Assembly: GCA_037043015.1 (NCBI GenBank) | Contig: CM073321.1 | Coordinates: 15,249,001-15,313,000 of the forward strand | DNA length: 64,000 nt | From: Bryum argenteum | Taxonomy: Eukaryota; Streptophyta; Bryopsida; Bryales; Bryaceae | Reading direction: 5' to 3' | Shown here: in pieces, positions 1 through 64,000 of the stretch | Layout of the letters: each line of letters begins with the position of its first letter | Position numbering within the stretch: position 1 is the stretch's first letter | Program-made: the position numbers and the translations under genes | The notes under the pieces: model-generated | What the model was told of the DNA's origin: nothing | What the model saw: the letters and a program-made list of their open reading frames with translations, nothing else | Databases searched by the model: none

Positions 1-360
1 TATTTAATAAAATAGAAATTTTAAAATATTTATAAATTAATATTAAAATATTAGAATATTATTATTCAATTATTATTTAATTAGTAAAATTATTTAGTTA
101 GCAAATATAATTATTTAAATATATACGGCAATTTTCGCATATTTATGAACGAAATTATATGTGGATATTTCATTAATTTCATAATTTACAGCTATTTATC
201 TATAAGATAAACAAAAGTCCATGTCGGACAAGAGTACATGTCATATAATGTCTATGCAGTGTCTTCGTAGACATTTATATAGATGTCTTATAAAACACCT
301 TCGAAGACATTGTATTATTGGGATGATTCTCATCGACTTCAGTGGATGAACAGAGGCGGC

Positions 361-620
361 TAGGGTTTGCTGCTGCCGCCATAGTTAGGTCATAAGACTT
401 TTATGTAGAAGTAGAGGCGACACGAAGCTCATTTTTGCCTTCATTTTTAGAAGGAGTTAGTGTTTAGAGTGTAAAGGCTAGAGTTTGCTTCTTCATGTAG
501 TTAGGGTTTGCTGCCACCGCGATAGTTAGGTCATGAGACCTTTAAGTGGAAGTAGAGGTTTGACAAAGCTCATTTCTACCTTACTTTTTCTGAGGAATTA
601 GTGTTTGAAGTGTAGAGGAT
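361..620. repeat. Imperfect direct duplication of about 110 bp
   Basis: Two diverged copies of one segment, about 361-475 and 500-618, share phrases such as AGGGTTTGCTGC, ATAGTTAGGTCAT, AAGTAGAGG, AAGCTCATTT and TTAGTGTTT in the same order. No coding potential is apparent. The duplication probably belongs to the surrounding decayed DNA transposon. Confidence 0.6.
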
Positions 621-1852
621 TTCAAAATTGTTCCATTCAGTTTAAAATTATTGTTAAGTACAATAAGAGAATAGTAGTTGTAGAGAGAGCCATGAAACTT
701 GAGAGTTACTAGATTTCAAAAGCATCATGTACAAGAAACCCTAGAACTTGTAGTATTTGATTTTTTGTAGAAGAAACTCTAAAACTTGTTATGGAAGAAA
801 CTCTATGACTTACAATATCTACCTTGTTGTGGAAAGAACTTTGAAGCTTGATTACTTGTGGTTGATAACTTGAAAATGTCATCAGATGTCTATGATAATG
901 TCTGAAGGGATGTTTCAGAGCATGTTCATGAAGATCACTGAAAAGATGTCTAATTGTGTTGATTGAATTCTGTTTTGTAGGGTGTAACATGAGGGGTCTG
1001 GGTCCCCGTACGGTGGTAAGGAAAGCTTAAAGAACACATGAACATAGAAGAATTATGCTAAAGTAAGTGAGTTGCTGTTTTTCACAACTTTAGAGAGGCG
1101 GCAAAACACGATTTGAGGTCGCGGACAAATGTCTGCATGGATGTATATGACGTTGTTTTCAATGATGTTTTCATCATGACCTCACAAAAGCCTCTACAAA
1201 CCCCTTGATTAAATACAGCGATATTGACTTAATGAACATGTGCAGCGGCAGAACATGCACATGACCGTAGAGGTATCAACCGCAAGCGATGGTAGTAGAG
1301 GGACATCGTGGAGGGACATCGTCTTTGAAGACATCTTATGAAACATTTTGTGAAATATGTCAAACAACACCTCGAAAACATCCTCTCAGACATCTTCAAA
1401 ACCTCGTATAAGACATCTTATAAAACATTTTGTAAGACTGTAAACCGCCAAAACGGTTCACGCTTGTTCAAAACACTATCTACAAGCACTAGTATAATAT
1501 TTTTACGTTCAAAATCCCCAATTGGGGCATTTAGGATAATTCCTCCGGTTGCCGGAATTTCTACGATAATTGGAGGGATCTACTTAGATGGCCCGGTGGT
1601 TGTTATTCTATTCCAAATTAGTAATATTAAGTTGCGTCAAAGTTTCATGACATGTTTTAGTTATGTTTTACTGTTATAATATCATTCATAAATTGCTCAA
1701 GTTTCCTCCTAGTTAATAAGCTAGGGAATTGGTAAAACCCTGCGGATGAACTGTCGGATGAACAAAATTTCATCCGTGCAAAATGGATGAAACTCGCCCC
1801 ATCCAAGTCTCCAACTAGGGAGAGAGGGTGGGAGTTATTTGCATTGATTTGG

Positions 1853-1985
1853 TTGTTAGAATTTGCTTGTTGGTTGTTTGAATTTGCTTGTATGTTTGTT
1901 TGAATTTGCTTGTTTGATTATTTGAATTTGCTTGTTTGGTTGTTTGAATTTACTTGTGTGATTGGTTGAATTTACTTGTTGATGT
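1853..1985. repeat. Degenerate tandem repeat, unit about 22-26 bp
   Basis: About six copies of a unit resembling TTTGAATTTGCTTGTTTGGT lie head to tail, with the later copies carrying TTTACTTG. This is a plain minisatellite in AT-rich DNA with no open frame. Confidence 0.7.
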
Positions 1986-2427
1986 TTAGTATTGCAATTC
2001 TACTTTTCATATGCTAGATTAGTGCTGTAGTCTTTTGAATTGATGCAATTTGGAGGTTTTTGGTTGTTGTTTGGCTCATTTGATCCCCATAATTGAGCCC
2101 AAAGCCCTAGTGAATGATTGGAGGCAATTTGAGCCTCCCAACCTAACAATTGGTAGAGTCTTACTCTTAATTCACTGGTAAAGGTTGTCCATTGCTTGGA
2201 AGGTCAAATTGTTTGCACTTCACCCCCACGGCCCAACTTGTGAGTTAGAACTGGAACACCGGAATTTAACCTCACATTTTTGGTGCGTTTGCTGGGAGCT
2301 TTCTTTGTAGGCTTGTTAGCCTTGTAGGTCCATTGCTTGGAAGGCAATTATCATATGACCGTGTTGCCCATTGAGCATACTTTTTGGAGTTCTTTTCCTC
2401 TTCGAGTCGTCCCAAATGGCCGCCACC

Positions 2428-4146
2428 TGTGAAAGCGTGAGAGCGCTCTCTTGTTTAAATGTTGTTAATAATGACTTTTATTAAAGAAGTGTTTGAAAAC
2501 CATGACATCTTGAGGTAAATTGATGAATATACAATGATTTAGTTTTGAATGCAATTTGTATATTAAGGGTTAGTTGTTGCAAGGACTTTGATGGAACGTT
2601 TAAGACTAATTTAAGCTTTAGAGTGTGGAAGGACTAGAGGAGGAAAAATTCCCCCTACTGAATCCTAAATTAGAAATAGGGTTAGTTGCTTAAATTAGAT
2701 ATGAGTGTTTTACCATGGGCTTTGTACAACTAGTCTTTGATGTCTATGTTGTGTTTGAAATTTGATTGTTGTAAGTCTCATCCATCTAACCTTGTGGTAG
2801 CATGTGAGGCTACATTCATTGATGAAGTGGTTGATGGAATAGAGGCTTTAAGGACGGAGCACGTGGAGTGGCGGTTATTCATCCATGGAGGCTTAGTTAG
2901 GGCTTAGGCCTTAGTTAGGCTTTAGGGTGAGCCGCCTCTTTGGCGGCTCTCATTTTGTACTTAATAGCTTGTTTCCTAGCTATCATCACCCACTCAATCT
3001 AGTTAGAGTAAGAGAAGGAAGGCCATGGGTCTCCTTCTCCTCCATCTTGTTTGTCTCATATCTTGTTTGTCTATCTCTTTCATCTCCTCTTCGTTTAGGT
3101 TAGAGTAGGAGAAGGAAGGCCTTGGGCCTCCTTCTCCTCCATTTTGTTCACTTACCTATCCATCTATGTAGTTAGGTGGAGGAAGGCTATAGGCCTCCTT
3201 CTCCTCTTTGTTCACCTTAATTATCTGTTTTGAATTGTTAGTAGTTAGGAGAAGGAGAACCCTTCTCAAAATGATTTTGCTTTTGAATTGTTAGTAGTTA
3301 GGAGAAGGAGAGCTCTTCTAAAAATGATCTTGCTTTTGAAGTGTTAGTAGTTAGGAGAAGGAGAGCCCTTCTCAAAATGCTTGTCTTGCCTCACTAATCT
3401 TCCTCCTTATTGAGTTCCTTTGTTAAGATAGGAGCTTGTTCTTGCCCCATGAATGCCAGCCAGATTGTTTCCCCCATAACTCACTCAATTCTACTTCAAC
3501 TCCTTCGCAATTTTCAAAGTAGATAAAGCTCTAGTAGAGCTTTCCAATGGTAGTAAGCATGCTCAAATCCGAGTTGTAGAGAAGGAGAAATTTGCTCGCA
3601 AAGTCGGGGTGTCGAAAACGGTTTCCCCCCGGCAGTGAACAAATCAGATGTGTTCACACAGCAATCTGTCACGGATTTTTTTCTCTATGCTATTGAGATT
3701 TCTAGGGTAGGTAGAGCTCCAACAGAGCTTTCCAGGGGTATATGGTATGCCCCAATTCGATCTTTAGAGAGGGAGAAACACCCCTCCAAAGATGGGGGTG
3801 TTGAAGGGTTTTCCCGCCGGCGGTTAAAAGAAGTAGGCCCCAGTATTTTGGCCATCAGTCCTCGGGTTTTGATCCTATGCTTCTGAGATTTTGGGGGTGA
3901 GTGCGAAATTGACTTAGCTTTCCAAAAAGCTATGGCACGCCCAAATCGAAGCTAATATGAAGCAGTGGCAAGCCAAAAACCGGAAGAGGGTTAAAAGGAG
4001 GCCGGCGGGGGTTTTCTTCTTCACTTCCCCTTGTTCCTTCTTCATTTTTTCTCGTCTTCTCTTCTCCCTTGTTCCTCTCTTCATGTGTTGTTCTTGTCAA
4101 TCCCCTTGTGACCAAAGGCCACTCCATGGTGGTTTTTTGGCTCACA
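2428..4146 (+). mobile_element. LTR copy (solo LTR or fragment), same family as 17869-19394
   Basis: The block starts TGTGAAAGCG and ends GGCTCACA, giving TG...CA ends with short inverted TGTGA/TCACA. It is collinear over its length with the solo LTR at 17869-19394 on the other strand. Shared landmarks are the GAGCCGCCTCTTTGGCGGCTC stretch, a unit of about 53 bp repeated three times (3236-3380, containing GTTAGTAGTTAGGAGAAGG) and the tail with CCCCTTGTGACCAAAGGCCAC. The 5-bp flanks (CCACC and AAGAC) do not match, so this copy may derive from a recombined or rearranged insertion. Confidence 0.65.
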
Positions 4147-5034
4147 AAGACCATTGAAAACATCCTATACACATCCTACAAAGCATCATCTAGGACATCG
4201 TGCAGTATGAAAAGTAATCACTACAATGTCTAAGTGGACGACTCCGACGATGTGCTTAGACTACTAAACACATCACCGATTCACCGTAGACATTGTAGAA
4301 TGTCTCATAAGACATTGTAAAAGGTCTTATTAGACATCTTTAGATATCTTTCAATGACTTCTATGACCATTATTTCAATATAGAAGCAGTCAAAACTATG
4401 TTGACGTGGCATGCTACATCAGACTTTTTCATGTTCTACGTCGGATTTTCCCGGGTGCCACGTCAGATTTTTTCGGGTCCACGGTAGAGTTTTGGCGCCG
4501 CCACGTCACGACTTAATTGACCACGGAAATCTCCACATCATGATGAAATTCATCGCTATGTGGCACTGCCCGTCCACATGTTGCTGATGTGTCTTCCACG
4601 TGATCGACTTCTTACCCTCCCAAGTTTACCTTCACACGTCATATTTTCCAAGACATCTTCATGTATTTCAAATGTCTTTTTAATGTCTTCTTAGACACTA
4701 ACCCAACTTTTAGTCTAAAAGTCATTTTTAAGACGTCCAATTGACTTTAGATATCTTATTTGAGACATCCAAAATTCGATGGTTTTCTTATAGTGCTACT
4801 AGGCCGATTATAGTTCCGTCATACTTACAGCGGAGATTTTGGAAAACTTAAGCATGGAAATTCAAGCAATTTGTTTGTTCTTTGATTTATTTGTTATTGC
4901 AATTCTTCTGCCGCATTGTTGGTTTAGGGCATGTTGCAGTTTTAACAATTTGCAGGCTGTATGTTTCACCTTAACGTTACACAGTTTGTAAGAATGATCG
5001 AGATTGTTCATTCAAGAAGAAACCCTAATATTAC

Positions 5035-5390
5035 ATGAGGAAAATCTTATCTTGTTTTTTGTTGTTTCTCTTGAATTCATCCTCCATCTCTCCACGCAGT
5101 GCAATGAGCATTTCAATTTCTTTGTCTTTCCATCTTGATCCTTTGTCTTCCTCGTCTTCCTCCTCCGTTATTATCATCTATTCTTTCAATCTCTTCGAGG
5201 CCGCTTCCATCTTGACAGGTTCCTCAGTTTCTATCACATCCTCATCCTCCTCTCTATCAATCGTCTTGTTGATTTGTTGCACATTCTCTTGTGTAAGAAA
5301 GTAAGCATTTTCAATGGGCCCAAAAAATGGGCCCTGATATAAAGTGGTCCTAAGATGCACCTCCAACAACAGAAATACTATCAATATATT
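5035..5390 (-). pseudogene. Fragment of a Myb/SANT-like (trihelix-type) DNA-binding protein
   Basis: On the minus strand the upstream half reads an acidic segment (TIDREEDEDVIETEEPVKME). One reading-frame shift later, near 5140-5150, comes GSRWKDKEIEMLIALRGEM followed by EDEFKRNNKKQDKIF. The Trp, the LIALRGEM helix and the F-K pattern are those of Myb/SANT-like trihelix domains in plant transcription factors and some plant transposon accessory proteins. The reading stops straight after DKIFLM, so the domain is cut short. Seen: the motif and the shift. Inferred: family membership. It looks like a dead fragment. Confidence 0.45.
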
Positions 5391-5964
5391 TGTTGATCTT
5401 TACAACTAAGTGTTTTGAGACGTCAAGTATATTGAGACTACTTTACATCCCACTACTTGGGTCATAGATAGAATGCTTGAAGGACCAAAGAAGCATTTTG
5501 CCTTTAGAAGAGATTTACCCAATACAAATTTATAAACAAGAAGTAATTCGACAAAAAGTTATAATTAGTATGTATACATCTTCACATAAATAAAAATATC
5601 GCAAAACCAATGGAAGGAAATAATGCGATAGAAGTACATAGAAATAGATATAAACATCTTATTAATACTATAAATAGAGAAATAATATTAAATAGTAGAG
5701 GCATATTACACTAATTTGCGTGGGATGAAGCTACATTGCAATGACAAAGGGTGTACTATTCAAGGATGTCAAAATGGACGTCTTTTGAGTTTTTTTTAAA
5801 CAGACGTCTAGACGTCCGTCCATGACCGCCCGCACGTCCGTTCCGGGAGGGGGGATAAATCGGAAATACTACGACAATAGTAAAATTCTTAAGCATTAGA
5901 TCGTATTAAACGTCGCATCTTAGCCGTTGAAAGTGTTTTAGTGAGTTCTCATAGTTACCATTAA
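5391..5964. other. Intergenic AT-rich DNA
   Basis: I see no gene here. The right part (5760-5850) has a T-run and repeated ACGTC/GACGT motifs next to the GC-rich block that precedes the kinase-like gene. Confidence 0.6.
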
Positions 5965-6335
5965 ATTGGATTAGGCAACCCACAACCGTCCGATCGGTCG
6001 CGGTTGGTCGTCCGATCGGTCGCGGTTGGCCGTCCGATCACTCGCGGTCAGCGTTGGCCGTGAAATCGGTCGCCGTTTGCGTCGACCGTGAGATCGGTCG
6101 CGGTTATAGTTGGCCGTCCGATCATGCGCAGTCAACGTCGGCTGTCTGATCGGTCGCGGACTCGCGGTCGACTTCGACCGTCTGATCGATCGTAGTCGCC
6201 GTCGGCCGTCCGATTGGTCCTGGCCGGTCGATCGGCGCCAGCCGTCCGATCGGTCAGGCCGGTCGACCGAGCGACCATCGGATCTAGGTCGGCCGGTCGG
6301 CCAGGCGACTGCGGCCTACATAAGGCCGACCGGTC
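5965..6335 (+). promoter_or_regulatory. GC-rich CGATCGGTCG repeat block upstream of the kinase-like gene
   Basis: About 350 bp consist of degenerate copies of a 20-30 bp unit built from CCGTCCGATCGGTCGCGGTT and GGCCGGTCG words, in sharp contrast to the AT-rich surroundings. The block ends in a TATA-like CCTACATAAGG (about 6317) and a CT-rich stretch just ahead of the kinase-like coding start. Similar blocks precede the genes at 48591 (minus) and 51965 (plus). A promoter role is inferred from position only. Confidence 0.55.
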
Positions 6336-6490
6336 CTCCTCCTCTTCACTTCTTTCCTTTCTTTTCAGGGTGCGGAGTGACTGTAGAGTGGAAATTCTGT
6401 GAATTTTCCATCCACTGGCTCCTTATCCTGAGGAGGAAAGAAGTCTTTCTATTTGTAACGGGGGAGATTTTACTATTTTTTTTCAAAAAA

Positions 6491-7956
6491 ATGCCAAAGC
6501 ATGCGGCTGGGGGGAGTCGGGGCAGGAGGCCTGGGGAGTTTTTCCAACAACCACGTAGTCAGCACCCATCGAATAAGTGCAAGAACTTTCCTACGGAGAA
6601 TGTAATCGTAAAATTTTATGAGGCCAATGGTCTTGCAGGTTTGTTCAGTAAATACGTGAGATACAAAGAGGAAGCCCCTGCCAAATTCAAAGAGGACATG
6701 ACAAACCTCATGATGGAAGCGCTCCAAGATCCGATGTGGAGACCGGAGACTGATAAGCGGGGATTTACGGAGTGGTAGGACGAAAGATTAATCGATGCTC
6801 TATGGAACACACTCGATATATTGAAGAAGTACCAGAAAACGGATCGAGCGGATGATGTGGAGTTTATGGATGTGGTATTGAGAGCCGAATGTTTACAACA
6901 GGCAATGAGGTCGTATTCCAATAATAAAAACCGGCGCGGCTCCATAGAATGGTGGAACACGGAGGAAGGAAAGTTACTCGAGCACGGTTGTATGAATATT
7001 TTGATAGTAATTCCTGACACGGCCCGTATCATCGAACTTGAGAAAAAGAGTCTAAGAGGTGGTAACGGCACAATTTCCAAAGTTCACATAAGTCGGGTTC
7101 CGGCCATTGAAGAGTACTGGGAATTTGCTGCAAAGACTCCCAACCATGCAGTGACACGATCAAACTTGGCCAAAGTCGAGCATCAGAATGAGTCGCTCGC
7201 TGTGAGGATTGCGCATCCAGGTGTTATTTATTTTAACGCCATTCATTTAAATAAGAACCAAGGCTATATGTTTTGGTCGAATGGAGGGACGATTCGAGCA
7301 ATGGTGGCCCTAGATACAGAGTATGGAGATGATGTTCATGAACATATTGTACTCACACCTCATTCCGCTGATGAGTTTGGCAATTGGTTCGGTTTCACAA
7401 AAAACGAACTGAGCTTGCTTGGGCTCTAATCCATATCATGAGTGAAGTTCACCGAATGAACTACCTCTACAACGATGTGTCACCAGACAACATACTTCTT
7501 CGCTTCCCTTAAGATGAATCACGAGTGTATATTGGTGTATGCGATTGGGGGTTAACCACGAGCATGGATGATAAAATGAAGTACACGTCCACGAAACCCG
7601 AAGATAGAATTGATACTCTACGAGCACGACATTGGGTGGATCCTTGGGTGGCGTACTTGTACAAAGAAAGTAATGACATTGACATTATTCCCTTCTATGA
7701 TAGAGCTTCGGAGGAGTTTGCTACGACACAGATAGCACAACGAATCCTCAAGAAGACCATGTCCACGGCCTACGAGAATTTGCAACATACAACAGGGCCT
7801 GACCGGTGGTCAAATTAAGACCTTGCAAATGCTTTTGACCAATACTTAGAGATGGTAGCAGATGCAAAGTTTACGTTGTCCTACGTTGTCAACCGCTTCA
7901 TCGAATCATTCCACTGGCCGGTGCCAAATGACCATTTTCGCACCAAGTACGAATAG
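6491..7956 (+). pseudogene. Protein-kinase-like gene, broken by stops and a frameshift
   Basis: The reading starts at ATG 6491 (MPKHAAGGSRGRR) and runs about 490 codons to a TAG at 7954. Kinase-like landmarks occur in order: a glycine-rich segment SLRGGNGTISKVHISRVP, HPGVIYFNAIHLNKNQG, a WSNGGTIRAMVALD hinge-like segment, an HRD-loop equivalent NYLYNDVSPDNILL, and VYIGVCDWGL, where CDWG takes the place of DFG. The invariant HRD is YND here. Breaks are a TAG at 6776, a frame change near 7425, a TAA at 7510 and a TAA at 7816, after which NQ-like sequence resumes in frame (DLANAFDQYLEM). The stops lie at places where CAG or CAA (Gln) would read through. The family is unknown to me; kinase-like fold is the likely call, with activity lost. 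Confidence 0.6.
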
Positions 7957-8873
7957 TAGATTAGTACTGCACATCTGTTGTAGTTCTTGCAGCTTTATTA
8001 GCTGTTTAGATTCTTCATTGAAGTCCTAATGTAGATGTAGGCAATTTTTAGGAGTCAAATGTATTACATGCCATCTAAATTTAGGTACTTCAAGTACATT
8101 CTTGTTTTTATATACCTTGCAATGAATGACTTCTTTTCCATAGTCTGATATTGTGGTATATAGATTAGCATATGGTTTCATTAGTTAGAAGAATCTAGTA
8201 ACTTCTCTTCCGTAATTTCCGTAAAACAAATGCAAAAGACATGCATGGTTTTCTACAGTATTGCATAAAATCAAGTTTAACAATTTCCACAAGTATGTAA
8301 TTAATTTGCCATTAGTGTTCAAGCTATAAAAGTCTATAATTTACATCTCATCGCTGCAACATGTACCCAATTGCAAAGATGTATCCAACTTAATACCTTC
8401 AATAAAAATACCTTCAGACCTTCACGACCAACATTTGAAGATATATAATGAACTATGAAACTTCTTCATTATATCAACCTTGCGTAGCTGCGTTATTAAT
8501 GGTTTGTCAAAAGTCAAATCAAGGATAATATGACTTTTCTTACCTATGGCATTTTTTGTGTAAATTAATGAACTTAGCATATGTTAGGTGGGACCGTGAA
8601 AAGAGGCTTAAAGCCAAACAAAGGAAATTATCACCGCCAAGTGCACTCATAGTAAAAATACAAGAAATCCCTGTAAAATCCCTTGAAATTATCAAATTGC
8701 ATAATATATTAATATATGATATGGTCATACATTCGGATAATCCATTCATAAACAAAATATGGATTTCAAGATCTTCAAAATTATCCCCTAGCAAGGCGAT
8801 AATGATGTAGGCATCATTTGTTGCAAAAAACTACATAACCTTTACTATAATGGCACTATGTATGATGATACAC
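7957..8873. other. Intergenic AT-rich DNA between convergent genes
   Basis: I see no supported gene. An 84-codon open frame at 8556-8810 has no recognisable motif and a mirror frame on the other strand, so I treat it as chance. The stretch should hold the 3' ends of the kinase-like gene (plus) and of the split gene (minus). Confidence 0.55.
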
Positions 8874-9365
8874 TCATTCCTCATCTGATTCTATATAATC
8901 CTGTTTACGACTTGGTGCAGCACCGTGTGTGCGTGGTCCTTGAGAAGATTCTCCAAATAAGTTTGTGTGCCTAAAGTTCCTTTCACCTTCAAGCTGTTCA
9001 ATGTGTTTTTGCTGACTTATTAGTGTGGTTGGATGCAGATCTCGTTGGAACCGCACGTCATCGTCATCTCCAGATAGGAAAGGTGCTGAAGATATGTCGT
9101 TACTCCCGAATGCATTCTGACCATATCCATAATTTGTATAGCCAACAATCTCTGATCTTCTATCATATTGGCCTCCATACTCGTATGTATCCTTCGAGTG
9201 TGATGGCCTACGGTATTCGGGACTTCCGAATGCTGTACCGTATTGGTTCTTACGATTGTATGGGTTTATAGAATGAGTTGAGCTTGAGTTGCCCTGAACA
9301 TTGGATCCGCTACTCTGCTCACCTCCTAAACCATGTGTACCTCCTGTATACATTGGAGATGGGTA
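8874..9365 (-). pseudogene. 3' part of a gene split by the giant element
   Basis: This frame reads PSPMYTGGTHGLGGEQSSG, continues through a Gly/Ser/Tyr/Asn-rich low-complexity tail with a short acidic run (SGDDDDVRFQRD) and ends ...QDYIESDEE. It has no start of its own. It begins exactly where the outer element was inserted. Removing 9366-47856 and one copy of GGTA joins it in frame to the 5' part at 47861-48591, giving the junction GGYSSNY-PSPMYTGG. This is the disordered C-terminus of that protein, whose function I do not recognise. Confidence 0.75.
9362..9365. repeat. 4-bp target duplication GGTA, left copy (right copy 47857-47860)
   Basis: GGTA directly precedes AACCCC at 9366 and directly follows GGGGTT ending at 47856. 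With one copy removed, the interrupted gene reads through in frame, which independently supports the boundary. Confidence 0.9.
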
Positions 9366-9389
9366 AACCCCGTATTCGTTATATTTGGA
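9366..9389 (+). repeat. Terminal inverted repeat, outer element, transposase end
   Basis: AACCCCGTATTCGTTATATT then TGGAA. It matches the other three ends apart from G/A at position 7 and T/G at position 21. The next 120 bp also match the transposase-side end of the inner element at 35801, read backwards. Confidence 0.9.
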
Positions 9390-9812
9390 ACATTTTTATC
9401 TCCCAAATTGAAACAAGACAATCGATGAAGCCAAAATCAACATTTAGAGGGGTTTCACCGTAGGCATATGTACTTTGAATTTACTAATTTCCATTATATT
9501 TGGAGATGATATGAGACCTCTTGAATCTTAGAAAATATGTTTATCTTAAAATACGTTTCCAACCATACATATATTTGATACTATACATGTCAAGATTAAC
9601 ATACCAACAAAAAATAATTTTCTTTCAATTGATAATAATAATGGGGTCAACTTAAACAATCTTCTTATACAAAATAAATATATTGAATGTGGATAGTAAA
9701 TAGTACAAAAATATAATACTCTATATACTAAATATCAAAGTAATATATATGTCAATACCAAGTTTAAGTACTAAAACACCTACTTCCATAATAAAAACTA
9801 TATACTAGAAGA
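9390..9812. other. Subterminal region, transposase end of outer element
   Basis: AT-rich non-coding DNA between the terminal repeat and the stop codon of the transposase-like gene. It is collinear with 35317-35777 in the inner copy. It probably contains the 3' untranslated region. I see no clear subterminal repeat array. Confidence 0.6.
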
Positions 9813-12695
9813 CTACTCTAGAGAAGATGAAGCAAGCTCCCGCAAAGAAGCCTTGATGATTTCGACCTGCTTCTTGGGTATTGTAATAATAGCGTCTATA
9901 CCTTCAATGCTTTCCTCGTCAGAATGCGTAATTCTTGATTTCCAAGCAGTGAAAATAGCATCTGTAGGTTGCGAGCATACATCTACACCTTTCTCGACAG
10001 TCCAACGAAGCTTTCTATTTGTATCCCAATCTGTGTAATACTTCAGAATTTCTTTGGAGCGTGACATTGGACGGAAGAGTTGGATATCGATCGTATTGGG
10101 TAGGTCTAGGTTTGAATTTGGATCAGACATTGCCCGCCCTAGCCAGAAGGGCCGGCCATCGGTGCCGCATGGACGTAATGCAACAAAATAACCCTTATAG
10201 AGGTCACCTCCAACTCGAAATGAAGGAGCAGGACGATCACGTCTCTGGCCAACAAAATGCTCATCGTTGTCGAAATCTTTGCGCACATTCCCTTCTAAAG
10301 TAAACTCATCTTCCATAGCATGTGGAAGTCGAGTTGACGGCCAGAACCCATGTTGTAACGGTAATGGTTCCTCCAAACTTAACGGGATCCCATGTTGCGA
10401 TGTTGCAAGTACATCCATGGGTATACAAAGAGCATCTTTAACGCCGCTCCAGTAATATGAGAGTGGCTCGTACAATCTCCGCGATTCAATTGACTCACGT
10501 GACAAACGTTCCCAATGATCAACAAAGCCTGAAATCCCTTTCACTACCTCAGGCAAATGGCCCATCTCGTTTGGACGCATAGCATCGGGTTCACCACGTG
10601 GCCATAATGATCTGCCTTCAGAATCCTCCTTCCACAATTTAATACTAGCATTATCACCTCTAGGAAGCCATTCCTTGTCGTGACAAAAAATCTTGTACTT
10701 CATTACGGTACATCCACTTGGATCCATGTAAAACTTGAATTGATGCGCCTTCGTATGCCCCACCAATGCTTCATCGCCGTCTAACATCCACTCTTCAATG
10801 AATTTTTTGAAATCCGGAACCTCTTGAACGAGGTGTGGAATAACAGGAAGTTTCTCAATCCTCATAAAAGATTTCATGAGAAGAGGGATGGTAGGATAAT
10901 CCTCCTTTCGCAACGCCATGCTCCAACGCCCAAATAACGCATCTATGTCATCATGAGTGTGACCGACGAGCATAAAATTTACATATATCTCTCGGAATAC
11001 TCGTTTTGCTACCAAAAGAGACCAGAAACTGAAGACGAATCTATTCTTGTTATCACTTACAGCATTATCCATTTGGACATTTAAAATTGGAGGCAAAAGC
11101 TTTTCTGGAACTAGGATGTCAGGAATCGGGCCTAATGGATCCATACATACCTCTGAACCTCGTAAAAGAGCAGTATACAATGGATGCGATGGGGGCTCTG
11201 TAAAGAATTGTCTAGATAAGGATTTAGGTGCAGCTTCGAGATCCCACAGAAGTTTTGTAAACGAGCCAACCGTATAATTGGCATCATGTGAGTAAACATC
11301 TAGTCCATAATGAGCGTATCGCTGGTCTTTATGACCATGAGCAAGAATTCCCGTAACTGCAAGAGGTAACTTCATGAGTCCGTCTAAGTTCTTCACCTTA
11401 TGAGACAAAGCAGGTGATGCTGTCTTAGAGTGGTCCATCTTGTCATGCATAATGGTCAAAACATCTTGAGGCGACTCCTTCGACCTAAAGCGGTTGAGAT
11501 AGTATAAGTCTCTATGCGCATATGCGGAATCTAAGTGCACATTCAACTTCCTCGACCATATAAGAGATGATTGTGTCCCAGGTAGGGTGAGCTTCATCAG
11601 TGATTGTAACTCATCACACTTGGAGCAACTCGCAAAATTGTCCCCCGATCTTTTGGCATAGTATTCAGGATAGCTCAGGCGGCGAATCTTACGAAGGTTT
11701 GAAGTAGACACCGGCGGGAGCCCACACTCTTGAAGGTGATGATCAAGAAGTGGAATTTGGTCCTTCCACTTAAAACTTGAAGGAAGTACCTTGGCAATGA
11801 CCTTCTCCCCTGATGGAAGGCTCCGAGACTTGTGAGGCATGTGATCGGCATGTCTATCAAGTATTGCCCCTAAGTCGGCAGACGCAACAATCGTATGCCT
11901 CCTAGGCTTTGGCAAGCCCGTGTTCCCGTGCAACTGGGCCTCATGACCATCAACTGCACTCTGAGCGTTTCGATAAAACGTACCGTTGCTCACGCCCATG
12001 ATCTTCATCCACGCAGTCCGACAAACATCAATACCCTCTAAAGTGACTACATTTCGCCTTTCAGCATTTCTGTGGAACTGCCTATGGACATCAAGTTTGA
12101 TATGGTTCTTAAACTGCACAGTTGTCTTGTCGTACATGCGACACCTGAGAACCTTAATCTTCTCCCTTGGGTATAGTTGAACACAGTTGTACCTACAGCA
12201 CGTATTACATGCGACCGCATTGATTGACTCCACTGTCATCAGAAACTGTGCTTTGCGCGAAACTGGGGTAGATTCATTCCTCAAGGAATTATCATAGGAT
12301 CGAGTTCGAGATGACCCCTGGCGTCGACTACGTTCACGGACCCATCGGTTGTAAACATCTTGCTGACTATGGTCAAAAAGAGTAACACCGTCTAGGAGGA
12401 TTTGTTGGATGGGCCACGATTTAAAAGAGTATATCCAGTCGTCAGGATCCTCGACCGCAACAAACAAAGTTGAAACTTGAACCACAACTCGAGAATCACC
12501 AAGTAAGCCATTACAATCAGGTACAGCGCCAGATCGTAGGTTTCGAACTAAACCCTCAGTTATTCTGAGTCCTTCGGAATCGAGCAATGCAACGGTCTTC
12601 CCTGTCCAGAGCCGTGGAGGAACAACTTGAGCAGCAAGTAAACCAGGATTCAAAGGTGCATCGGCGAGAGCGTCATCGTCTGAAAAAAAATCCAT
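9813..12695 (-). CDS. Putative transposase, DUF7869-like (intact copy)
   Basis: One open frame of 960 codons. I choose ATG 12695 (MDFFSDDDALADAP) over an in-frame ATG 8 codons upstream because the inner copy begins at the same place and a splice acceptor (TTTTGCAG) sits directly before it. Motifs: a Cys cluster CNTCCRYNC near residue 165, CSKCDEL near 356, MHDKMDHSK near 415-423, LNVQMDNAVSDNKNRFVF near 543 and VGHTHDDIDALF near 577-588. The MDxSK, xxMDNxxxDNKN and GHTHxDID series is typical of proteins labelled DUF7869. Spaced Asp residues in such a pattern suggest an RNase-H-like transposase core (inference). The C-terminal part (YFVALRPCGTDGRPFWLGRA) looks like a small beta-barrel reader domain. 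Position beside a terminal repeat supports the mobilisation role. Confidence 0.75.
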   Translation of the reverse strand: MDFFSDDDALADAPLNPGLLAAQVVPPRLWTGKTVALLDSEGLRITEGLVRNLRSGAVPDCNGLLGDSRVVVQVSTLFVAVEDPDDWIYSFKSWPIQQILLDGVTLFDHSQQDVYNRWVRERSRRQGSSRTRSYDNSLRNESTPVSRKAQFLMTVESINAVACNTCCRYNCVQLYPREKIKVLRCRMYDKTTVQFKNHIKLDVHRQFHRNAERRNVVTLEGIDVCRTAWMKIMGVSNGTFYRNAQSAVDGHEAQLHGNTGLPKPRRHTIVASADLGAILDRHADHMPHKSRSLPSGEKVIAKVLPSSFKWKDQIPLLDHHLQECGLPPVSTSNLRKIRRLSYPEYYAKRSGDNFASCSKCDELQSLMKLTLPGTQSSLIWSRKLNVHLDSAYAHRDLYYLNRFRSKESPQDVLTIMHDKMDHSKTASPALSHKVKNLDGLMKLPLAVTGILAHGHKDQRYAHYGLDVYSHDANYTVGSFTKLLWDLEAAPKSLSRQFFTEPPSHPLYTALLRGSEVCMDPLGPIPDILVPEKLLPPILNVQMDNAVSDNKNRFVFSFWSLLVAKRVFREIYVNFMLVGHTHDDIDALFGRWSMALRKEDYPTIPLLMKSFMRIEKLPVIPHLVQEVPDFKKFIEEWMLDGDEALVGHTKAHQFKFYMDPSGCTVMKYKIFCHDKEWLPRGDNASIKLWKEDSEGRSLWPRGEPDAMRPNEMGHLPEVVKGISGFVDHWERLSRESIESRRLYEPLSYYWSGVKDALCIPMDVLATSQHGIPLSLEEPLPLQHGFWPSTRLPHAMEDEFTLEGNVRKDFDNDEHFVGQRRDRPAPSFRVGGDLYKGYFVALRPCGTDGRPFWLGRAMSDPNSNLDLPNTIDIQLFRPMSRSKEILKYYTDWDTNRKLRWTVEKGVDVCSQPTDAIFTAWKSRITHSDEESIEGIDAIITIPKKQVEIIKASLRELASSSLE

Positions 12696-12777
12696 CCTGC
12701 AAAAGATCATCACAAACACAGATATGAATCAAAACAGTGCCACAACATCAAGACAGTATGAGAAACGAACACATGCA

Positions 12778-13390
12778 GTTTAGCTTGAGTCGAGCTAAAC
12801 AGAAGTAGAAAACACATTCTACAGTTTAGGTCGATGTGAGCTAAACTGATGTATGGGTTCAGTAGATCAGTTTAGCTCCAATCGAGTTGAATGCATGATG
12901 TAGTTTAGCTCGAGTCGAGCTAAACTGTATGGCCTACATGCTCCTGTAGTTAAGCTCGAGTCGAGCTAAACTGTATGGACTTATTCCGACTGCAGTTTAG
13001 CTCGAGTCGAGCTAAACTGTATGGCCTGCACCCTCCTGCAATTTAGCTCAACTCGAGCTAAACTGCAGAATGTGTTCGGTCGAACAGTTTAGCTCGAGTC
13101 GAGCTAAACTGCTCTACTGGATACATACAGCAGTTTAGCTCGACTCAAGCTAAATTGTACGACCTAATGCATCATGCAGTTTAGCTCGAGTCGAGCTATA
13201 CTGTATGGCTGCTTCAACCTGCAGTTTAGCTCGAGTCGAGATAAACTGCAGTACGTCTTCTGACGAAGCGTTTAGCTCAAGTCGATCTAAACTGTTCTAC
13301 TGAATACATATAGCAGTTTAGCTCGACACGAGCTAAACTGCAAGAGGAAGCAGACCATACAGTTTAGCTCGACTCGAGCTAAACTGCATG
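12778..13390. repeat. Cluster of about 14 interrupted palindromes (outer transposase leader intron)
   Basis: Each copy has 12-bp arms CAGTTTAGCTCG and CGAGCTAAACTG around a 3-nt centre, AGT or ACT depending on orientation. Copies are spaced about 40-50 bp apart with unrelated sequence between. Several are imperfect. The cluster sits between the 5' leader (13600-13860) and the coding start at 12695, in what looks like a leader intron. Confidence 0.95.
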
Positions 13391-13599
13391 TCATTATGCA
13401 TGATAAATTCCGAAAATTACGGCGTATTTCACGGGAGTAATTGAGAATTCGAAGATCAGTTACAATCGGGGCTCTTCCAATCCATCGTCATACGCAGGAA
13501 TCATAACCCACCACAGTACCAACGAAGTCGTCAAATCAAAAAAATATGTTAACAACAACTGCTCCGAATGCACAAATGTTTAGTAGCCACTAAATTACA

Positions 13600-13860
13600 A
13601 ACGTACAATAGACAGTTTCAACTACTACTAGTCAAGTGAGAGAAAACTATGAAGAGCAATGAATCAGAAAATGCAAAATGCTGTGCAAAGCAACTTTAAT
13701 GAATTATCATGCATATATGCAATCGCGAAACACGTAGGCGAAGGCGAAGAGCGAGCTGATAGAAGCGCGGAGAACTCAAATATGTCGACGGAGTTCAGCA
13801 CCCTCAAAGATTGGGAAGAAAAGAATCATTCTGTCCTCGATTTCGAAGGTCATTGAGTAG
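13600..13860 (-). other. Probable 5' leader of the outer transposase gene
   Basis: This segment is conserved with 31495-31740 upstream of the inner transposase, in the same order and distance, although neither keeps a common open frame (opposite-strand chance frames exist). I infer an untranslated first exon, with the palindrome-filled stretch after it as intron 1. Confidence 0.45.
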
Positions 13861-13926
13861 CGCAATACCGTTTTCGCGCTATCCCAAAAATAGAAAATGG
13901 GAGGGAATCACGTTTGGATAATTGAA

Positions 13927-14080
13927 AATAGGCGGGAACCGAAGTCTCGACAATTGAAGATTGGCGCGAACTGAAGTGTCGTCCGTTTAGAAAGGGCGGG
14001 ATCAGAAGTGCCGCCATTTGAAAATTGGCGGGATTGGGGTTATAGGGTTTAGGGTTTAGGGTTTAGGGTTTAGGGTACAT
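13927..14080 (-). promoter_or_regulatory. Promoter-like block: four E2F-like sites plus TTTAGGG tract
   Basis: Four GGCGGGA or TTGGCGCGAA words at 13931, 13961, 13995 and 14025 match the E2F/DP site of plant S-phase genes (TTSGCGGGA type). Next to them, 14041-14076 carries four to five TTTAGGG units, which include the telo-box (AAACCCTA) found in many plant proliferation-gene promoters. The same four sites and tract recur in order at 31272-31436 upstream of the inner transposase. Regulation by cell cycle is inferred. Confidence 0.55.
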
Positions 14081-16969
14081 GGTTTCGGATTACAGGTGTG
14101 TGATGATTGGAATTGGCCAAAAAATTGTTAATCTTTATACACCTACTTTGGAGTATTCTATGTCTTTGAACACTCAATAACAAAATAAAATCTTAATTTA
14201 AGTACTTGGAAACATTACAATGGATACAACTTATAATTTCATATTTTTGTAAATCGAGTATGCTTAACATTAAACCTTTTATTTCAATAAAGTTCCTATA
14301 AAATAATTTCGATGCAATAATTACCTTAAAGTGAAGTCCTATTAAGCATTAAGCTATTATCTTATCTATAATTTTACTACATACTAAGTTTCTTATGTGT
14401 AATTATGTACTTGTTAACAATTCATAGTTAAATGTTGATTATTATATACATAGTGTTCAAATTCATAATGATTAAATTATTCGCATATACGTAATATCTA
14501 TGATAATTACATTTAGTATAATACAATATAATATTATTTGCTTATTACATATTACATTATATACTATTTATTTATATATGAAATATATATATTTCAAATT
14601 ATAAATTAATATAATGTAAATATAATTATGGTATATTATTTAGAATTTTGAATTGCTGTAGTTCTTAATAGCAATGATGAAATCATATGTTTTAATTTAA
14701 AATTTTTAAAGATACCTACAAAGTAATCTAGGATGAATAATTTGTACAATTGATAAGTAAAGTCATAAAATCTGCTAAATTCACCTTGGAACATTTAAGA
14801 AATGAAGTTTTACTGTTCATAAGTTATGTATTTAAAGTTAACGTCAATGATACATGCTCATTGTTATGTATATAATTTTGTTTTTCATTAACATTAAGCT
14901 TATCAATATAATATTACTTCTATGCATTTCAATTTCATGTATAGATGTTTATTCTTACAATTAGATTTTGTATATAAATATGGATCATCTTTTCTTTTCA
15001 TATATGCATATATATAATATTATTAATGCATTCATAGATATTTAATACTGAACTTGTGGTGTGCAACATCTAGATAACTTTATAACTATCTATGAACCAT
15101 TGTCCTAAAATCACTTATAGTGCAAGTGATTTTAGGGCAATACTATATAAACTGTCATACATATCTGTACAGATGGTAGAAAATTTTGTTAGCGCAGTAA
15201 AGCTCGACGTTGATATTCGTTATCTTCTCTAATGTACTTTTGTCGTGTAGTCATTTAATAGAACTGCACAATGACATCTACTAAACAAACGAAGACTATC
15301 ATAGTGAAACTCTTTTCAAATACCTACTTTCAAAACGTACTGTATTAAATACATTATTGTGATTCTCAAATATAATTATGGACATTATTCGAACTTTTGA
15401 TTTATTCTTTGAAAGGCATTAACAATGTCGGCTTACTTATGTCTTCACGTTACCGTTCTTTTCTAAATTATTAACTTAATTATAAATATATTTGTACGCA
15501 GATCGAAGAACAACAATGTTAGAAAGAGTTGTTTAGAAGAGTAAATGATTTCAAGGAATGATTAATCATGATCAACATTGTAAATTACTACAAATTTTCA
15601 TATTTTCAAAATGAACTAGTAATCAGTATATTAGAATTTGTCATTTTAATTCTTGTAGCATGTAAATTTAGCTTTATAGCCAATATTTATAGCTTCTAAT
15701 TTTAGAATTTCATTTAAGCTTTTTGTGCAGTAATAGCAATCTAGTTAAGTTATTCAATCATTAAATGTTTAAATTTACATGTATTACATATCAAGATCAT
15801 TTGAAATTGCACTTGTGCAGTCTTTCACACTGCTACATATATTCATGAACCACAGTCCTAAATTTTAATTTGTTAAAATGATATTCTACTTGATAATTTA
15901 TTATCAACTTTCCTTTTCAATACTCTATTTATAGTCATCTGAAAACATGAAAATTGCATACCAATATATATAAAATAATCTATTGAAGAATAACTCTATC
16001 AAACAGCTCATTCCCAAATAACAAGTGACTGTATCATATAATGTATTGCTAAATAATTCATGTATTAATTTCTTTAGAATAATCTTTTATGCAAAAGTGT
16101 ATTAACTAATGTCTTTTACCTAAATGATATATTGAATATATACTTTATTTATTTAATTCGCTGTTTATTAGTGTTATAATTTCAATTAATCTATTAATAG
16201 AATTTCCAAATGATCAATGTATTGAACTATTAATTTGAAATACTTCAATTATGTAAATATGAGTGTATCAGTTCTCAAAATTATATATAAACATATTTAC
16301 AAGAATATGTTTATTAGATAGTCTATTCAATAACCTTTTGTTTGCAAATAATATGTATAATGAACGAATTGTTTATTCATAGTTATCTTTCAAATACTAT
16401 ATTCATAAAATATTGTGTGTTGTGCTGATCAAGTCATTTTTATATTTTGATTTACATTTATATTTATATTAATATGTTTATTTATTTTATATTTATATTT
16501 ATATTAACATAAAAGCATTTATTGAAGTGTCTATAAAATATCCATTAATTGTCAAATTATCCGTATTCAATAATCTTTTCATTATTACAAATGGTATCCA
16601 GATAATCTATTTGGAAATAATAAAAAATTTGAATCCCTATTTTTAAATTTTATATTTATACAAAATACAGTTCTTAGAGTATATTTGTATTAGTGCGTAA
16701 ACCCGAAATAAAGGTCAACAGATAAATACTTTATGTATGTATTATTTACTTATTCTCAAAAAATATATAATTTATTAAAGTTTATTGTATATTAGCGGCT
16801 AATACTACAATAACTTATATACTAAAGATTAGATTCTTCTTCTATTTTTGTGTGTTTTATCTTTTTCTATAAATATATGTAGTATATTTTATGATAGAAA
16901 GAGATTATTTTGATTTCTAATTATTTGAAAATTTATATTTTTTGTTTAATAGCAACTCCTGTCTTAGGG
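14081..16969. other. AT-rich non-coding core of outer element, left part
   Basis: About 2.9 kb with very high AT content, no open frame of note and no recognisable gene. It corresponds to 27711-31260 in the inner copy. The inner element is inserted at its right edge. Confidence 0.7.
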
Positions 16970-16973
16970 TTGT

Positions 16974-16997
16974 AACCCCATATTCGTTATATTGGGA
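16974..16997 (+). repeat. Terminal inverted repeat, inner element, phosphatase-gene end
   Basis: AACCCCATATTCGTTATATT then GGGAA. The following 270 bp resemble the reverse complement of 47580-47832, the equivalent end of the outer element. Confidence 0.9.
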
Positions 16998-17269
16998 AAT
17001 ATGCATGACTTTGGGAGATTTAAGAGTAGAAAATCATCTAAAATATCGATCAATGTTAAGCATAAAGTATTGGATCTTGCCTCAAACATGAGGTGATTAT
17101 ATGCAAATAGAGACATCGCTCTCACCAAACCATAGAAAAAGGATGGGAATAAAAGAATATTCCATTTATTCGCTTGTGAATATCAATCATGATTCACAAA
17201 ATATGTCATACAACAGTGATGACTATCAGATATGTACATAATTACTTCTGTAGCTAATAGATTTAACTA

Positions 17270-19559
17270 CTACGGGGTTCCACGATAAGCTACAATACGA
17301 GATTGGATGAATGCTCGTTGACGTCGACGTGTCCAGCTAGAATGACTGTCTTGCATCAATGGACTGTCGAGAAGGCGTTGCAGTCTTTCGCGACGCCGGT
17401 CCTCAATGCTTGACTTAGGTAGCGAGTGGCGGCGGTTTTCTGACATAGGCATCATTGCTCCCTGTTCAGTGGACTTCGAAGGACATGCTTTTGGACTCCC
17501 CAAAGCACGATCCTGAACAAAATAAAACAACAACATATTCTATAAGTGAACGAGCGAATATACATACGAGCAATAGTTAGCACATGAGTTCAATGTATAA
17601 GAATTGATTTATGTACAGCAGTAGATCTACAAATAATTACTCGTTCTTGCAAACACTTAACTCAAAGCATACAATGGACACTCTGTAGTAACTTCTCAAG
17701 GGATGAAGAAACAAACCTTGACAAAAACTTCTTCAGAAATATCGACGTCAATGTCGTATAACATACGCTTCGTAGGCGTACATGTAATTTGAAGAGGAGG
17801 ACCATTATGATTTACCGTTGGAGGCGACACGGGGGAAGCGAATTGCACTTTCGGAGGTGAAGCCTTAGTGTGAACCCAAAAACCACCATGAGGTGGCATT
17901 TGGTCACAAGGGGTTTTGAAGAGCAAGATTAGATGAGAAAAGAAGAGGGGAAGAAGGAAGACAAGAAGAAGACAAGGAAATAGGGAAAGAGAAGAAGAGA
18001 ACCACCGGCCGGATGGCTTGGAAGTGGTCTCTACTCTTTTGATTGCCATTCCTTCGTCTTAGGTCCAAATGGGGCGTGCCATAGCTTTTTGGAAAGCTAA
18101 GCTCAATGTGCACACGCCCCTAAAATCTCAAAGGCAGAAGATCAACGAGCTAAGACTGATTGCTGTTTGATTGTGGCGGTTTTTGCCACTGCCGGGGGGA
18201 AAACTTTTTCAACACCCCGACTTTGGAAGCTCATATCTCCCTCTCTACAACTCGGAATTGAGCATGCTTTATACCATTGGAAAGCTCTACTGGAGCTCTA
18301 TCTAGTGTAGAAATCTCAGAGGAGTTGAAGAAAAATCGAGTGAGTTATGGGGGAAACAATCTGGCTGGCTTTCATAGGGCAAGAACAAGCTCTTTATCTT
18401 ACTAACAAAGGAACTCAATAAGGAGGAGGAAGATGAGTGAGGCAAGACAAGCAATTTGAGCAGGGCTCTCCTTCTCCTAACTACTAACACTTCAACAACA
18501 AGATCAATTTGAGAAGGGCTCTCCTTCTCCTAACTACTAACACTTCAACAACAAGATCATTTTGAGAAGGGCTCTCCTTCTCCTAACTACTAACAATTCA
18601 AGAAAGATGATCAAGGTGAACAAAGAGGAAAAGGAGGCCCATGGCCTTCCTCCTCCTAACTACATAGATGGATAGGTAGGTAAACAAAATGGAGGAGAAG
18701 GAGGCCCAAGGCCTTCCTTCTCCTACTCTAACCTAAACTAAGAGGAAATGGAAGAGGTGAAGATAGCTTGGAAACAAGCTATTAAGTACCAAATGGGAGC
18801 CGCCAAAGAGGCGGCTCACCATAACCCTAACTAAGGCCTAAGCCCTAACTAAGGCATGGATGAATGACCGCCACTCCACGCGCTCCGTCCTTGAAGCCTC
18901 CATCCTATCAACGACTTCATCAATGGATGTAGCTCCCACATGCTACCACAAGGTTAGATGAATGAATCTCTCAACAACCAAATTTCAAACACAACAAGGA
19001 CATCAAAGACTACTTGTACAAGGCCCATGGTAAATTTCTAACCCAACTCCAAGTCCCTAATTCTTACGCTAATCAAACCAAGGATCCACTAGGGGGCTTT
19101 TTACCTCCTCTAGTCCTTCCTTATCGAACCAAGGATCCACTAGGGGGCTTTTTACCTCCTCTAGTCCTTCCTTATCGAACCAATCACTCCTAATCTAAAC
19201 TAAGCTCAAAATTCATGCTAAATAATCTACCAAAGGCCTTGCGACAACTAATCTTTAATATACCTATTGCATTCAAAACTCAATTATCATAAATTCATCA
19301 AATTACCTCAAGATGTCATGGTTTGCAAACAATTCATTAATAAAAATCCATTATTAGTAACACTTAAGCAAAAGAGAGCTTACACGCTCTCACACTTAGT
19401 GACAGGGCTGTTAACTACTCCATCTTCTACCGCCATTGTCGAAAAATCCATGGTAGATTGAGCCGTTTCAGCAGACTGCAATAATCGTCCTCTACTCCGA
19501 AGTGAAGGCCCGTAATCCCCACCAATCATCAATGAATCCACAGAAGCACGACAATCACC
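17270..19559 (-). pseudogene. Small basic protein gene of inner element, split by a solo LTR
   Basis: Two exons are visible. The first starts after an acceptor (TTACGCAG) at 19559 and reads GDCRASVDSLM..., GPSLRSRGRLLQSAETAQ, then NSPVTK. A solo LTR (17869-19394) interrupts it, and it resumes at 17868 with SPPKVQFASPVSPP, ITCTPTKRMLYDIDVD and SEEVFVK, ending at a donor after 17717. The second exon, 17512-17270, starts after TTCAG and reads DRALGSPKACPSKSTEQ, then SSIEDRRRERLQRLL and SSWTRRRQRAFIQSRI to a stop. The basic Arg-rich end could be a nuclear signal. Function unknown. It follows the phosphatase-like gene by about 250 bp and could share its transcript. Confidence 0.5.
17869..19394 (-). 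mobile_element. Solo LTR (1526 bp) with 5-bp target duplication
   Basis: Ends are TGTGAACCC and TCTCACA on plus, giving TG...CA, flanked on both sides by CTTAG (17864-17868 and 19395-19399). It interrupts the small basic gene of the inner element; the outer copy lacks it, which confirms the empty site. Internal landmarks are a tripled unit of about 53 bp near 18468-18600 and a direct duplication containing GGATCCACTAGGGGGCTTTT at 19074-19178. It is of the same family as 2428-4146. Confidence 0.9.
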
Positions 19560-19813
19560 CTGCGTAATCTATTTCAACAATATGCGAAACAAATCATCAA
19601 ATATCCAGAGTACATTAAGTTCATGCAAGACATTACTTTAAGCAAAACTAAAAATCACATTATCTACATATTCACAAAATGAAAATTCAGAAACATATAA
19701 AAAGTCAAGAGCTTCACAATGAAATCTACTACAAGAGCTTCACAATGAAAGTTACGATTTAAATTAACCCAAAGGGCCCAAAACTACCCGAGTATAGAAA
19801 ACGAATTATTTTT

Positions 19814-20956
19814 TCATTCTACAAAGGCCTTTTGTATTTCATTATACAGATCTAATGATGCACGATCATCATATAACATGGTACGTCCATATTGAAACGA
19901 TGCCCGAAACTTGCTAAGGGGACCGTCAAACTCATGGAGATCTAACAGATACGGCAAAACATCATCTAACAAAACAAAGTCCTCGTGTGCCCTATTGTCC
20001 TTGTGAGACCAAGATGGCAGTAAAAGAACATTTTCCCGCTGATTAAGCACGTGCTTAACCGGACTATCATCTATAATGAGCGTATTAGCCTCTGTATAAA
20101 AACCATTAAAGCCATTAAAGAGATGAGCTGACAAGGTCTTAAGGAAGATAGACTTTTGAATTCCCGGTTCCTTCATGAACAATGGTCGGCTCCCACCAGA
20201 TTTCAAGGGAATCATGTCACAGTCTTCTTGACCAAGAATTCGTAGTGGCCTTATAGGGTTTATAGGACCGAAGAGAAAATCACAAATGGCTTCTGTAGTT
20301 GTTCTCATCATCGAACTCCAAACCGTGATGGTAGCAAACGATGCCACCCGAGAGAAGAAGTCCTTACAGTTGGGCCTCACCCATACAAGCTTCTTCCCCA
20401 CCTCAGTTGGCAACGTGGCCGAGTAAATACGGAAGTCACGATTTCTGTATCCTTTAGCTTCCCAAAATGGGGAACAACTGCAGAGGATACCATTGAGGTC
20501 GAGAACAACATTTAACCAAGTGCTCGAGGACTTCCTTGGAACCCGACCTATGTCTTCTCTAGATATTAAATCATTGACCGATGCCTCGTTGACCTGAAAT
20601 GAAAACGGCGCACCAAGACAAAATTACTGGGGAGCTTTCGTCACTGGTGCGATGAATTCAAGGTCAGCAACATAAAATTCATCGCAACGATAGCATGGGT
20701 GAGAGAAGTGTTTGTGGAACAGAAAATACCTGATTTTCATAATTGCTCTCCTCTAAGTCATCTTGGACACCCATTGACCCGAGTGACTGCTCAGTGCAAT
20801 CTATCTCATCACGGACAGCAACAACATTCTTAGTATGTGAGACATCATGCATTTTAAGTGAGTCCTCCACCGGTGGTACCCGCTCATGGCGATAACATTC
20901 AAGCGTGACATCATCCATGACTGGAACATCGATTGCTTCGTCATCCAAATTAACAT
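19814..20956 (-). CDS. FCP1/NIF-type HAD phosphatase-like protein (inner copy)
   Basis: Two exons: 20956-20730 (acidic, reads NLDDEAIDVPVMDDV and ends ESNYENQ at a CAG|GT donor) and 20593-19814 (after TTTCAG). HAD landmarks: WLNVVLDLNGILCSC, where the usual DxDGT is DxNG; a VRPNCKDFFSRVASFATITVWSS segment equal to the RPxxxxFL block and motif II; NTLIIDDSPVKH as motif III/IV; and DDVLPYLLDLHEFDGP at the end. These match Ser/Thr phosphatases of the FCP1/SCP type acting on RNA polymerase II tails. The second catalytic Asp (general acid) is Asn, so activity is doubtful. The first exon begins after an acceptor and may be spliced to the methylase-like exon at 21195-22016 via a donor at 21211. Confidence 0.65.
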
Positions 20957-21029
20957 CTGGCAGCGCAATACAAATTCATGGAATCAGGAAACAATAAGAT
21001 GGAGGAAATAGAATATGGAAGCAGATAGG

Positions 21030-21075
21030 AAAAAGGGCAACAGTTTAGCTCGAGTTGAGCTAAACTGCAAAATAG
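21030..21075. repeat. Single palindrome between methylase-like and phosphatase-like exons (inner)
   Basis: One near-perfect CAGTTTAGCTCG/CGAGCTAAACTG palindrome lies in the 239-bp gap. The outer copy has one at the equivalent place (43993-44020). All other palindrome-bearing gaps of this gene are introns, which hints that this gap is an intron too. Confidence 0.9.
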
Positions 21076-21194
21076 TAAAGGCTTGTATCAATTACAAAAA
21101 AATGTCTGTTTGATACAAAATTTCACATGTATATGTGTTTTCCGGCATTTACAGCTTAAATACTTAAATACAGCCTAAACACTCGATCCAAAAT

Positions 21195-22016
21195 CTAAGT
21201 TGAAGGAGGACCTAGAGATTCTTCATCTTCGTCACCCACAGGTCGTATCTCAGGCATAGGAGCGGAAGGCGCAGGCGCGGGAGGCTCGGTAGTTGGAGGC
21301 GGCAGGGACATGAGTGGTTGCAGAGAAGTGGGTATAGCCTGTGTAGCAAGAGTGGTTGCCATTGGCCGCACCGAAGTTAATGCGTGGCCGGCAGTTAAAC
21401 TCTCCATCATCTGCATCACCCTGTCATGGCGTTCTTGTTCCCTCTTTTCACGTTCCCGCTGCTCAAGGTTCTGCTGTTTAAGGAGCTCTTCCAACTTTTT
21501 CCGGTGTGCCATCTCCTCCTCAACCTTGCGCTGTAGTGCTACCAATTCAGCACTCTCCTCGGCCTTGAACCTACTTGAGGGTGAGTCCCTCGACAGGGGA
21601 TTACGTTTTGGTTTTACACTCCCCCTGCCGCCTCCTCGCCCAGGAGCGGTACGCGACTCCTGCGGTGTCCGAGGGGTCGTGTCTATCTCCATGTCTTGCT
21701 CTTCGAGTGGAGAGGAGTCATCTCCTCCGGAACCAAGACTATAAGTGCTGCCTTCACCTTGAGGTGGCCTCCCGCTTGACTCAGAACCTTCCTGGTCAGG
21801 GACGTCCTCTTCCAGGGCTTCGTCATCAAGAGACGAAACAGCTTTTTGCTTGCCTTTCAAAAGCATGCCTCCGACCTCCGGAAACTCCCCTTTGTCGACA
21901 AAATAACCGTTGACGGAGAAGTCAGTGGGATCAAGTGTAAGGCCTTCCTCGTACGCTTGGTCGATGTCCTCCCTGTCTTCGGCGTCGAGTATGCAGTAGG
22001 CATCGAGGGACAACAT
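21195..22016 (-). CDS. Exon 4 of ParB/methylase-like gene: end of methylase-like fold and coiled-coil tail
   Basis: It starts after TTTTTTGTAG with MLSLDAYCILDAEDREDIDQ, which completes the AdoMet-motif region begun in exon 3 (beta strand then an acidic LDAED, as in methylases where ExD/D binds the cofactor). Then follow an acidic low-complexity stretch, a Gly/Arg basic patch (GRGGGRGSVKPKRNPLSR), a charged coiled coil (AELVALQRKVEEEMAHRKK to QERHDRVMQMMESL) and a Pro-rich tail ending GDEDEESLGPPST. The coiled coil suggests self-association. The outer copy at 43054-43877 is collinear. Confidence 0.65.
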   Translation of the reverse strand: MLSLDAYCILDAEDREDIDQAYEEGLTLDPTDFSVNGYFVDKGEFPEVGGMLLKGKQKAVSSLDDEALEEDVPDQEGSESSGRPPQGEGSTYSLGSGGDDSSPLEEQDMEIDTTPRTPQESRTAPGRGGGRGSVKPKRNPLSRDSPSSRFKAEESAELVALQRKVEEEMAHRKKLEELLKQQNLEQREREKREQERHDRVMQMMESLTAGHALTSVRPMATTLATQAIPTSLQPLMSLPPPTTEPPAPAPSAPMPEIRPVGDEDEESLGPPST

Positions 22017-22311
22017 CTACAAAAAAACAAAGCAACTTAGGCAACGGACTTGGTCTGAAGCTCGAGCGGTGAAGTTTGCAGAAAAAGGCATGACAGTTTA
22101 GCTCGACTCAAGCTAAACTGTAGACAATTTAGTTCGACTCGACGTAACCCGTATGGCATCCTATTGGCACAAACTGAGTGACAGTTTAGCTCGACTCGAG
22201 CTAAACTGACTAGACAGTTTAGCTCGACTCGAGCTAAACTGTAGAGGCATCCTATGGGCACAAAATGTGTGAAAGTTTAGCTCGAGTCGAGCTAAATTGT
22301 ATGGAGCTTAC
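22017..22311. repeat. Intron 3 of inner ParB/methylase-like gene with five palindromes
   Basis: Borders on minus are GTG|GTAAGC and TTTTGTAG|ATG. Palindromes lie near 22093, 22126 (degenerate), 22183, 22215 and 22272. The outer copy has five in the matching intron (42705-43053). Confidence 0.9.
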
Positions 22312-23664
22312 CACGCTTGCGCAGACTGCTTTGCCACCGGCATAGACAAGCAAAATATTCTCTTGCTCCTGGCAAAATAGCTGGATGACCTGCAAATAGA
22401 AGTCCATCCTCAACTCGATAGTGTACATGTGATACCGAGACTCATTGTACTTCCGCGGCTTGTCGTAGAGAGCGTGCTTTGGAGCGCGGTACTCGGTCTC
22501 GGGCAATCTCGCGAGTCTGATGTCTTTCCTAATCATGAAAAGAAGTCGCACGGGCTCGGAGGATTGCTTTGCTTTCGCTGAGAATCCAACGATTCGTTCG
22601 TGCGGGGACGGATAGTACAAAGACGGTATCAGCGTATAATTTGACCCTGGTAAGTAGGCTGGATTATTTGCGAACGCCTCGACTTGCAGGTAATCATGGT
22701 CATCCCCGCAAATAAATAACCAGCAGGGTACATCCGTGAGAGCTGGCTTGTTCTGGGACGATAAGATCGTCATGAACATTTCGAAGAACGGGTGGTCAGG
22801 AGATGAATCGGAGTTATTAGTACCACTACCCGGAACCAATCTAAAGTCGATGATTCCAACGTTCATCGCCGGTGCAACTTCCGGCCATTTGTTCTCCGGC
22901 CAATCTCTCAGCCTCTGTGGTGTCTTGCGCTCGAAGGATCGGAATATTAGACTACCAATAGGGCCTACGGACTTCTGACGCTTCTCCAGGAACACCTCAA
23001 AGAACCTCTTTGCGTAGGGTGAGAGATCCTCGCAGCTGGTAATCCTGTGCTGGGTTTGTCTTTGATCCGCGTAATACTTGTCCGGAATACCCCATTCCAA
23101 AAGTGCCTTCTTCGAGGCCTTTGTGACGTGGAAGTCCCTCTTGAACTTCTTCCACGCATCCACGTCGAACTCGTTGTTCTTGAAGATTCCGAGTTCGGGT
23201 CGGAACTTGTGGATCTGAAGCTGGGAGGTTGCCTTGCGCTTCAACCGTTCGACGTACTCCTTGACGGAGTAGCAATCTTCAAGAAGGGTGGCTGGTTGCT
23301 TGAGGGTAACCTTTGGGTATTCCAATTTCCGAGACGGACCTGATCTATTGAGCATATTTGCACAGAGTTTCCTATGATCCGACTCTGATAGGTTACCAAG
23401 GTTCTTAAAAAATTCCCTCGTCAGGGTTTGGTCGTTGTCTGGTTTGAACCCTGGTTTGTCGCAGAGTTGCCTCAAGGAGTAGGGGTCGATTAGGGTCCCC
23501 TGAGCGACACTTCCAATCAATTCTGACCAGAGGTCCCAGAGATCATCAGGGAAGGTGATGATCTTAAGCTCATTAGTCAGGGATAAGACCTTGTTCTTTG
23601 CCTCTACTTGGGCCTTGGCAACATCAATCATTGCGAATCTATGTCGAATAGATTCCACGAATTT
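22312..23664 (-). CDS. Exon 3 of ParB/methylase-like gene: degenerate adenine/cytosine-N methylase-like domain
   Basis: A phase-0 exon of 451 codons (KFVESIRHRFAMIDV to GGKAVCASV). The order of segments follows the beta class of DNA N6/N4 methylases. MNVGIIDFRLVPGSG stands where VDLIxxDPPYG is expected, with the catalytic DPPY replaced by DFRL. CWLFICGDDHDYLQ resembles the strand after it. SRYHMYTIELRMDFYLQVIQ resembles the KP-x-x-L-x-x-L-I block. ENILLVYAGGKAVCAS stands for VLDPFAGSGTT. The fold is inferred and catalysis is probably lost. The upstream 270 codons are conserved between copies but not recognised. The gene product would combine this domain with the ParB-like domain of exon 2. 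Confidence 0.6.
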
Positions 23665-23921
23665 CTGCAATGCAACAGAAGAAGAGTGTAAGATTGCGGT
23701 GTATAAGAGGGTGAACACTTTAGCTCGAGTCGAGCTAAAGTGTTTGTGCAACATACAGAAGGCGAGCTATGAGTTGTTTTCTGGTTTGATTCCGAAGTAT
23801 TAGCGACAGTTTAGCTCGAGTCGAGCTAAACTGGCATCAGTTTAGCTCGACTCGAGCTAAACTGGCACGGGAAATTATTGAAAGGGATGAGAGTGTATGT
23901 GCTACTTGAAATAAATCTTAC
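23665..23921. repeat. Intron 2 of inner ParB/methylase-like gene with three palindromes
   Basis: Borders on minus are GAC|GTAAGA and TTGCAG|AAA. Palindromes are near 23717, 23803 and 23837. Confidence 0.9.
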
Positions 23922-25353
23922 GTCAAAATTCGCGTACTGTGACAGGACACGCTTTGCCTGCACGCGTTTGTCAGCCACCCCAGCTGCTGCATGTCTGTTT
24001 GCTGGCCGTCCGTAGTTTATCCATACCGTGCGAGCGGCTAGGATGTTCGACGCCCACGTTGGCTTGAACGGAGTGAAATGGTTCACCCTGTTATAGAATG
24101 CTGATATTTTACGAAGCTTGGCCTCATCCTTTGTCCAAACTACGAAAGCTGACCACACCCGGAAGTCTCTTCGTATTGTCTCTGGAACTTTGGATTGCAG
24201 CATTTCCTTGGAAGCAGCAACGCTGTGTTGCCCGTTGATTATCCAAAAGTCGCAGTCCTGCATATCCTCCAGGCCTTTCGGCTTCACGTCTAATTTCGGC
24301 ATTACGCACAACGTTTGCTTCTGCGATCTATCAGGCATATTGATTAGGAAATTGAGCAAGTCTGTCTTGCCCTTCTTCTCAAATGCCCTGATTGTCCATT
24401 CTGGAGGAGACTCGAACATCCTCATTGTGTCGACATCGATCTTCGTGTCAGGTTTCGGAAAGACGAAACAATCCTAACAGTCTGTGAAGAACTTCTGATA
24501 AATCAGGTTGACGTTGTCGAAGTCGATCTCCTCCAATGTATTCACGTTCTTCGGTATATTCTGAATTGCGTCGTTCAAAGCTGTAAAAGCATCCTCTTCG
24601 GGGATGAGCATGCTTTTTTTCTTCTTGGCCTCCGCCGATTTTTTTACCGGAGCTTCTTTCCTCTGCACTGGTGATTCAGAGGCAGTTGTGGCTGTAGCGG
24701 CAGGTCTTGTAGCACGTTGCGTTCGTGATGGGGTCCTACTCTGTACGTCGCTCCCCGTTGCCGTGATCCCAGATCCCTCCATTGGAGCCTTTCCTTTGAT
24801 GTGGAGAGTCTTCGCGACTATGTCAGCGTGTGTCAATGTCGAGATTACAGATCGCAATTTGATAGCGAGCTGCTTGGCCTTGAGATCTCCCCCCTGTTTT
24901 GTTTGCCATGCTTTAGTAAGCATATCCTGTTTCAATGTGGTTTTCACGTCATCGAAACCGGACGCCTCTAAACTCTCCACTAACTATCCCAAGTCAAAGC
25001 GCGTTTGCTTGATGTCAATCAGGATCGTGTAGTTGTAGGCTGACTCCTTGTCTTTTGCATTGATGGTTGTGCACGTAGCAATGACTTCTTTCTCGGCTTC
25101 GTGGTCGAAGTCTGTGAGCTTTGATTCCATGTCGATGGTCATGGGATCAGTGACTTCTCCTTCGTAGGTCACGGCCAGGGTGAGGAATGCTGTCCTGGGA
25201 ATCCATCTCGCAGACCAGGATACTACTTTCGAAGGGTCTTTGAATTCCCAGCAGTCCAACTGCTTCGTGTCGTCGCCATTGTCCTTGTCTATATCCGTTG
25301 GCTTAAGTCTGAAGAAGTGCTTAAGCGCCTCATGTACTCTCGCCTTCTCCGCA
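23922..25353 (-). pseudogene. Exon 2 of ParB/methylase-like gene with ParB-like domain (inner copy, two TAG stops)
   Basis: It reads from AEKARVHEALKHFFRLK after the acceptor TTTTCACAG to YANFD at the donor. The first part (QLDCWEFKDPSKVVSWSARW, DIKQTRFDLG) is conserved and unknown. The middle is basic low complexity (AEAKKKKSMLIPEED). Then comes DCDFWIINGQHSVAASKEML, resembling the ParB/Srx box (xWIIDGxHRxxA), here with Ser for Arg, followed by FRVWSAFVVWTKDEAKLRK and FYNRVNHFTPF. The outer copy has GEHS at the same place. TAG codons at 24984-24986 and 24474-24476 stand where the outer copy has CAG (Gln). ParB-like domains next to methylases are known in phage and plasmid proteins; here both are in a plant transposon. 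Confidence 0.6.
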
Positions 25354-25424
25354 CTGTGAAAATGCAGTGTTAGTTGGAATTGTATAATCAAACACATGAA
25401 GCTTGTTCAATCGTTCCTAGTAGT

Positions 25425-25885
25425 ACCTGCAGTTTAGCTCGACTCGAGCTAAACTGCATGACCTCGTACGTGACCCACCACTTTGGCTTCAGTCGAGATA
25501 AACCATTCTGATGTATGACTATTTAGTTTAGCTCGACTAGAGCTAAACTGCATGTGACCTAGCGTGACCCTAGCGTTACCCTAAGATCGAAACAATTTAA
25601 GATCGAACTGAGTTTTATTGTAGCCTATTTTAGGACTGCGTTGTTGCTGGGTATCCGCCTGTCTTGACCTCTACAGTTTAGCTCGACTCGAGCTAAACTG
25701 CACGGGCATGTGCCGGATACAGTTTAGCTCGAGTCAAGCTAAACTGTATAGGCATTGTCACTTACGGTTTAGCTCGAGTCGAGCTAAACTGTATCTGGCA
25801 CATGCCCCTGCAGTTTAGCTCGAGTCGAGCTAAACTGTAGAGGCATTGTCACTTACAGTTTAGCTCGACTCGAGCTAAACTGTGG
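25425..25885. repeat. Eight palindromes in intron 1 of the inner ParB/methylase-like gene
   Basis: Copies near 25429, 25492 (degenerate), 25525, 25673, 25720, 25766, 25809 and 25855 lie within the 1267-bp intron 25354-26620. The rest of the intron (25886-26620) shows nothing recognisable. Confidence 0.9.
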
Positions 25886-26620
25886 GGATGGCCCATCTAA
25901 GTTTTGGACCCTTCTATTTATTTGACCCATCTATTTACTGTAAAGAGGACCCGTCTATGTTGGTGATGATCCTCACCTGTCTGCCATGTTTCTTCACTCA
26001 GCAATGCAGTTGTCTGATGCGCTTGTTTTTGGCTGAACCTGCACATGAATTTGATTGGTCATGATATGGGAATTTTGTGAGGAATTTTGTTTGCTTGTGA
26101 GCATCTTTAATGTTACAGATCTTGGAGTTAGAATTGTTTGGGTGGTTCAATTGAATGTTTTATGATAGTGTAGCTCAATGAGCCTTATTTCTCCTTTCAT
26201 AAGCCGGCACAACCCAACAGAATATGCTGCATTTACTGTTTCTGAGAGTGTTTGAAACGAAAATCAAACATGAAGAAGAGTCAACAAGAATGAATGTTGA
26301 AAAGAGGTGGTACTGTGGAGAATAGAAATAAAATACCGCTGGGCACATTCAAAGATGAAATGAACAAAGTAATGGATACTATGGTGCTGGGCGCATTCAA
26401 TTACGAAATGAACAAAGAAATTGGTACTGTATGATACAAAAAAGAACATGACAAGCATTACACAACAATGAAAGCAAGATTCAACTCAAGAATACTAAGG
26501 CAACCCTGCTAATGACCGGATCATTCAAAGTGCGCAAATTCATCAATGTGGAGCTAAATCTCAAACTAACTGGAAAATCTTGTTACAGGAATATAAATCT
26601 AGGGTCGAACGCGTTCTTAC

Positions 26621-26727
26621 CTGAGATTACGAACGACAGCCGCGACAATTATCAACGCTGCACTCCTTTGCTGGAGATTGATTCTTCTAGTTCTCAAACA
26701 CAAAAAAAAGGATAATTCAGCACTCAT
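26621..26727 (-). CDS. Probable exon 1 of ParB/methylase-like gene (inner copy)
   Basis: ATG at 26727 opens a 35-codon frame (MSAELSFFLCLRTRRINLQQ...) that runs into a perfect donor CTCAG|GTAAGA at 26620. Its last two bases join the first base of exon 2 to make Ser and keep the frame, giving a chain of about 1237 residues over four exons. The outer copy has a donor at the equivalent place (TTTCAG|GTATGA, 37679), but its frame upstream holds a stop, so this start is tentative. Confidence 0.45.
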
Positions 26728-27590
26728 GAAGCAACCCTAGGCTCCTGTTATTTCCGAACCTTACAAGCTTCGTCGAAACGCACATCATCCAATTTGAAAA
26801 ACTATCGTATGGCAAACCTATAACAAAGTTACACAGCTGAACATGAAGCCGGAAACAAAGAAAAAAAAGCTTAGCAGGGACACGCAACGAACCAGAGGAT
26901 TGCCTCCGGACAGAAAGTGAGTTAGGGTTTCTCAATGGAGCGTACCACAACGCGCCGACGAAGCTCGGCAGATCGCAAAGACCCGAGCCCGACGGCTCGG
27001 CGAGCGCAAAGACTTGAGCGCCAACAACACAGAAAACCGCGCGGCGCCGACGAAACCCCTGGAACGCAGCACCTGAGAGCCGTATACACCCGCGCGCGAC
27101 AATCGAACCTACACGCTGGACCTTCCGACGAGGAGAAAACCCGTGCGGCGAATTACGGAGCAGGGGGGAAAGAAATGCTCGCGACTCCGCGTGAGCTCAG
27201 AGCTGCAGACCGTGCAAGCTCCTCCGCCTCGAGCAAAATGGCGCCAAAGCAGAAACACAGTCACAAAGTTCGCTCAAAACGACAAAACCCTGCTCCACAA
27301 ATTCCAGCGCTACACGACAACACTCACAACTACAACAAGCGGAAGACTCGCGCGACAAAGCATGCGCGAACTCCGAGGATAAGAAGACTGGTGGAAAAGC
27401 ACGACCGTGGCAGCGCGGGGAAAATATGAGAGAAGCAAAATCTGCCCGGGGGGCGAAAGCAAGCGCAAACTCCGAGGGATGCAGAAGAACGACTGGCAGC
27501 GCGGAGGAAATGTAAGAGAGAATGCTGAATTGGGGGAGATGGACACTGTGTGAAATGGCGGCGGTGGTGGGACGTGGGGATTCCATCACC
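26728..27590 (-). promoter_or_regulatory. GC-rich promoter/leader region of the inner ParB/methylase-like gene
   Basis: The segment from the CATG hairpin to the proposed start is GC-rich between AT-rich neighbours and holds CG-rich words such as CCGCGCTGCC and GGCGCCATTT. The outer copy shows a similar GC-rich stretch in the same place (36905-37680), and both begin with GTCCCACCAC and GCCGCCATTTC words just after the hairpin. Long open frames in it are compositional. Confidence 0.45.
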
Positions 27591-27599
27591 AAAAAGTAC

Positions 27600-27703
27600 G
27601 CCATGCCCATGATCATGTGCATGGGCATGGTCATGCACATGTTCATACATACATACATGGCCATGTACATGACCATGCCCATGCACATGATCATGGGCAT
27701 GGC
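27600..27703. repeat. CATG hairpin with perfect 36-bp arms (inner copy)
   Basis: Arms 27600-27635 and 27668-27703 are exact reverse complements and built almost wholly of CATG/GATC words (start GCCATGCCCATGATCATG). The 32-bp centre is also CATG-like. The outer copy keeps the same hairpin at 36804-36905. Confidence 0.95.
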
Positions 27704-27710
27704 ATACTTT

Positions 27711-30700
27711 TTTACTAATTTTCTGTACTTTTTAATACTTTTTTACTAACTTTTTTACTACTTTTTTACTAATTTGCTGTACTTTAAGTACTTTTTTACT
27801 AACTTTTTTACTACTTTTTATACTAATTTTTTCACAAATTTTTTCACTAATTTTTTACTAAGTTTTGACAACGATTTGACTAAGTTTATGTCCATTTTTT
27901 GTCCAAATGTTGACTAAATATAAGTTTAGGTTTTTAATGGAAGTTTGTGACTAAATGTAGTACTCTAAAGTACTCTAAATTTTTTGTGTTAAACTCGTAA
28001 TTTAGAGAGTACATTGTTCCCTATCTAGTGTAATAAAAGGTCTGTCATGTTTAGTTTTATCCCCTACTGTATACATGCATGAAAAACCATTTTAGAGTAG
28101 AAATATTTCTATATGAGGCTATTCACTATCTAATTGATGTGTATTTTTTTGATCATAATGAGTAAAATAAATATATTGTATTTGTACCACAAATTGTCTT
28201 ACACATATTAATTTCTTCTATTTCTAAAGTATGTACTATTTTCAGATGATAAGTATTTACAAGTTCAAATAATAGTTTGTTAATATAAATAGATATAACC
28301 ATAAGTACATACGCTAAGTTTATCAAATCGAGAATATTCGTCTTGTACTCTAGTAACATTGGGGTAAAGTATGAAAAAATTTATGCGATTACATAGAAAG
28401 GCTAAAGTTACTAAAAGAAATTGATGTGATTTTTTAAAAAATTAAAAATCAAAATGACCACTCTCTATTATAATACCTCTTCTCTATGTCCAAAACACAA
28501 AAATAAGTAAATAATTCAATAAATAATAAAAATGTACGAATCTAAGTTTTTGAGAAACAAATGATTTTGGTATTAGTCGTTAAAAAACAATGTCTTTAAT
28601 GAATACTTTTTGGATAATATAAGTATTAATGAAGAGATTATTTAATACACATGTCTGAATCAGTGGTTATTTTATAGACTTCAAAATTTTGTAAATTTAT
28701 ATAAATAAATAAATATACATAAAATAAATTGATCAATAGAAGATACAATATCTTATGAATACACAAGATTCTAAAAAATAATTGTTAATAAACAAATTAT
28801 TGAGTAAACATAGAAATAAGGGATTATTGATTAGACTATTTATCAAATATATCTATATAAATATTTTTATATATAATTTAGTGAACTGATACGCTAATAA
28901 ATACAAGATCTTATGTATATAGCATTTGAAAATAGTAGGTCAATAAATATATTATTTAGAAAATTCAATGAATATTCGAATTGACATTAAAAGAGTAATA
29001 AATATGGAATCCAATAAATATAGTATTTTATAGATATGTTATTTAGATATATAACATTAATGAATACAATATTTCTTAATATATTATATGACAGAAGGTT
29101 ATGAATAGATTACATATGCATTTGTAATGCACTTGATATTTGGGAATTAGCTGATATTGAATACAATTATTGTTGAATATTTTAGGTTATATATAGATTA
29201 TTAAAAGTATGATATTTGTTTATTTTTTATACTTTTATAAATAGTGTTTAACAACTAAAAGTTAATAACTGAATTATTAATACAAATATTATTTTAAAAT
29301 TCAAATTTTGGGAAAAAGAGATATAAAAATATAATTAAGTAGAAGAGTGACAGTTTGCAGAAGTGCAAATTTGATATTTTTTGATGTTTGAAACTTTCAG
29401 AACATGCTCTTGCCTACACGATTTCAATGAAATTCTGAAATTATAACCTATAAGTCTTGGCTATCATGTAGAATTTTACAAGCTACATATATTAGATACA
29501 TATCTTACTTAGATAGTATAATGACTATAGTTACAAGCTAAAAATATGCATGTATTAGTTTTTATTGTTGCTTACATTGTACAACGATAATTTGTGTACA
29601 TTTATTCTTATTACATGTTCATTATTGTTCAATCTTTAGGATGTGTTTAAATTTATTGATAATGTAGTAGAATAAATTATTAGAGAAAAATTACGTCTAA
29701 AACATAAATACGTCAATGAATTTCATCAGTCTCAAAGGTTGTTCAAAAATCAAAAGTAATAATAATTTCAATACTTATATTTGAGAAACTGAATAATATG
29801 AATTACGTAAAATATCTGCTCAAAAAAGAATTTGTAATTGGCCCAAAAAATATTGTTGTTCTTTGTTTTCTAATAGTCATAGTGCTCATATATTTTAATA
29901 AACGCAAAATTAATGTATATTCAAAGTACATAATCAATACCAACACCAAACTTTCCTCTGTTAGCAATGTTTATAATTCCCTGTATAGATGTACATGACG
30001 ATATATACAAACAACATCTACAAAAAAAACAATTTATTTCAAACACAAAATCTGTTCCTTCAATAAACAAACATTCAGCTCTTCTGCAAGCTAAGTATAC
30101 AATCATTTGGTTTGTTTGACATCGTCAAAATGCTTTGTACTAAGATTTAATACAAACCACTAAATACCGTTTGCGTTTGAAGAATTAAAGCTTATAATAG
30201 TTCTTTCAGTATACTCAATGCTTAAAGACATTGAAATGCATTTGGAAAGGATAGTTAATAGTTAATTTAAAAGTTACTAAAATTTGTAAAATAGAATTTC
30301 AACATTTAAGATCAATGAATGTATTCATTGTATTTGATAAATGCATATTTGAAATGAAGAGATGTCCATATTTGCAATTGATTTTAAACATTTCAATAAT
30401 AAATCCAATTGTACGGTTAAACATCTACAAATCTAATTAAAACACTCAAAAGTAATTTTATTTTGGTACCTTTATGTTAAATAAAATAAAATTACATATA
30501 TACCATTGAGCAGGTTTACATTGACATAAAGTTTAAATATAGGATTTTATGTACATCAAAAGTTCTCTATTAAATATTTTAGAGTGAATTGAACAGGGAT
30601 TACAAATTTATTTATCTATTTGAATAAGATTATCATCGTAAATTACTTTGAAGATTTCTTTTACAATTTAAAGTCAAAATATTTGATTTCATCACTACTT

Positions 30701-31260
30701 TTTATAGCTGAACCAATTTGATACTCTAAATAATATACTATGATTATATTTACATTGTATAAACTAACAATTTGAATAATGTATTTTTATATTAAGATAA
30801 ATAGTATATTATAATATGTATTAAATATCATATACTATATTAAAATATATATAATTGTCATATATATTACGTATATACGAATAAGCAAACACAATTTAAT
30901 AAATTTTATGTTGACACGTACTATTTTTAACGACATATTGCGCGTGATATAATTAATTTAAAGTGTATAATAATCAACATTCAATTATGAATAGTTACCA
31001 AGTGCATACACACAAAAAACTTATTATTAAACTTATAAATTAGATAATAGCTTAATACTTAATAAGACTACACCTTAAGGTAAATATTGCATTGAATTTA
31101 TTGTGTAGAAACTTTTTTTTCAAAAGAAAGGTTTGATGTTAACGTCACTCGGTTCACACAAATATGAAATTAGAAGTTGTATCTATTGTAATGCTTCCAA
31201 GTAATCTAACTAATGTTTTCTTTTGTGAGTATGTGGTCGCTATCATAGTATTCTCACAAA
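27711..31260. other. AT-rich non-coding core of the inner element
   Basis: About 3.5 kb with no gene that I can support. The start (27716-27860) has repeated ACTTTTTTACTAA units. The short open frames around 28153 and 29798 have AT-driven composition and no motifs. Confidence 0.7.
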
Positions 31261-31271
31261 CTTATAATAGA

Positions 31272-31436
31272 AACTCTAAACCCTAAACTCTAAACCCTAA
31301 ACCCCAAACCCTAAACCCTAAACCCTATAACCCCAATCCCGCCAATTTTCAAATTTTCAATTTTCCCGCCCATTAGTAACTGTTGACACTTCACTTCGCG
31401 CCCATGTTCATCTCTCGAGACTTCAGTTCCCGCCAA
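31272..31436 (+). promoter_or_regulatory. Promoter-like block of inner transposase: TTTAGGG tract and four E2F-like sites
   Basis: AAACCCTA units at 31272-31327 are followed by TCCCGCCAA (31338), TTTTCCCGCC (31361), TTCGCGCC (31395) and TTCCCGCCAA (31427), in the same order as in the outer copy. Conservation of all four sites between two otherwise drifting copies suggests that they mattered. Confidence 0.55.
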
Positions 31437-31479
31437 TTCTCTATTATCCAAACGTCATTTCCCTCCTATTTTTTTATTT

Positions 31480-31760
31480 TGGAGTACCGCAAACGGCATT
31501 TCCTACGCAATGACCTTCAAATCGAGGACGAATGATTCTTTTCTTCTCAATCGTTGAGGTCTTGAACTCCGGCGACGTATTTGAGTACTTTGCGCTTTCT
31601 TTAGCTCGCGTTGCCTTCGCGTACGTGTTTCCCGATTGCATCTATGCATGATTTTCTGTCGTTCAATTTGCTTTGCAAAGCTTCGCTCTTTATTCTTCAA
31701 AGTTTTATCCTTATCGTGAGTAGTTCTAGTTGAAAATTCCTATTCAATGGTTGTAATTTA
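31480..31760 (+). other. Probable 5' leader of the inner transposase gene
   Basis: Collinear with 13600-13860 (shared phrases such as AATGACCTTC, GATTCTTTTCTTC and TACGTGTTTC). It has no conserved open frame. Confidence 0.4.
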
Positions 31761-31974
31761 ATGACTTATAGTGAACCTTGGTGCACTTGAAGCCGTTGTT
31801 GATGACATAGTCTTTTGATTAGACAATTACGTGGGTACAGGACTACAGGAGTAGATCTTGATTCCTGCGTGTGACGATAGAATGGGAGAGCTCTGTTTGT
31901 CACGGAATTTTGAATTCTACTTGAATCCCGTGAAACCCGCCGGAAATTTCGCGTCAATCACAGTATCTTGTCGA

Positions 31975-32345
31975 TGCAGTTTTAGCTTGAGTCGAGCTAA
32001 ATCAGAGTCGGTTTTAGCTCGACTCGAGCTAAATCGTAAGTCGGTTAGCTCGACTCGAGCTAAATCGTATGTCGGGCTTAGCTCGAGTCGAGCTACACTG
32101 TCTGACGGTTTAATTTTACGGTCTGTCATTTTTGCTATGCAGTTTAGCTCGAGTCGAGCTAAACTGTCTGACAATTTAACTCGACAGTTTAGCTCTAGTC
32201 GAGCTAAACTGTATGATAGCTTAGCTGTGCAGTTTAGCTCGATTCGAGCTAAACTGATTTACAAGCATATATCTGCAGTTTAGCTCGAGTCGAGCTAAAC
32301 TGTAGAAGTTATTCTCGAAGCGCTTTAGCTCGACTCGAGCTAAAA
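31975..32345. repeat. About nine palindromes before the inner transposase
   Basis: Copies near 31978, 32011, 32040, 32076, 32140, 32180, 32229, 32276 and 32321, some with TTTTAGCTCG arms. Short frames that read ARLELN or SSSRAKL are just translations of these repeats. Confidence 0.9.
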
Positions 32346-32431
32346 TCACGTGCAATCCTTTCATCATCGTCCCGGAATTTGACCATGTTTTTGTCCAAAC
32401 AGGTTTTGACCTTCTGAAGATTTGTCGCAGG

Positions 32432-35316
32432 ATGGATTTCTCTTCAGAGGATGACACGTTTGTCGATGCACCTATGAATCCTGGTTTACTTGCTACTCAA
32501 GTTGTTCCTCCACGACTGACGGGACGGGAAGGATCACAAAATGCTTGATTCCGATGGACTCAGATTCGCTGAGGGTTTACTTCGAAACCTACGATCTGGT
32601 GCTGTACCTGATTGTAATGGCCTGCTTGGTGATTCTCGAGTTGTGGTGCAAGTTTCAACTCTGTTTGTTGAGGTCGAGGATCCAGACGACTGGATATACT
32701 CCTTTAAGTCGTGGCCCATCCAACAAGTGCTCCTAGACGGAATTAGTCTTTTTGACCATAGTCAGCAAGATGTTTACAACAGATGGGTTCGGGAACGTAG
32801 TCGGCGGCAGGGGTCATCTCGAACTCGATCGTATGATAATTCTTCAAGGAATGAGTCTACTCCAGTCTCGCGCAAAGCACAGTTCCTGATGACAGCGGAG
32901 TCAATCAATGCGGTCGCATGTAATACCTGCTGTAGGCACAACTGTGTTCAACTATACCCAAGGGAGAAGATTAAGGTTCTCAGGTGTCGCATGTACGACA
33001 AGAAAACTGTGCAGTTCAAAAATCACGTCAAACTCGATGTACATAGGGAGTTCCACAGAAATGTTGAAAGGCGAAATGTAGTCACTCTAGAGGGTATTGA
33101 TGTTTGTCAAATTGCGTGGATGAAAATCATGAGCGTGAGCAACGGTACGTTCTATCGCAACGCCCAGAATGCAGCTGATGGTCATGAGGCTCAGTTACAC
33201 GGCAACACGGGCTTGCGAAAGCCTAGGAGGCATACGATTGTTGCGTCTGCAGTCTTAGGGGCAATACTTGATAGACATGTCGATCACATGCCTCACAAGT
33301 CCCGGAGCCTTCCATCAGGGGAGAAGGTCGTTGCCAAGGTACTTCCTTCAAGTTTTAAGTGGAAGGACCAAATTCCTCTTCTTGATCATCACATTGAAGA
33401 GTGTGGACTCCCGCCGGTGTCAATTTCAAACCTTAATAAGATTCGCCGCCTCAGCTATCCAGAATATTATGCCAAGAGATCGGGGGACAATTTCGCGCGT
33501 TGTTCCAAGTGTGATGAGTTACAATCATTGATGAAACTCACTCTTCCCGGGACACAATCATCTCTTATATGGTCGAGGAAGTTGAATGTGCACTTAGATT
33601 CCGCATATGCGCACAGGGACTTATACTATCTCAACCGCTTCAGGTCAAAGGAGTCGCCTCAAGATGTTTTGACCATTATGCATGACAAGATGGACCACTC
33701 TAAGACAACATCACCTGCCTTGTCTCACAAGGTGAAGAACTTAGACGGACTCATGAAGTTACCTCTTGCAGTTACGGGAATTCTTGCTCATGGTCATGTA
33801 GACCAGCGATACGCTCATTTTGGACTAGATGTTTACTCACATGATGCCACTTATACTGTTGGCTCGTTTGAAAAACTTCTTAGGGATCTGGAAGCTGCAC
33901 CTAAATCCTCATCTAGACAGCTCTTTACAGAGCCCTCATCGCATCCACTGTATACTGCTCTTTTACGAGGTTCAGAGGTGTGTATGGATCCATTAGGCCC
34001 GATTCCTGACACCCTAGTTCCTGCAAAGCCTTTGCCTCCAATTTTGAATGTCCAAATGGATAATGCTGTGAGTGATAACAAAAATAGATTCGTCTTCAGT
34101 TTTTGGTCTCTTTTGGTAGCAAAACGAGTATTCCGAGAGATATATGTAAATTTTATGCTCGTCGGTCACACGCATGATGACGTAGATGCGTTATTTGGGC
34201 GTTGGAGCATGGCCTTGCGAAAGGAGGATTATCCTACCATTCCTCTTCTCATGAAATCATTTATGAGGATTGAGAAAATACCTGTTATTCCACACCTTGT
34301 TCAAGAGGTTCCGGACTTCAAGAAATTTATCGAAGAGTGGATGTTAGTCGGCGATGAAGCATTGGTGGGGCATACGAAAGCGCATCAATTTAAGTTTTAC
34401 ATGGATCCAAGTGGATGCCCCGTAATGAAGTACAAGATTTTCTGTTACGACGAGGAATGGCTTCCTAGAGGTGATCATGCTGGTATTAAATTGTGGAAGG
34501 AGGATTCTGAAGGCAGATCATTATGGCCACGTGGTGACCCGGATGCAATGCGTCCAAATGAGATGCGTCATTTGCCTGAGGTGGTGAAAGGGATTCCTGG
34601 CTTTGTCGATCATTGGGAACGATTATCACGTGAGTCAATTGAATCGCGGAGATTGTACGAGCCTCTCTCATATTACTGGAGCGGCGTTAAAGATGCCCTT
34701 TGTATACCCATGGATGTACTTGCATCGTCGCAAAATGGGATTCCGTCAAGTTCGGAGGAACCATTACCGTTACAACATGGTTTTTGGCCGTTAACTCGAC
34801 TTGCACATGCTATGGAAGATGAGTTTACTTTAGAAGGGAATGTGCGCGAAGAGTACCAAGACGATGATCATTTTGTTGGCCAGAGACGTGATCGTCCTGC
34901 TCCTTCATTTCGAGTTGGGCGTAACCTTTATAAGGGTTATTTTGTTGCACTACGTCCATGCGGCACCGATGGCCGGCCCTTCTGGCTCGGGCGAGCAATG
35001 TCTGATCCAAATTCCAACCCAGACTTACCCAATACAGTCGACATCCAGTTCTTCCGTCCAATGTCACGCTCCAAAGAAATCCTGAAGTATTACACAGATT
35101 GAGATAAAAATAGAAAGCTTTGTTGGACTGTTGAGAAAGGTGTAGATGTATCTTCGCAACCTATAGATGCTATTTTCACTGCTTGGAAATCAAGAATTAC
35201 GCATTCTAACGAAGAAAGCAGTGAAGGTATAGATGCTATTATTACTATACCCAAGAAGCAGGTTGAAATCATCAAGGCATCTTTGCGGGAGCTTGCTTCA
35301 TCTTTGCTGGAGTAGT
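32432..35316 (+). pseudogene. Putative transposase, DUF7869-like (inner copy, broken)
   Basis: It starts at ATG 32432 after a TCGCAG acceptor (MDFSSEDDTFVDAPMNPG) and matches the outer protein through most of its length, including MHDKMDHSK, VQMDNAVSDNKN and VGHTHDDVDALF. A net +1 change at about 32520-32540 shifts the frame; an internal ATG at 32541 reopens an 853-codon frame. At 35100-35102 TGA replaces the TGG (Trp) of the outer copy in YYTDW. The last 70 codons remain readable to TAG at 35314. It is unlikely to make full-length protein. Confidence 0.8.
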
Positions 35317-35373
35317 CTTCTAGTATATAGTATTTATCATTGAAGTAGTTTTGTTATTACTTAAACTTGGTAT

Positions 35374-35428
<55 letters not shown>

Positions 35429-35777
35429 TCTTCAATATTTAGTGTATACGGTATTTGATTTTTGTACTATTTACTATCCATATTGAATATATGTATTTTG
35501 TTTAAGAAGATTGATTAAGTTGACTCAATCATTATTATCAATTGAAAGAAGACTATCCTTTGGTGGTATTTTATCTTTACATTTATCGTATCAAATTTAC
35601 GTATGGTTGAAATGTTTATGAGATAAACGTACTTTCTAAGATTCAAAGGGTCCCATATCATCTCCAAATATAATGGAAATTAGTAAATTCAAAGTACATA
35701 TGCCTACGGTGAAACCCCTCTAAATGTTGATTTTCGCTTCATCCATTGTCTTGTTTTAATTTGGGAGATAAAAATGT
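35317..35777. other. Subterminal region of inner element with a TA microsatellite
   Basis: It contains a long (TA)n tract at about 35376-35443 that is absent from the outer copy. The rest is collinear with 9390-9812. No gene. Confidence 0.7.
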
Positions 35778-35801
35778 TCCAAATATAACGAATATGGGGT
35801 T
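35778..35801 (-). repeat. Terminal inverted repeat, inner element, transposase end
   Basis: Read on minus from 35801: AACCCCATATTCGTTATATT then TGGAA. It is followed by the same subterminal sequence as at 9390 (for example GGGGTTTCACCGTAGGC). Confidence 0.9.
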
Positions 35802-36800
35802 TTGTCATCGCTTTTCCCTTAAACGCCCAAGCAAGCCCGAGGGGCATGATTCCAACGAAATCTTCCCTGTAGCTCTCATTGTACTCAACATTTCACTTAT
35901 ATTTTGATGTCAAACTGGTCACCTTCTTCTGATGCATTCAAAAAGTGAAATTTCACAATTCAAATCACAATTTGAATGAATGATTTTGTGCTTTGTAAGT
36001 ATTGTGGTAGGTAGGTTGGGGTTGTATTTAACCTTGTAGGAGGTTGCAAGCTCATCATTGATTGGTCTATTCATGATGCCCAAGTTCAAAAAGTGCACTA
36101 TTCATGATGCCCAAGTCCAAAAGATGCTGTGATCCAATTCTGGGCTGCCCGTTTTAGACCCACGGGCTTTTAAGGGTTAAATCTTTTATTACTTTACTCA
36201 ATGTGACTGGAGTACAATAAGAATATTTCCGTATTTAAAAACTTTTGCTTTATACTTCCGGTTATATTTATTGATCCTATCAAACTATTTTTTGTACTTG
36301 TAAATATTGCTTCTTGAAGGATAGTACATACTTTAGAAGAAGAAGAAATTAATACATGTAGGATAATATGTGGTACAAATATAGTATATTTGTTGTACTC
36401 TAGTAACCAAAGTATTACACAACAATTAGAAAGAGAAGAGCCTAGTATAGAAGTATTTATACTCTAAAATGGTTTTTCATGCATATCATTTGTAGGGGAT
36501 AAAAACCTAACACCTTAAAACTTTGTTTACAAAGAATATGGTATAATTTACTTTCTAAATTTTGTGTTTTAAAGTAAGAAATTAGAGTACTTCAGGGTAC
36601 TAAACTTACTCACAATTTAGTCAAAAACTTGCATTGAAAACCTAGACATTTACTTAGTCAAAACTTGGCCAAAAACTTGGACCAAAATATTTATAGTCAA
36701 ATCTTTGTCAAAACGTAGTCAAGACTTAGTGAAAAAATTAGTGTGAAAATTAGTTAAAAAGTTATAAAATTTGCAATATTGATTTTTTAAATAAATTTTT
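35802..36800. other. AT-rich non-coding core of outer element, right part
   Basis: It resumes after the second TTGT copy. No gene is seen. The region 36560-36790 has repeated AACTTAGTCAAAA-like words and runs into the CATG hairpin. Confidence 0.6.
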
Positions 36801-36803
36801 TTG

Positions 36804-36905
36804 CCATGCCCATGATCATGTGCATGGGCATGGTCATGTACATGGCCATGTATGTACACATGACCATGTACATGACCATGCCCATGCACATGATCATGGG
36901 CATGG
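36804..36905. repeat. CATG hairpin with 35-bp arms (outer copy)
   Basis: Arms 36804-36838 and 36871-36905 are exact reverse complements and identical in sequence to the inner arms apart from the outermost base. The centre differs slightly (contains GTATGTACAC). Confidence 0.95.
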
Positions 36906-38525
36906 AAATGCGACTCATGATGGTGTCAAGAGGTCCCACCACAGCCGCCATTTCCTCTCATTTTCCTGTGTTGCAGCTCATTTCCTATCTCGTTGGTTTT
37001 TCGCGCTCTCGTGAGTTTGTCGTTTTCTCCTTCGCATTTGGGCATTTGGCGCGCGATTCTGCATTACTGTGCGTGCCGGCGTCCGGTTGTTTAGTTCTGT
37101 TTGCTAAGGTTTTTTAGTGCGTAGGGTTTCGAGGTGGAGAAATAATCAGCTGTACCTTGGAGATTAGTATTTTCAGGGTTTCGGGTTTGCGGAGTCGGAG
37201 CAGAGCGGAGCAGTTGTGTGGGCGAGCGGAGCGGAGCGGCTGTGTGGGCGAGCGGAGCGAAGCGGCTGACTCTGTGTGGGCGAGCGGAGCGGCTTGTTGG
37301 CGAGCGGAGCGGAGCGGCTGTGTCGGCGACAAATTGTGCGCGACTGTGCGCAACTGTGTGAGCGACTGTGGGCCAGCGACTGTGTGAGCGACTGTGCGCG
37401 ACTGTGGGTGAGCGGCTGTGTGGCAAGCGTAGTGGGTCGGCGGACTACTGCGTTCTTGATATTTTTTCAAACACTTTTCTCGCGTGAGTGCGTTGGCGGA
37501 GTGCGTCGGGGAGTGCGTCGGTGGAGTGCAGCGGCGGGGAAATTTTTTTTTCAACTTTTTTTTGTGGAGGTCGGCGCAGCGCTGCGTGGGAGTGCAGCGA
37601 CTGAGTGAAGCAAGGGTTTGAAGCGGGGGAGTGCAGTGGAGCGGCATAATTTGTAATTTGGGGTCGGCATAATTTCAGGTATGAAACACGTTTAGGGTTT
37701 AGATTTCAGATTGTGACTTAATTTTGAATTGTTAATTTGCGACCTACCTCGGCAGTGAAGTATTTGAGCAAGTGCTCCGATTAGATTTTAGTGATTGAAT
37801 TGTAATCAATTCTGCAATTCGAGTTTGAATTTGAGGGATACGAGCATTTAATTGATATCAAGTAGTGAATTTTAGGGAGGACTTGGGCGGCGTGGGGTGA
37901 GCGGTTTCTGAAGAGGAAGGTTGAGTGAAGGTGAGACATTCGGCTTTGTAACTATCAATTCGTCAAGACTTGTCATGGTGCTTTGTAAATTGTATTGAGT
38001 TGCTTCTTGATTTTCAGCATTGCTTGTCATGTTTTTTTTGTACCTTACAATTGAAATTTCAATCTTCATTTCGTTTATGAATGTGCCTTTAGAACTTGAT
38101 GTTTGTTATAAAGAATAGCAATTGCTTTTGAAGATGCATTGCTGATGAATCTCGTACATCCTTGATTTTCAGTCTTAGTTTTACGACAGTCAAGCATCTT
38201 GTGTTGGATTGAGTCGTCTCGGAATGGAGAAACCAGGCTTTGTCTTTGAATTAATCTTGCATTCAACTGTGTATACAACTCCCCATGCCATTCATTGAAT
38301 CTCCAACCGATAACTCACAACAAGTGCTCAGTAGGAAACATACTACTTCACATATCTCTCCAATATCTCTCATACACCTCAAATGACCAATCACATTCTT
38401 GTGCAGGTCAAGCCCAAGTAAAGTGCATCAAACAAGTCCATTGCGAGCACAGAAGCCAAATGGCAGACATGTAGAGCTCTAGAATTTGGATAAAATTACT
38501 AGTTCCACAACAAATACGTGGGTCC
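36906..38525 (+). promoter_or_regulatory. GC-rich promoter/leader region of the outer ParB/methylase-like gene
   Basis: 36940-37650 is GC-rich and includes a degenerate repeat of GAGCGGAGCGGCTGTGTGGGC-type words (37195-37420). A donor-like TTTCAG|GTATGA lies at 37679. 37680-38525 is ordinary intron-like DNA with no gene. Long frames on both strands here are compositional. Confidence 0.4.
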
Positions 38526-38528
38526 CCT

Positions 38529-39475
38529 CTACAGTTTAGCTCGAGTCGAGCTAAACTGCAACTAGAATAATTTTATAACTCCATACTAGTGCCTACAGTT
38601 TAGCTCGAGTCGAGCTAAACTATAGTTGACACCACCCGTAGTCTTTACAGTTTAGCTCGACTCGAGCTAAACTGTCGAAGTTACACTCAGGGCAACCTAC
38701 AGTTCAGCTCGAGTCGAGCTAAACTGCTGCCAAAATTAATAACAAATTTTGAAAATATAGAGAATCAAAAACATTTCCCAAACATATTCAAAAACTGCAA
38801 AGAAACAGCCACGATTTACTACAGTTTAGCTCGACTCGAGCTAAACTGCTTCTAAAATAATAAGGTTATTCCGAAATAAAACACATACTGACGTCTACAA
38901 GTTAGCTCGACTCGAGCTAAACTGTAAGGGTTGCGTTTAGGTCAGACCTGCAGTTTAGCTTGACTCGAGCTAAACTATAAAGAATGCGTTAAGGTGAAAC
39001 CTGCAGTTTAGCTCGACTCGAGCTAAACTGCTAGTGTGCGTTAGGTTACATGTGCAGTTTAGCTCGACTCGAGCTAAACTGTTAGTGTGCGTTAGATGTG
39101 CAGTTTAGCTCGACTCGAGCTAAACTGTTAGTGTGCGTTAGGTTAGATGTGCAGTTTAGCTCGACTCGAGCTAAACTGTTAGTGTGCGTTAGATGTGCAG
39201 TTTAGCTCGACTCGAGCTAAACTGTTAGTGTGCGTTAGATGTGCAGTTTAGCTCGTCTCGAGCTAAACTGTTAGTGTGCGTTAGGTTAGATGTGCAGTTT
39301 AGCTTGACTCGAGCTAAACTGTCAGTGTGCGTTAGATGTGCAATTTAGCTCGACTCGAGCTAAACCGTTAGTGTGCGTTAGGTTAGATCTGCAGTTTAGC
39401 TCGATTCGAGCTAAACTGTTAGTGTGCGTTAGGTCAGATGTGCAGTTTAGCTCGACTCGAGCTAAACTGTGGCTT
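38529..39475. repeat. About 17 palindromes in intron 1 of the outer gene, part in tandem higher-order units
   Basis: From about 39030 to 39470 the palindrome is part of a tandem unit of 46-52 bp (palindrome plus TTAGTGTGCGTTAG and an optional GTTAGA), repeated about nine times. Copies left of 39000 are spaced irregularly. The inner copy has only eight palindromes in this intron, so the array has expanded locally. Confidence 0.9.
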
Positions 39476-39601
39476 GGATGGCAAGCAGCCTTCTAGCCTC
39501 TAGGGGCAGTTAATATCGACTCACGCTATACTGCAAGTGTACTAGGAAATGAATAACCTAAGCTGTCTTGACCTCAAATAACACATTCTTAAATTTCGCA
39601 G

Positions 39602-41027
39602 TAAGGAGAAGGTACGAGTCCACGAGCTGCTACAACACTTCTTCAAACTAAGGCCGTTGGACGGTGACGAAGACGATGGAGACGACACGAAGCAGTTGGA
39701 CTGTTGGGAATTCAAGGACCCAACAAAAGTACTATCGTGGTCCGCAAGATGGATACCATACACAGCATTCCTCACCCTTGTTGAAACATACGAAGGAGAT
39801 GTACAAGACCCCATAAGCGTTGATATCGACTCCAAGCTCACGGATTTCGACCACGAAACAGAGAAGGAAGTCATAGCTACGTTAACAACTTTCAAGGGGA
39901 AGGACAAGGAGTGCGCTTACAACTACACCGTACTCATCGATATCAAGCAGACTCGTTTTGACTTGGGGCAGTTAGTCGAGAGTTTAGAGGCGTCCAGTTT
40001 CGATGAAATTAAAACCACATTGAAATAGGATATGCTTACAAAAGCATGGGAAACGAAACAGGGGGGAGATCTCAAGGCCAAGCAGCTCGCGATCAAATTG
40101 CGATCCGTAGTCTCCGCTCTAACACACGCTGACATAATGGCGAAGACTCTCCACATGAAAGGAAAAGCTCCAATGGAGGGATCTGGGCTCACTGCAACGG
40201 GGAGCGGCGTACAGAGCAGGGCCCCATCACGAACGCAACGTGCTTCAAGGCCTGCTCCTACAACGACCACTACTTCTAACTCGCCAGTAAAGATGAGAGA
40301 AGCTCCGGTGAAGAAGTTCGCCGAGGCGAAGAAGAAGAAAAGCATGCTCATCCCTGAAGAGGATGCTTTTACGGCCATGAATGAGGTCATAGATTCCATT
40401 CCGAAGAATGTGAATACCATTGAGGAAATCGAGAATGTGAACCTCATTTATCAGAAGTTCTTCACAGACTGTCAGGATTGTTTCGTCCTTACTAAACCTG
40501 ACACGAAGATGGAGATCGCCACAATGAGGATGATCGAGTCCCCTCCGCAATGGACAATCCGGGCGTTCGAGAAGAAGGGCAAGACGGACCTGATGAATTT
40601 TCCCATCAATATGCCTGACAGGTCGCAGAAGCAAACGCTCTGTGTAATGCCAAAATTGGATGTGAAGCCGAACGGCCTGGAAGATATGCAGGACTGCGAG
40701 TTTTGGATAATCAACGGCGAACACAGTGTTGCAGCCTCAAAGCAAATGCTGGAGTCTAAAGTCCCAGAAACAATTCGCAAGGACTTTCGGGTGTGGTCTG
40801 CTTTCGTAGTCTGGACAAAGGATGAAGCCAAGCTGCGCAAAATATCGGCGTTCTATAACAGAGTAAACCATTTCACTCCGTTCAAGCCGACATGGGCATC
40901 GAACATCCTTGCCGCCCGCACGGTGTAGATAAACTACGGCCGCCCGGCAAACAGACATGCAGCAGCTGGAGTTGCGGACAAACGAGTGTAGACAAAGCGA
41001 GTTGCGACACAATTCGCAAATTTTGAC
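39602..41027 (+). pseudogene. Exon 2 of ParB/methylase-like gene (outer copy, three stops)
   Basis: Collinear with the inner exon (1426 versus 1432 nt), from KEKVRVHELLQHFFK to NFD at a GAC|GTAAGT donor. The ParB-like box reads FWIINGEHSVAASKQM. TAG stops: 40026-40028 (inner has CAG), 40926-40928 (inner has TGG) and 40989-40991 (inner has CAG). The stops differ in position from those of the inner copy, so the ancestor was open throughout. Confidence 0.65.
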
Positions 41028-41089
41028 GTAAGTATAACCTCATGTTTCTTTGTACCTCTACCTTCTTAAGTTGCAAATAATTTCCCGCG

Positions 41090-41220
41090 GCAGTTCAGCT
41101 CAAGTCGAGCTAAACAGTCATTGCAGTTTAGCTCCACTCGAGCTAAACTACACTGACAGTTTAGCTCGACTCGAGCTAAACTGCAGTTACAGTTTAGCTC
41201 GACTCGAGCTAGACTGTCGC
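41090..41220. repeat. Four palindromes in intron 2 of the outer gene
   Basis: Copies near 41092, 41125, 41157 and 41189, about 32 bp apart. Confidence 0.9.
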
Positions 41221-41354
41221 TGCTACATCATGAACCCCAAAACTTCTGTATACAACTGTTATTCAATGTCGTATGCGCGCTTGAGCTCGACTTGTTCTAA
41301 TGTGATCACGCTCTTATACTCTGAAATCTTACACTCTGCTTCTGTTGCATTGCT

Positions 41355-42704
41355 TAGATTTGTTGAATCTATTCGCCAAAGGTTCGCCATAATTGATGTT
41401 ACCAAGGCCCAGGTAGAGGTGAAGAACAAGGTTTTAGCCCTCACGAATGAGCTAAAGATCATCACCTTTCCTGATGATCTCTGGTATCTATGGGAAGAGT
41501 TGATTGGAAGTGTTGCGCAGGGGACCCTTATTGACCCCTACTCCTTGAGGAAGCTGTGTGATAAACCAGGGTTCAAGCCAGACAACGACCAAACCTTGTC
41601 GAGGGAATTTTTCAAGAACCTCGGTAACCTTTCAGAATCGGACCATAGGAAACTCTGTACACATATGCTCAATAAGTCAGGTCCGTCACGAAAACTGGAA
41701 TACTTGAAGGTTACCCTTAAACAACCAGCAACCCTACTTGAAGATTGCTACTCCGTCAAGGAGTACGTTGAACGGTTGAAGCGGAAGGCGACCGCCCAGC
41801 TTCAGATCCATATGATCCGACCAGAACTAGGAATCTTCAAGAACAACGAGTTTGACGTAGATGCCTGGAAGAAGTTTAAGAAGGAATACCACGTCACCAA
41901 GGCCTCGAAGCGCGCACTGTTGGAATGGAGTATCCCGGATAAATATTATGCGGATCAAAGGCAAACCCAGCACATGAATACCAGGTGCGAGGACCTCTCT
42001 CCCTACGCAAAGAGGTTCTTCGAGGTGTTCCTAGAGAAGCGCAAGAAGTTCATAGGCCCTATTGGTAGTCTAATATTTTGTACCTTCCAGCGCAAAACAC
42101 CACAGAGGCTTGAAGATTGGCATGAGAACACATGGCCAAAAGTTGCTCCAGAGATGAACCTCGGAATTATCGACTTTAGATTGGTTCCAGGTAGTGGTGG
42201 TACCTCCGATTCCTCGCCTGACACCCATTCTTCGAAATGTTCATGGCCATCTTATCATCGCAAAACAAGCCAGCTCTCACGGATGTACCATGCTGGTTAT
42301 TTATTTGCGGGGATGACAGTGATTACGCGCAAGTTGAGGCGTTTGCGAGAAATCCTGCCTACTTCTCAGGTTCGAATTACAAGCTGATCCCATCAATGTA
42401 CTTCCCATCTCCGCACGAACGAATCACTGGATTCAACGCGGAAGCGAAGCAAGCTTCGAAGCCCGTGCGTCTTCTCTTTATGATCAGGGAGAACGTGAAA
42501 CTCGCGGGGATGCCACAGACCGAGTATCGCACTCCAAAGCATGCGCTTCATGAAAAGCCGCGGAAGTACAAGGAGTCTCGGTATCACATGTACCCGATCG
42601 AGTTGAGGATGGACTCTTATTTACAGATCATCAAGCTTTTTTGACAGGAGCAGGAGAACATTTTTCTTGTCTATGCCGGCGGAAAATCAGTTTGCGCAAG
42701 CGTG
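41355..42704 (+). pseudogene. Exon 3 of ParB/methylase-like gene (outer copy)
   Basis: It matches the inner exon (FVESIRQRFAIIDVTKAQVE to GGKSVCASV). Breaks: a 1-nt deletion near 42218 (GACCACCC became GACACCC) and a TGA at 42642 where the inner copy has TGC. The DFRLVPGSG and VYAGGKS segments are kept. The acceptor AG of the inner copy corresponds to TT here, so splicing may also fail. The donor GTG|GTAAGT is intact. Confidence 0.65.
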
Positions 42705-42719
42705 GTAAGTCTTCCTAAA

Positions 42720-42982
42720 CTCTAGCTTGAGTCTAGGTAAACTGTCGTACTCAACCTGCGCTCATAGGATTTTCTACAGTTTAGCTCGAGTCGAGCTAAA
42801 CTGTCGTACCCTTGCAGAACCCAAGGGGTCTCCTACAGTTTAGCTCGACTCGAGCTAAACTGTCATAACCACGTGGACCTTACAAAGTCCCTAACAGTTT
42901 AGCTCGACTCGAGCTAAACTGTCATACCTTATTGACCTCAATTGGTCCCTTACAGTTTAGCTCGACTCGAGCTAAACTGCCA
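42720..42982. repeat. Five palindromes in intron 3 of the outer gene
   Basis: One degenerate (42723) and four good copies near 42777, 42835, 42893 and 42951, at a regular 58-bp spacing. Confidence 0.9.
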
Positions 42983-43053
42983 TGCTTATTTTGCAAATTT
43001 GACCGCTCTAGCTTCACACCAAGTCCGCTATCTAAGTTGATTGTTTTTTGTAG

Positions 43054-43877
43054 ATGTTGTCCCTCGATGCCTACTCCATATTCGACGCCAAAGACAAGGA
43101 GGACATCGACCAGGCGTACGAGGAAGGCCTAACACTTGATCTAACTGACTTCTCCGTAAACGGTTATTTCGTCGACAAAGACGAGTTTCCAGAGGTCGGA
43201 GGCATGCTCTTAAAGGGCAAGCGCAAAGCTGTAGCGTCCTTAGATGACGAGGCCCTAGACAATGATGCCGACCTCCCCGACCACGAGGATTTTGGGTCAA
43301 GCGGAAGAATACTTCAAGATGAAGGCAACACTTACAGCCTTGGTTCCGTAGGAGATGACTCCGCTCCAGGCGAAGAACAAGACATGGAGTTGGACACGAC
43401 CCCTCGGACACCGCAGGAGTCGCGTACCGCTCCTGGGCGAGGAGGCGGGAGGGGGAGTGCAAAACGGAAACGTAATCCCCTGTCGAGGGAATCACCCTCA
43501 AGTAGGTTCAAGGCCGAGGAGAGTGCCGAATTGGCAGCACTTCAGCGCAAGATTGAGGAGGAGACGGCACACCGGAGGAAATTGGAAGAGCTCCTTGCAC
43601 AGCAGCAAATTAAGCAGCGGGAACGCGAAAAGAGGGAACAGGAACGCCATGACAGGATGATGGAGATGATGGAGAGTTTTACTGCCGGCCACGCATTAAC
43701 TTCGGTGAAGACAAGGGCACCACTGCTACCCATGCTGATCCTACTTCCCTGCAACCACTCCCGTCCCTGCCGCCTCCAACTACCGAGACTCCCGCGACTA
43801 CGCCTTCCTCTCCTATGCCTGAAATACGACCTGTGGGGGACGCGGAAGAAGAAACTACAGGTCCTCCTTCAACTTAG
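43054..43877 (+). pseudogene. Exon 4 of ParB/methylase-like gene (outer copy)
   Basis: It begins MLSLDAYSIFDAKDKEDIDQ after TTTTTGTAG and keeps the acidic, Gly/Arg and coiled-coil parts. An indel near 43705-43730 shifts the frame; the original frame resumes as SPMPEIRPVGDAEEETTG to TAG at 43875. A possible donor (CTACAG|GTCCTC) near the end parallels one in the inner copy. Confidence 0.6.
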
Positions 43878-43989
43878 AATCTGGATCGAGTGTATAGTAT
43901 TTAAGCTGTAAATGCCGGAAAACACATGTACATGTGAAATTTTGTATCAAACAGACATTTTTTTGTAGTTAATACAGGCTTTTACTATT

Positions 43990-44022
43990 TTGCAGTTTAG
44001 CTCGACTCGAGCTAAACTGTTG
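43990..44022. repeat. Single palindrome before the outer phosphatase-like exon
   Basis: A perfect copy with an ACT centre, at the place equivalent to 21030-21075. Confidence 0.9.
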
Positions 44023-44103
44023 CCCTTTTTCCTATCTGCTTCCATATTCTATTTCCTCCATCTTATTGTTTCCTGATTCCATGAATTTGTATTGCACTGC
44101 CAG

Positions 44104-46546
44104 ATGTTAATTTGGATGACGAAGCAATCGATGTTCCAGTCATGGATGATGTCACGCTTGAATGTTATCGCCATGAGCGGGTTCCACCGGTGGAGGACCC
44201 ACTTAAAATGCATGATGTCTCACATACTGAGAATGTTGTTGCTGTCCGTGATGAGATAGATTGCACTGAGCAGTCACTCGGGTCAATGGGTATCCAAGTT
44301 GACTTAGAGGAGAGCAATTATGATAATCAGGTATTTTCAGTTCACACTCTCTGTTCTCATCCATGCCGTCCTTGCTATGTATTACATAATTCTGACCTTG
44401 AATTCATCGCACCAGTGACGAAAGCTCATCAGTAATTTTGTCGTGGTGTGCCGTTTTCATTTCAGGTCAACGAAGCATCGGTCAATGATTTAATTCCTAG
44501 GGAAGGCATAGGTCGGGTTCCAGGGAAAACCTCCGGTACTTGGTTAAATATTGTTCTGGACCTCAATGGTATCCTCTGCAGTTGTTCCCCATTTTGGGAA
44601 GCTAAAGGATACAGAAATCGTGACTTCCGTATTCACTCGGCCACGTTGCCAACCGAGGTGGGGAAGAAGCTTGTATGGGTGAGGCCCAACTGTAAGGACT
44701 TCCTCTCTCGGGTGGCATCGTTTGCTACCATCACGGTTGTCGCGCACCTCTCCTTGAGGAGTGCCCGCAACACCAAGGGCCCAAGGGGGACACCGGAGTG
44801 ACGCCCGGGCCTTGGGGTGCCAAGGTGAAGGGAACCTAAGTGGGCCTAGTGTGGGAGAGGACCCCGGGCGTTGGAGACGCCTCTCACCCACGGAGACTAG
44901 GAGCCACGACGGAATGGACATGAGATTATGGAAGCTCATGTTGCCACGATTCCGGGATGCTAAGGAGCACCTCATTTGGAGGTGTGAGCTAAAAGTTATG
45001 GGAGTTGGAAGATTGTGGGACTAAAGGGAGTGCTGTCCAGGGACAGTGCTGGACTGGGAAGCTGGCCCGGGACTCCCGAATCTTCAGAGGGGCATAACTC
45101 CCTCAATACTTGTCGGAATGAGGCAAGTAAGGTGTCTATCGGCATCTACTTGACGAGTAGATGTCGATAGAGTGGTCGCTCGTCGCGTTTGGATGCGGGA
45201 CGAGGTAGATACGAGCCCTGGAAGGTTCGGGAAGTCTCCCGGGGCCTTCCAGCGGCTAAGGCATTGGGAGATTGGGTGGTCTTCCAAAACTAAGAGGTGT
45301 GAGGGTCCAGCCCTTCACCTAGGACCAGGGGGCTGCCGAATCCCACAGAGTATACTATGGGGAGGACTGGTCTCCCTCCCCACTCCCATGGTGCCTTGGT
45401 GGTGACCAAGGTGGGAGTCCCGAGTGGTGTGGCTAGTATTGGGGCCTCACCATGGGGACTCCCAAGCCAAGGTGAGTCCCAATGGGTGGAGCTAGTGTTG
45501 GGGCTCCACCATGGGGACTCAAAGTGCAAAATGAGGCACGGTGGGTGGAGCTAGTGTTGGGGCTTCACCACGGTGGCTCATAAGGACAAGGTGAGTCCCG
45601 GTGGGGGAGCTAGTGTTGGGGCTTCACCACGGGGACTCATATAGGCAAAATGAGGACCATGAGTGCTACCGATGTGGGGTGGTGTCTCACCGCCGGCGTT
45701 GTGATTACTTGGTGGCCTTGGGGTCACCATGGTGGTCATGGGCGGTGGTGAGGAGACACCACCAAGTGCGGTTAGGCCGCGTGGTATGGGAGTGCCACCA
45801 AGTTGGGCCTTGGACATAAGTGGAAGTCCGCACCTAACCATTGGCTACCTACGAAGGGGTTGAGTCCCGGTTGCATGAGTAGGAGGGATTGATAACCAAG
45901 CGGTGAGCTTGGTGGTTGGTATGGAGAGCTAACTTTGTGCATGTGGGGGATGTGCAGAGTTAGCGCTCGTGACACTTGCTAGAGTTGGGAAAAAGTTGGT
46001 GTAAGCTAAGGTGAGCTAGCAAGGGTTGCGACAACGGTTTGGAGTTCGATGATGAGAACGACCACAGAAGCCATTTGTGATTTTCTCTTCGGTTCTATAA
46101 ACCCTATAAGGCCACTACGAATTCTTGGTCAAGAAGACTGTGAGATGATTCCCTTGAAATCTGGTGGGAGCCGACCATTGTTCATGAAGGAACCGGGAAC
46201 TCAAAAGTCTATCTTCCATAAGACCTTGTCAGCTCATCTCTTCAATGGCTTTAATGGTTTTTATACAGAGGCTAATACGCTCATTGTAGATGATAGTCCG
46301 GTTAAGCACGTGCTTAATCAGCGGGAAAATGTTCTTTTACTGCCATCTTAGTCTCACAAGGACAATAGGGCACACGAGGATTCTATTTTGTTAGATGAGG
46401 TTTTGCCGTATTTGTTAGAGCTCCATGAGTTTGACGGTCCCCTTAGCATGTTTCGGGCCTCGTTTCAATTTGGACGTGCCATGTTATATGATGATCGTGC
46501 ATCATTAGATCTATATAATGAAATACAAAATGCCTTAATAGAATGA
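44104..46546 (+). pseudogene. FCP1/HAD phosphatase-like gene (outer copy, split by a solo LTR)
   Basis: Exon 44104-44330 has the same length as the inner one (227 nt). The second exon starts at 44466 with VNEASVNDLIPREG and WLNIVLDLNGILCSC. It is interrupted at FATITV by the solo LTR 44738-46033, then resumes WSSMMRTTTEAICDFLFG. A TAG at 46349-46351 replaces TGG of the inner copy (LLPSW). It ends at TGA 46544. The DxN change in the first HAD motif is shared with the inner copy, so it is ancestral in this family. Confidence 0.7.
44738..46033. mobile_element. Solo LTR (1296 bp) with 5-bp target duplication
   Basis: It starts TGTCGCGCACC and ends GGTTGCGACA (TG...CA with inverted TGTCGC/GCGACA), flanked by ACGGT at 44733-44737 and 46034-46038. 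The inner copy shows the empty site (ATCACGGTTTGGAG). It is GC-rich and contains several repeats of GGAGCTAGTGTTGGGGC near 45420-45650. It is unrelated to the other LTR families in the window. Its many open frames are spurious. Confidence 0.9.
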
Positions 46547-46789
46547 AAAATTATTTTTTTTTCTATTCTCGGTCAGTTCTGGTCCCTTTGGTTTAATTTT
46601 AATCGTAACTTAGATTGTGAAGCTCTTGTAGTAGATTTGTAGGAATTTTTATATGTTAGTGAATTTTCATTTTGTAAATATGAAGAGAATGTGATCTTTA
46701 GTTTTGCTTAAAGTAATGTCTTGCATGAACTTTATGTACTCCGGATATTTGATGATTTGTTTGGAAAATTGTGGAAATAGATTACGCAG

Positions 46790-47560
46790 GGTGATTGTCG
46801 TGCTTCTGTGGATTCTTTGATGAATGCTGCGGATTCCGGGCCTTCACTTCGGAGTAGACGACCATTATTGCAGTCTGCTGAAACGGCTCAATCTACAATG
46901 GATTTTTCGACAATGGCGGTAGAAGATGGAGTAGTTAACAGCCCTGTCACTAAGACATCACCTCCGAATGTGCAATCCGCTTCCCCCGTGTCGCCTCCAA
47001 CGGTAAATCATATTGGTTCTCCTCTTCAAATTACATGTACGCCTACAAAGCGTATGTTATACGACATTGACGTGGATATGTCTGATGAAGTTTTTGTGAA
47101 GGTTTGTTTCTTCATCCCTTGAGAAGTTACTCGAGAGCGTCCATTTTAGGCATTGAGTTAAGTGTTTGCAAGAACGAAAAACTATTTGTAGATCTTCAGC
47201 TGTACACTCTAATTCATTAAACGATTCTTAGTCATTGGACTCATGTGCTACCTATTGCTCGTATGTATCCTTTCGCTCGTTCACTTTTAAGAAATGATGT
47301 TGTTTTATTTTGTTCAAGATCGTGTTTTGGGGACTCCAAAAGCATGTCCTTCGAAGTCAACTGAACAAGGAGCAATGAAGCCTTCGTTAGAAAACCGCCG
47401 CCACTCGCTATCTAAATCAAGCATTGAGGACCGACGTCGCGAAAGACTGCAACGCCTTCTTGATAGTCCATTGATGCAAGACAATGATTCTAGCTGGACA
47501 CGTCGACGTCAACGAGCATTCATCCAATCTCGTATTGTCGCTTATGGTGGAACTCCGTAG
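46790..47560 (+). pseudogene. Small basic protein gene (outer copy, acceptor lost)
   Basis: The first exon, 46790-47101, is uninterrupted (GDCRASVDSLMNAADSGPS to DEVFVK, with a donor after 47101). The second exon would start at GATCGTG near 47318, but the acceptor TTCAGG of the inner copy is TTCAAG here, one G to A change, leaving only a shifted AG. The rest reads DRVLGTPKACPSKSTEQ, SSIEDRRRERLQRLL and RRRQRAFIQSRI to a stop at 47560. This copy shows the gene without the LTR that splits the inner one. Function unknown. Confidence 0.5.
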
Positions 47561-47832
47561 TAGTTACATCTAGTAGCTACAGAAGTAATTATGTACAGAT
47601 TTGATAATCATCACTCTTGTATGACATATTTTGTGAATCATGATTGATATTTACAAGCGAATAAATGGAATATTATTTTATTCCCATTCTTTTTCTATGG
47701 TTCGGGCTGAGCGATGTCTCTGTTTGCATATACTCATATCTTGTTTGATGCAAGATCTAGTACTTTATGCTTAACATTGATCAATATTTTAGATGATTCT
47801 CTACTCTTAAATCTCCCAAAGTCATGCATATT
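47561..47832. other. Subterminal region, phosphatase-gene end of outer element
   Basis: AT-rich non-coding DNA, collinear in reverse with 16998-17269. Confidence 0.7.
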
Positions 47833-47856
47833 TCCCAATATAACGAATATGGGGTT
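47833..47856 (-). repeat. Terminal inverted repeat, outer element, phosphatase-gene end
   Basis: Read on minus from 47856: AACCCCATATTCGTTATATT then GGGAA, followed by the ATATGCATGACTTTGGGAG subterminal sequence also found at 16998. Confidence 0.9.
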
Positions 47857-47860
47857 GGTA

Positions 47861-48591
47861 GTTTGAACTATATCCACCTCTACCGTATACGCGCTTGATT
47901 TCGTACGTATCTTGCTGATGGGGTGGCATATAACCCACAAGCGTACCAAATTGGTGGTTACCATGGTAATACCCCTCACTTTCTATGCCAATGGATGCTG
48001 GTGCCTGACAATCGTCATGGTTCGTATCTTAGGTAGTGCCTCCATATCCCCTTGGAGTTCCATGTTGTTGAAGTTGGGCATCCATATCAGCTAAACGTTC
48101 TGAATAAGTAGTATAACAATTGCTTGGTCCCATCCAATTTGTTGGAATTAATCGGTTGCTGCGATCCAATAAATGCACGTTCAAACCTATGACAGTGGTC
48201 CAGTCAATATCCTTGTGAAGAACTATTTCAGCCCAAACCATGGCCATGATAGAATACAACATCAGCTCTGGCCTTGTGTTCTTGATTCCAACCGCAATTG
48301 TGACTTCATGATATTGGTGCGCAATATGGTCGCTTTTGCAAGTGTTTACTAGGCCTTCACGTCGAGGACCATATCTCTCTGCTTCGTGAAGCGGCCATAA
48401 CTTCATTATATAATACATCTTCACGTACTTTTGCACATGGTGCAATTCCAAATGTTTGCCCTCTCCTCTCGCCAACCCGACTCTACAACGCAGTTTGGGT
48501 CACTCCATGCTTCCCAATCCATTTTTACACGGTCGCCCTTCAGTCGTGCAAACTTGGGCTTGCTCCTCAATCGTGAAAACTTTGGCGCCAT
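47861..48591 (-). pseudogene. 5' part of the gene split by the giant element
   Basis: It starts at ATG 48591 (MAPKFSRLRSKPKFARLKGD), about 110 bp after a TATA-like CATAAATAAG. WEAWSDPNCVVESGW and CTMCK follow. Then, after a 1-nt loss in an A-run near 48438, comes KYVKMYYIMKLWPLHEAERY and LMLYSIMAMVWAEIVLHKDI. A TAA at 48029-48031 interrupts it. It ends in a Gly/Tyr-rich stretch (RGGYSSNY) where the outer element begins. The paralogue at 51965 shares CKKYVKMYHIGKLWP and the spacing of the following helix. With the 3' part it would give about 400 residues. Family unknown. Confidence 0.65.
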
Positions 48592-48729
48592 TCTGAGCAG
48601 CGACAAGGTGGCACAGCGTGGTCGTAGGTGTCCCACGAGGACCCTGAGGAACGCATTCGATGAAGCTTTAGGAAAAGCCACACGGTCTAGCCCGTCCACC
48701 AGAGTGAGGGAGAATGAGCCCCTCCCTTC

Positions 48730-49060
48730 TTATTTATGCCGACCGCAAGATCGGACGCCATTAGCTAGCTAGCACGGGCCGTCCGATCCCGGACGGCAGC
48801 GGTCACATCACCGATCGAGCGGCCTCGATTGATGTGTACAACCAATCAGGGCCGCACGATCGATCGGCCAATTGCGGCCGCCCCATGGCACGGTCGATTG
48901 GTTGATATGGGCCGGTGGTGCCCGGTCAACCGATCCGAGCGACTGGCGATCGGTCTGCCGTCTGACCAGACGACCGGCCTGGTGACCGACCAGCTGGTCT
49001 CTCGGGCGACCCGTCGGTCGATCGCCCCGTGTACTTCCTTCCCTCTCCTTTTCTTGCCTC
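48730..49060 (-). promoter_or_regulatory. GC-rich GATCGG/CCGGTCG block upstream of the split gene
   Basis: About 330 bp of degenerate GATCGGTC, CCGGTCAAC and GACCGACC words, same character as 5965-6335 but facing the other way. A TATA-like box at 48733-48742 leads into the gene on minus. Confidence 0.5.
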
Positions 49061-51540
49061 TCCCCAAAATATCTTGTTTACACAACTTCTATCACTTCCC
49101 TGCATTGCATACTTGCATTTGAAAAGTACTCTATTTAGCCTCTCTGGTCCACGTGGCGTTTAAATCAAGGCAGGGAATGTTCTGACAAGGGAATGTCGGA
49201 AAGATCTCTTTGTGAGAAACAAGAATGTTTTATGACAAAGATACTATGGGCTTTAAATTATTCTATAATAAGGGACTCTTTACAAGGGGAGTCAAGGCCA
49301 ACAAATCTCTATGCCATTTCACTCACATTTTGAGTTGTTATGTCCAACTGGCTTCCATTGGAGAAGACATTTAACAATCAACAAAGTGGGGCCAATTCCC
49401 CCATTTGTTAAGCCCTTGGGAGTTGGTGCCCATTTCTAGAAGGAAAACGAAGGCCATGGGGCCAATTCTTATTATTAGCTAGAGTTTATGTTTTTTATTT
49501 GTTCACGTTATTTTATTTTATTTTAAATGATCTCTTCTAATTCGAATAAAGAAAACGATTCTAGGCTATGAATTGACATTCCTTTCTTGTATCTTCCAAA
49601 TTTTGTCAAAAATTGATCCATTCTCACAACGATATTGCCATGCATTGATCCTATTCATGGTTTGGCCCCTATTGTGTACTTTGAAGTGGCCCTAAATTCT
49701 CTCATATCACGTTTCAGGAATTTTAGCTATTCCTTGATGAGAGTGTAGTTATGTCTAACATTGGAGAGATCTAAGTATATATCAAATGTAGGTGAGCATG
49801 TGTGAGCATTTAGTTTTCATAACTTTAGTATTACCGTATTAGTCAATATTTAAACTTCCTATTTAGGCCTTAACTTGTCCACATTTTATGGTCTCTATTA
49901 TTTGATGTGCATTTGGAAATAACTCCATCGTTGTGTATCTAATTTAGTGGTACTTAGAATTGAAAAACACTATACTTAAACAACTCATACTATTATTGGC
50001 TATTATTGTTTGACACCCTTGAACTAAGCTAGGAGTATATTTATATCGTACTACAAATAATTGTACTTAATTTGCACATATTATTTTTAAATATTTATTT
50101 GTAGCATTTTTCTTATTGTATGTATTCGAAAAATTATTTATTTACCTCTTACAAAGGTAATAGAAACACTTTTCTATTGTTTTCTATTTCACGATCATAA
50201 ATAAAGAGAAATATAAAGAGAGACAAATAAATTTAGGATAATATCCCACTCTATTAGTTTTTAAGTTTTAACATGGCATCAACTTATAAAAGTTCTAATC
50301 ATATTTGATCTTGTACACATATAGTAGTGAGATTTTATGTTAAATAAAATTGATTATTCTCATATTAGAAACTTCGATTGATTGATTTGGGAATATAATA
50401 TTTTGAAGAGCCATTACTTCTTCATTTGGAGTATCTAATGGATAAAATCACTAGTGGATAGGATTTAATGTTTATGGTTTAGGATTTATGAATTACGGTC
50501 TAGGCCTCTAGAGTTTAGGGTTTGAGGTTTAAGGTTTAGGGTTTAGGGGTTAGGTTCTAAAGGATTTGGAATAGATTTCATTTTAATTCTAGCTTTGGTG
50601 TAGGAAAGCTTTGCAAACACAATTGTGTGTGAAAGGAAAATAATGGATTCGTGTATGTATGGTGTAGTATTGAATTATATTTTTAATGAATAACAATGGC
50701 ACTTCTCTCCATCGCATTGTTATTAATTGCAAAATAATCTATTTTGTATTTATCATTTTTGTTTAAAGATGTTATTGACATGGAATAAATCAGGAGTTTA
50801 TTGCAAGGAATACATTGGTAGTATTTTTGAACATTCAACATAGGATCTAAGATTCTAAACTCCTCAAACTGAGAGCTCATTCTGAACCAAATGACGCATT
50901 TCCAAAATAAGGGTCCTATATTAAAATGAGGATAATCAATTTACATTCTCAACCATGCAATATTGTAATAAAGTTACAGTTGTAGGTCATGTGGCCCAAA
51001 GTTTGATTTATTTAGCCTCATAGATTACGAGATGATAATGTATTAGTACACAAGAGAATTTACGGAATTTCATCATTTTCAGATTGAAGTGAAAATTCAT
51101 ATAAGCTAAAGCTTAGCAAAGGTAATGCAATTATGAAATCTCCAACTACAAAGCCCTTCAAATTTATCTCAATATTACCGTTGTACCAAAAAGAAAGTTC
51201 AATGAAACTCAATGCTAGAGAGCATTGCCTTGGAATGATGAAAATTGCCAATTAATTTACAAAAGGAAAATAAAGAAAAGGGAAATGTTTGGACTTAAAT
51301 GTATGCCTTACATACGAAACATCTTTGAATTTGTGAAGATTTATACTTTATAGAATAGACTCGAAATGGTTTCGATCTCAAAAATTAAAGTGAAGATGTA
51401 TCCGTGAATAAGAATATATAGCATTTTGGAAATCAACATAGGATTCCTTTCTTCATTGTGCAATAATCATTGAGAATCTAACTACAGAAATTTTTGAGGA
51501 ATCAAAAAGGATATAATGAAATTTTGTCAGATTTTAGTAA
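49061..51540. other. AT-rich intergenic region
   Basis: No supported gene in about 2.5 kb. A degenerate patch of TTTAGGG-like units (GGTTTAGGGTTTAGGGG) lies at 50513-50555, too imperfect and isolated to be a telomere. Short open frames at 50683-50880 and 51060-51251 show no motif. Confidence 0.6.
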
Positions 51541-51579
51541 TACATTGGAAAAAAAAAATTAAAAAAAAAAAAAAACCCC

Positions 51580-51735
51580 AAGTGGCCGGCTAGAGCGGCC
51601 ACCCGGATCGGTCGGCCGTCATTGGTCGGCGAGATCGAGCGGCCACGATCGGCCGCCCCGGTTGACCGGCCGGCCAACATCAGTCGCGGTCGTAATTGGC
51701 CGAGCGACCAGTTCGTGCGGCCGGTCGTTAGGGAC
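51580..51735 (+). promoter_or_regulatory. GC-rich CGGTCGGCC block upstream of the paralogue
   Basis: About 150 bp rich in GATCGGTCGGCC, GGCCACGATCGG and GGTTGACCGGCC, preceded by an A-run at 51547-51575. It is the third block of this kind and again lies just ahead of a gene. Confidence 0.5.
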
Positions 51736-51964
51736 TTAGGGTTGGTAAATTTAGGGATTGAATGGCCCTTGGCCCTCATTTCCCCTCACTTCTTCTCGAA
51801 TCCATCCACCTCAAATGGGCTGCAAACGTGGACATTAGCTTCTCGTGTGCTGTATTTGTGTTGGCGGGGAGAAGTCAACGTTCTACACGATACTTGCAGC
51901 TGCTTCTTCGAGTTTTTGCATACTTGGGATATCTTCTGAGTATTTTAAAAACTCCTTGTTCTTC

Positions 51965-53419
51965 ATGGCGACGGTGACCTATAATACAAAGATGGAGGTT
52001 GAATCTGACGAGACCTTGAGGTCACTTGCGAGAGAAAACACAAAGGCAGAATTGGTGGAAATTGAGTTGGTTTTACATGAGACACCGTCAAAGAGAGTGA
52101 AACATGAGTTGCATTACGAGATCTTGGATAATGAGGCTATCAAAGCTGAGAGCGGTTGGGAGCTAGCAAAGGAGGAACACTGGAGATTAGCGACCTGCAA
52201 GAAATATGTGAAGATGTACCACATTGGTAAACTTTGGCCTAGAGCATGTCACAAAGTTAATACCACTAATTTTACTTGCAACCCGCATACATGCAAGGAT
52301 GATCACTTTCTTCATCGTGCTGAAGAAGTTTTGGTGGCATTATTTGGAGGTCGTCCTAAGAGCAAAGGTTACTTATCCTATACGCTTTTGTGCATGGTGT
52401 ATGTTGAACTAATACTCAAGCAAAAGGTGAACTGGAGTACATTTACAGCGAGTAGTGCATTTCCTCTTCGAATCGGGAGAAATCAGAAAGATATCCCATA
52501 TATGTTTGATCCAGAATCAAACTCTACAAAGGCTTTATTGGAGAATTTAACAAAGAAAACTCATGAGACGGCGGTGAAGGATTCTCCACCAACAACCATA
52601 ACACACAAGGAGGATGGAAGGAACATGGTTGCCATGGATGCTCCACTCGTAGAATCAACAATAATTGATACGCTTGAAGATACAAAAGTAGTTGGAGAAC
52701 CTCATGTAACCCCGGTACCAGCATCAGAGGACGCATGGCCAAGTGAACCACGGGAAACCAAATCACCAACAGATGCCATACATGACATGGATTCTGATTT
52801 GGGTATGGTGGACAATTTTGAGGAGTATCTGCGTACAGTACCAAGCAATAAGAAATTGGACACGTGGCTGAGCACCGCACGCGGAATAGCGGATTTTGTG
52901 CAATGAGGTAGATAAAGAGAAAGGTTTGCCATGGAATGATTGGGGAGTCACCTCAGCTTTATATGCGTATAATACCAAGCAATAAGAGATTGGAGGAGTT
53001 TTTGAATACCGCACGCGGAATGGCAGATTGGTGCAATGCGATAAATAAAGCGAAAGGTTTTCCAGAGAATGATTGGGAAGTTATCAAGGCTAGTGACATA
53101 GCTGCTGTAGGGATCAACTTGAAAGTGGGGTCACGTATACTTGCTAGTATGGCTCTTGAATTAGTGAAGATGCGTCACACTTTGGCAGGTATCATGCCTA
53201 ACGTTCTATACTCTGCCATAAATTATGAAGCAATCATAGATCGATGGCACCTTCTACTGAACAATGTTGTAAAAGATGCGAAGATCGTTGAAGAACTGGA
53301 GGCACAAAATGAAATTCAGAGGAATTCCATTAGGGAGTATTACATTGAATTGCAAAAATATCAAATGTTTGGCAAACATTCTGCTATCGACATTGATGCA
53401 AAGTATGAAAAAGCTGTTT
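51965..53419 (+). pseudogene. Paralogue of the split gene, with internal tandem duplication; truncated by a retrotransposon
   Basis: It starts at ATG 51965 (MATVTYNTKMEVESDETLRS); an upstream in-frame ATG at 51845 is less likely because the segment between is leader-like. A region CKKYVKMYHIGKLWPRACHK, CKDDHFLHRAEEVLVALFGG and LLCMVYVELILKQKVNWSTF is homologous to the gene at 47861-48591. Further on, a unit of about 125 bp is duplicated: EEYLRTVPSNKKLDTWLSTARG and, after a frame change near 52897 and a stop, LYMRIIPSNKRLEEFLNTARG. The second frame continues through a helical, coiled-coil-like end to 53419, where a retrotransposon LTR begins. Function unknown. Confidence 0.55.
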
Positions 53420-54015
53420 TGTTAACTGAATATTCTCCAAATATTCCCTTAGGTTAACTTTGGCTAGGTCGACACCCGGTCGATATTAGATACCCGGTTG
53501 ATATCCGGGGTAAAGTTCGAAGAAATAACAGTTGATACCCGACTTAGGCAGCCGACCAGTCAGCCGACACTGCAGGTCAACTGACAGGGTCGACCCAACC
53601 AGATCAGGTAGACTACGCGTGACAACCCTGTCAGACCTAGGACTATATGTATCCCTTCCTTGAGTGGAAGGGGGTTGCTTTTTATTATAACTGATGTTTT
53701 GCTCTTTCTCCCAAGCAGCTGCCTCTTGTCGTCATACTTTGTTTTTTGCTTGTAATCAACTCGACTAGTCGAGTGTGTCTAGTCTAGTTGGTTGTTGTAG
53801 TAATCCGAGGTGATGAGAGTATCCAGAACTCGACTAAGAGTAAAGTCGACTTAGCGAGTCCTTGTTGATCTAAGTCTTACTTGTTGTGTGTTTCCAAGAT
53901 ATCCAGTGAGTAGATTTCTACGTGGTAGAACAGTCGACTTCACTGGTTACCCCTGGTTTAGACGAGTTTCCAAGCTGAAACTGTTAGGTACCGCCTCCAG
54001 AAAGAGCCCCTAACA
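53420..54015 (+). repeat. 5' LTR (596 bp)
   Basis: It begins TGTTAAC and ends CCTAACA (TGTTA/TAACA inverted ends). The first 120 bp match the 3' LTR start at 63877 with few changes. Confidence 0.85.
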
Positions 54016-54017
54016 TT

Positions 54018-54030
54018 TGGCGACCGTGCT
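54018..54030 (+). promoter_or_regulatory. tRNA primer-binding site
   Basis: TGGCGACCGTGCT begins two bases after the LTR. It is complementary to a tRNA 3' end ...GGTCGCCA, as found in some plant tRNA-Arg; the exact tRNA is an inference. Confidence 0.6.
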
Positions 54031-54556
54031 TAAGTCCTACTTCAGTGTCCTTGTTAAACAATCTAACTTGCCATCGGGTACCTATCGCCGTGGTGCCCGC
54101 CCAAGCTAAACCGTGTGACAGTCTTGCTGCGGACGGTCTGTATGCATCACTGCCGGCAGTAGCTTGGCTACACGCCAGGCACACGCGACCCTAACCGTCC
54201 GTCATTGCCTGTCGATGTTCATAAACACCGTCGTCCTACACGCCGCCGTGAAAACCACACTAGTCCTCAAACCCTAACCCGCCACCTCGTCGACGGATCT
54301 GTCGACGCAGCGTGAATGTGAGCACCTGCACACAAACACCGTCCGTGGAAGAGGTTTCGCCTTGCTCAAAGCGCAAATAGCGAACCCCCACATAGAAACG
54401 GTTTAAAGCAGCCCTCCCACTTCCGTTCCGCAAACCCCTTCATTCAAATTCCCAATTCGGATTCAGATCTAGATTTATGATCCTTATCACGATCCAGATC
54501 CCAATCTGCAGATCCAGATCTAGATCTAGATCTGAGAACCGACACGTGGCCAGACT

Positions 54557-56505
54557 ATGTCGGGTAGGCACACGCGAGCAAGCGGCGCCCGCGACCCCCT
54601 AGAAATCACCGCTGACCAACTCCGTAATCCGCAGACTTTACGCGAACACCGAAATCTGCAACCCTCAACGACTTCGCCGCCAGTGGTAATCGTCCGACCC
54701 AACAATTTAGCACCAGTCGGCGGAAGTCACACCACCAACATAGCACATTCGCCACACCCCGCGGATGTCGATCCGCCACGCCTGACCTCCTTGCCGTCAC
54801 CAACATCGGCGTCTCGACCACACAGCCGCGGAGGAGAACCGACTTCTCGACAGCCATCCCCTAGGGATCCATTTCCCCCAGAGACCATACTCCCACCGCG
54901 CCCGTCGAGCGCACATGCCAGGTACGCACCTCGTGACACATCGATGGACACGTTGTATGACCAACATGCCAAAATTATGCGTTTGCAAAACCAGCAGGCA
55001 TTCTTGGCTTTCCGACTAGCCCGCCTCATGGGTAGCGGACCAATGTCCTATCCAGACACATCGGGAACTGAGGAACAGCCTTTGCCGAATCGATAGCTGA
55101 TCGACCTTCATCAGTTGACTAGCAGCCGACAACCAACCACATTTCCGCACAACCCTGTGGACAAGGATCTCGCCACTAACCCCGCTTTGTCGACCCAATA
55201 CGTGACCCATACAATTCAGGTCGCACGATACACCCGTCGGATGTCCTGAACCTCAAAAACCGTCCACCGACTCCAGCTGTACTACCCAACCCCCGCGCAC
55301 CGCCGCTGCTGCCTCGCGCCCCATCAACTCTTCCTTTTCAGGGACGAGTCCCTCGCCTACCCCGACCAGCGAGTATCCCGGGAGCAATCCCAACCTCGAC
55401 ACCCCCAAGGGCGACCCCGACAGGTGCCCTGAGATCCGGCTCGACACCTCCCATGGCTAGCCCCTCAATGCCTTCCATGTCGGTATCGACAGGTAATCCG
55501 GGCCCTCCCTATACGACAGTACCTCCTGTTAGTTTACGCTCGTGTTTTGTGTGTTGGTCATACCGACACACCATAGACGAATGTCCAAATTATGCGCCGG
55601 GTCTCCCTGCATGGCCGACAGCGGCAGCCATTCTACGACCCCCGGTCGACCTTCTTCACCGCCAAACGGCCCGGAAACGTGCTAGCGTGCCGATATACCA
55701 TGAAGGCAAATGCGCCATTATCCATATGCATAGATTTACAAACGCACTTACCTTAAATGGCAAAACTGACCCGACTATTACTATAGCCTTATTTGAGAAT
55801 TCATTAGTAGACGCCACTAACTATAATTGGTTCACAACCCAACGAAACACCTACCCGGCCCAAACCCTTCCAGCCTTACTAGACGCCTTTAAACATCGAT
55901 ACCAAGAAATCGACACTGACGACCAGGCATACCTTCGGTTTAGGTCCCTTAAACAAGAATCCAAAGAGTCGGTGGACGATTACTACGAACGGATGATGAA
56001 ATTAGCTAGTCGATTTGCCAATATGCCAAGTGATGAATTCCTACTAAACAACTTTCGAGCTGGCTTATTGAAGTATCTGCAGGTAGCTACAGTCGGATTG
56101 CCACGCTCGACCTTGGCCGAAGCCAAAAACTCAGCAAAACTCGCCGAGAGCGGACTGCCCAGGGAAACCGACCCTAGTCCGACCTCGACAGGAGTCGACA
56201 CAAAGCGTCCCACGTGCGGACTTTGCAAAAAATCGGGGCATCTTCACAAGGATTGCTATCTCAATCCCTCTAGTGAATACGGCAAACGCCGTGCCGCTTG
56301 TGCAGCCCCCGCCACCGTCGCATCGACCACTCCAGCCCCAACATCGCCAGGCGCCAATTATCGACCCAAACGTCATTACCCATGCGCACTCTGCAAGTCG
56401 CTCGAGCATCCAACTCACCTGTGTCTATTATTGCAGGACCCCAAGATCACTCGCCTGGTGACCCAACTCCGCAGCGAACCTCGGTATCGACATCGACAGT
56501 GGTGA
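54557..56505 (+). pseudogene. gag of the retrotransposon (interrupted)
   Basis: An N-terminal frame, 54557-55096 (MSGRHTRASGARD...), ends at a TAG. Further stops follow before the frame 55453-56505. The latter carries a Ty3-type capsid block (DAFKHRYQEIDTDDQAYLRF, ESVDDYYERMMKLASRF) and three CX2CX4HX4C zinc knuckles: CFVCWSYRHTIDEC, CGLCKKSGHLHKDC and CALCKSLEHPTHLC. Having a knuckle ahead of the capsid block as well as two after it is unusual. The product would package element RNA. Confidence 0.75.
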
Positions 56506-57929
56506 TCAAAGAGCAACACTCGGATAACATCAGCATCAACACAGTCGCTGCCATCACTTGCAGCAAAGCTACATCGACACCGACCCCCAAGGTGGCGGCC
56601 ACGGAGCTACCCAACTGGACCGCCCACGAGACACTCCGAGACGACATAATACACCAAGTTCAAACCCTTCAGGAGGAACTAGAACCCCGCGCGGGTAACC
56701 CTATCACCGCGCCGTCCTCACCCTCCGCCCGAGATGCAAGTATTCTCCTCCAGCAACCTCTTTCGCCTCGACAGTCGACAACATCTTGCATTGAGAATGA
56801 CACCCGTGTACCTGCTCACCTCCTGCAACAAGTCGACAATTGCAAAATTCAGGTATCCTTGAGGGATTTACTACGTTTGTCCTCGTCACTACACTCGGCT
56901 CTCCGATCTCGCCTCGCTCCCAACAGCGCGCAGCCACCTCATGGTCCTTCAAGCCCTCCTCCCGACAACAACATCACTATCGCAGCCACAACAGTTGTCG
57001 ACCGGCACATGCCGGTGATATCGGTTTCCGTGGGCAAAAACATAGTCGATGACGTTCTCATCGACGGAGGATCGGGTGTCAACGTCATTACCGAGGACGA
57101 ACGCCGCCGCCTTGGTTTACCAAAACCATCTTCGGCACCATTCAATCTCAAGATGGCGAATGGCACTCTGGCCAAACCCAAAGGCCTTATCCGCAATGTG
57201 AAAATCTCCATCCACAGTATTCCCTATACAATTACCTTAATCGTCCTTGACTGTTCGACAGTCAAATCCGACTACCGACTCCTACTGGGTCGACCCTGGC
57301 TCCGACATGCCAAGGTGATCCACGTCTGGTGCAACAACAAAGTCCAAATCATGGGAAATGGTACTATGAAAACGGTGAAAATTAATCGCCAATTAGGTAT
57401 AGAAGTGGTTATGCCCCATGCCCTCATCTGCTACAACTTTATCGAGGGCATCACAGACGAGGAAGAAGAGGTTTTGCTCGCCTCGGACCCAACATTATAT
57501 ACTCTAGGGACGATCGACTGTCATGCATTAGCAGCACACCACCTGGACCCGACCGACCAACTCGACCCCACACCGGATAGTAGCAACGACAGAATGCATA
57601 CAATCCGCCATTCTCCGGGGTCGATGCCCGTCGACGACGCCCCAATCCAGGACAAATTTCAGACCATGGACATCGCACATTGGAGCCATAACAAAGCCGA
57701 CCGCCGCGACCTAGTCAATGTTGGCACTGCGACCGATCCGAAGCTCCTCAAACTCAACACCAATATCCGACCCGAATTAAAAGCAAGTACGACGGCCTTG
57801 TTCAAAGAATTCATCGACGTATTAGCCTTCTCCTACGACGACCTTAAGGGCATCTCCGAGCACGTCGCGACCCACCGAATCGAACTTGACCCGACCATCT
57901 CACCCAGCAACCAAGCCAGGTACGCATGA
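56506..57929 (+). pseudogene. Protease and start of pol
   Basis: The frame (from 56298, overlapping the end of gag) has a Pro/Ser-rich linker and then a retropepsin-like domain, DVLIDGGSGVNVITEDERRR, with DGG in place of D[S/T]G at the catalytic site, as is common in plant Gypsy elements, followed by LLLGRPWLRH. It ends with the segment preceding reverse transcriptase (HVATHRIELDPTI, QARYA), where a 1-nt loss near 57925 brings a TGA. Confidence 0.75.
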
Positions 57930-59352
57930 ATCCTAATTATGCTAAAGCCGTCAAGGACGACCTTCAACGACTCCTCACCGCAAGATTCATCGCCCCTGTC
58001 GACCAGGCGTCCTGGTTATCTCTCATTGTCGTCATTTCCAAGAAAAACGGCAAACTCCGCATCTGCGTCAATTTTCAACGACTAAATGCTGCGACCAAGA
58101 AGGATCCCTACCCCTTACCTTTTACTGACGAGGTCCTCGACGCTGTTATCGGGTACGAGGCATACTCCTTCATCGACTTTTTTTTGGGCTACCATCAAGT
58201 CCGCATCTACCCGACAGATCGGCCAAAGACAACGTTTATCACCAAATTCGGTGCATATGTATGGGTCGTGATGCCTTTCAGATTGAAGAACGCACCCCCG
58301 ACCTACCAACGGATCGTCAACCAGGTGTTTAAAGAGTACCTGGACGACTTCATGAAATTATTTCTCGATGATTTCAGCGTCTAAAGCGACGTCGACTCCC
58401 ACCTTCCGAAGCTCCGACTGGTGTTCGAGCGCTGTCAACAGTACGGGGTTAGCCTGAACCCAGAAAAATGTACTTTTTATGTCTCCTCCGGCGTCATACT
58501 CGGCTACATCGCCGGCAAAGAAGGCAAGTTTCCAGATCCCAAGAAAATCCAAGCTTTAGTCGACATGCCGGCACCAAAGGACGTCAAAGCTATACAAACA
58601 TTCAACGGATTAGCACAATTCAACCGCTGCTTCATCAAGAACTACGCCGCCATTATGGAGCCAATTACTCGCTTAACTCAAAAGAACAAATCTTTTGTTT
58701 GGACGACCGAGTGCGACGCAGCCTTCACGATTATTAAGGAGCGCTACCGATCCACCCCGATACTCATCGGTGTCGACTGTTCCCTCGAATTTCACATCCA
58801 CACAGACGCCTCCGACATTGCAGTCGGCGCACTTCTGGCTCAGAACCCGACAGGCAAGATCGACCAACCCATCGCCTGCGCTCTCGACTTCACAGCAAAG
58901 CCGAGAAGAACTATACGACCAAGGAAAAAGAGGCACTTGCCATGGTATATGCGGTAAATAAATTCCGACATTACCTACTTGGGAATCATTTCGTGTTTTT
59001 TGTCGACCATATTGCTCTTCAGTACTTAATCAATTAACCTCAAGTGTCCGGTCGACTCGCCCTCCGGTTGCTGCTGTTCCTCGAGTTTGATTTTATAGTG
59101 GTTTACAAGCGAGGCAAAACCCATGGGATTGCAGATGCACTATCACGAAACGAGGGAGCGAAGCCCGCCATTGGCATACCCGACCAAACAACGGCCGCCC
59201 AGCTGTTTGCAGTCGATCCCAACTGGTCCCATCTAATCATCGACTACCTGCGGACCGGCACGTTCCCACTGTCGATGCCGAAGGAGGAACGCAAACGCTT
59301 GGCTCACAAGACAATCGCCTCGGCAAAGACAACCGCCTTCCTCTGGTACTGA
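57926..59352 (+). pseudogene. Reverse transcriptase and RNase H
   Basis: RT landmarks are NPNYAKAVKDDLQRLL, WLSLIVVISKKNGKLRICVN, FLGYHQVRIYPTDRPKTTF and the active site FLDDFSV, directly followed by a TAA (58382). The second frame continues GVSLNPEKCTFYVSSGVILG through HIHTDASDIAVGALL of RNase H. A frame change near 58885 leads to NYTTKEKEALAMVYAVNKFR, then a TAA at 59035, then KRGKTHGIADALSRNE. The catalytic YxDD is LxDD. Confidence 0.8.
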
Positions 59353-60491
59353 CTACCAAACAGAGTCGGAATATCCTGCAAGACTTATACAAAGGCAACG
59401 CGGGCGGTCGTTTTTCCCACGACATCACGGTTCAAAAAATTCTAGATGCCGGATATTGGTGGCCGACCCTTTTTCGCGACACAGTCGACTACTGTCGCAC
59501 TTGCCATTAGTGCCAACTCTCGGGGGGTCTGCCGAAGAGAGTTACTTCTAAACTCGTCACGCAACTTCCCGCCGAGCCATTCATGAAGTGGGGACTCGAC
59601 TTCGTTGGTCCCGTCAAGAAAACCCGACATACTGCATGTCGGTACATCCTTGTGGCAACAGATTACGCCACTAAATGGGTCGAAGCCCGAGCCCTCCGCG
59701 GCAATACTGCCAAGGAAACTGCTTAGTTTCTTTATGAAACTATCCTCACTCGCTTTGGGTGCCCCCTCCACATCGTCAGCGACCAGGACATGCTTTTCAT
59801 CAACTCGACAATCCAGGAGTTGACCAAACATTTCCTGCTTCGACATACCACGTCGACCACATATTACCCCCAAGGCAACGGACAAGCGGAGTCGACCAAC
59901 AAAGTCATTGTACGGATGCTCCAAAAGCTTGTCAATGACAACCGCAACGACTGGGACTTCCAACTCCACTCCGTATTGTTCGCCTACCGAACCGCTTACA
60001 AAGTGGTCACTGCACATACACCATTCCAACTGCTGTATGGCCTCACCCCTCTCATGCCAACCGAGTACATTGTCCCGACGAGCCGGTCAACTGAACCGCC
60101 CAACTTCACACCACGCCGAGTATTGATTGCCCGTACATTTGACCTCAAACGTCTGGACGAGGATCGACTCCACGCTGCTCCGCAACATGGTACCCGGCAA
60201 TGGAACCACGCACAATGGGCCAGTACTCACAGCCCGTCAAACCAATATCACCTGGGCGACTACGTCTTATCGCACCCAAAAGGCGCGAATGTCCATGCTG
60301 GTAAACTTCGCAGCAAATGGTTCGGCCCCTATCGAGTTCAATACGCCCTACCCAACAATACGATTCTACTCGTCAGCCTCCAACACTTCAACCCGGACCT
60401 TGTCCTAGTCAACATCAACAAACTCAAGTCGTACCGACTCCCACACGACTCTACCTACGTCCCCATTCCAACTCCCACCCTCACCAAATAA
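59353..60491 (+). pseudogene. Integrase
   Basis: The zinc-finger region (AGYWWPTLFRDTVDYCRTCH, stop TAG at 59508) is followed by the core with D in GLDFVGPV, D in IVSDQDM and E in NGQAESTNK. A TAG at 59725 interrupts it. The C-terminal part has FGPYRVQYALPNN, the GPY/F module typical of Ty3/Gypsy integrases. No chromodomain is visible. Confidence 0.8.
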
Positions 60492-60674
60492 GAAATCCAA
60501 GCTTGGAAAACAACAAACGAAGACGACGCGCCACCCCCGGACTCGATCCTCGTCAGTTGACTCGACGGGTCAACGCGACCAGCCAGTCAACAACAGCCGC
60601 CAAATTTATGGCCGACGCACCTGAACGTCACATTAAGGCGCCAACTTGAATTCGAAATTTGAGTATTTACACCC

Positions 60675-63600
60675 ATGGCGGCGCACACTCCGTCTCCTCT
60701 TTCACTGACCACTATCCCCGCGATCGAACCTGCCGCCGAAGCCATCACCGCATCCATTCTCCACGAGTTGCGCTTCGCGCAACTTCGAGCGAGTAGTAAC
60801 AGTAGCCTCGAGAGTGAGAACAGTGAAGCGCAAAAGTTTGCGCGAGCGTTTCCTCAGAGTGCCCGTCTCGGTAGTAAACCGATTAGTCTCGGCCGCAATC
60901 CGGTCCGTCTTGGCAGTAGTTCGGTACAGCTTCTACATAAGAGCGCGCGCGGACATAGTCAGACACGAGAGCTTTCGCAAGTGTGCAGCAGATCATTAGG
61001 GTTTCGAGCGATCCGTAAGCGTACCCGCTTGGTTGTTGGCCGTCGTGTTTTCCGAAGTGTCGGTGTTGGGGTTTGTTGGACGGAGGTCTCCCGCACGCGA
61101 ATGCCATTGACGAAGCAGATCGATCCCCTGCCTAGGCAAATGGCGGCCTGGGCGAGCGCTGAACCAGTGCCATTACGGATGCGGTCGGGCTGATACAAGA
61201 CGTTGTTGAACCAGCCCATGAAGTCGATGGACACCTGGTACAAGCACGCGCTGGCGAACCCCTCGGAGCTGGCCTTTATGCGCAGCATTGGCGTCGAGGA
61301 TTTCGCCACCTTACAGTGGAACCACCCCAACCGTGCCCCGCGCATGCCGTTGATCGAGGAGTTCATCAACGCCGCGGCTTTCGTGGGCAACACCATCCAG
61401 GCCCAGGTCCGCGATCAGTTTGTCGAGATCACAGCCGCCACAGTCCACGAGCAACTGAAATTGCCATTTGGGTCGACCCGGACCCAACTACCGCAGGAGG
61501 AGTGGAAGGCCGGACTCTGGGACAATTTTTCCATGGCCGGACCCGGCAACGAGGGCTACACAATCAGCAAGGTGGCCCGTAGGGACCTGCACCTGCGACT
61601 GAGTGCCTTCATCAACGGCCTTAACTTTAAGCGCCGACTCACTTACATCAGCAAGGAGACCGGGCCTCCTCTTTTGACACCTCTCCCTCGGCAGTCCGAC
61701 ACCTCTTGCGGTCTCACCTGACCACCCACGCGGCACGGCCTCAGCATCGACACCCTCCCGGAAGCGCGCCCCCCCCCAAGTCATCGTCCCAGGCAAGGAA
61801 CCAGGGCAAACGCCTCCTCGGGACAGGTAGCATATCCGGGCCTGAGCACACCGACATTGCCGACCCGACACTCGACGCTTTCGACCCGACCCGCTCAACA
61901 CTCACCACCCACTTTGACAGTCGGGTCGACTCAAACAGATCGGGCGAGCAGCAGCTGGTCCCAGTGACGTCACCCAACCGATACTTCTCGACTCCCCGAC
62001 GTCCCACTCAACAGGCACCGATGCGTTACCGGCTTTAGCGGACCCGGTCGACCCGGCTCGGATCCACCAATCTCAGGTGAACCGACCGTTGTTCCAACAA
62101 CCACGCCCCATTCAGGTATCGGTTCCTACGAGCTCTCCTCCGCAACCTCCTCTCGTTTCTCCCCGCACCGCTCAGGTTCCTGACTCCCCAGAAGCCCGCG
62201 TGGTTGGCGCGTCGAACGCCCTCGTAGTCATGAAGGACTGGCTGACATACATGGAGGAGATTCACAAGACAAACGGACAAGACATTCTCGACTACCACAA
62301 ACGCCGCGCCGTCTTCCAGACCCAAATCGACCAGGCAAATCAGGAGAAGGCCCTACTCACGCAGGAGGTCACCTCATACAAGAAGGCGGTCCAAACACAC
62401 CTCGTCACCATCCAGACTCGAGCCTCCAAACGTCGCTCGCCAACTCCAACACCCACCTCGAGTCCTTGAAGAAGATGCGGAATGACCTCGTTCGTGAAGT
62501 CAATCAACGCAATGCCGACCTCACGACCCTCCGAGCTCCAATCCAACAGCAGACAGAACAGCTGCAGGACCACAAGCTCAGGGTCGACACTCAGGAACGG
62601 ACGATCTGCGACCTTCAGGAAGCAGCCGACCAGGCCCGACAAACCATTGTCGACCAGAAGGCGACAATCCAGCAAACGGATGCCCGACTTGCCCAGTTGA
62701 TGAAGGAGCAGTCGGAATTGTCGACACTCGCCGCAAGACAACATGGCGATCCCCGAGCCCGAAGAGGACGACGAGGATCTCGAGGTCGACCCCGACGCCG
62801 CCGACCCAGCTTCTTGGGAGAATCAGCGCACCAGCGATCATGAATACGAGGATACGTTTGACACCAGTGAAGAGGCCATCCCCACATTTTGTAGGAGCCC
62901 AACCCCACAGACAATGATTCCGAGGACGAGGCCGATGACCCCGATACAAGAGAACCGGCCACATCACGTCAATCGGACGGTCCAGGAGGTCCCAGCAGCG
63001 AGGGCGGCACTGGAGGTTCCGGAGGCAGCACTGGCGGCGCAAGGAGTGCTGGGGGACCCACATGTACAGGTGGCTCGAACACAGCCCACGACACAGCAGC
63101 CTCCAAGAGCGCAAGCAGAGCCGGTCATTCGGTCGGGGCAACCGCCTCGGCAGCAACAGGTGGCCCTGCGGCAACTGAACCAGCTGCATCAAACCCTTCA
63201 TCCCATACGACATCGGCACCCCACACCACGACCAGTCGGCCCATTTTTGCCCGCTCCTCTACCGCGACATCTACATACTCTTGCCCCCTGTCACCGCTCT
63301 TGACAAGGCCCTTCTTCCCACTGTACCCCAAACCTCCTCGCCCGTCCGACCTACACGACAACTACCCGACAGTCGAAGACTTGATGGAGCTCCAGAACGA
63401 CTTTCCATCCTTCAAGATCACCACCTTTCGACAGGAGGAGCCGCGGGCGTACTCGACGGACATGATCGACTTATCTCTGCCTCCCCAGGCTCATGTCCGA
63501 CCGAAGAATTTGGTCACAATTTATAGTACCCAGGCACCCCCAATTCGACACCACATCTCTCCACTGTCGGATGCCGAGGAGCCCCGCCCATGGTCAACTT

Positions 63601-63836
63601 CCCGAGTGCATCATCCGACCATGGTCGACTACCCCCTCCAGGAGACGACAAATCGTCGCGCCCACAGACCGGCGACACCTTCCACGGGGAAGCTGAAGGC
63701 ACCTCCAACGTCCCCCTCGACAGATCACCAGACCACCAGCTCTGACTCTCCCCTTCCGACCCGCAACTTCGCGACTTTCCCGAACAGACCGATTGTATGG
63801 CCGGTATCTGCTCCGACCCACCGCGAAGGTTCCTAG
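60675..63836 (+). pseudogene. Extra coding region of the retrotransposon after integrase
   Basis: Seven overlapping or abutting sense frames (60675, 61203, 61706, 62077, 62466, 62743, 63300) look like one frameshifted coding region of about 1000 codons. The second (STWYKHALANPSE-like DTWYKHALANPSELAFMRSI, QVRDQFVEITAATVHEQLKL) resembles the conserved domain of putative plant transposon proteins that accompany Gypsy elements. The middle (62220-62740) is a charged coiled coil (AQLMKEQSELSTL). The end (63300-63836) has a compact segment DNYPTVEDLMELQNDFPSFK. No catalytic motif is seen. The role in the element is unknown. Confidence 0.55.
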
Positions 63837-63860
63837 TTTCGTCCACAGGGGTGTACTTGG

Positions 63861-63876
63861 CTTAGAGGGAGGGCAA
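63861..63876 (+). promoter_or_regulatory. Polypurine tract
   Basis: CTTAGAGGGAGGGCAA lies directly before the 3' LTR start TGTTAAC, as needed to prime plus-strand DNA. Confidence 0.7.
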
Positions 63877-64000
63877 TGTTAACCAAATATTCTCCGAATA
63901 TTCCCTTAGGTCAACTTTGGCTAGGTCGACACCTGGTCGATATTAGATACCCGGTTGATATCCGGGGTAAATTTGGAAGAAATAGCAGTCGATACCCGAC
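63877..64000 (+). repeat. 3' LTR, first 124 bp
   Basis: TGTTAACCAAATATTCTCCG onward matches 53420 onward with few substitutions. The remainder, and the second target duplication, lie beyond the window. Confidence 0.9.

Follow-up and report, generated by a model that had tools for sequence, protein, structure and literature searches.

Sequence-specific proteins that counter the silencing of transposons are best documented in the MULEs of Arabidopsis, and VANDALs are MULEs with 9-bp target site duplications (TSDs). Sola elements have 4-bp TSDs and a DDD transposase, and Spm/CACTA elements have CACTA ends, 3-bp TSDs and subterminal TnpA motifs. VANC21 binds motif arrays in non-coding DNA, and such arrays are described in upstream regions and introns (PMC5735166). 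In Ectocarpus the 21.5-kb Sola-1 element Sola1-1_Ec32 encodes an accessory protein of 1,104 aa on the opposite strand, a ParB-like and methyltransferase protein that was proposed to bind and modify its own element; the main text of that paper does not mention palindromes (PMC12477816). A review table places Sola1 in Physcomitrella (PMC9033089).

To these systems we compare a giant DNA transposon of the moss Bryum argenteum, found as a nested pair in a window of 64,000 nucleotides (the whole stretch of DNA that was analysed). The initial annotation described two nested full-length copies, and their coordinates, ends and GGTA and TTGT TSDs are indeed read directly from the sequence. The outer copy (9366-47856) measures 19,659 bp without its insert and is flanked by GGTA, and the inner copy (16974-35801; 18,828 bp) lies inverted inside it between TTGT flanks. 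All four terminal inverted repeat (TIR) ends are exact at these coordinates, and a TIR search of the window allowing up to 3 mismatches gave 4 matches, as against 0 in 100 shuffles of the sequence. The identical TIR is 20 bp long (25 bp with one mismatch), and the elements terminate in AACCCC or AACCTC. The inverted orientation, also claimed at the outset, is borne out by self-comparison, in which the two copies match along inverted arms with 75-97% complementarity among 25 of the 38 pairs listed; a few of the listed pairs fall within the palindrome arrays. "Full-length" does not extend to intact, as neither copy has an uninterrupted gene 2 and another insertion divides the outer phosphatase exon. 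Because gene 2 is broken in both, the pair is non-autonomous, and the description "autonomous-looking" fails for these two copies while suiting a sister-family copy on contig C2, which has long open frames for every module. The features of the pair are as follows.

9362..9365, unstranded: outer TSD GGTA, left; read directly, matches 47857-47860
9366..9385, plus strand: outer TIR, transposase-side end; TIR search
9813..12719, minus strand: outer transposase ORF, 968 aa, DUF7869 (PF25273); profile match, E 9.7e-45
12776..13386, unstranded: outer array upstream of transposase, 14 sites
16970..16973, unstranded: inner TSD TTGT, left; matches 35802-35805, paralogous empty site
16974..16993, plus strand: inner TIR, far (B) end; TIR search
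19817..20593, minus strand: inner NIF-phosphatase-like exon (PF03031); profile match
21041..21067, unstranded: inner single palindrome, gap between gene 2 and phosphatase exon
21195..22016, minus strand: inner gene 2 exon 3 (predicted); ORF and splice signals
22094..22299, unstranded: inner gene 2 intron 2 palindromes, 5 sites
22315..23664, minus strand: inner gene 2 exon 2 (open; approximate boundaries)
23716..23864, unstranded: inner gene 2 intron 1 palindromes, 3 sites
23922..25406, minus strand: inner gene 2 exon 1 (interrupted by stops; start undefined)
25430..25882, unstranded: inner array upstream of gene 2, 7 sites
32010..32347, unstranded: inner array upstream of transposase, 8 sites
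32541..35102, plus strand: inner transposase ORF, 853 aa, DUF7869; ORF and profile match
35782..35801, minus strand: inner TIR, transposase-side end; TIR search
35802..35805, unstranded: inner TSD TTGT, right; read directly
38532..39533, unstranded: outer array upstream of gene 2, 18 sites
39582..41027, plus strand: outer gene 2 exon 1 (interrupted; start undefined)
41091..41216, unstranded: outer gene 2 intron 1 palindromes, 4 sites
41356..42701, plus strand: outer gene 2 exon 2 (interrupted); boundaries via alignment to copy L025
42718..42979, unstranded: outer gene 2 intron 2 palindromes, 5 sites
43054..43911, plus strand: outer gene 2 exon 3 (predicted)
43993..44019, unstranded: outer single palindrome, gap between gene 2 and phosphatase exon
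44466..46543, plus strand: outer NIF-phosphatase-like exon, split by a further insertion
47837..47856, minus strand: outer TIR, far (B) end; TIR search
47857..47860, unstranded: outer TSD GGTA, right; read directly

The 258.8-Mb host genome contains 141 exact TIR matches; when up to 2 mismatches are tolerated, the transposase side has 91 ends and the far side 130. With each transposase-side end assigned to the closest opposite end no more than 120 kb away, among 100 of the 130 far-side ends, at least 66 of the 91 are paired, with at least 53 pairs spanning 12-30 kb. The end pairs examined were 41 of these 53 plus the outer copy; they include 10 copies analysed over their whole sequence (selected for clean ends and a length below 20 kb) and 30 further pairs, the first of the remaining 42 in listing order. 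Identical 4-bp TSDs flank 32 of the 42 pairs (11/12 and 21/30), and with lengths of 2-10 tried in the 30 further pairs, 4 was the only length that ever matched; the sister-family copy has the TSD AGAC. The 10 pairs without matching TSDs are, at a guess, recombinants or mispaired ends, and two copies (L083 and L085) have the same right flank and so probably represent a segmental duplication. The first TSD base was preferentially A in the 12 copies, a tendency not evident by eye in the 30 further pairs, which had not been turned to one orientation. Across the TTGT target, 4 of 11 other copies align contiguously (L009 and L019 without gaps, L015 with one and L017 with two gap openings), 5 align over part of the region only and 2 have no match. 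The initial annotation had proposed looking for further copies with paired 4-bp duplications and for an empty site at TTGT; both are present, the latter as a paralogous empty site, and a family of 18-20-kb TIR DNA transposons with 4-bp TSDs and several coding modules is supported. The family is concentrated on one contig, where a PPR search (PPR_2: 149 matches in the genome) found no gene; this contig is possibly a sex chromosome. The same PPR_2 search had no match in 14 control genomes, and with PPR proteins abundant in land plants this is indirect support for calling the transposon a plant element.

At one end of the element sits a transposase-like gene with a DUF7869 domain, the only family that Pfam scans of the transposase found, and a literature search that covered few subscription-journal papers found no publication on it. 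Three acidic motifs, putatively catalytic, can be aligned to 4 further DUF7869 loci of the host, with the first motif aligning in only 3 and two of the 4 being near-identical, and conserved Cys/His residues in the N-terminal half could bind DNA. A DUF7869 protein with conserved acidic motifs fits a Sola-1-like DDD transposon, and the 4-bp TSD of 32/42 end pairs is likewise that of Sola elements. The layout is also similar, as both this element and Sola1-1_Ec32 are giant (18-20 vs 21.5 kb) and have an accessory gene of ~1,100 codons opposite the transposase (PMC12477816). The view that no named family has this content consequently stands only in part: the two-strand layout has a counterpart in the 21.5-kb Ectocarpus Sola-1, while the NIF-phosphatase-like exon and the lack of a visible methyltransferase motif set the moss element apart from it (PMC12477816). 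From VANDALs and other MULEs it differs in that Pfam scans detected no MULE transposase and in its TSD of only 4 bp (lengths 2-10, 30 pairs).

Gene 2, on the strand opposite the transposase, is a predicted three-exon gene of ~1,200 codons and is followed by the NIF-phosphatase-like exon. Exon limits were inferred from splice and start signals of L025, and clusters of ORFs had to be open in at least 4 copies to be retained; the exon 1 donor GTAAGN is kept in 7/7 copies of two families, and the remaining junctions were identified in 5-6 of 7. With exon dN/dS ratios of 0.05-0.30 (L025 vs five copies), the predicted gene is under purifying selection, and its exons are 35-57% identical in amino acids between the sister family and family 1. 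Profile searches gave no match above any curated cut-off and neither a ParB nor a methyltransferase family; below threshold were Retrotran_gag_2 (E 0.0024, outer exon 2 ORF), weak matches of exon 3 (E 0.01) and phrog_34684 (E 0.011, one of 4 exon 1 members). Pfam scans of the exons revealed no family linking gene 2 to VANC, the best PDB match (E 0.39) was not meaningful, matches to phages and plasmids were at E 0.5 or worse, and viral contigs yielded no meaningful relatives. The catalytic motifs of an amino-methyltransferase are not visible in gene 2. An INGQHS motif in exon 1 resembles a motif of ParB-methyltransferase accessory proteins, and placing gene 2 among these proteins would draw on motif resemblance only. 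In size and strand the gene is like the algal ParB-methyltransferase accessory proteins cited in PMC12477816, but it differs in having neither a profile match nor visible catalytic motifs, and in its land-plant host.

Overlooked in the earlier description were arrays of a 27-bp palindrome, CAGTTTAGCTCGA-N-TCGAGCTAAACTG, which with C or G at the centre occurs perfectly at 1,256 places in the host genome; the 84 distinct places listed among these all lie in element ranges, which cover 12% of the stretch that holds them. Literature searches on Sola, ParB, algal transposons and palindromes, in a collection without most subscription-journal papers, listed none recognised as a description of these arrays. 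Each of 12 copies carries 14-43 sites (up to 6 mismatches), and all 342 are confined to five blocks, namely one ahead of the transposase, one ahead of gene 2, one in each of the two gene 2 introns, and a single site before the phosphatase exon, with each block occupied in 12/12 copies and the block and exon limits having been set after the sites were located. None of the 342 sites has an end in an inferred exon, and none lies in the AT-rich centre or the element ends; in raw stop-to-stop frames 21/342 fall inside open frames, at what we read as non-coding frame edges. Family 1 is free of sites over the 3.3 kb next to the transposase-side end and over the 1.9 kb next to the far end, and family 2 has one degenerate site ~0.7 kb from the far end. 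Palindromes are 91% identical vs 38% for the spacers (678 unit pairs), the former value being inflated because resemblance to the consensus was the criterion for choosing sites. Many units are regularly spaced at 45-46 bp, and a portion of the outer gene 2 array is built of tandem units that closely resemble one another. The sister family retains the core: in its C2 copy, this motif accounts for 46/47 odd palindromes whose arms measure 9 or more. At site CpGs 41/58 changes are C>T or G>A vs 58/125 at other C/G positions, a bias suggestive of methylation.

Counting sites identical in sequence and flanks once, the 281 distinct family 1 sites show 253 single-arm changes and 7 complementary and 15 non-complementary double changes, that is 22 double-arm changes observed vs 8.0 expected if independent (complementary, 7 vs 2.7), an excess that we put down to decayed sites. 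The 105 family 2 sites show 123 single-arm, 20 complementary and 39 non-complementary double changes, with 47.1 double changes expected, 15.7 of them complementary. As changes are mostly in a single arm, sequence recognition by a dimer is favoured over hairpin pairing and a hairpin or RNA-structure reading was rejected; pairing of the arms may still add something. A CRISPR-like array, with its regular repeats and diverged spacers, was also set aside, since the element is a nuclear transposon of a plant and has intronic sites.

We consider it slightly better than an even chance that this is a DUF7869 Sola-1-like transposon whose palindromes dock an element-encoded dimer for anti-silencing of the VANDAL/VANC kind. 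DUF7869 would be a transposase of the RNase-H fold (DDD) that mobilises the element by a cut-and-paste mechanism, and the palindromes putative binding sites of a homodimer, most likely the gene 2 product, which would coat promoter and intronic DNA of its own element, thereby marking its own chromatin and keeping the element's genes expressible despite host DNA methylation. As in Arabidopsis, where VANC protein recognises its arrays, motif arrays occupy upstream regions and introns, here with 342/342 sites outside inferred exons (PMC5735166, PMC10398659). VANC motifs, however, are short, in one orientation and form fast-evolving tandem repeats, whereas the moss has a 27-bp palindromic site whose spacers have diverged and whose core is kept in two families (PMC5735166, PMC10398659). 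Autoregulation would be a close variant of this proposal.

Tentatively, and with clearly lower probability, the arrays could be a eukaryotic parS-like self-label: an element-encoded, catalytically altered protein derived from a ParB/methyltransferase would load onto them at gene starts and in introns, then spread and shield the element from silencing. It is rather unlikely that the palindromes are operators at which a dimer made by the element regulates, negatively or positively, the promoters of the transposase and of gene 2 to limit copy number, with no role in silencing: arrays immediately precede both of the divergent genes and dyad symmetry fits a dimeric regulator, but 14-43 sites per copy, with sites in both gene 2 introns in 12/12 copies, exceed what operators need. 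We regard as improbable that the palindromes are recognised by a transcription factor or insulator protein of the host that the element has co-opted; a core kept across two families with gene 2 exons only 35-57% identical would fit, yet the 84 distinct places listed among the 1,256 all fall in element ranges. Slightly less probable still is that the transposase binds the palindromes to aid synapsis, as with the subterminal TnpA motifs of Spm/CACTA. In common with Spm, the moss element is a large DNA transposon of plants in which a short motif recurs many times (in Spm, one bound by protein), the transposase Cys/His residues could contact DNA and family 2 has its degenerate site near the far end; but the AACCCC ends and 4-bp TSD are not those of CACTA elements, family 1 sites avoid the ends and the palindromes track gene starts and introns. 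Passive expansion of neutral minisatellites with no bound protein is very improbable, as the regular spacing, closely similar tandem units and selection-inflated identity that would suit it stand against spacers diverged to 38%, the single site before the phosphatase exon kept in 12/12 copies and an AT-rich centre with 0 sites.

The palindromes probably serve the docking of an element-made protein, to control or protect the element. The motif is an exact DNA probe for the idea, already in print, that ParB-methyltransferase proteins of transposons bind the element encoding them (PMC12477816), and the parS-like reading, if true, would give that algal hypothesis its missing DNA target. If the anti-silencing reading is true, an unrelated type of transposon with its own palindromic arrays would suggest that the anti-silencing strategy has evolved repeatedly.

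The borders of the nested transposon pair proposed in the initial annotation hold: the 20-bp ends are exact at all four borders (0 in 100 shuffles), and the 4-bp target-site duplications, GGTA for the outer copy and TTGT for the inner one, can be read directly in the flanks. The features in and beside the pair are:

9366-47856, outer copy with the insert; 19,659 bp once the insert is removed
16974-35801, inner copy, inverted inside the outer one; 18,828 bp
27582-27702 and 36785-36923, separate 18-bp-period repeat, in both copies and outside the palindrome arrays
55453-58957, downstream of the pair, gag, RNase H and sub-threshold aspartyl protease matches; remains of a Gypsy-type retroelement

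We joined the outer flanks over the insert, keeping a single TTGT, and compared the result with 11 other genomic copies. Four (L015, L009, L017 and L019) align contiguously with 94-97% identity over about 540 bp, five align partially and two give no match. The TTGT target is a paralogous empty site, and the four contiguous alignments support a single real insertion with a 4-bp duplication. Taken singly, neither copy looks autonomous, as exon 1 of gene 2 is interrupted in both. In the outer copy the transposase is open, gene 2 exon 2 is interrupted as well and the phosphatase exon is split; in the inner copy the transposase is open over 853 codons, as are gene 2 exons 2 and 3 and the phosphatase exon.

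The genome-wide search and the tabulation of duplications that had been suggested both bear out a family. In the 258.8-Mb host genome of 25 contigs the 20-mer end has 141 exact matches, and allowing ≤2 mismatches gives 91 transposase-side and 130 far-side ends. Among the 100 far-side ends listed, partners were found for 66 of the 91 transposase-side ends, with spans of 12-30 kb in 53 pairs and 17-21 kb in 30. The 4-bp duplications are identical in 11 of 12 copies and in 21 of 30 further pairs, with target sequences that differ between copies. The closest copies share 96-98% identity, and movement is therefore fairly recent. A sister family with ends AACCTCG (AACCTCGTATTCGTTATATTGGGAA) has 38 exact far-side ends, and part of these may belong to non-autonomous derivatives or be solo ends; its copy on contig C2, 19.86 kb long with an AGAC duplication, has a long open frame in every module and an unchanged order. 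The 44 Mb contig hosting the window (C1:15249001-15313000), with 17% of the genome bases, carries 72 of the 91 transposase-side ends and 81 of the 100 far-side ends listed (of 130). None of 149 genomic PPR_2 matches lies on it; these come from 150 scored candidates out of 978, and several repeats from a single gene do not count independently. C1 is probably a land-plant chromosome poor in genes and possibly a sex chromosome, a candidate sex or B chromosome.

The outer transposase (968 aa, DUF7869 E 9.7e-45) lies at one element end and reads toward it. The motifs DGMDQ, ADNCxxENKN and GHTHEDIDQRF of four other host DUF7869 loci (the first covered in three, two loci being near-identical) align with HDKMDHS, MDNAVSDNKN and GHTHDDIDALF in the element, and these three acidic motifs would fit a DDD transposase. 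DUF7869 (PF25273) genes are very abundant in the host, with at least 151 matches when 150 of 1,811 first-look candidates were scored, many in long open frames; these loci represent other large families besides those treated here.

Gene 2, on the opposite strand, has three predicted exons with phase 0 joins (GAC|GTAAGT ... TTGCAG|AAA; GTG|GTA ... AG|ATG). Across seven copies of both families, donor 1 was found in 7, acceptor 1 in 5, and donor 2 and acceptor 2 in 6 each. The NIF phosphatase-like exon beyond it scores E 1.2e-14 in copy L025 and 2.6e-10 in the inner copy. Comparing L025 with five other family-1 copies, dN/dS is 0.07-0.12, 0.05-0.12 and 0.09-0.30 for gene 2 exons 1 to 3, 0.06-0.20 for the transposase and 0.24-0.63 for the phosphatase exon (the top value from a 101-codon piece). 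Between the families, the transposases are 78% identical in amino acids and gene 2 exons 1/2/3 are 49/57/35% identical, with dS saturated in exons 1 and 2. In the L025 comparisons, dS reaches 0.66-1.21 in gene 2 exons 1-2 but is 0.16-0.37 for the transposase and 0.08-0.18 for the phosphatase exon, exon 1 exceeding the transposase 2.3-5.1 times in the same copies. Since dS is unequal across modules of the same copies the element looks mosaic, whether its parts evolved as a mosaic or the core was exchanged.

In every one of 12 copies, 14-43 sites match the palindrome CAGTTTAGCTCGA-N-TCGAGCTAAACTG with at most 6 mismatches; 5-30 of these are perfect, and one shuffle per copy gave none. Perfect palindromes with a C or G centre occur at 1,256 places genome-wide; among the matches listed, all 84 distinct perfect places lie inside the ranges of elements, which take up 12% of the stretch they come from. 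All 342 sites fall in five blocks, each occupied in 12 of 12 copies.

Distribution of the 342 palindrome sites
Upstream of the transposase, 119
Upstream of gene 2, 130
Gene 2 intron 1, 27
Gene 2 intron 2, 54
Before the phosphatase exon, 12, exactly one per copy; takes in the start of open frame O5

With exon limits set by the L025 splice and start signals, none of the 342 sites starts or stops within an inferred exon; 21 lie inside raw stop-to-stop frames, as we read them at non-coding frame edges. Family-1 sites avoid the ends and occupy gene starts and introns, which argues against a role in end synapsis. In the sister family the core AGTTTAGCTCGA-N-TCGAGCTAAACT is retained while the base pair at the outer edge is relaxed, and one degenerate site lies about 0.7 kb from the far end. 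Over 678 unit pairs inside arrays, identity is 91% for palindromes and 38% for spacers, the former inflated because sites were picked by consensus likeness. Most changes hit a single arm, which we read as half-site sequence being constrained more than base pairing; double-arm changes in family 1 number 22 against 8.0 expected if independent, and complementary ones 7 against 2.7. The dyad symmetry of the 27-bp site suggests that a dimer would bind it through 13-bp half-sites.

Gene 2 shows ParB-like (INGQH) and methyltransferase-like patterns, but neither family appears among its profile-search matches, and the best sub-threshold ones (in the outer exon 2 frame Retrotran_gag_2, E 0.0024; also phrog_34684, E 0.011, with no stated function) point away from both. 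The usual catalytic motifs are not visible either, so that binding and anti-silencing by its protein are roles we infer. Although element type and kind of site differ, the array layout is strikingly similar to that of VANDAL21 (PMC5735166), whose own VANC protein recognises arrays of motifs in non-coding sequence, among them VANB and VANC introns and the DNA upstream of VANA, binds them and relieves silencing. By this analogy the gene 2 protein may bind the palindromes and may have an anti-silencing function.
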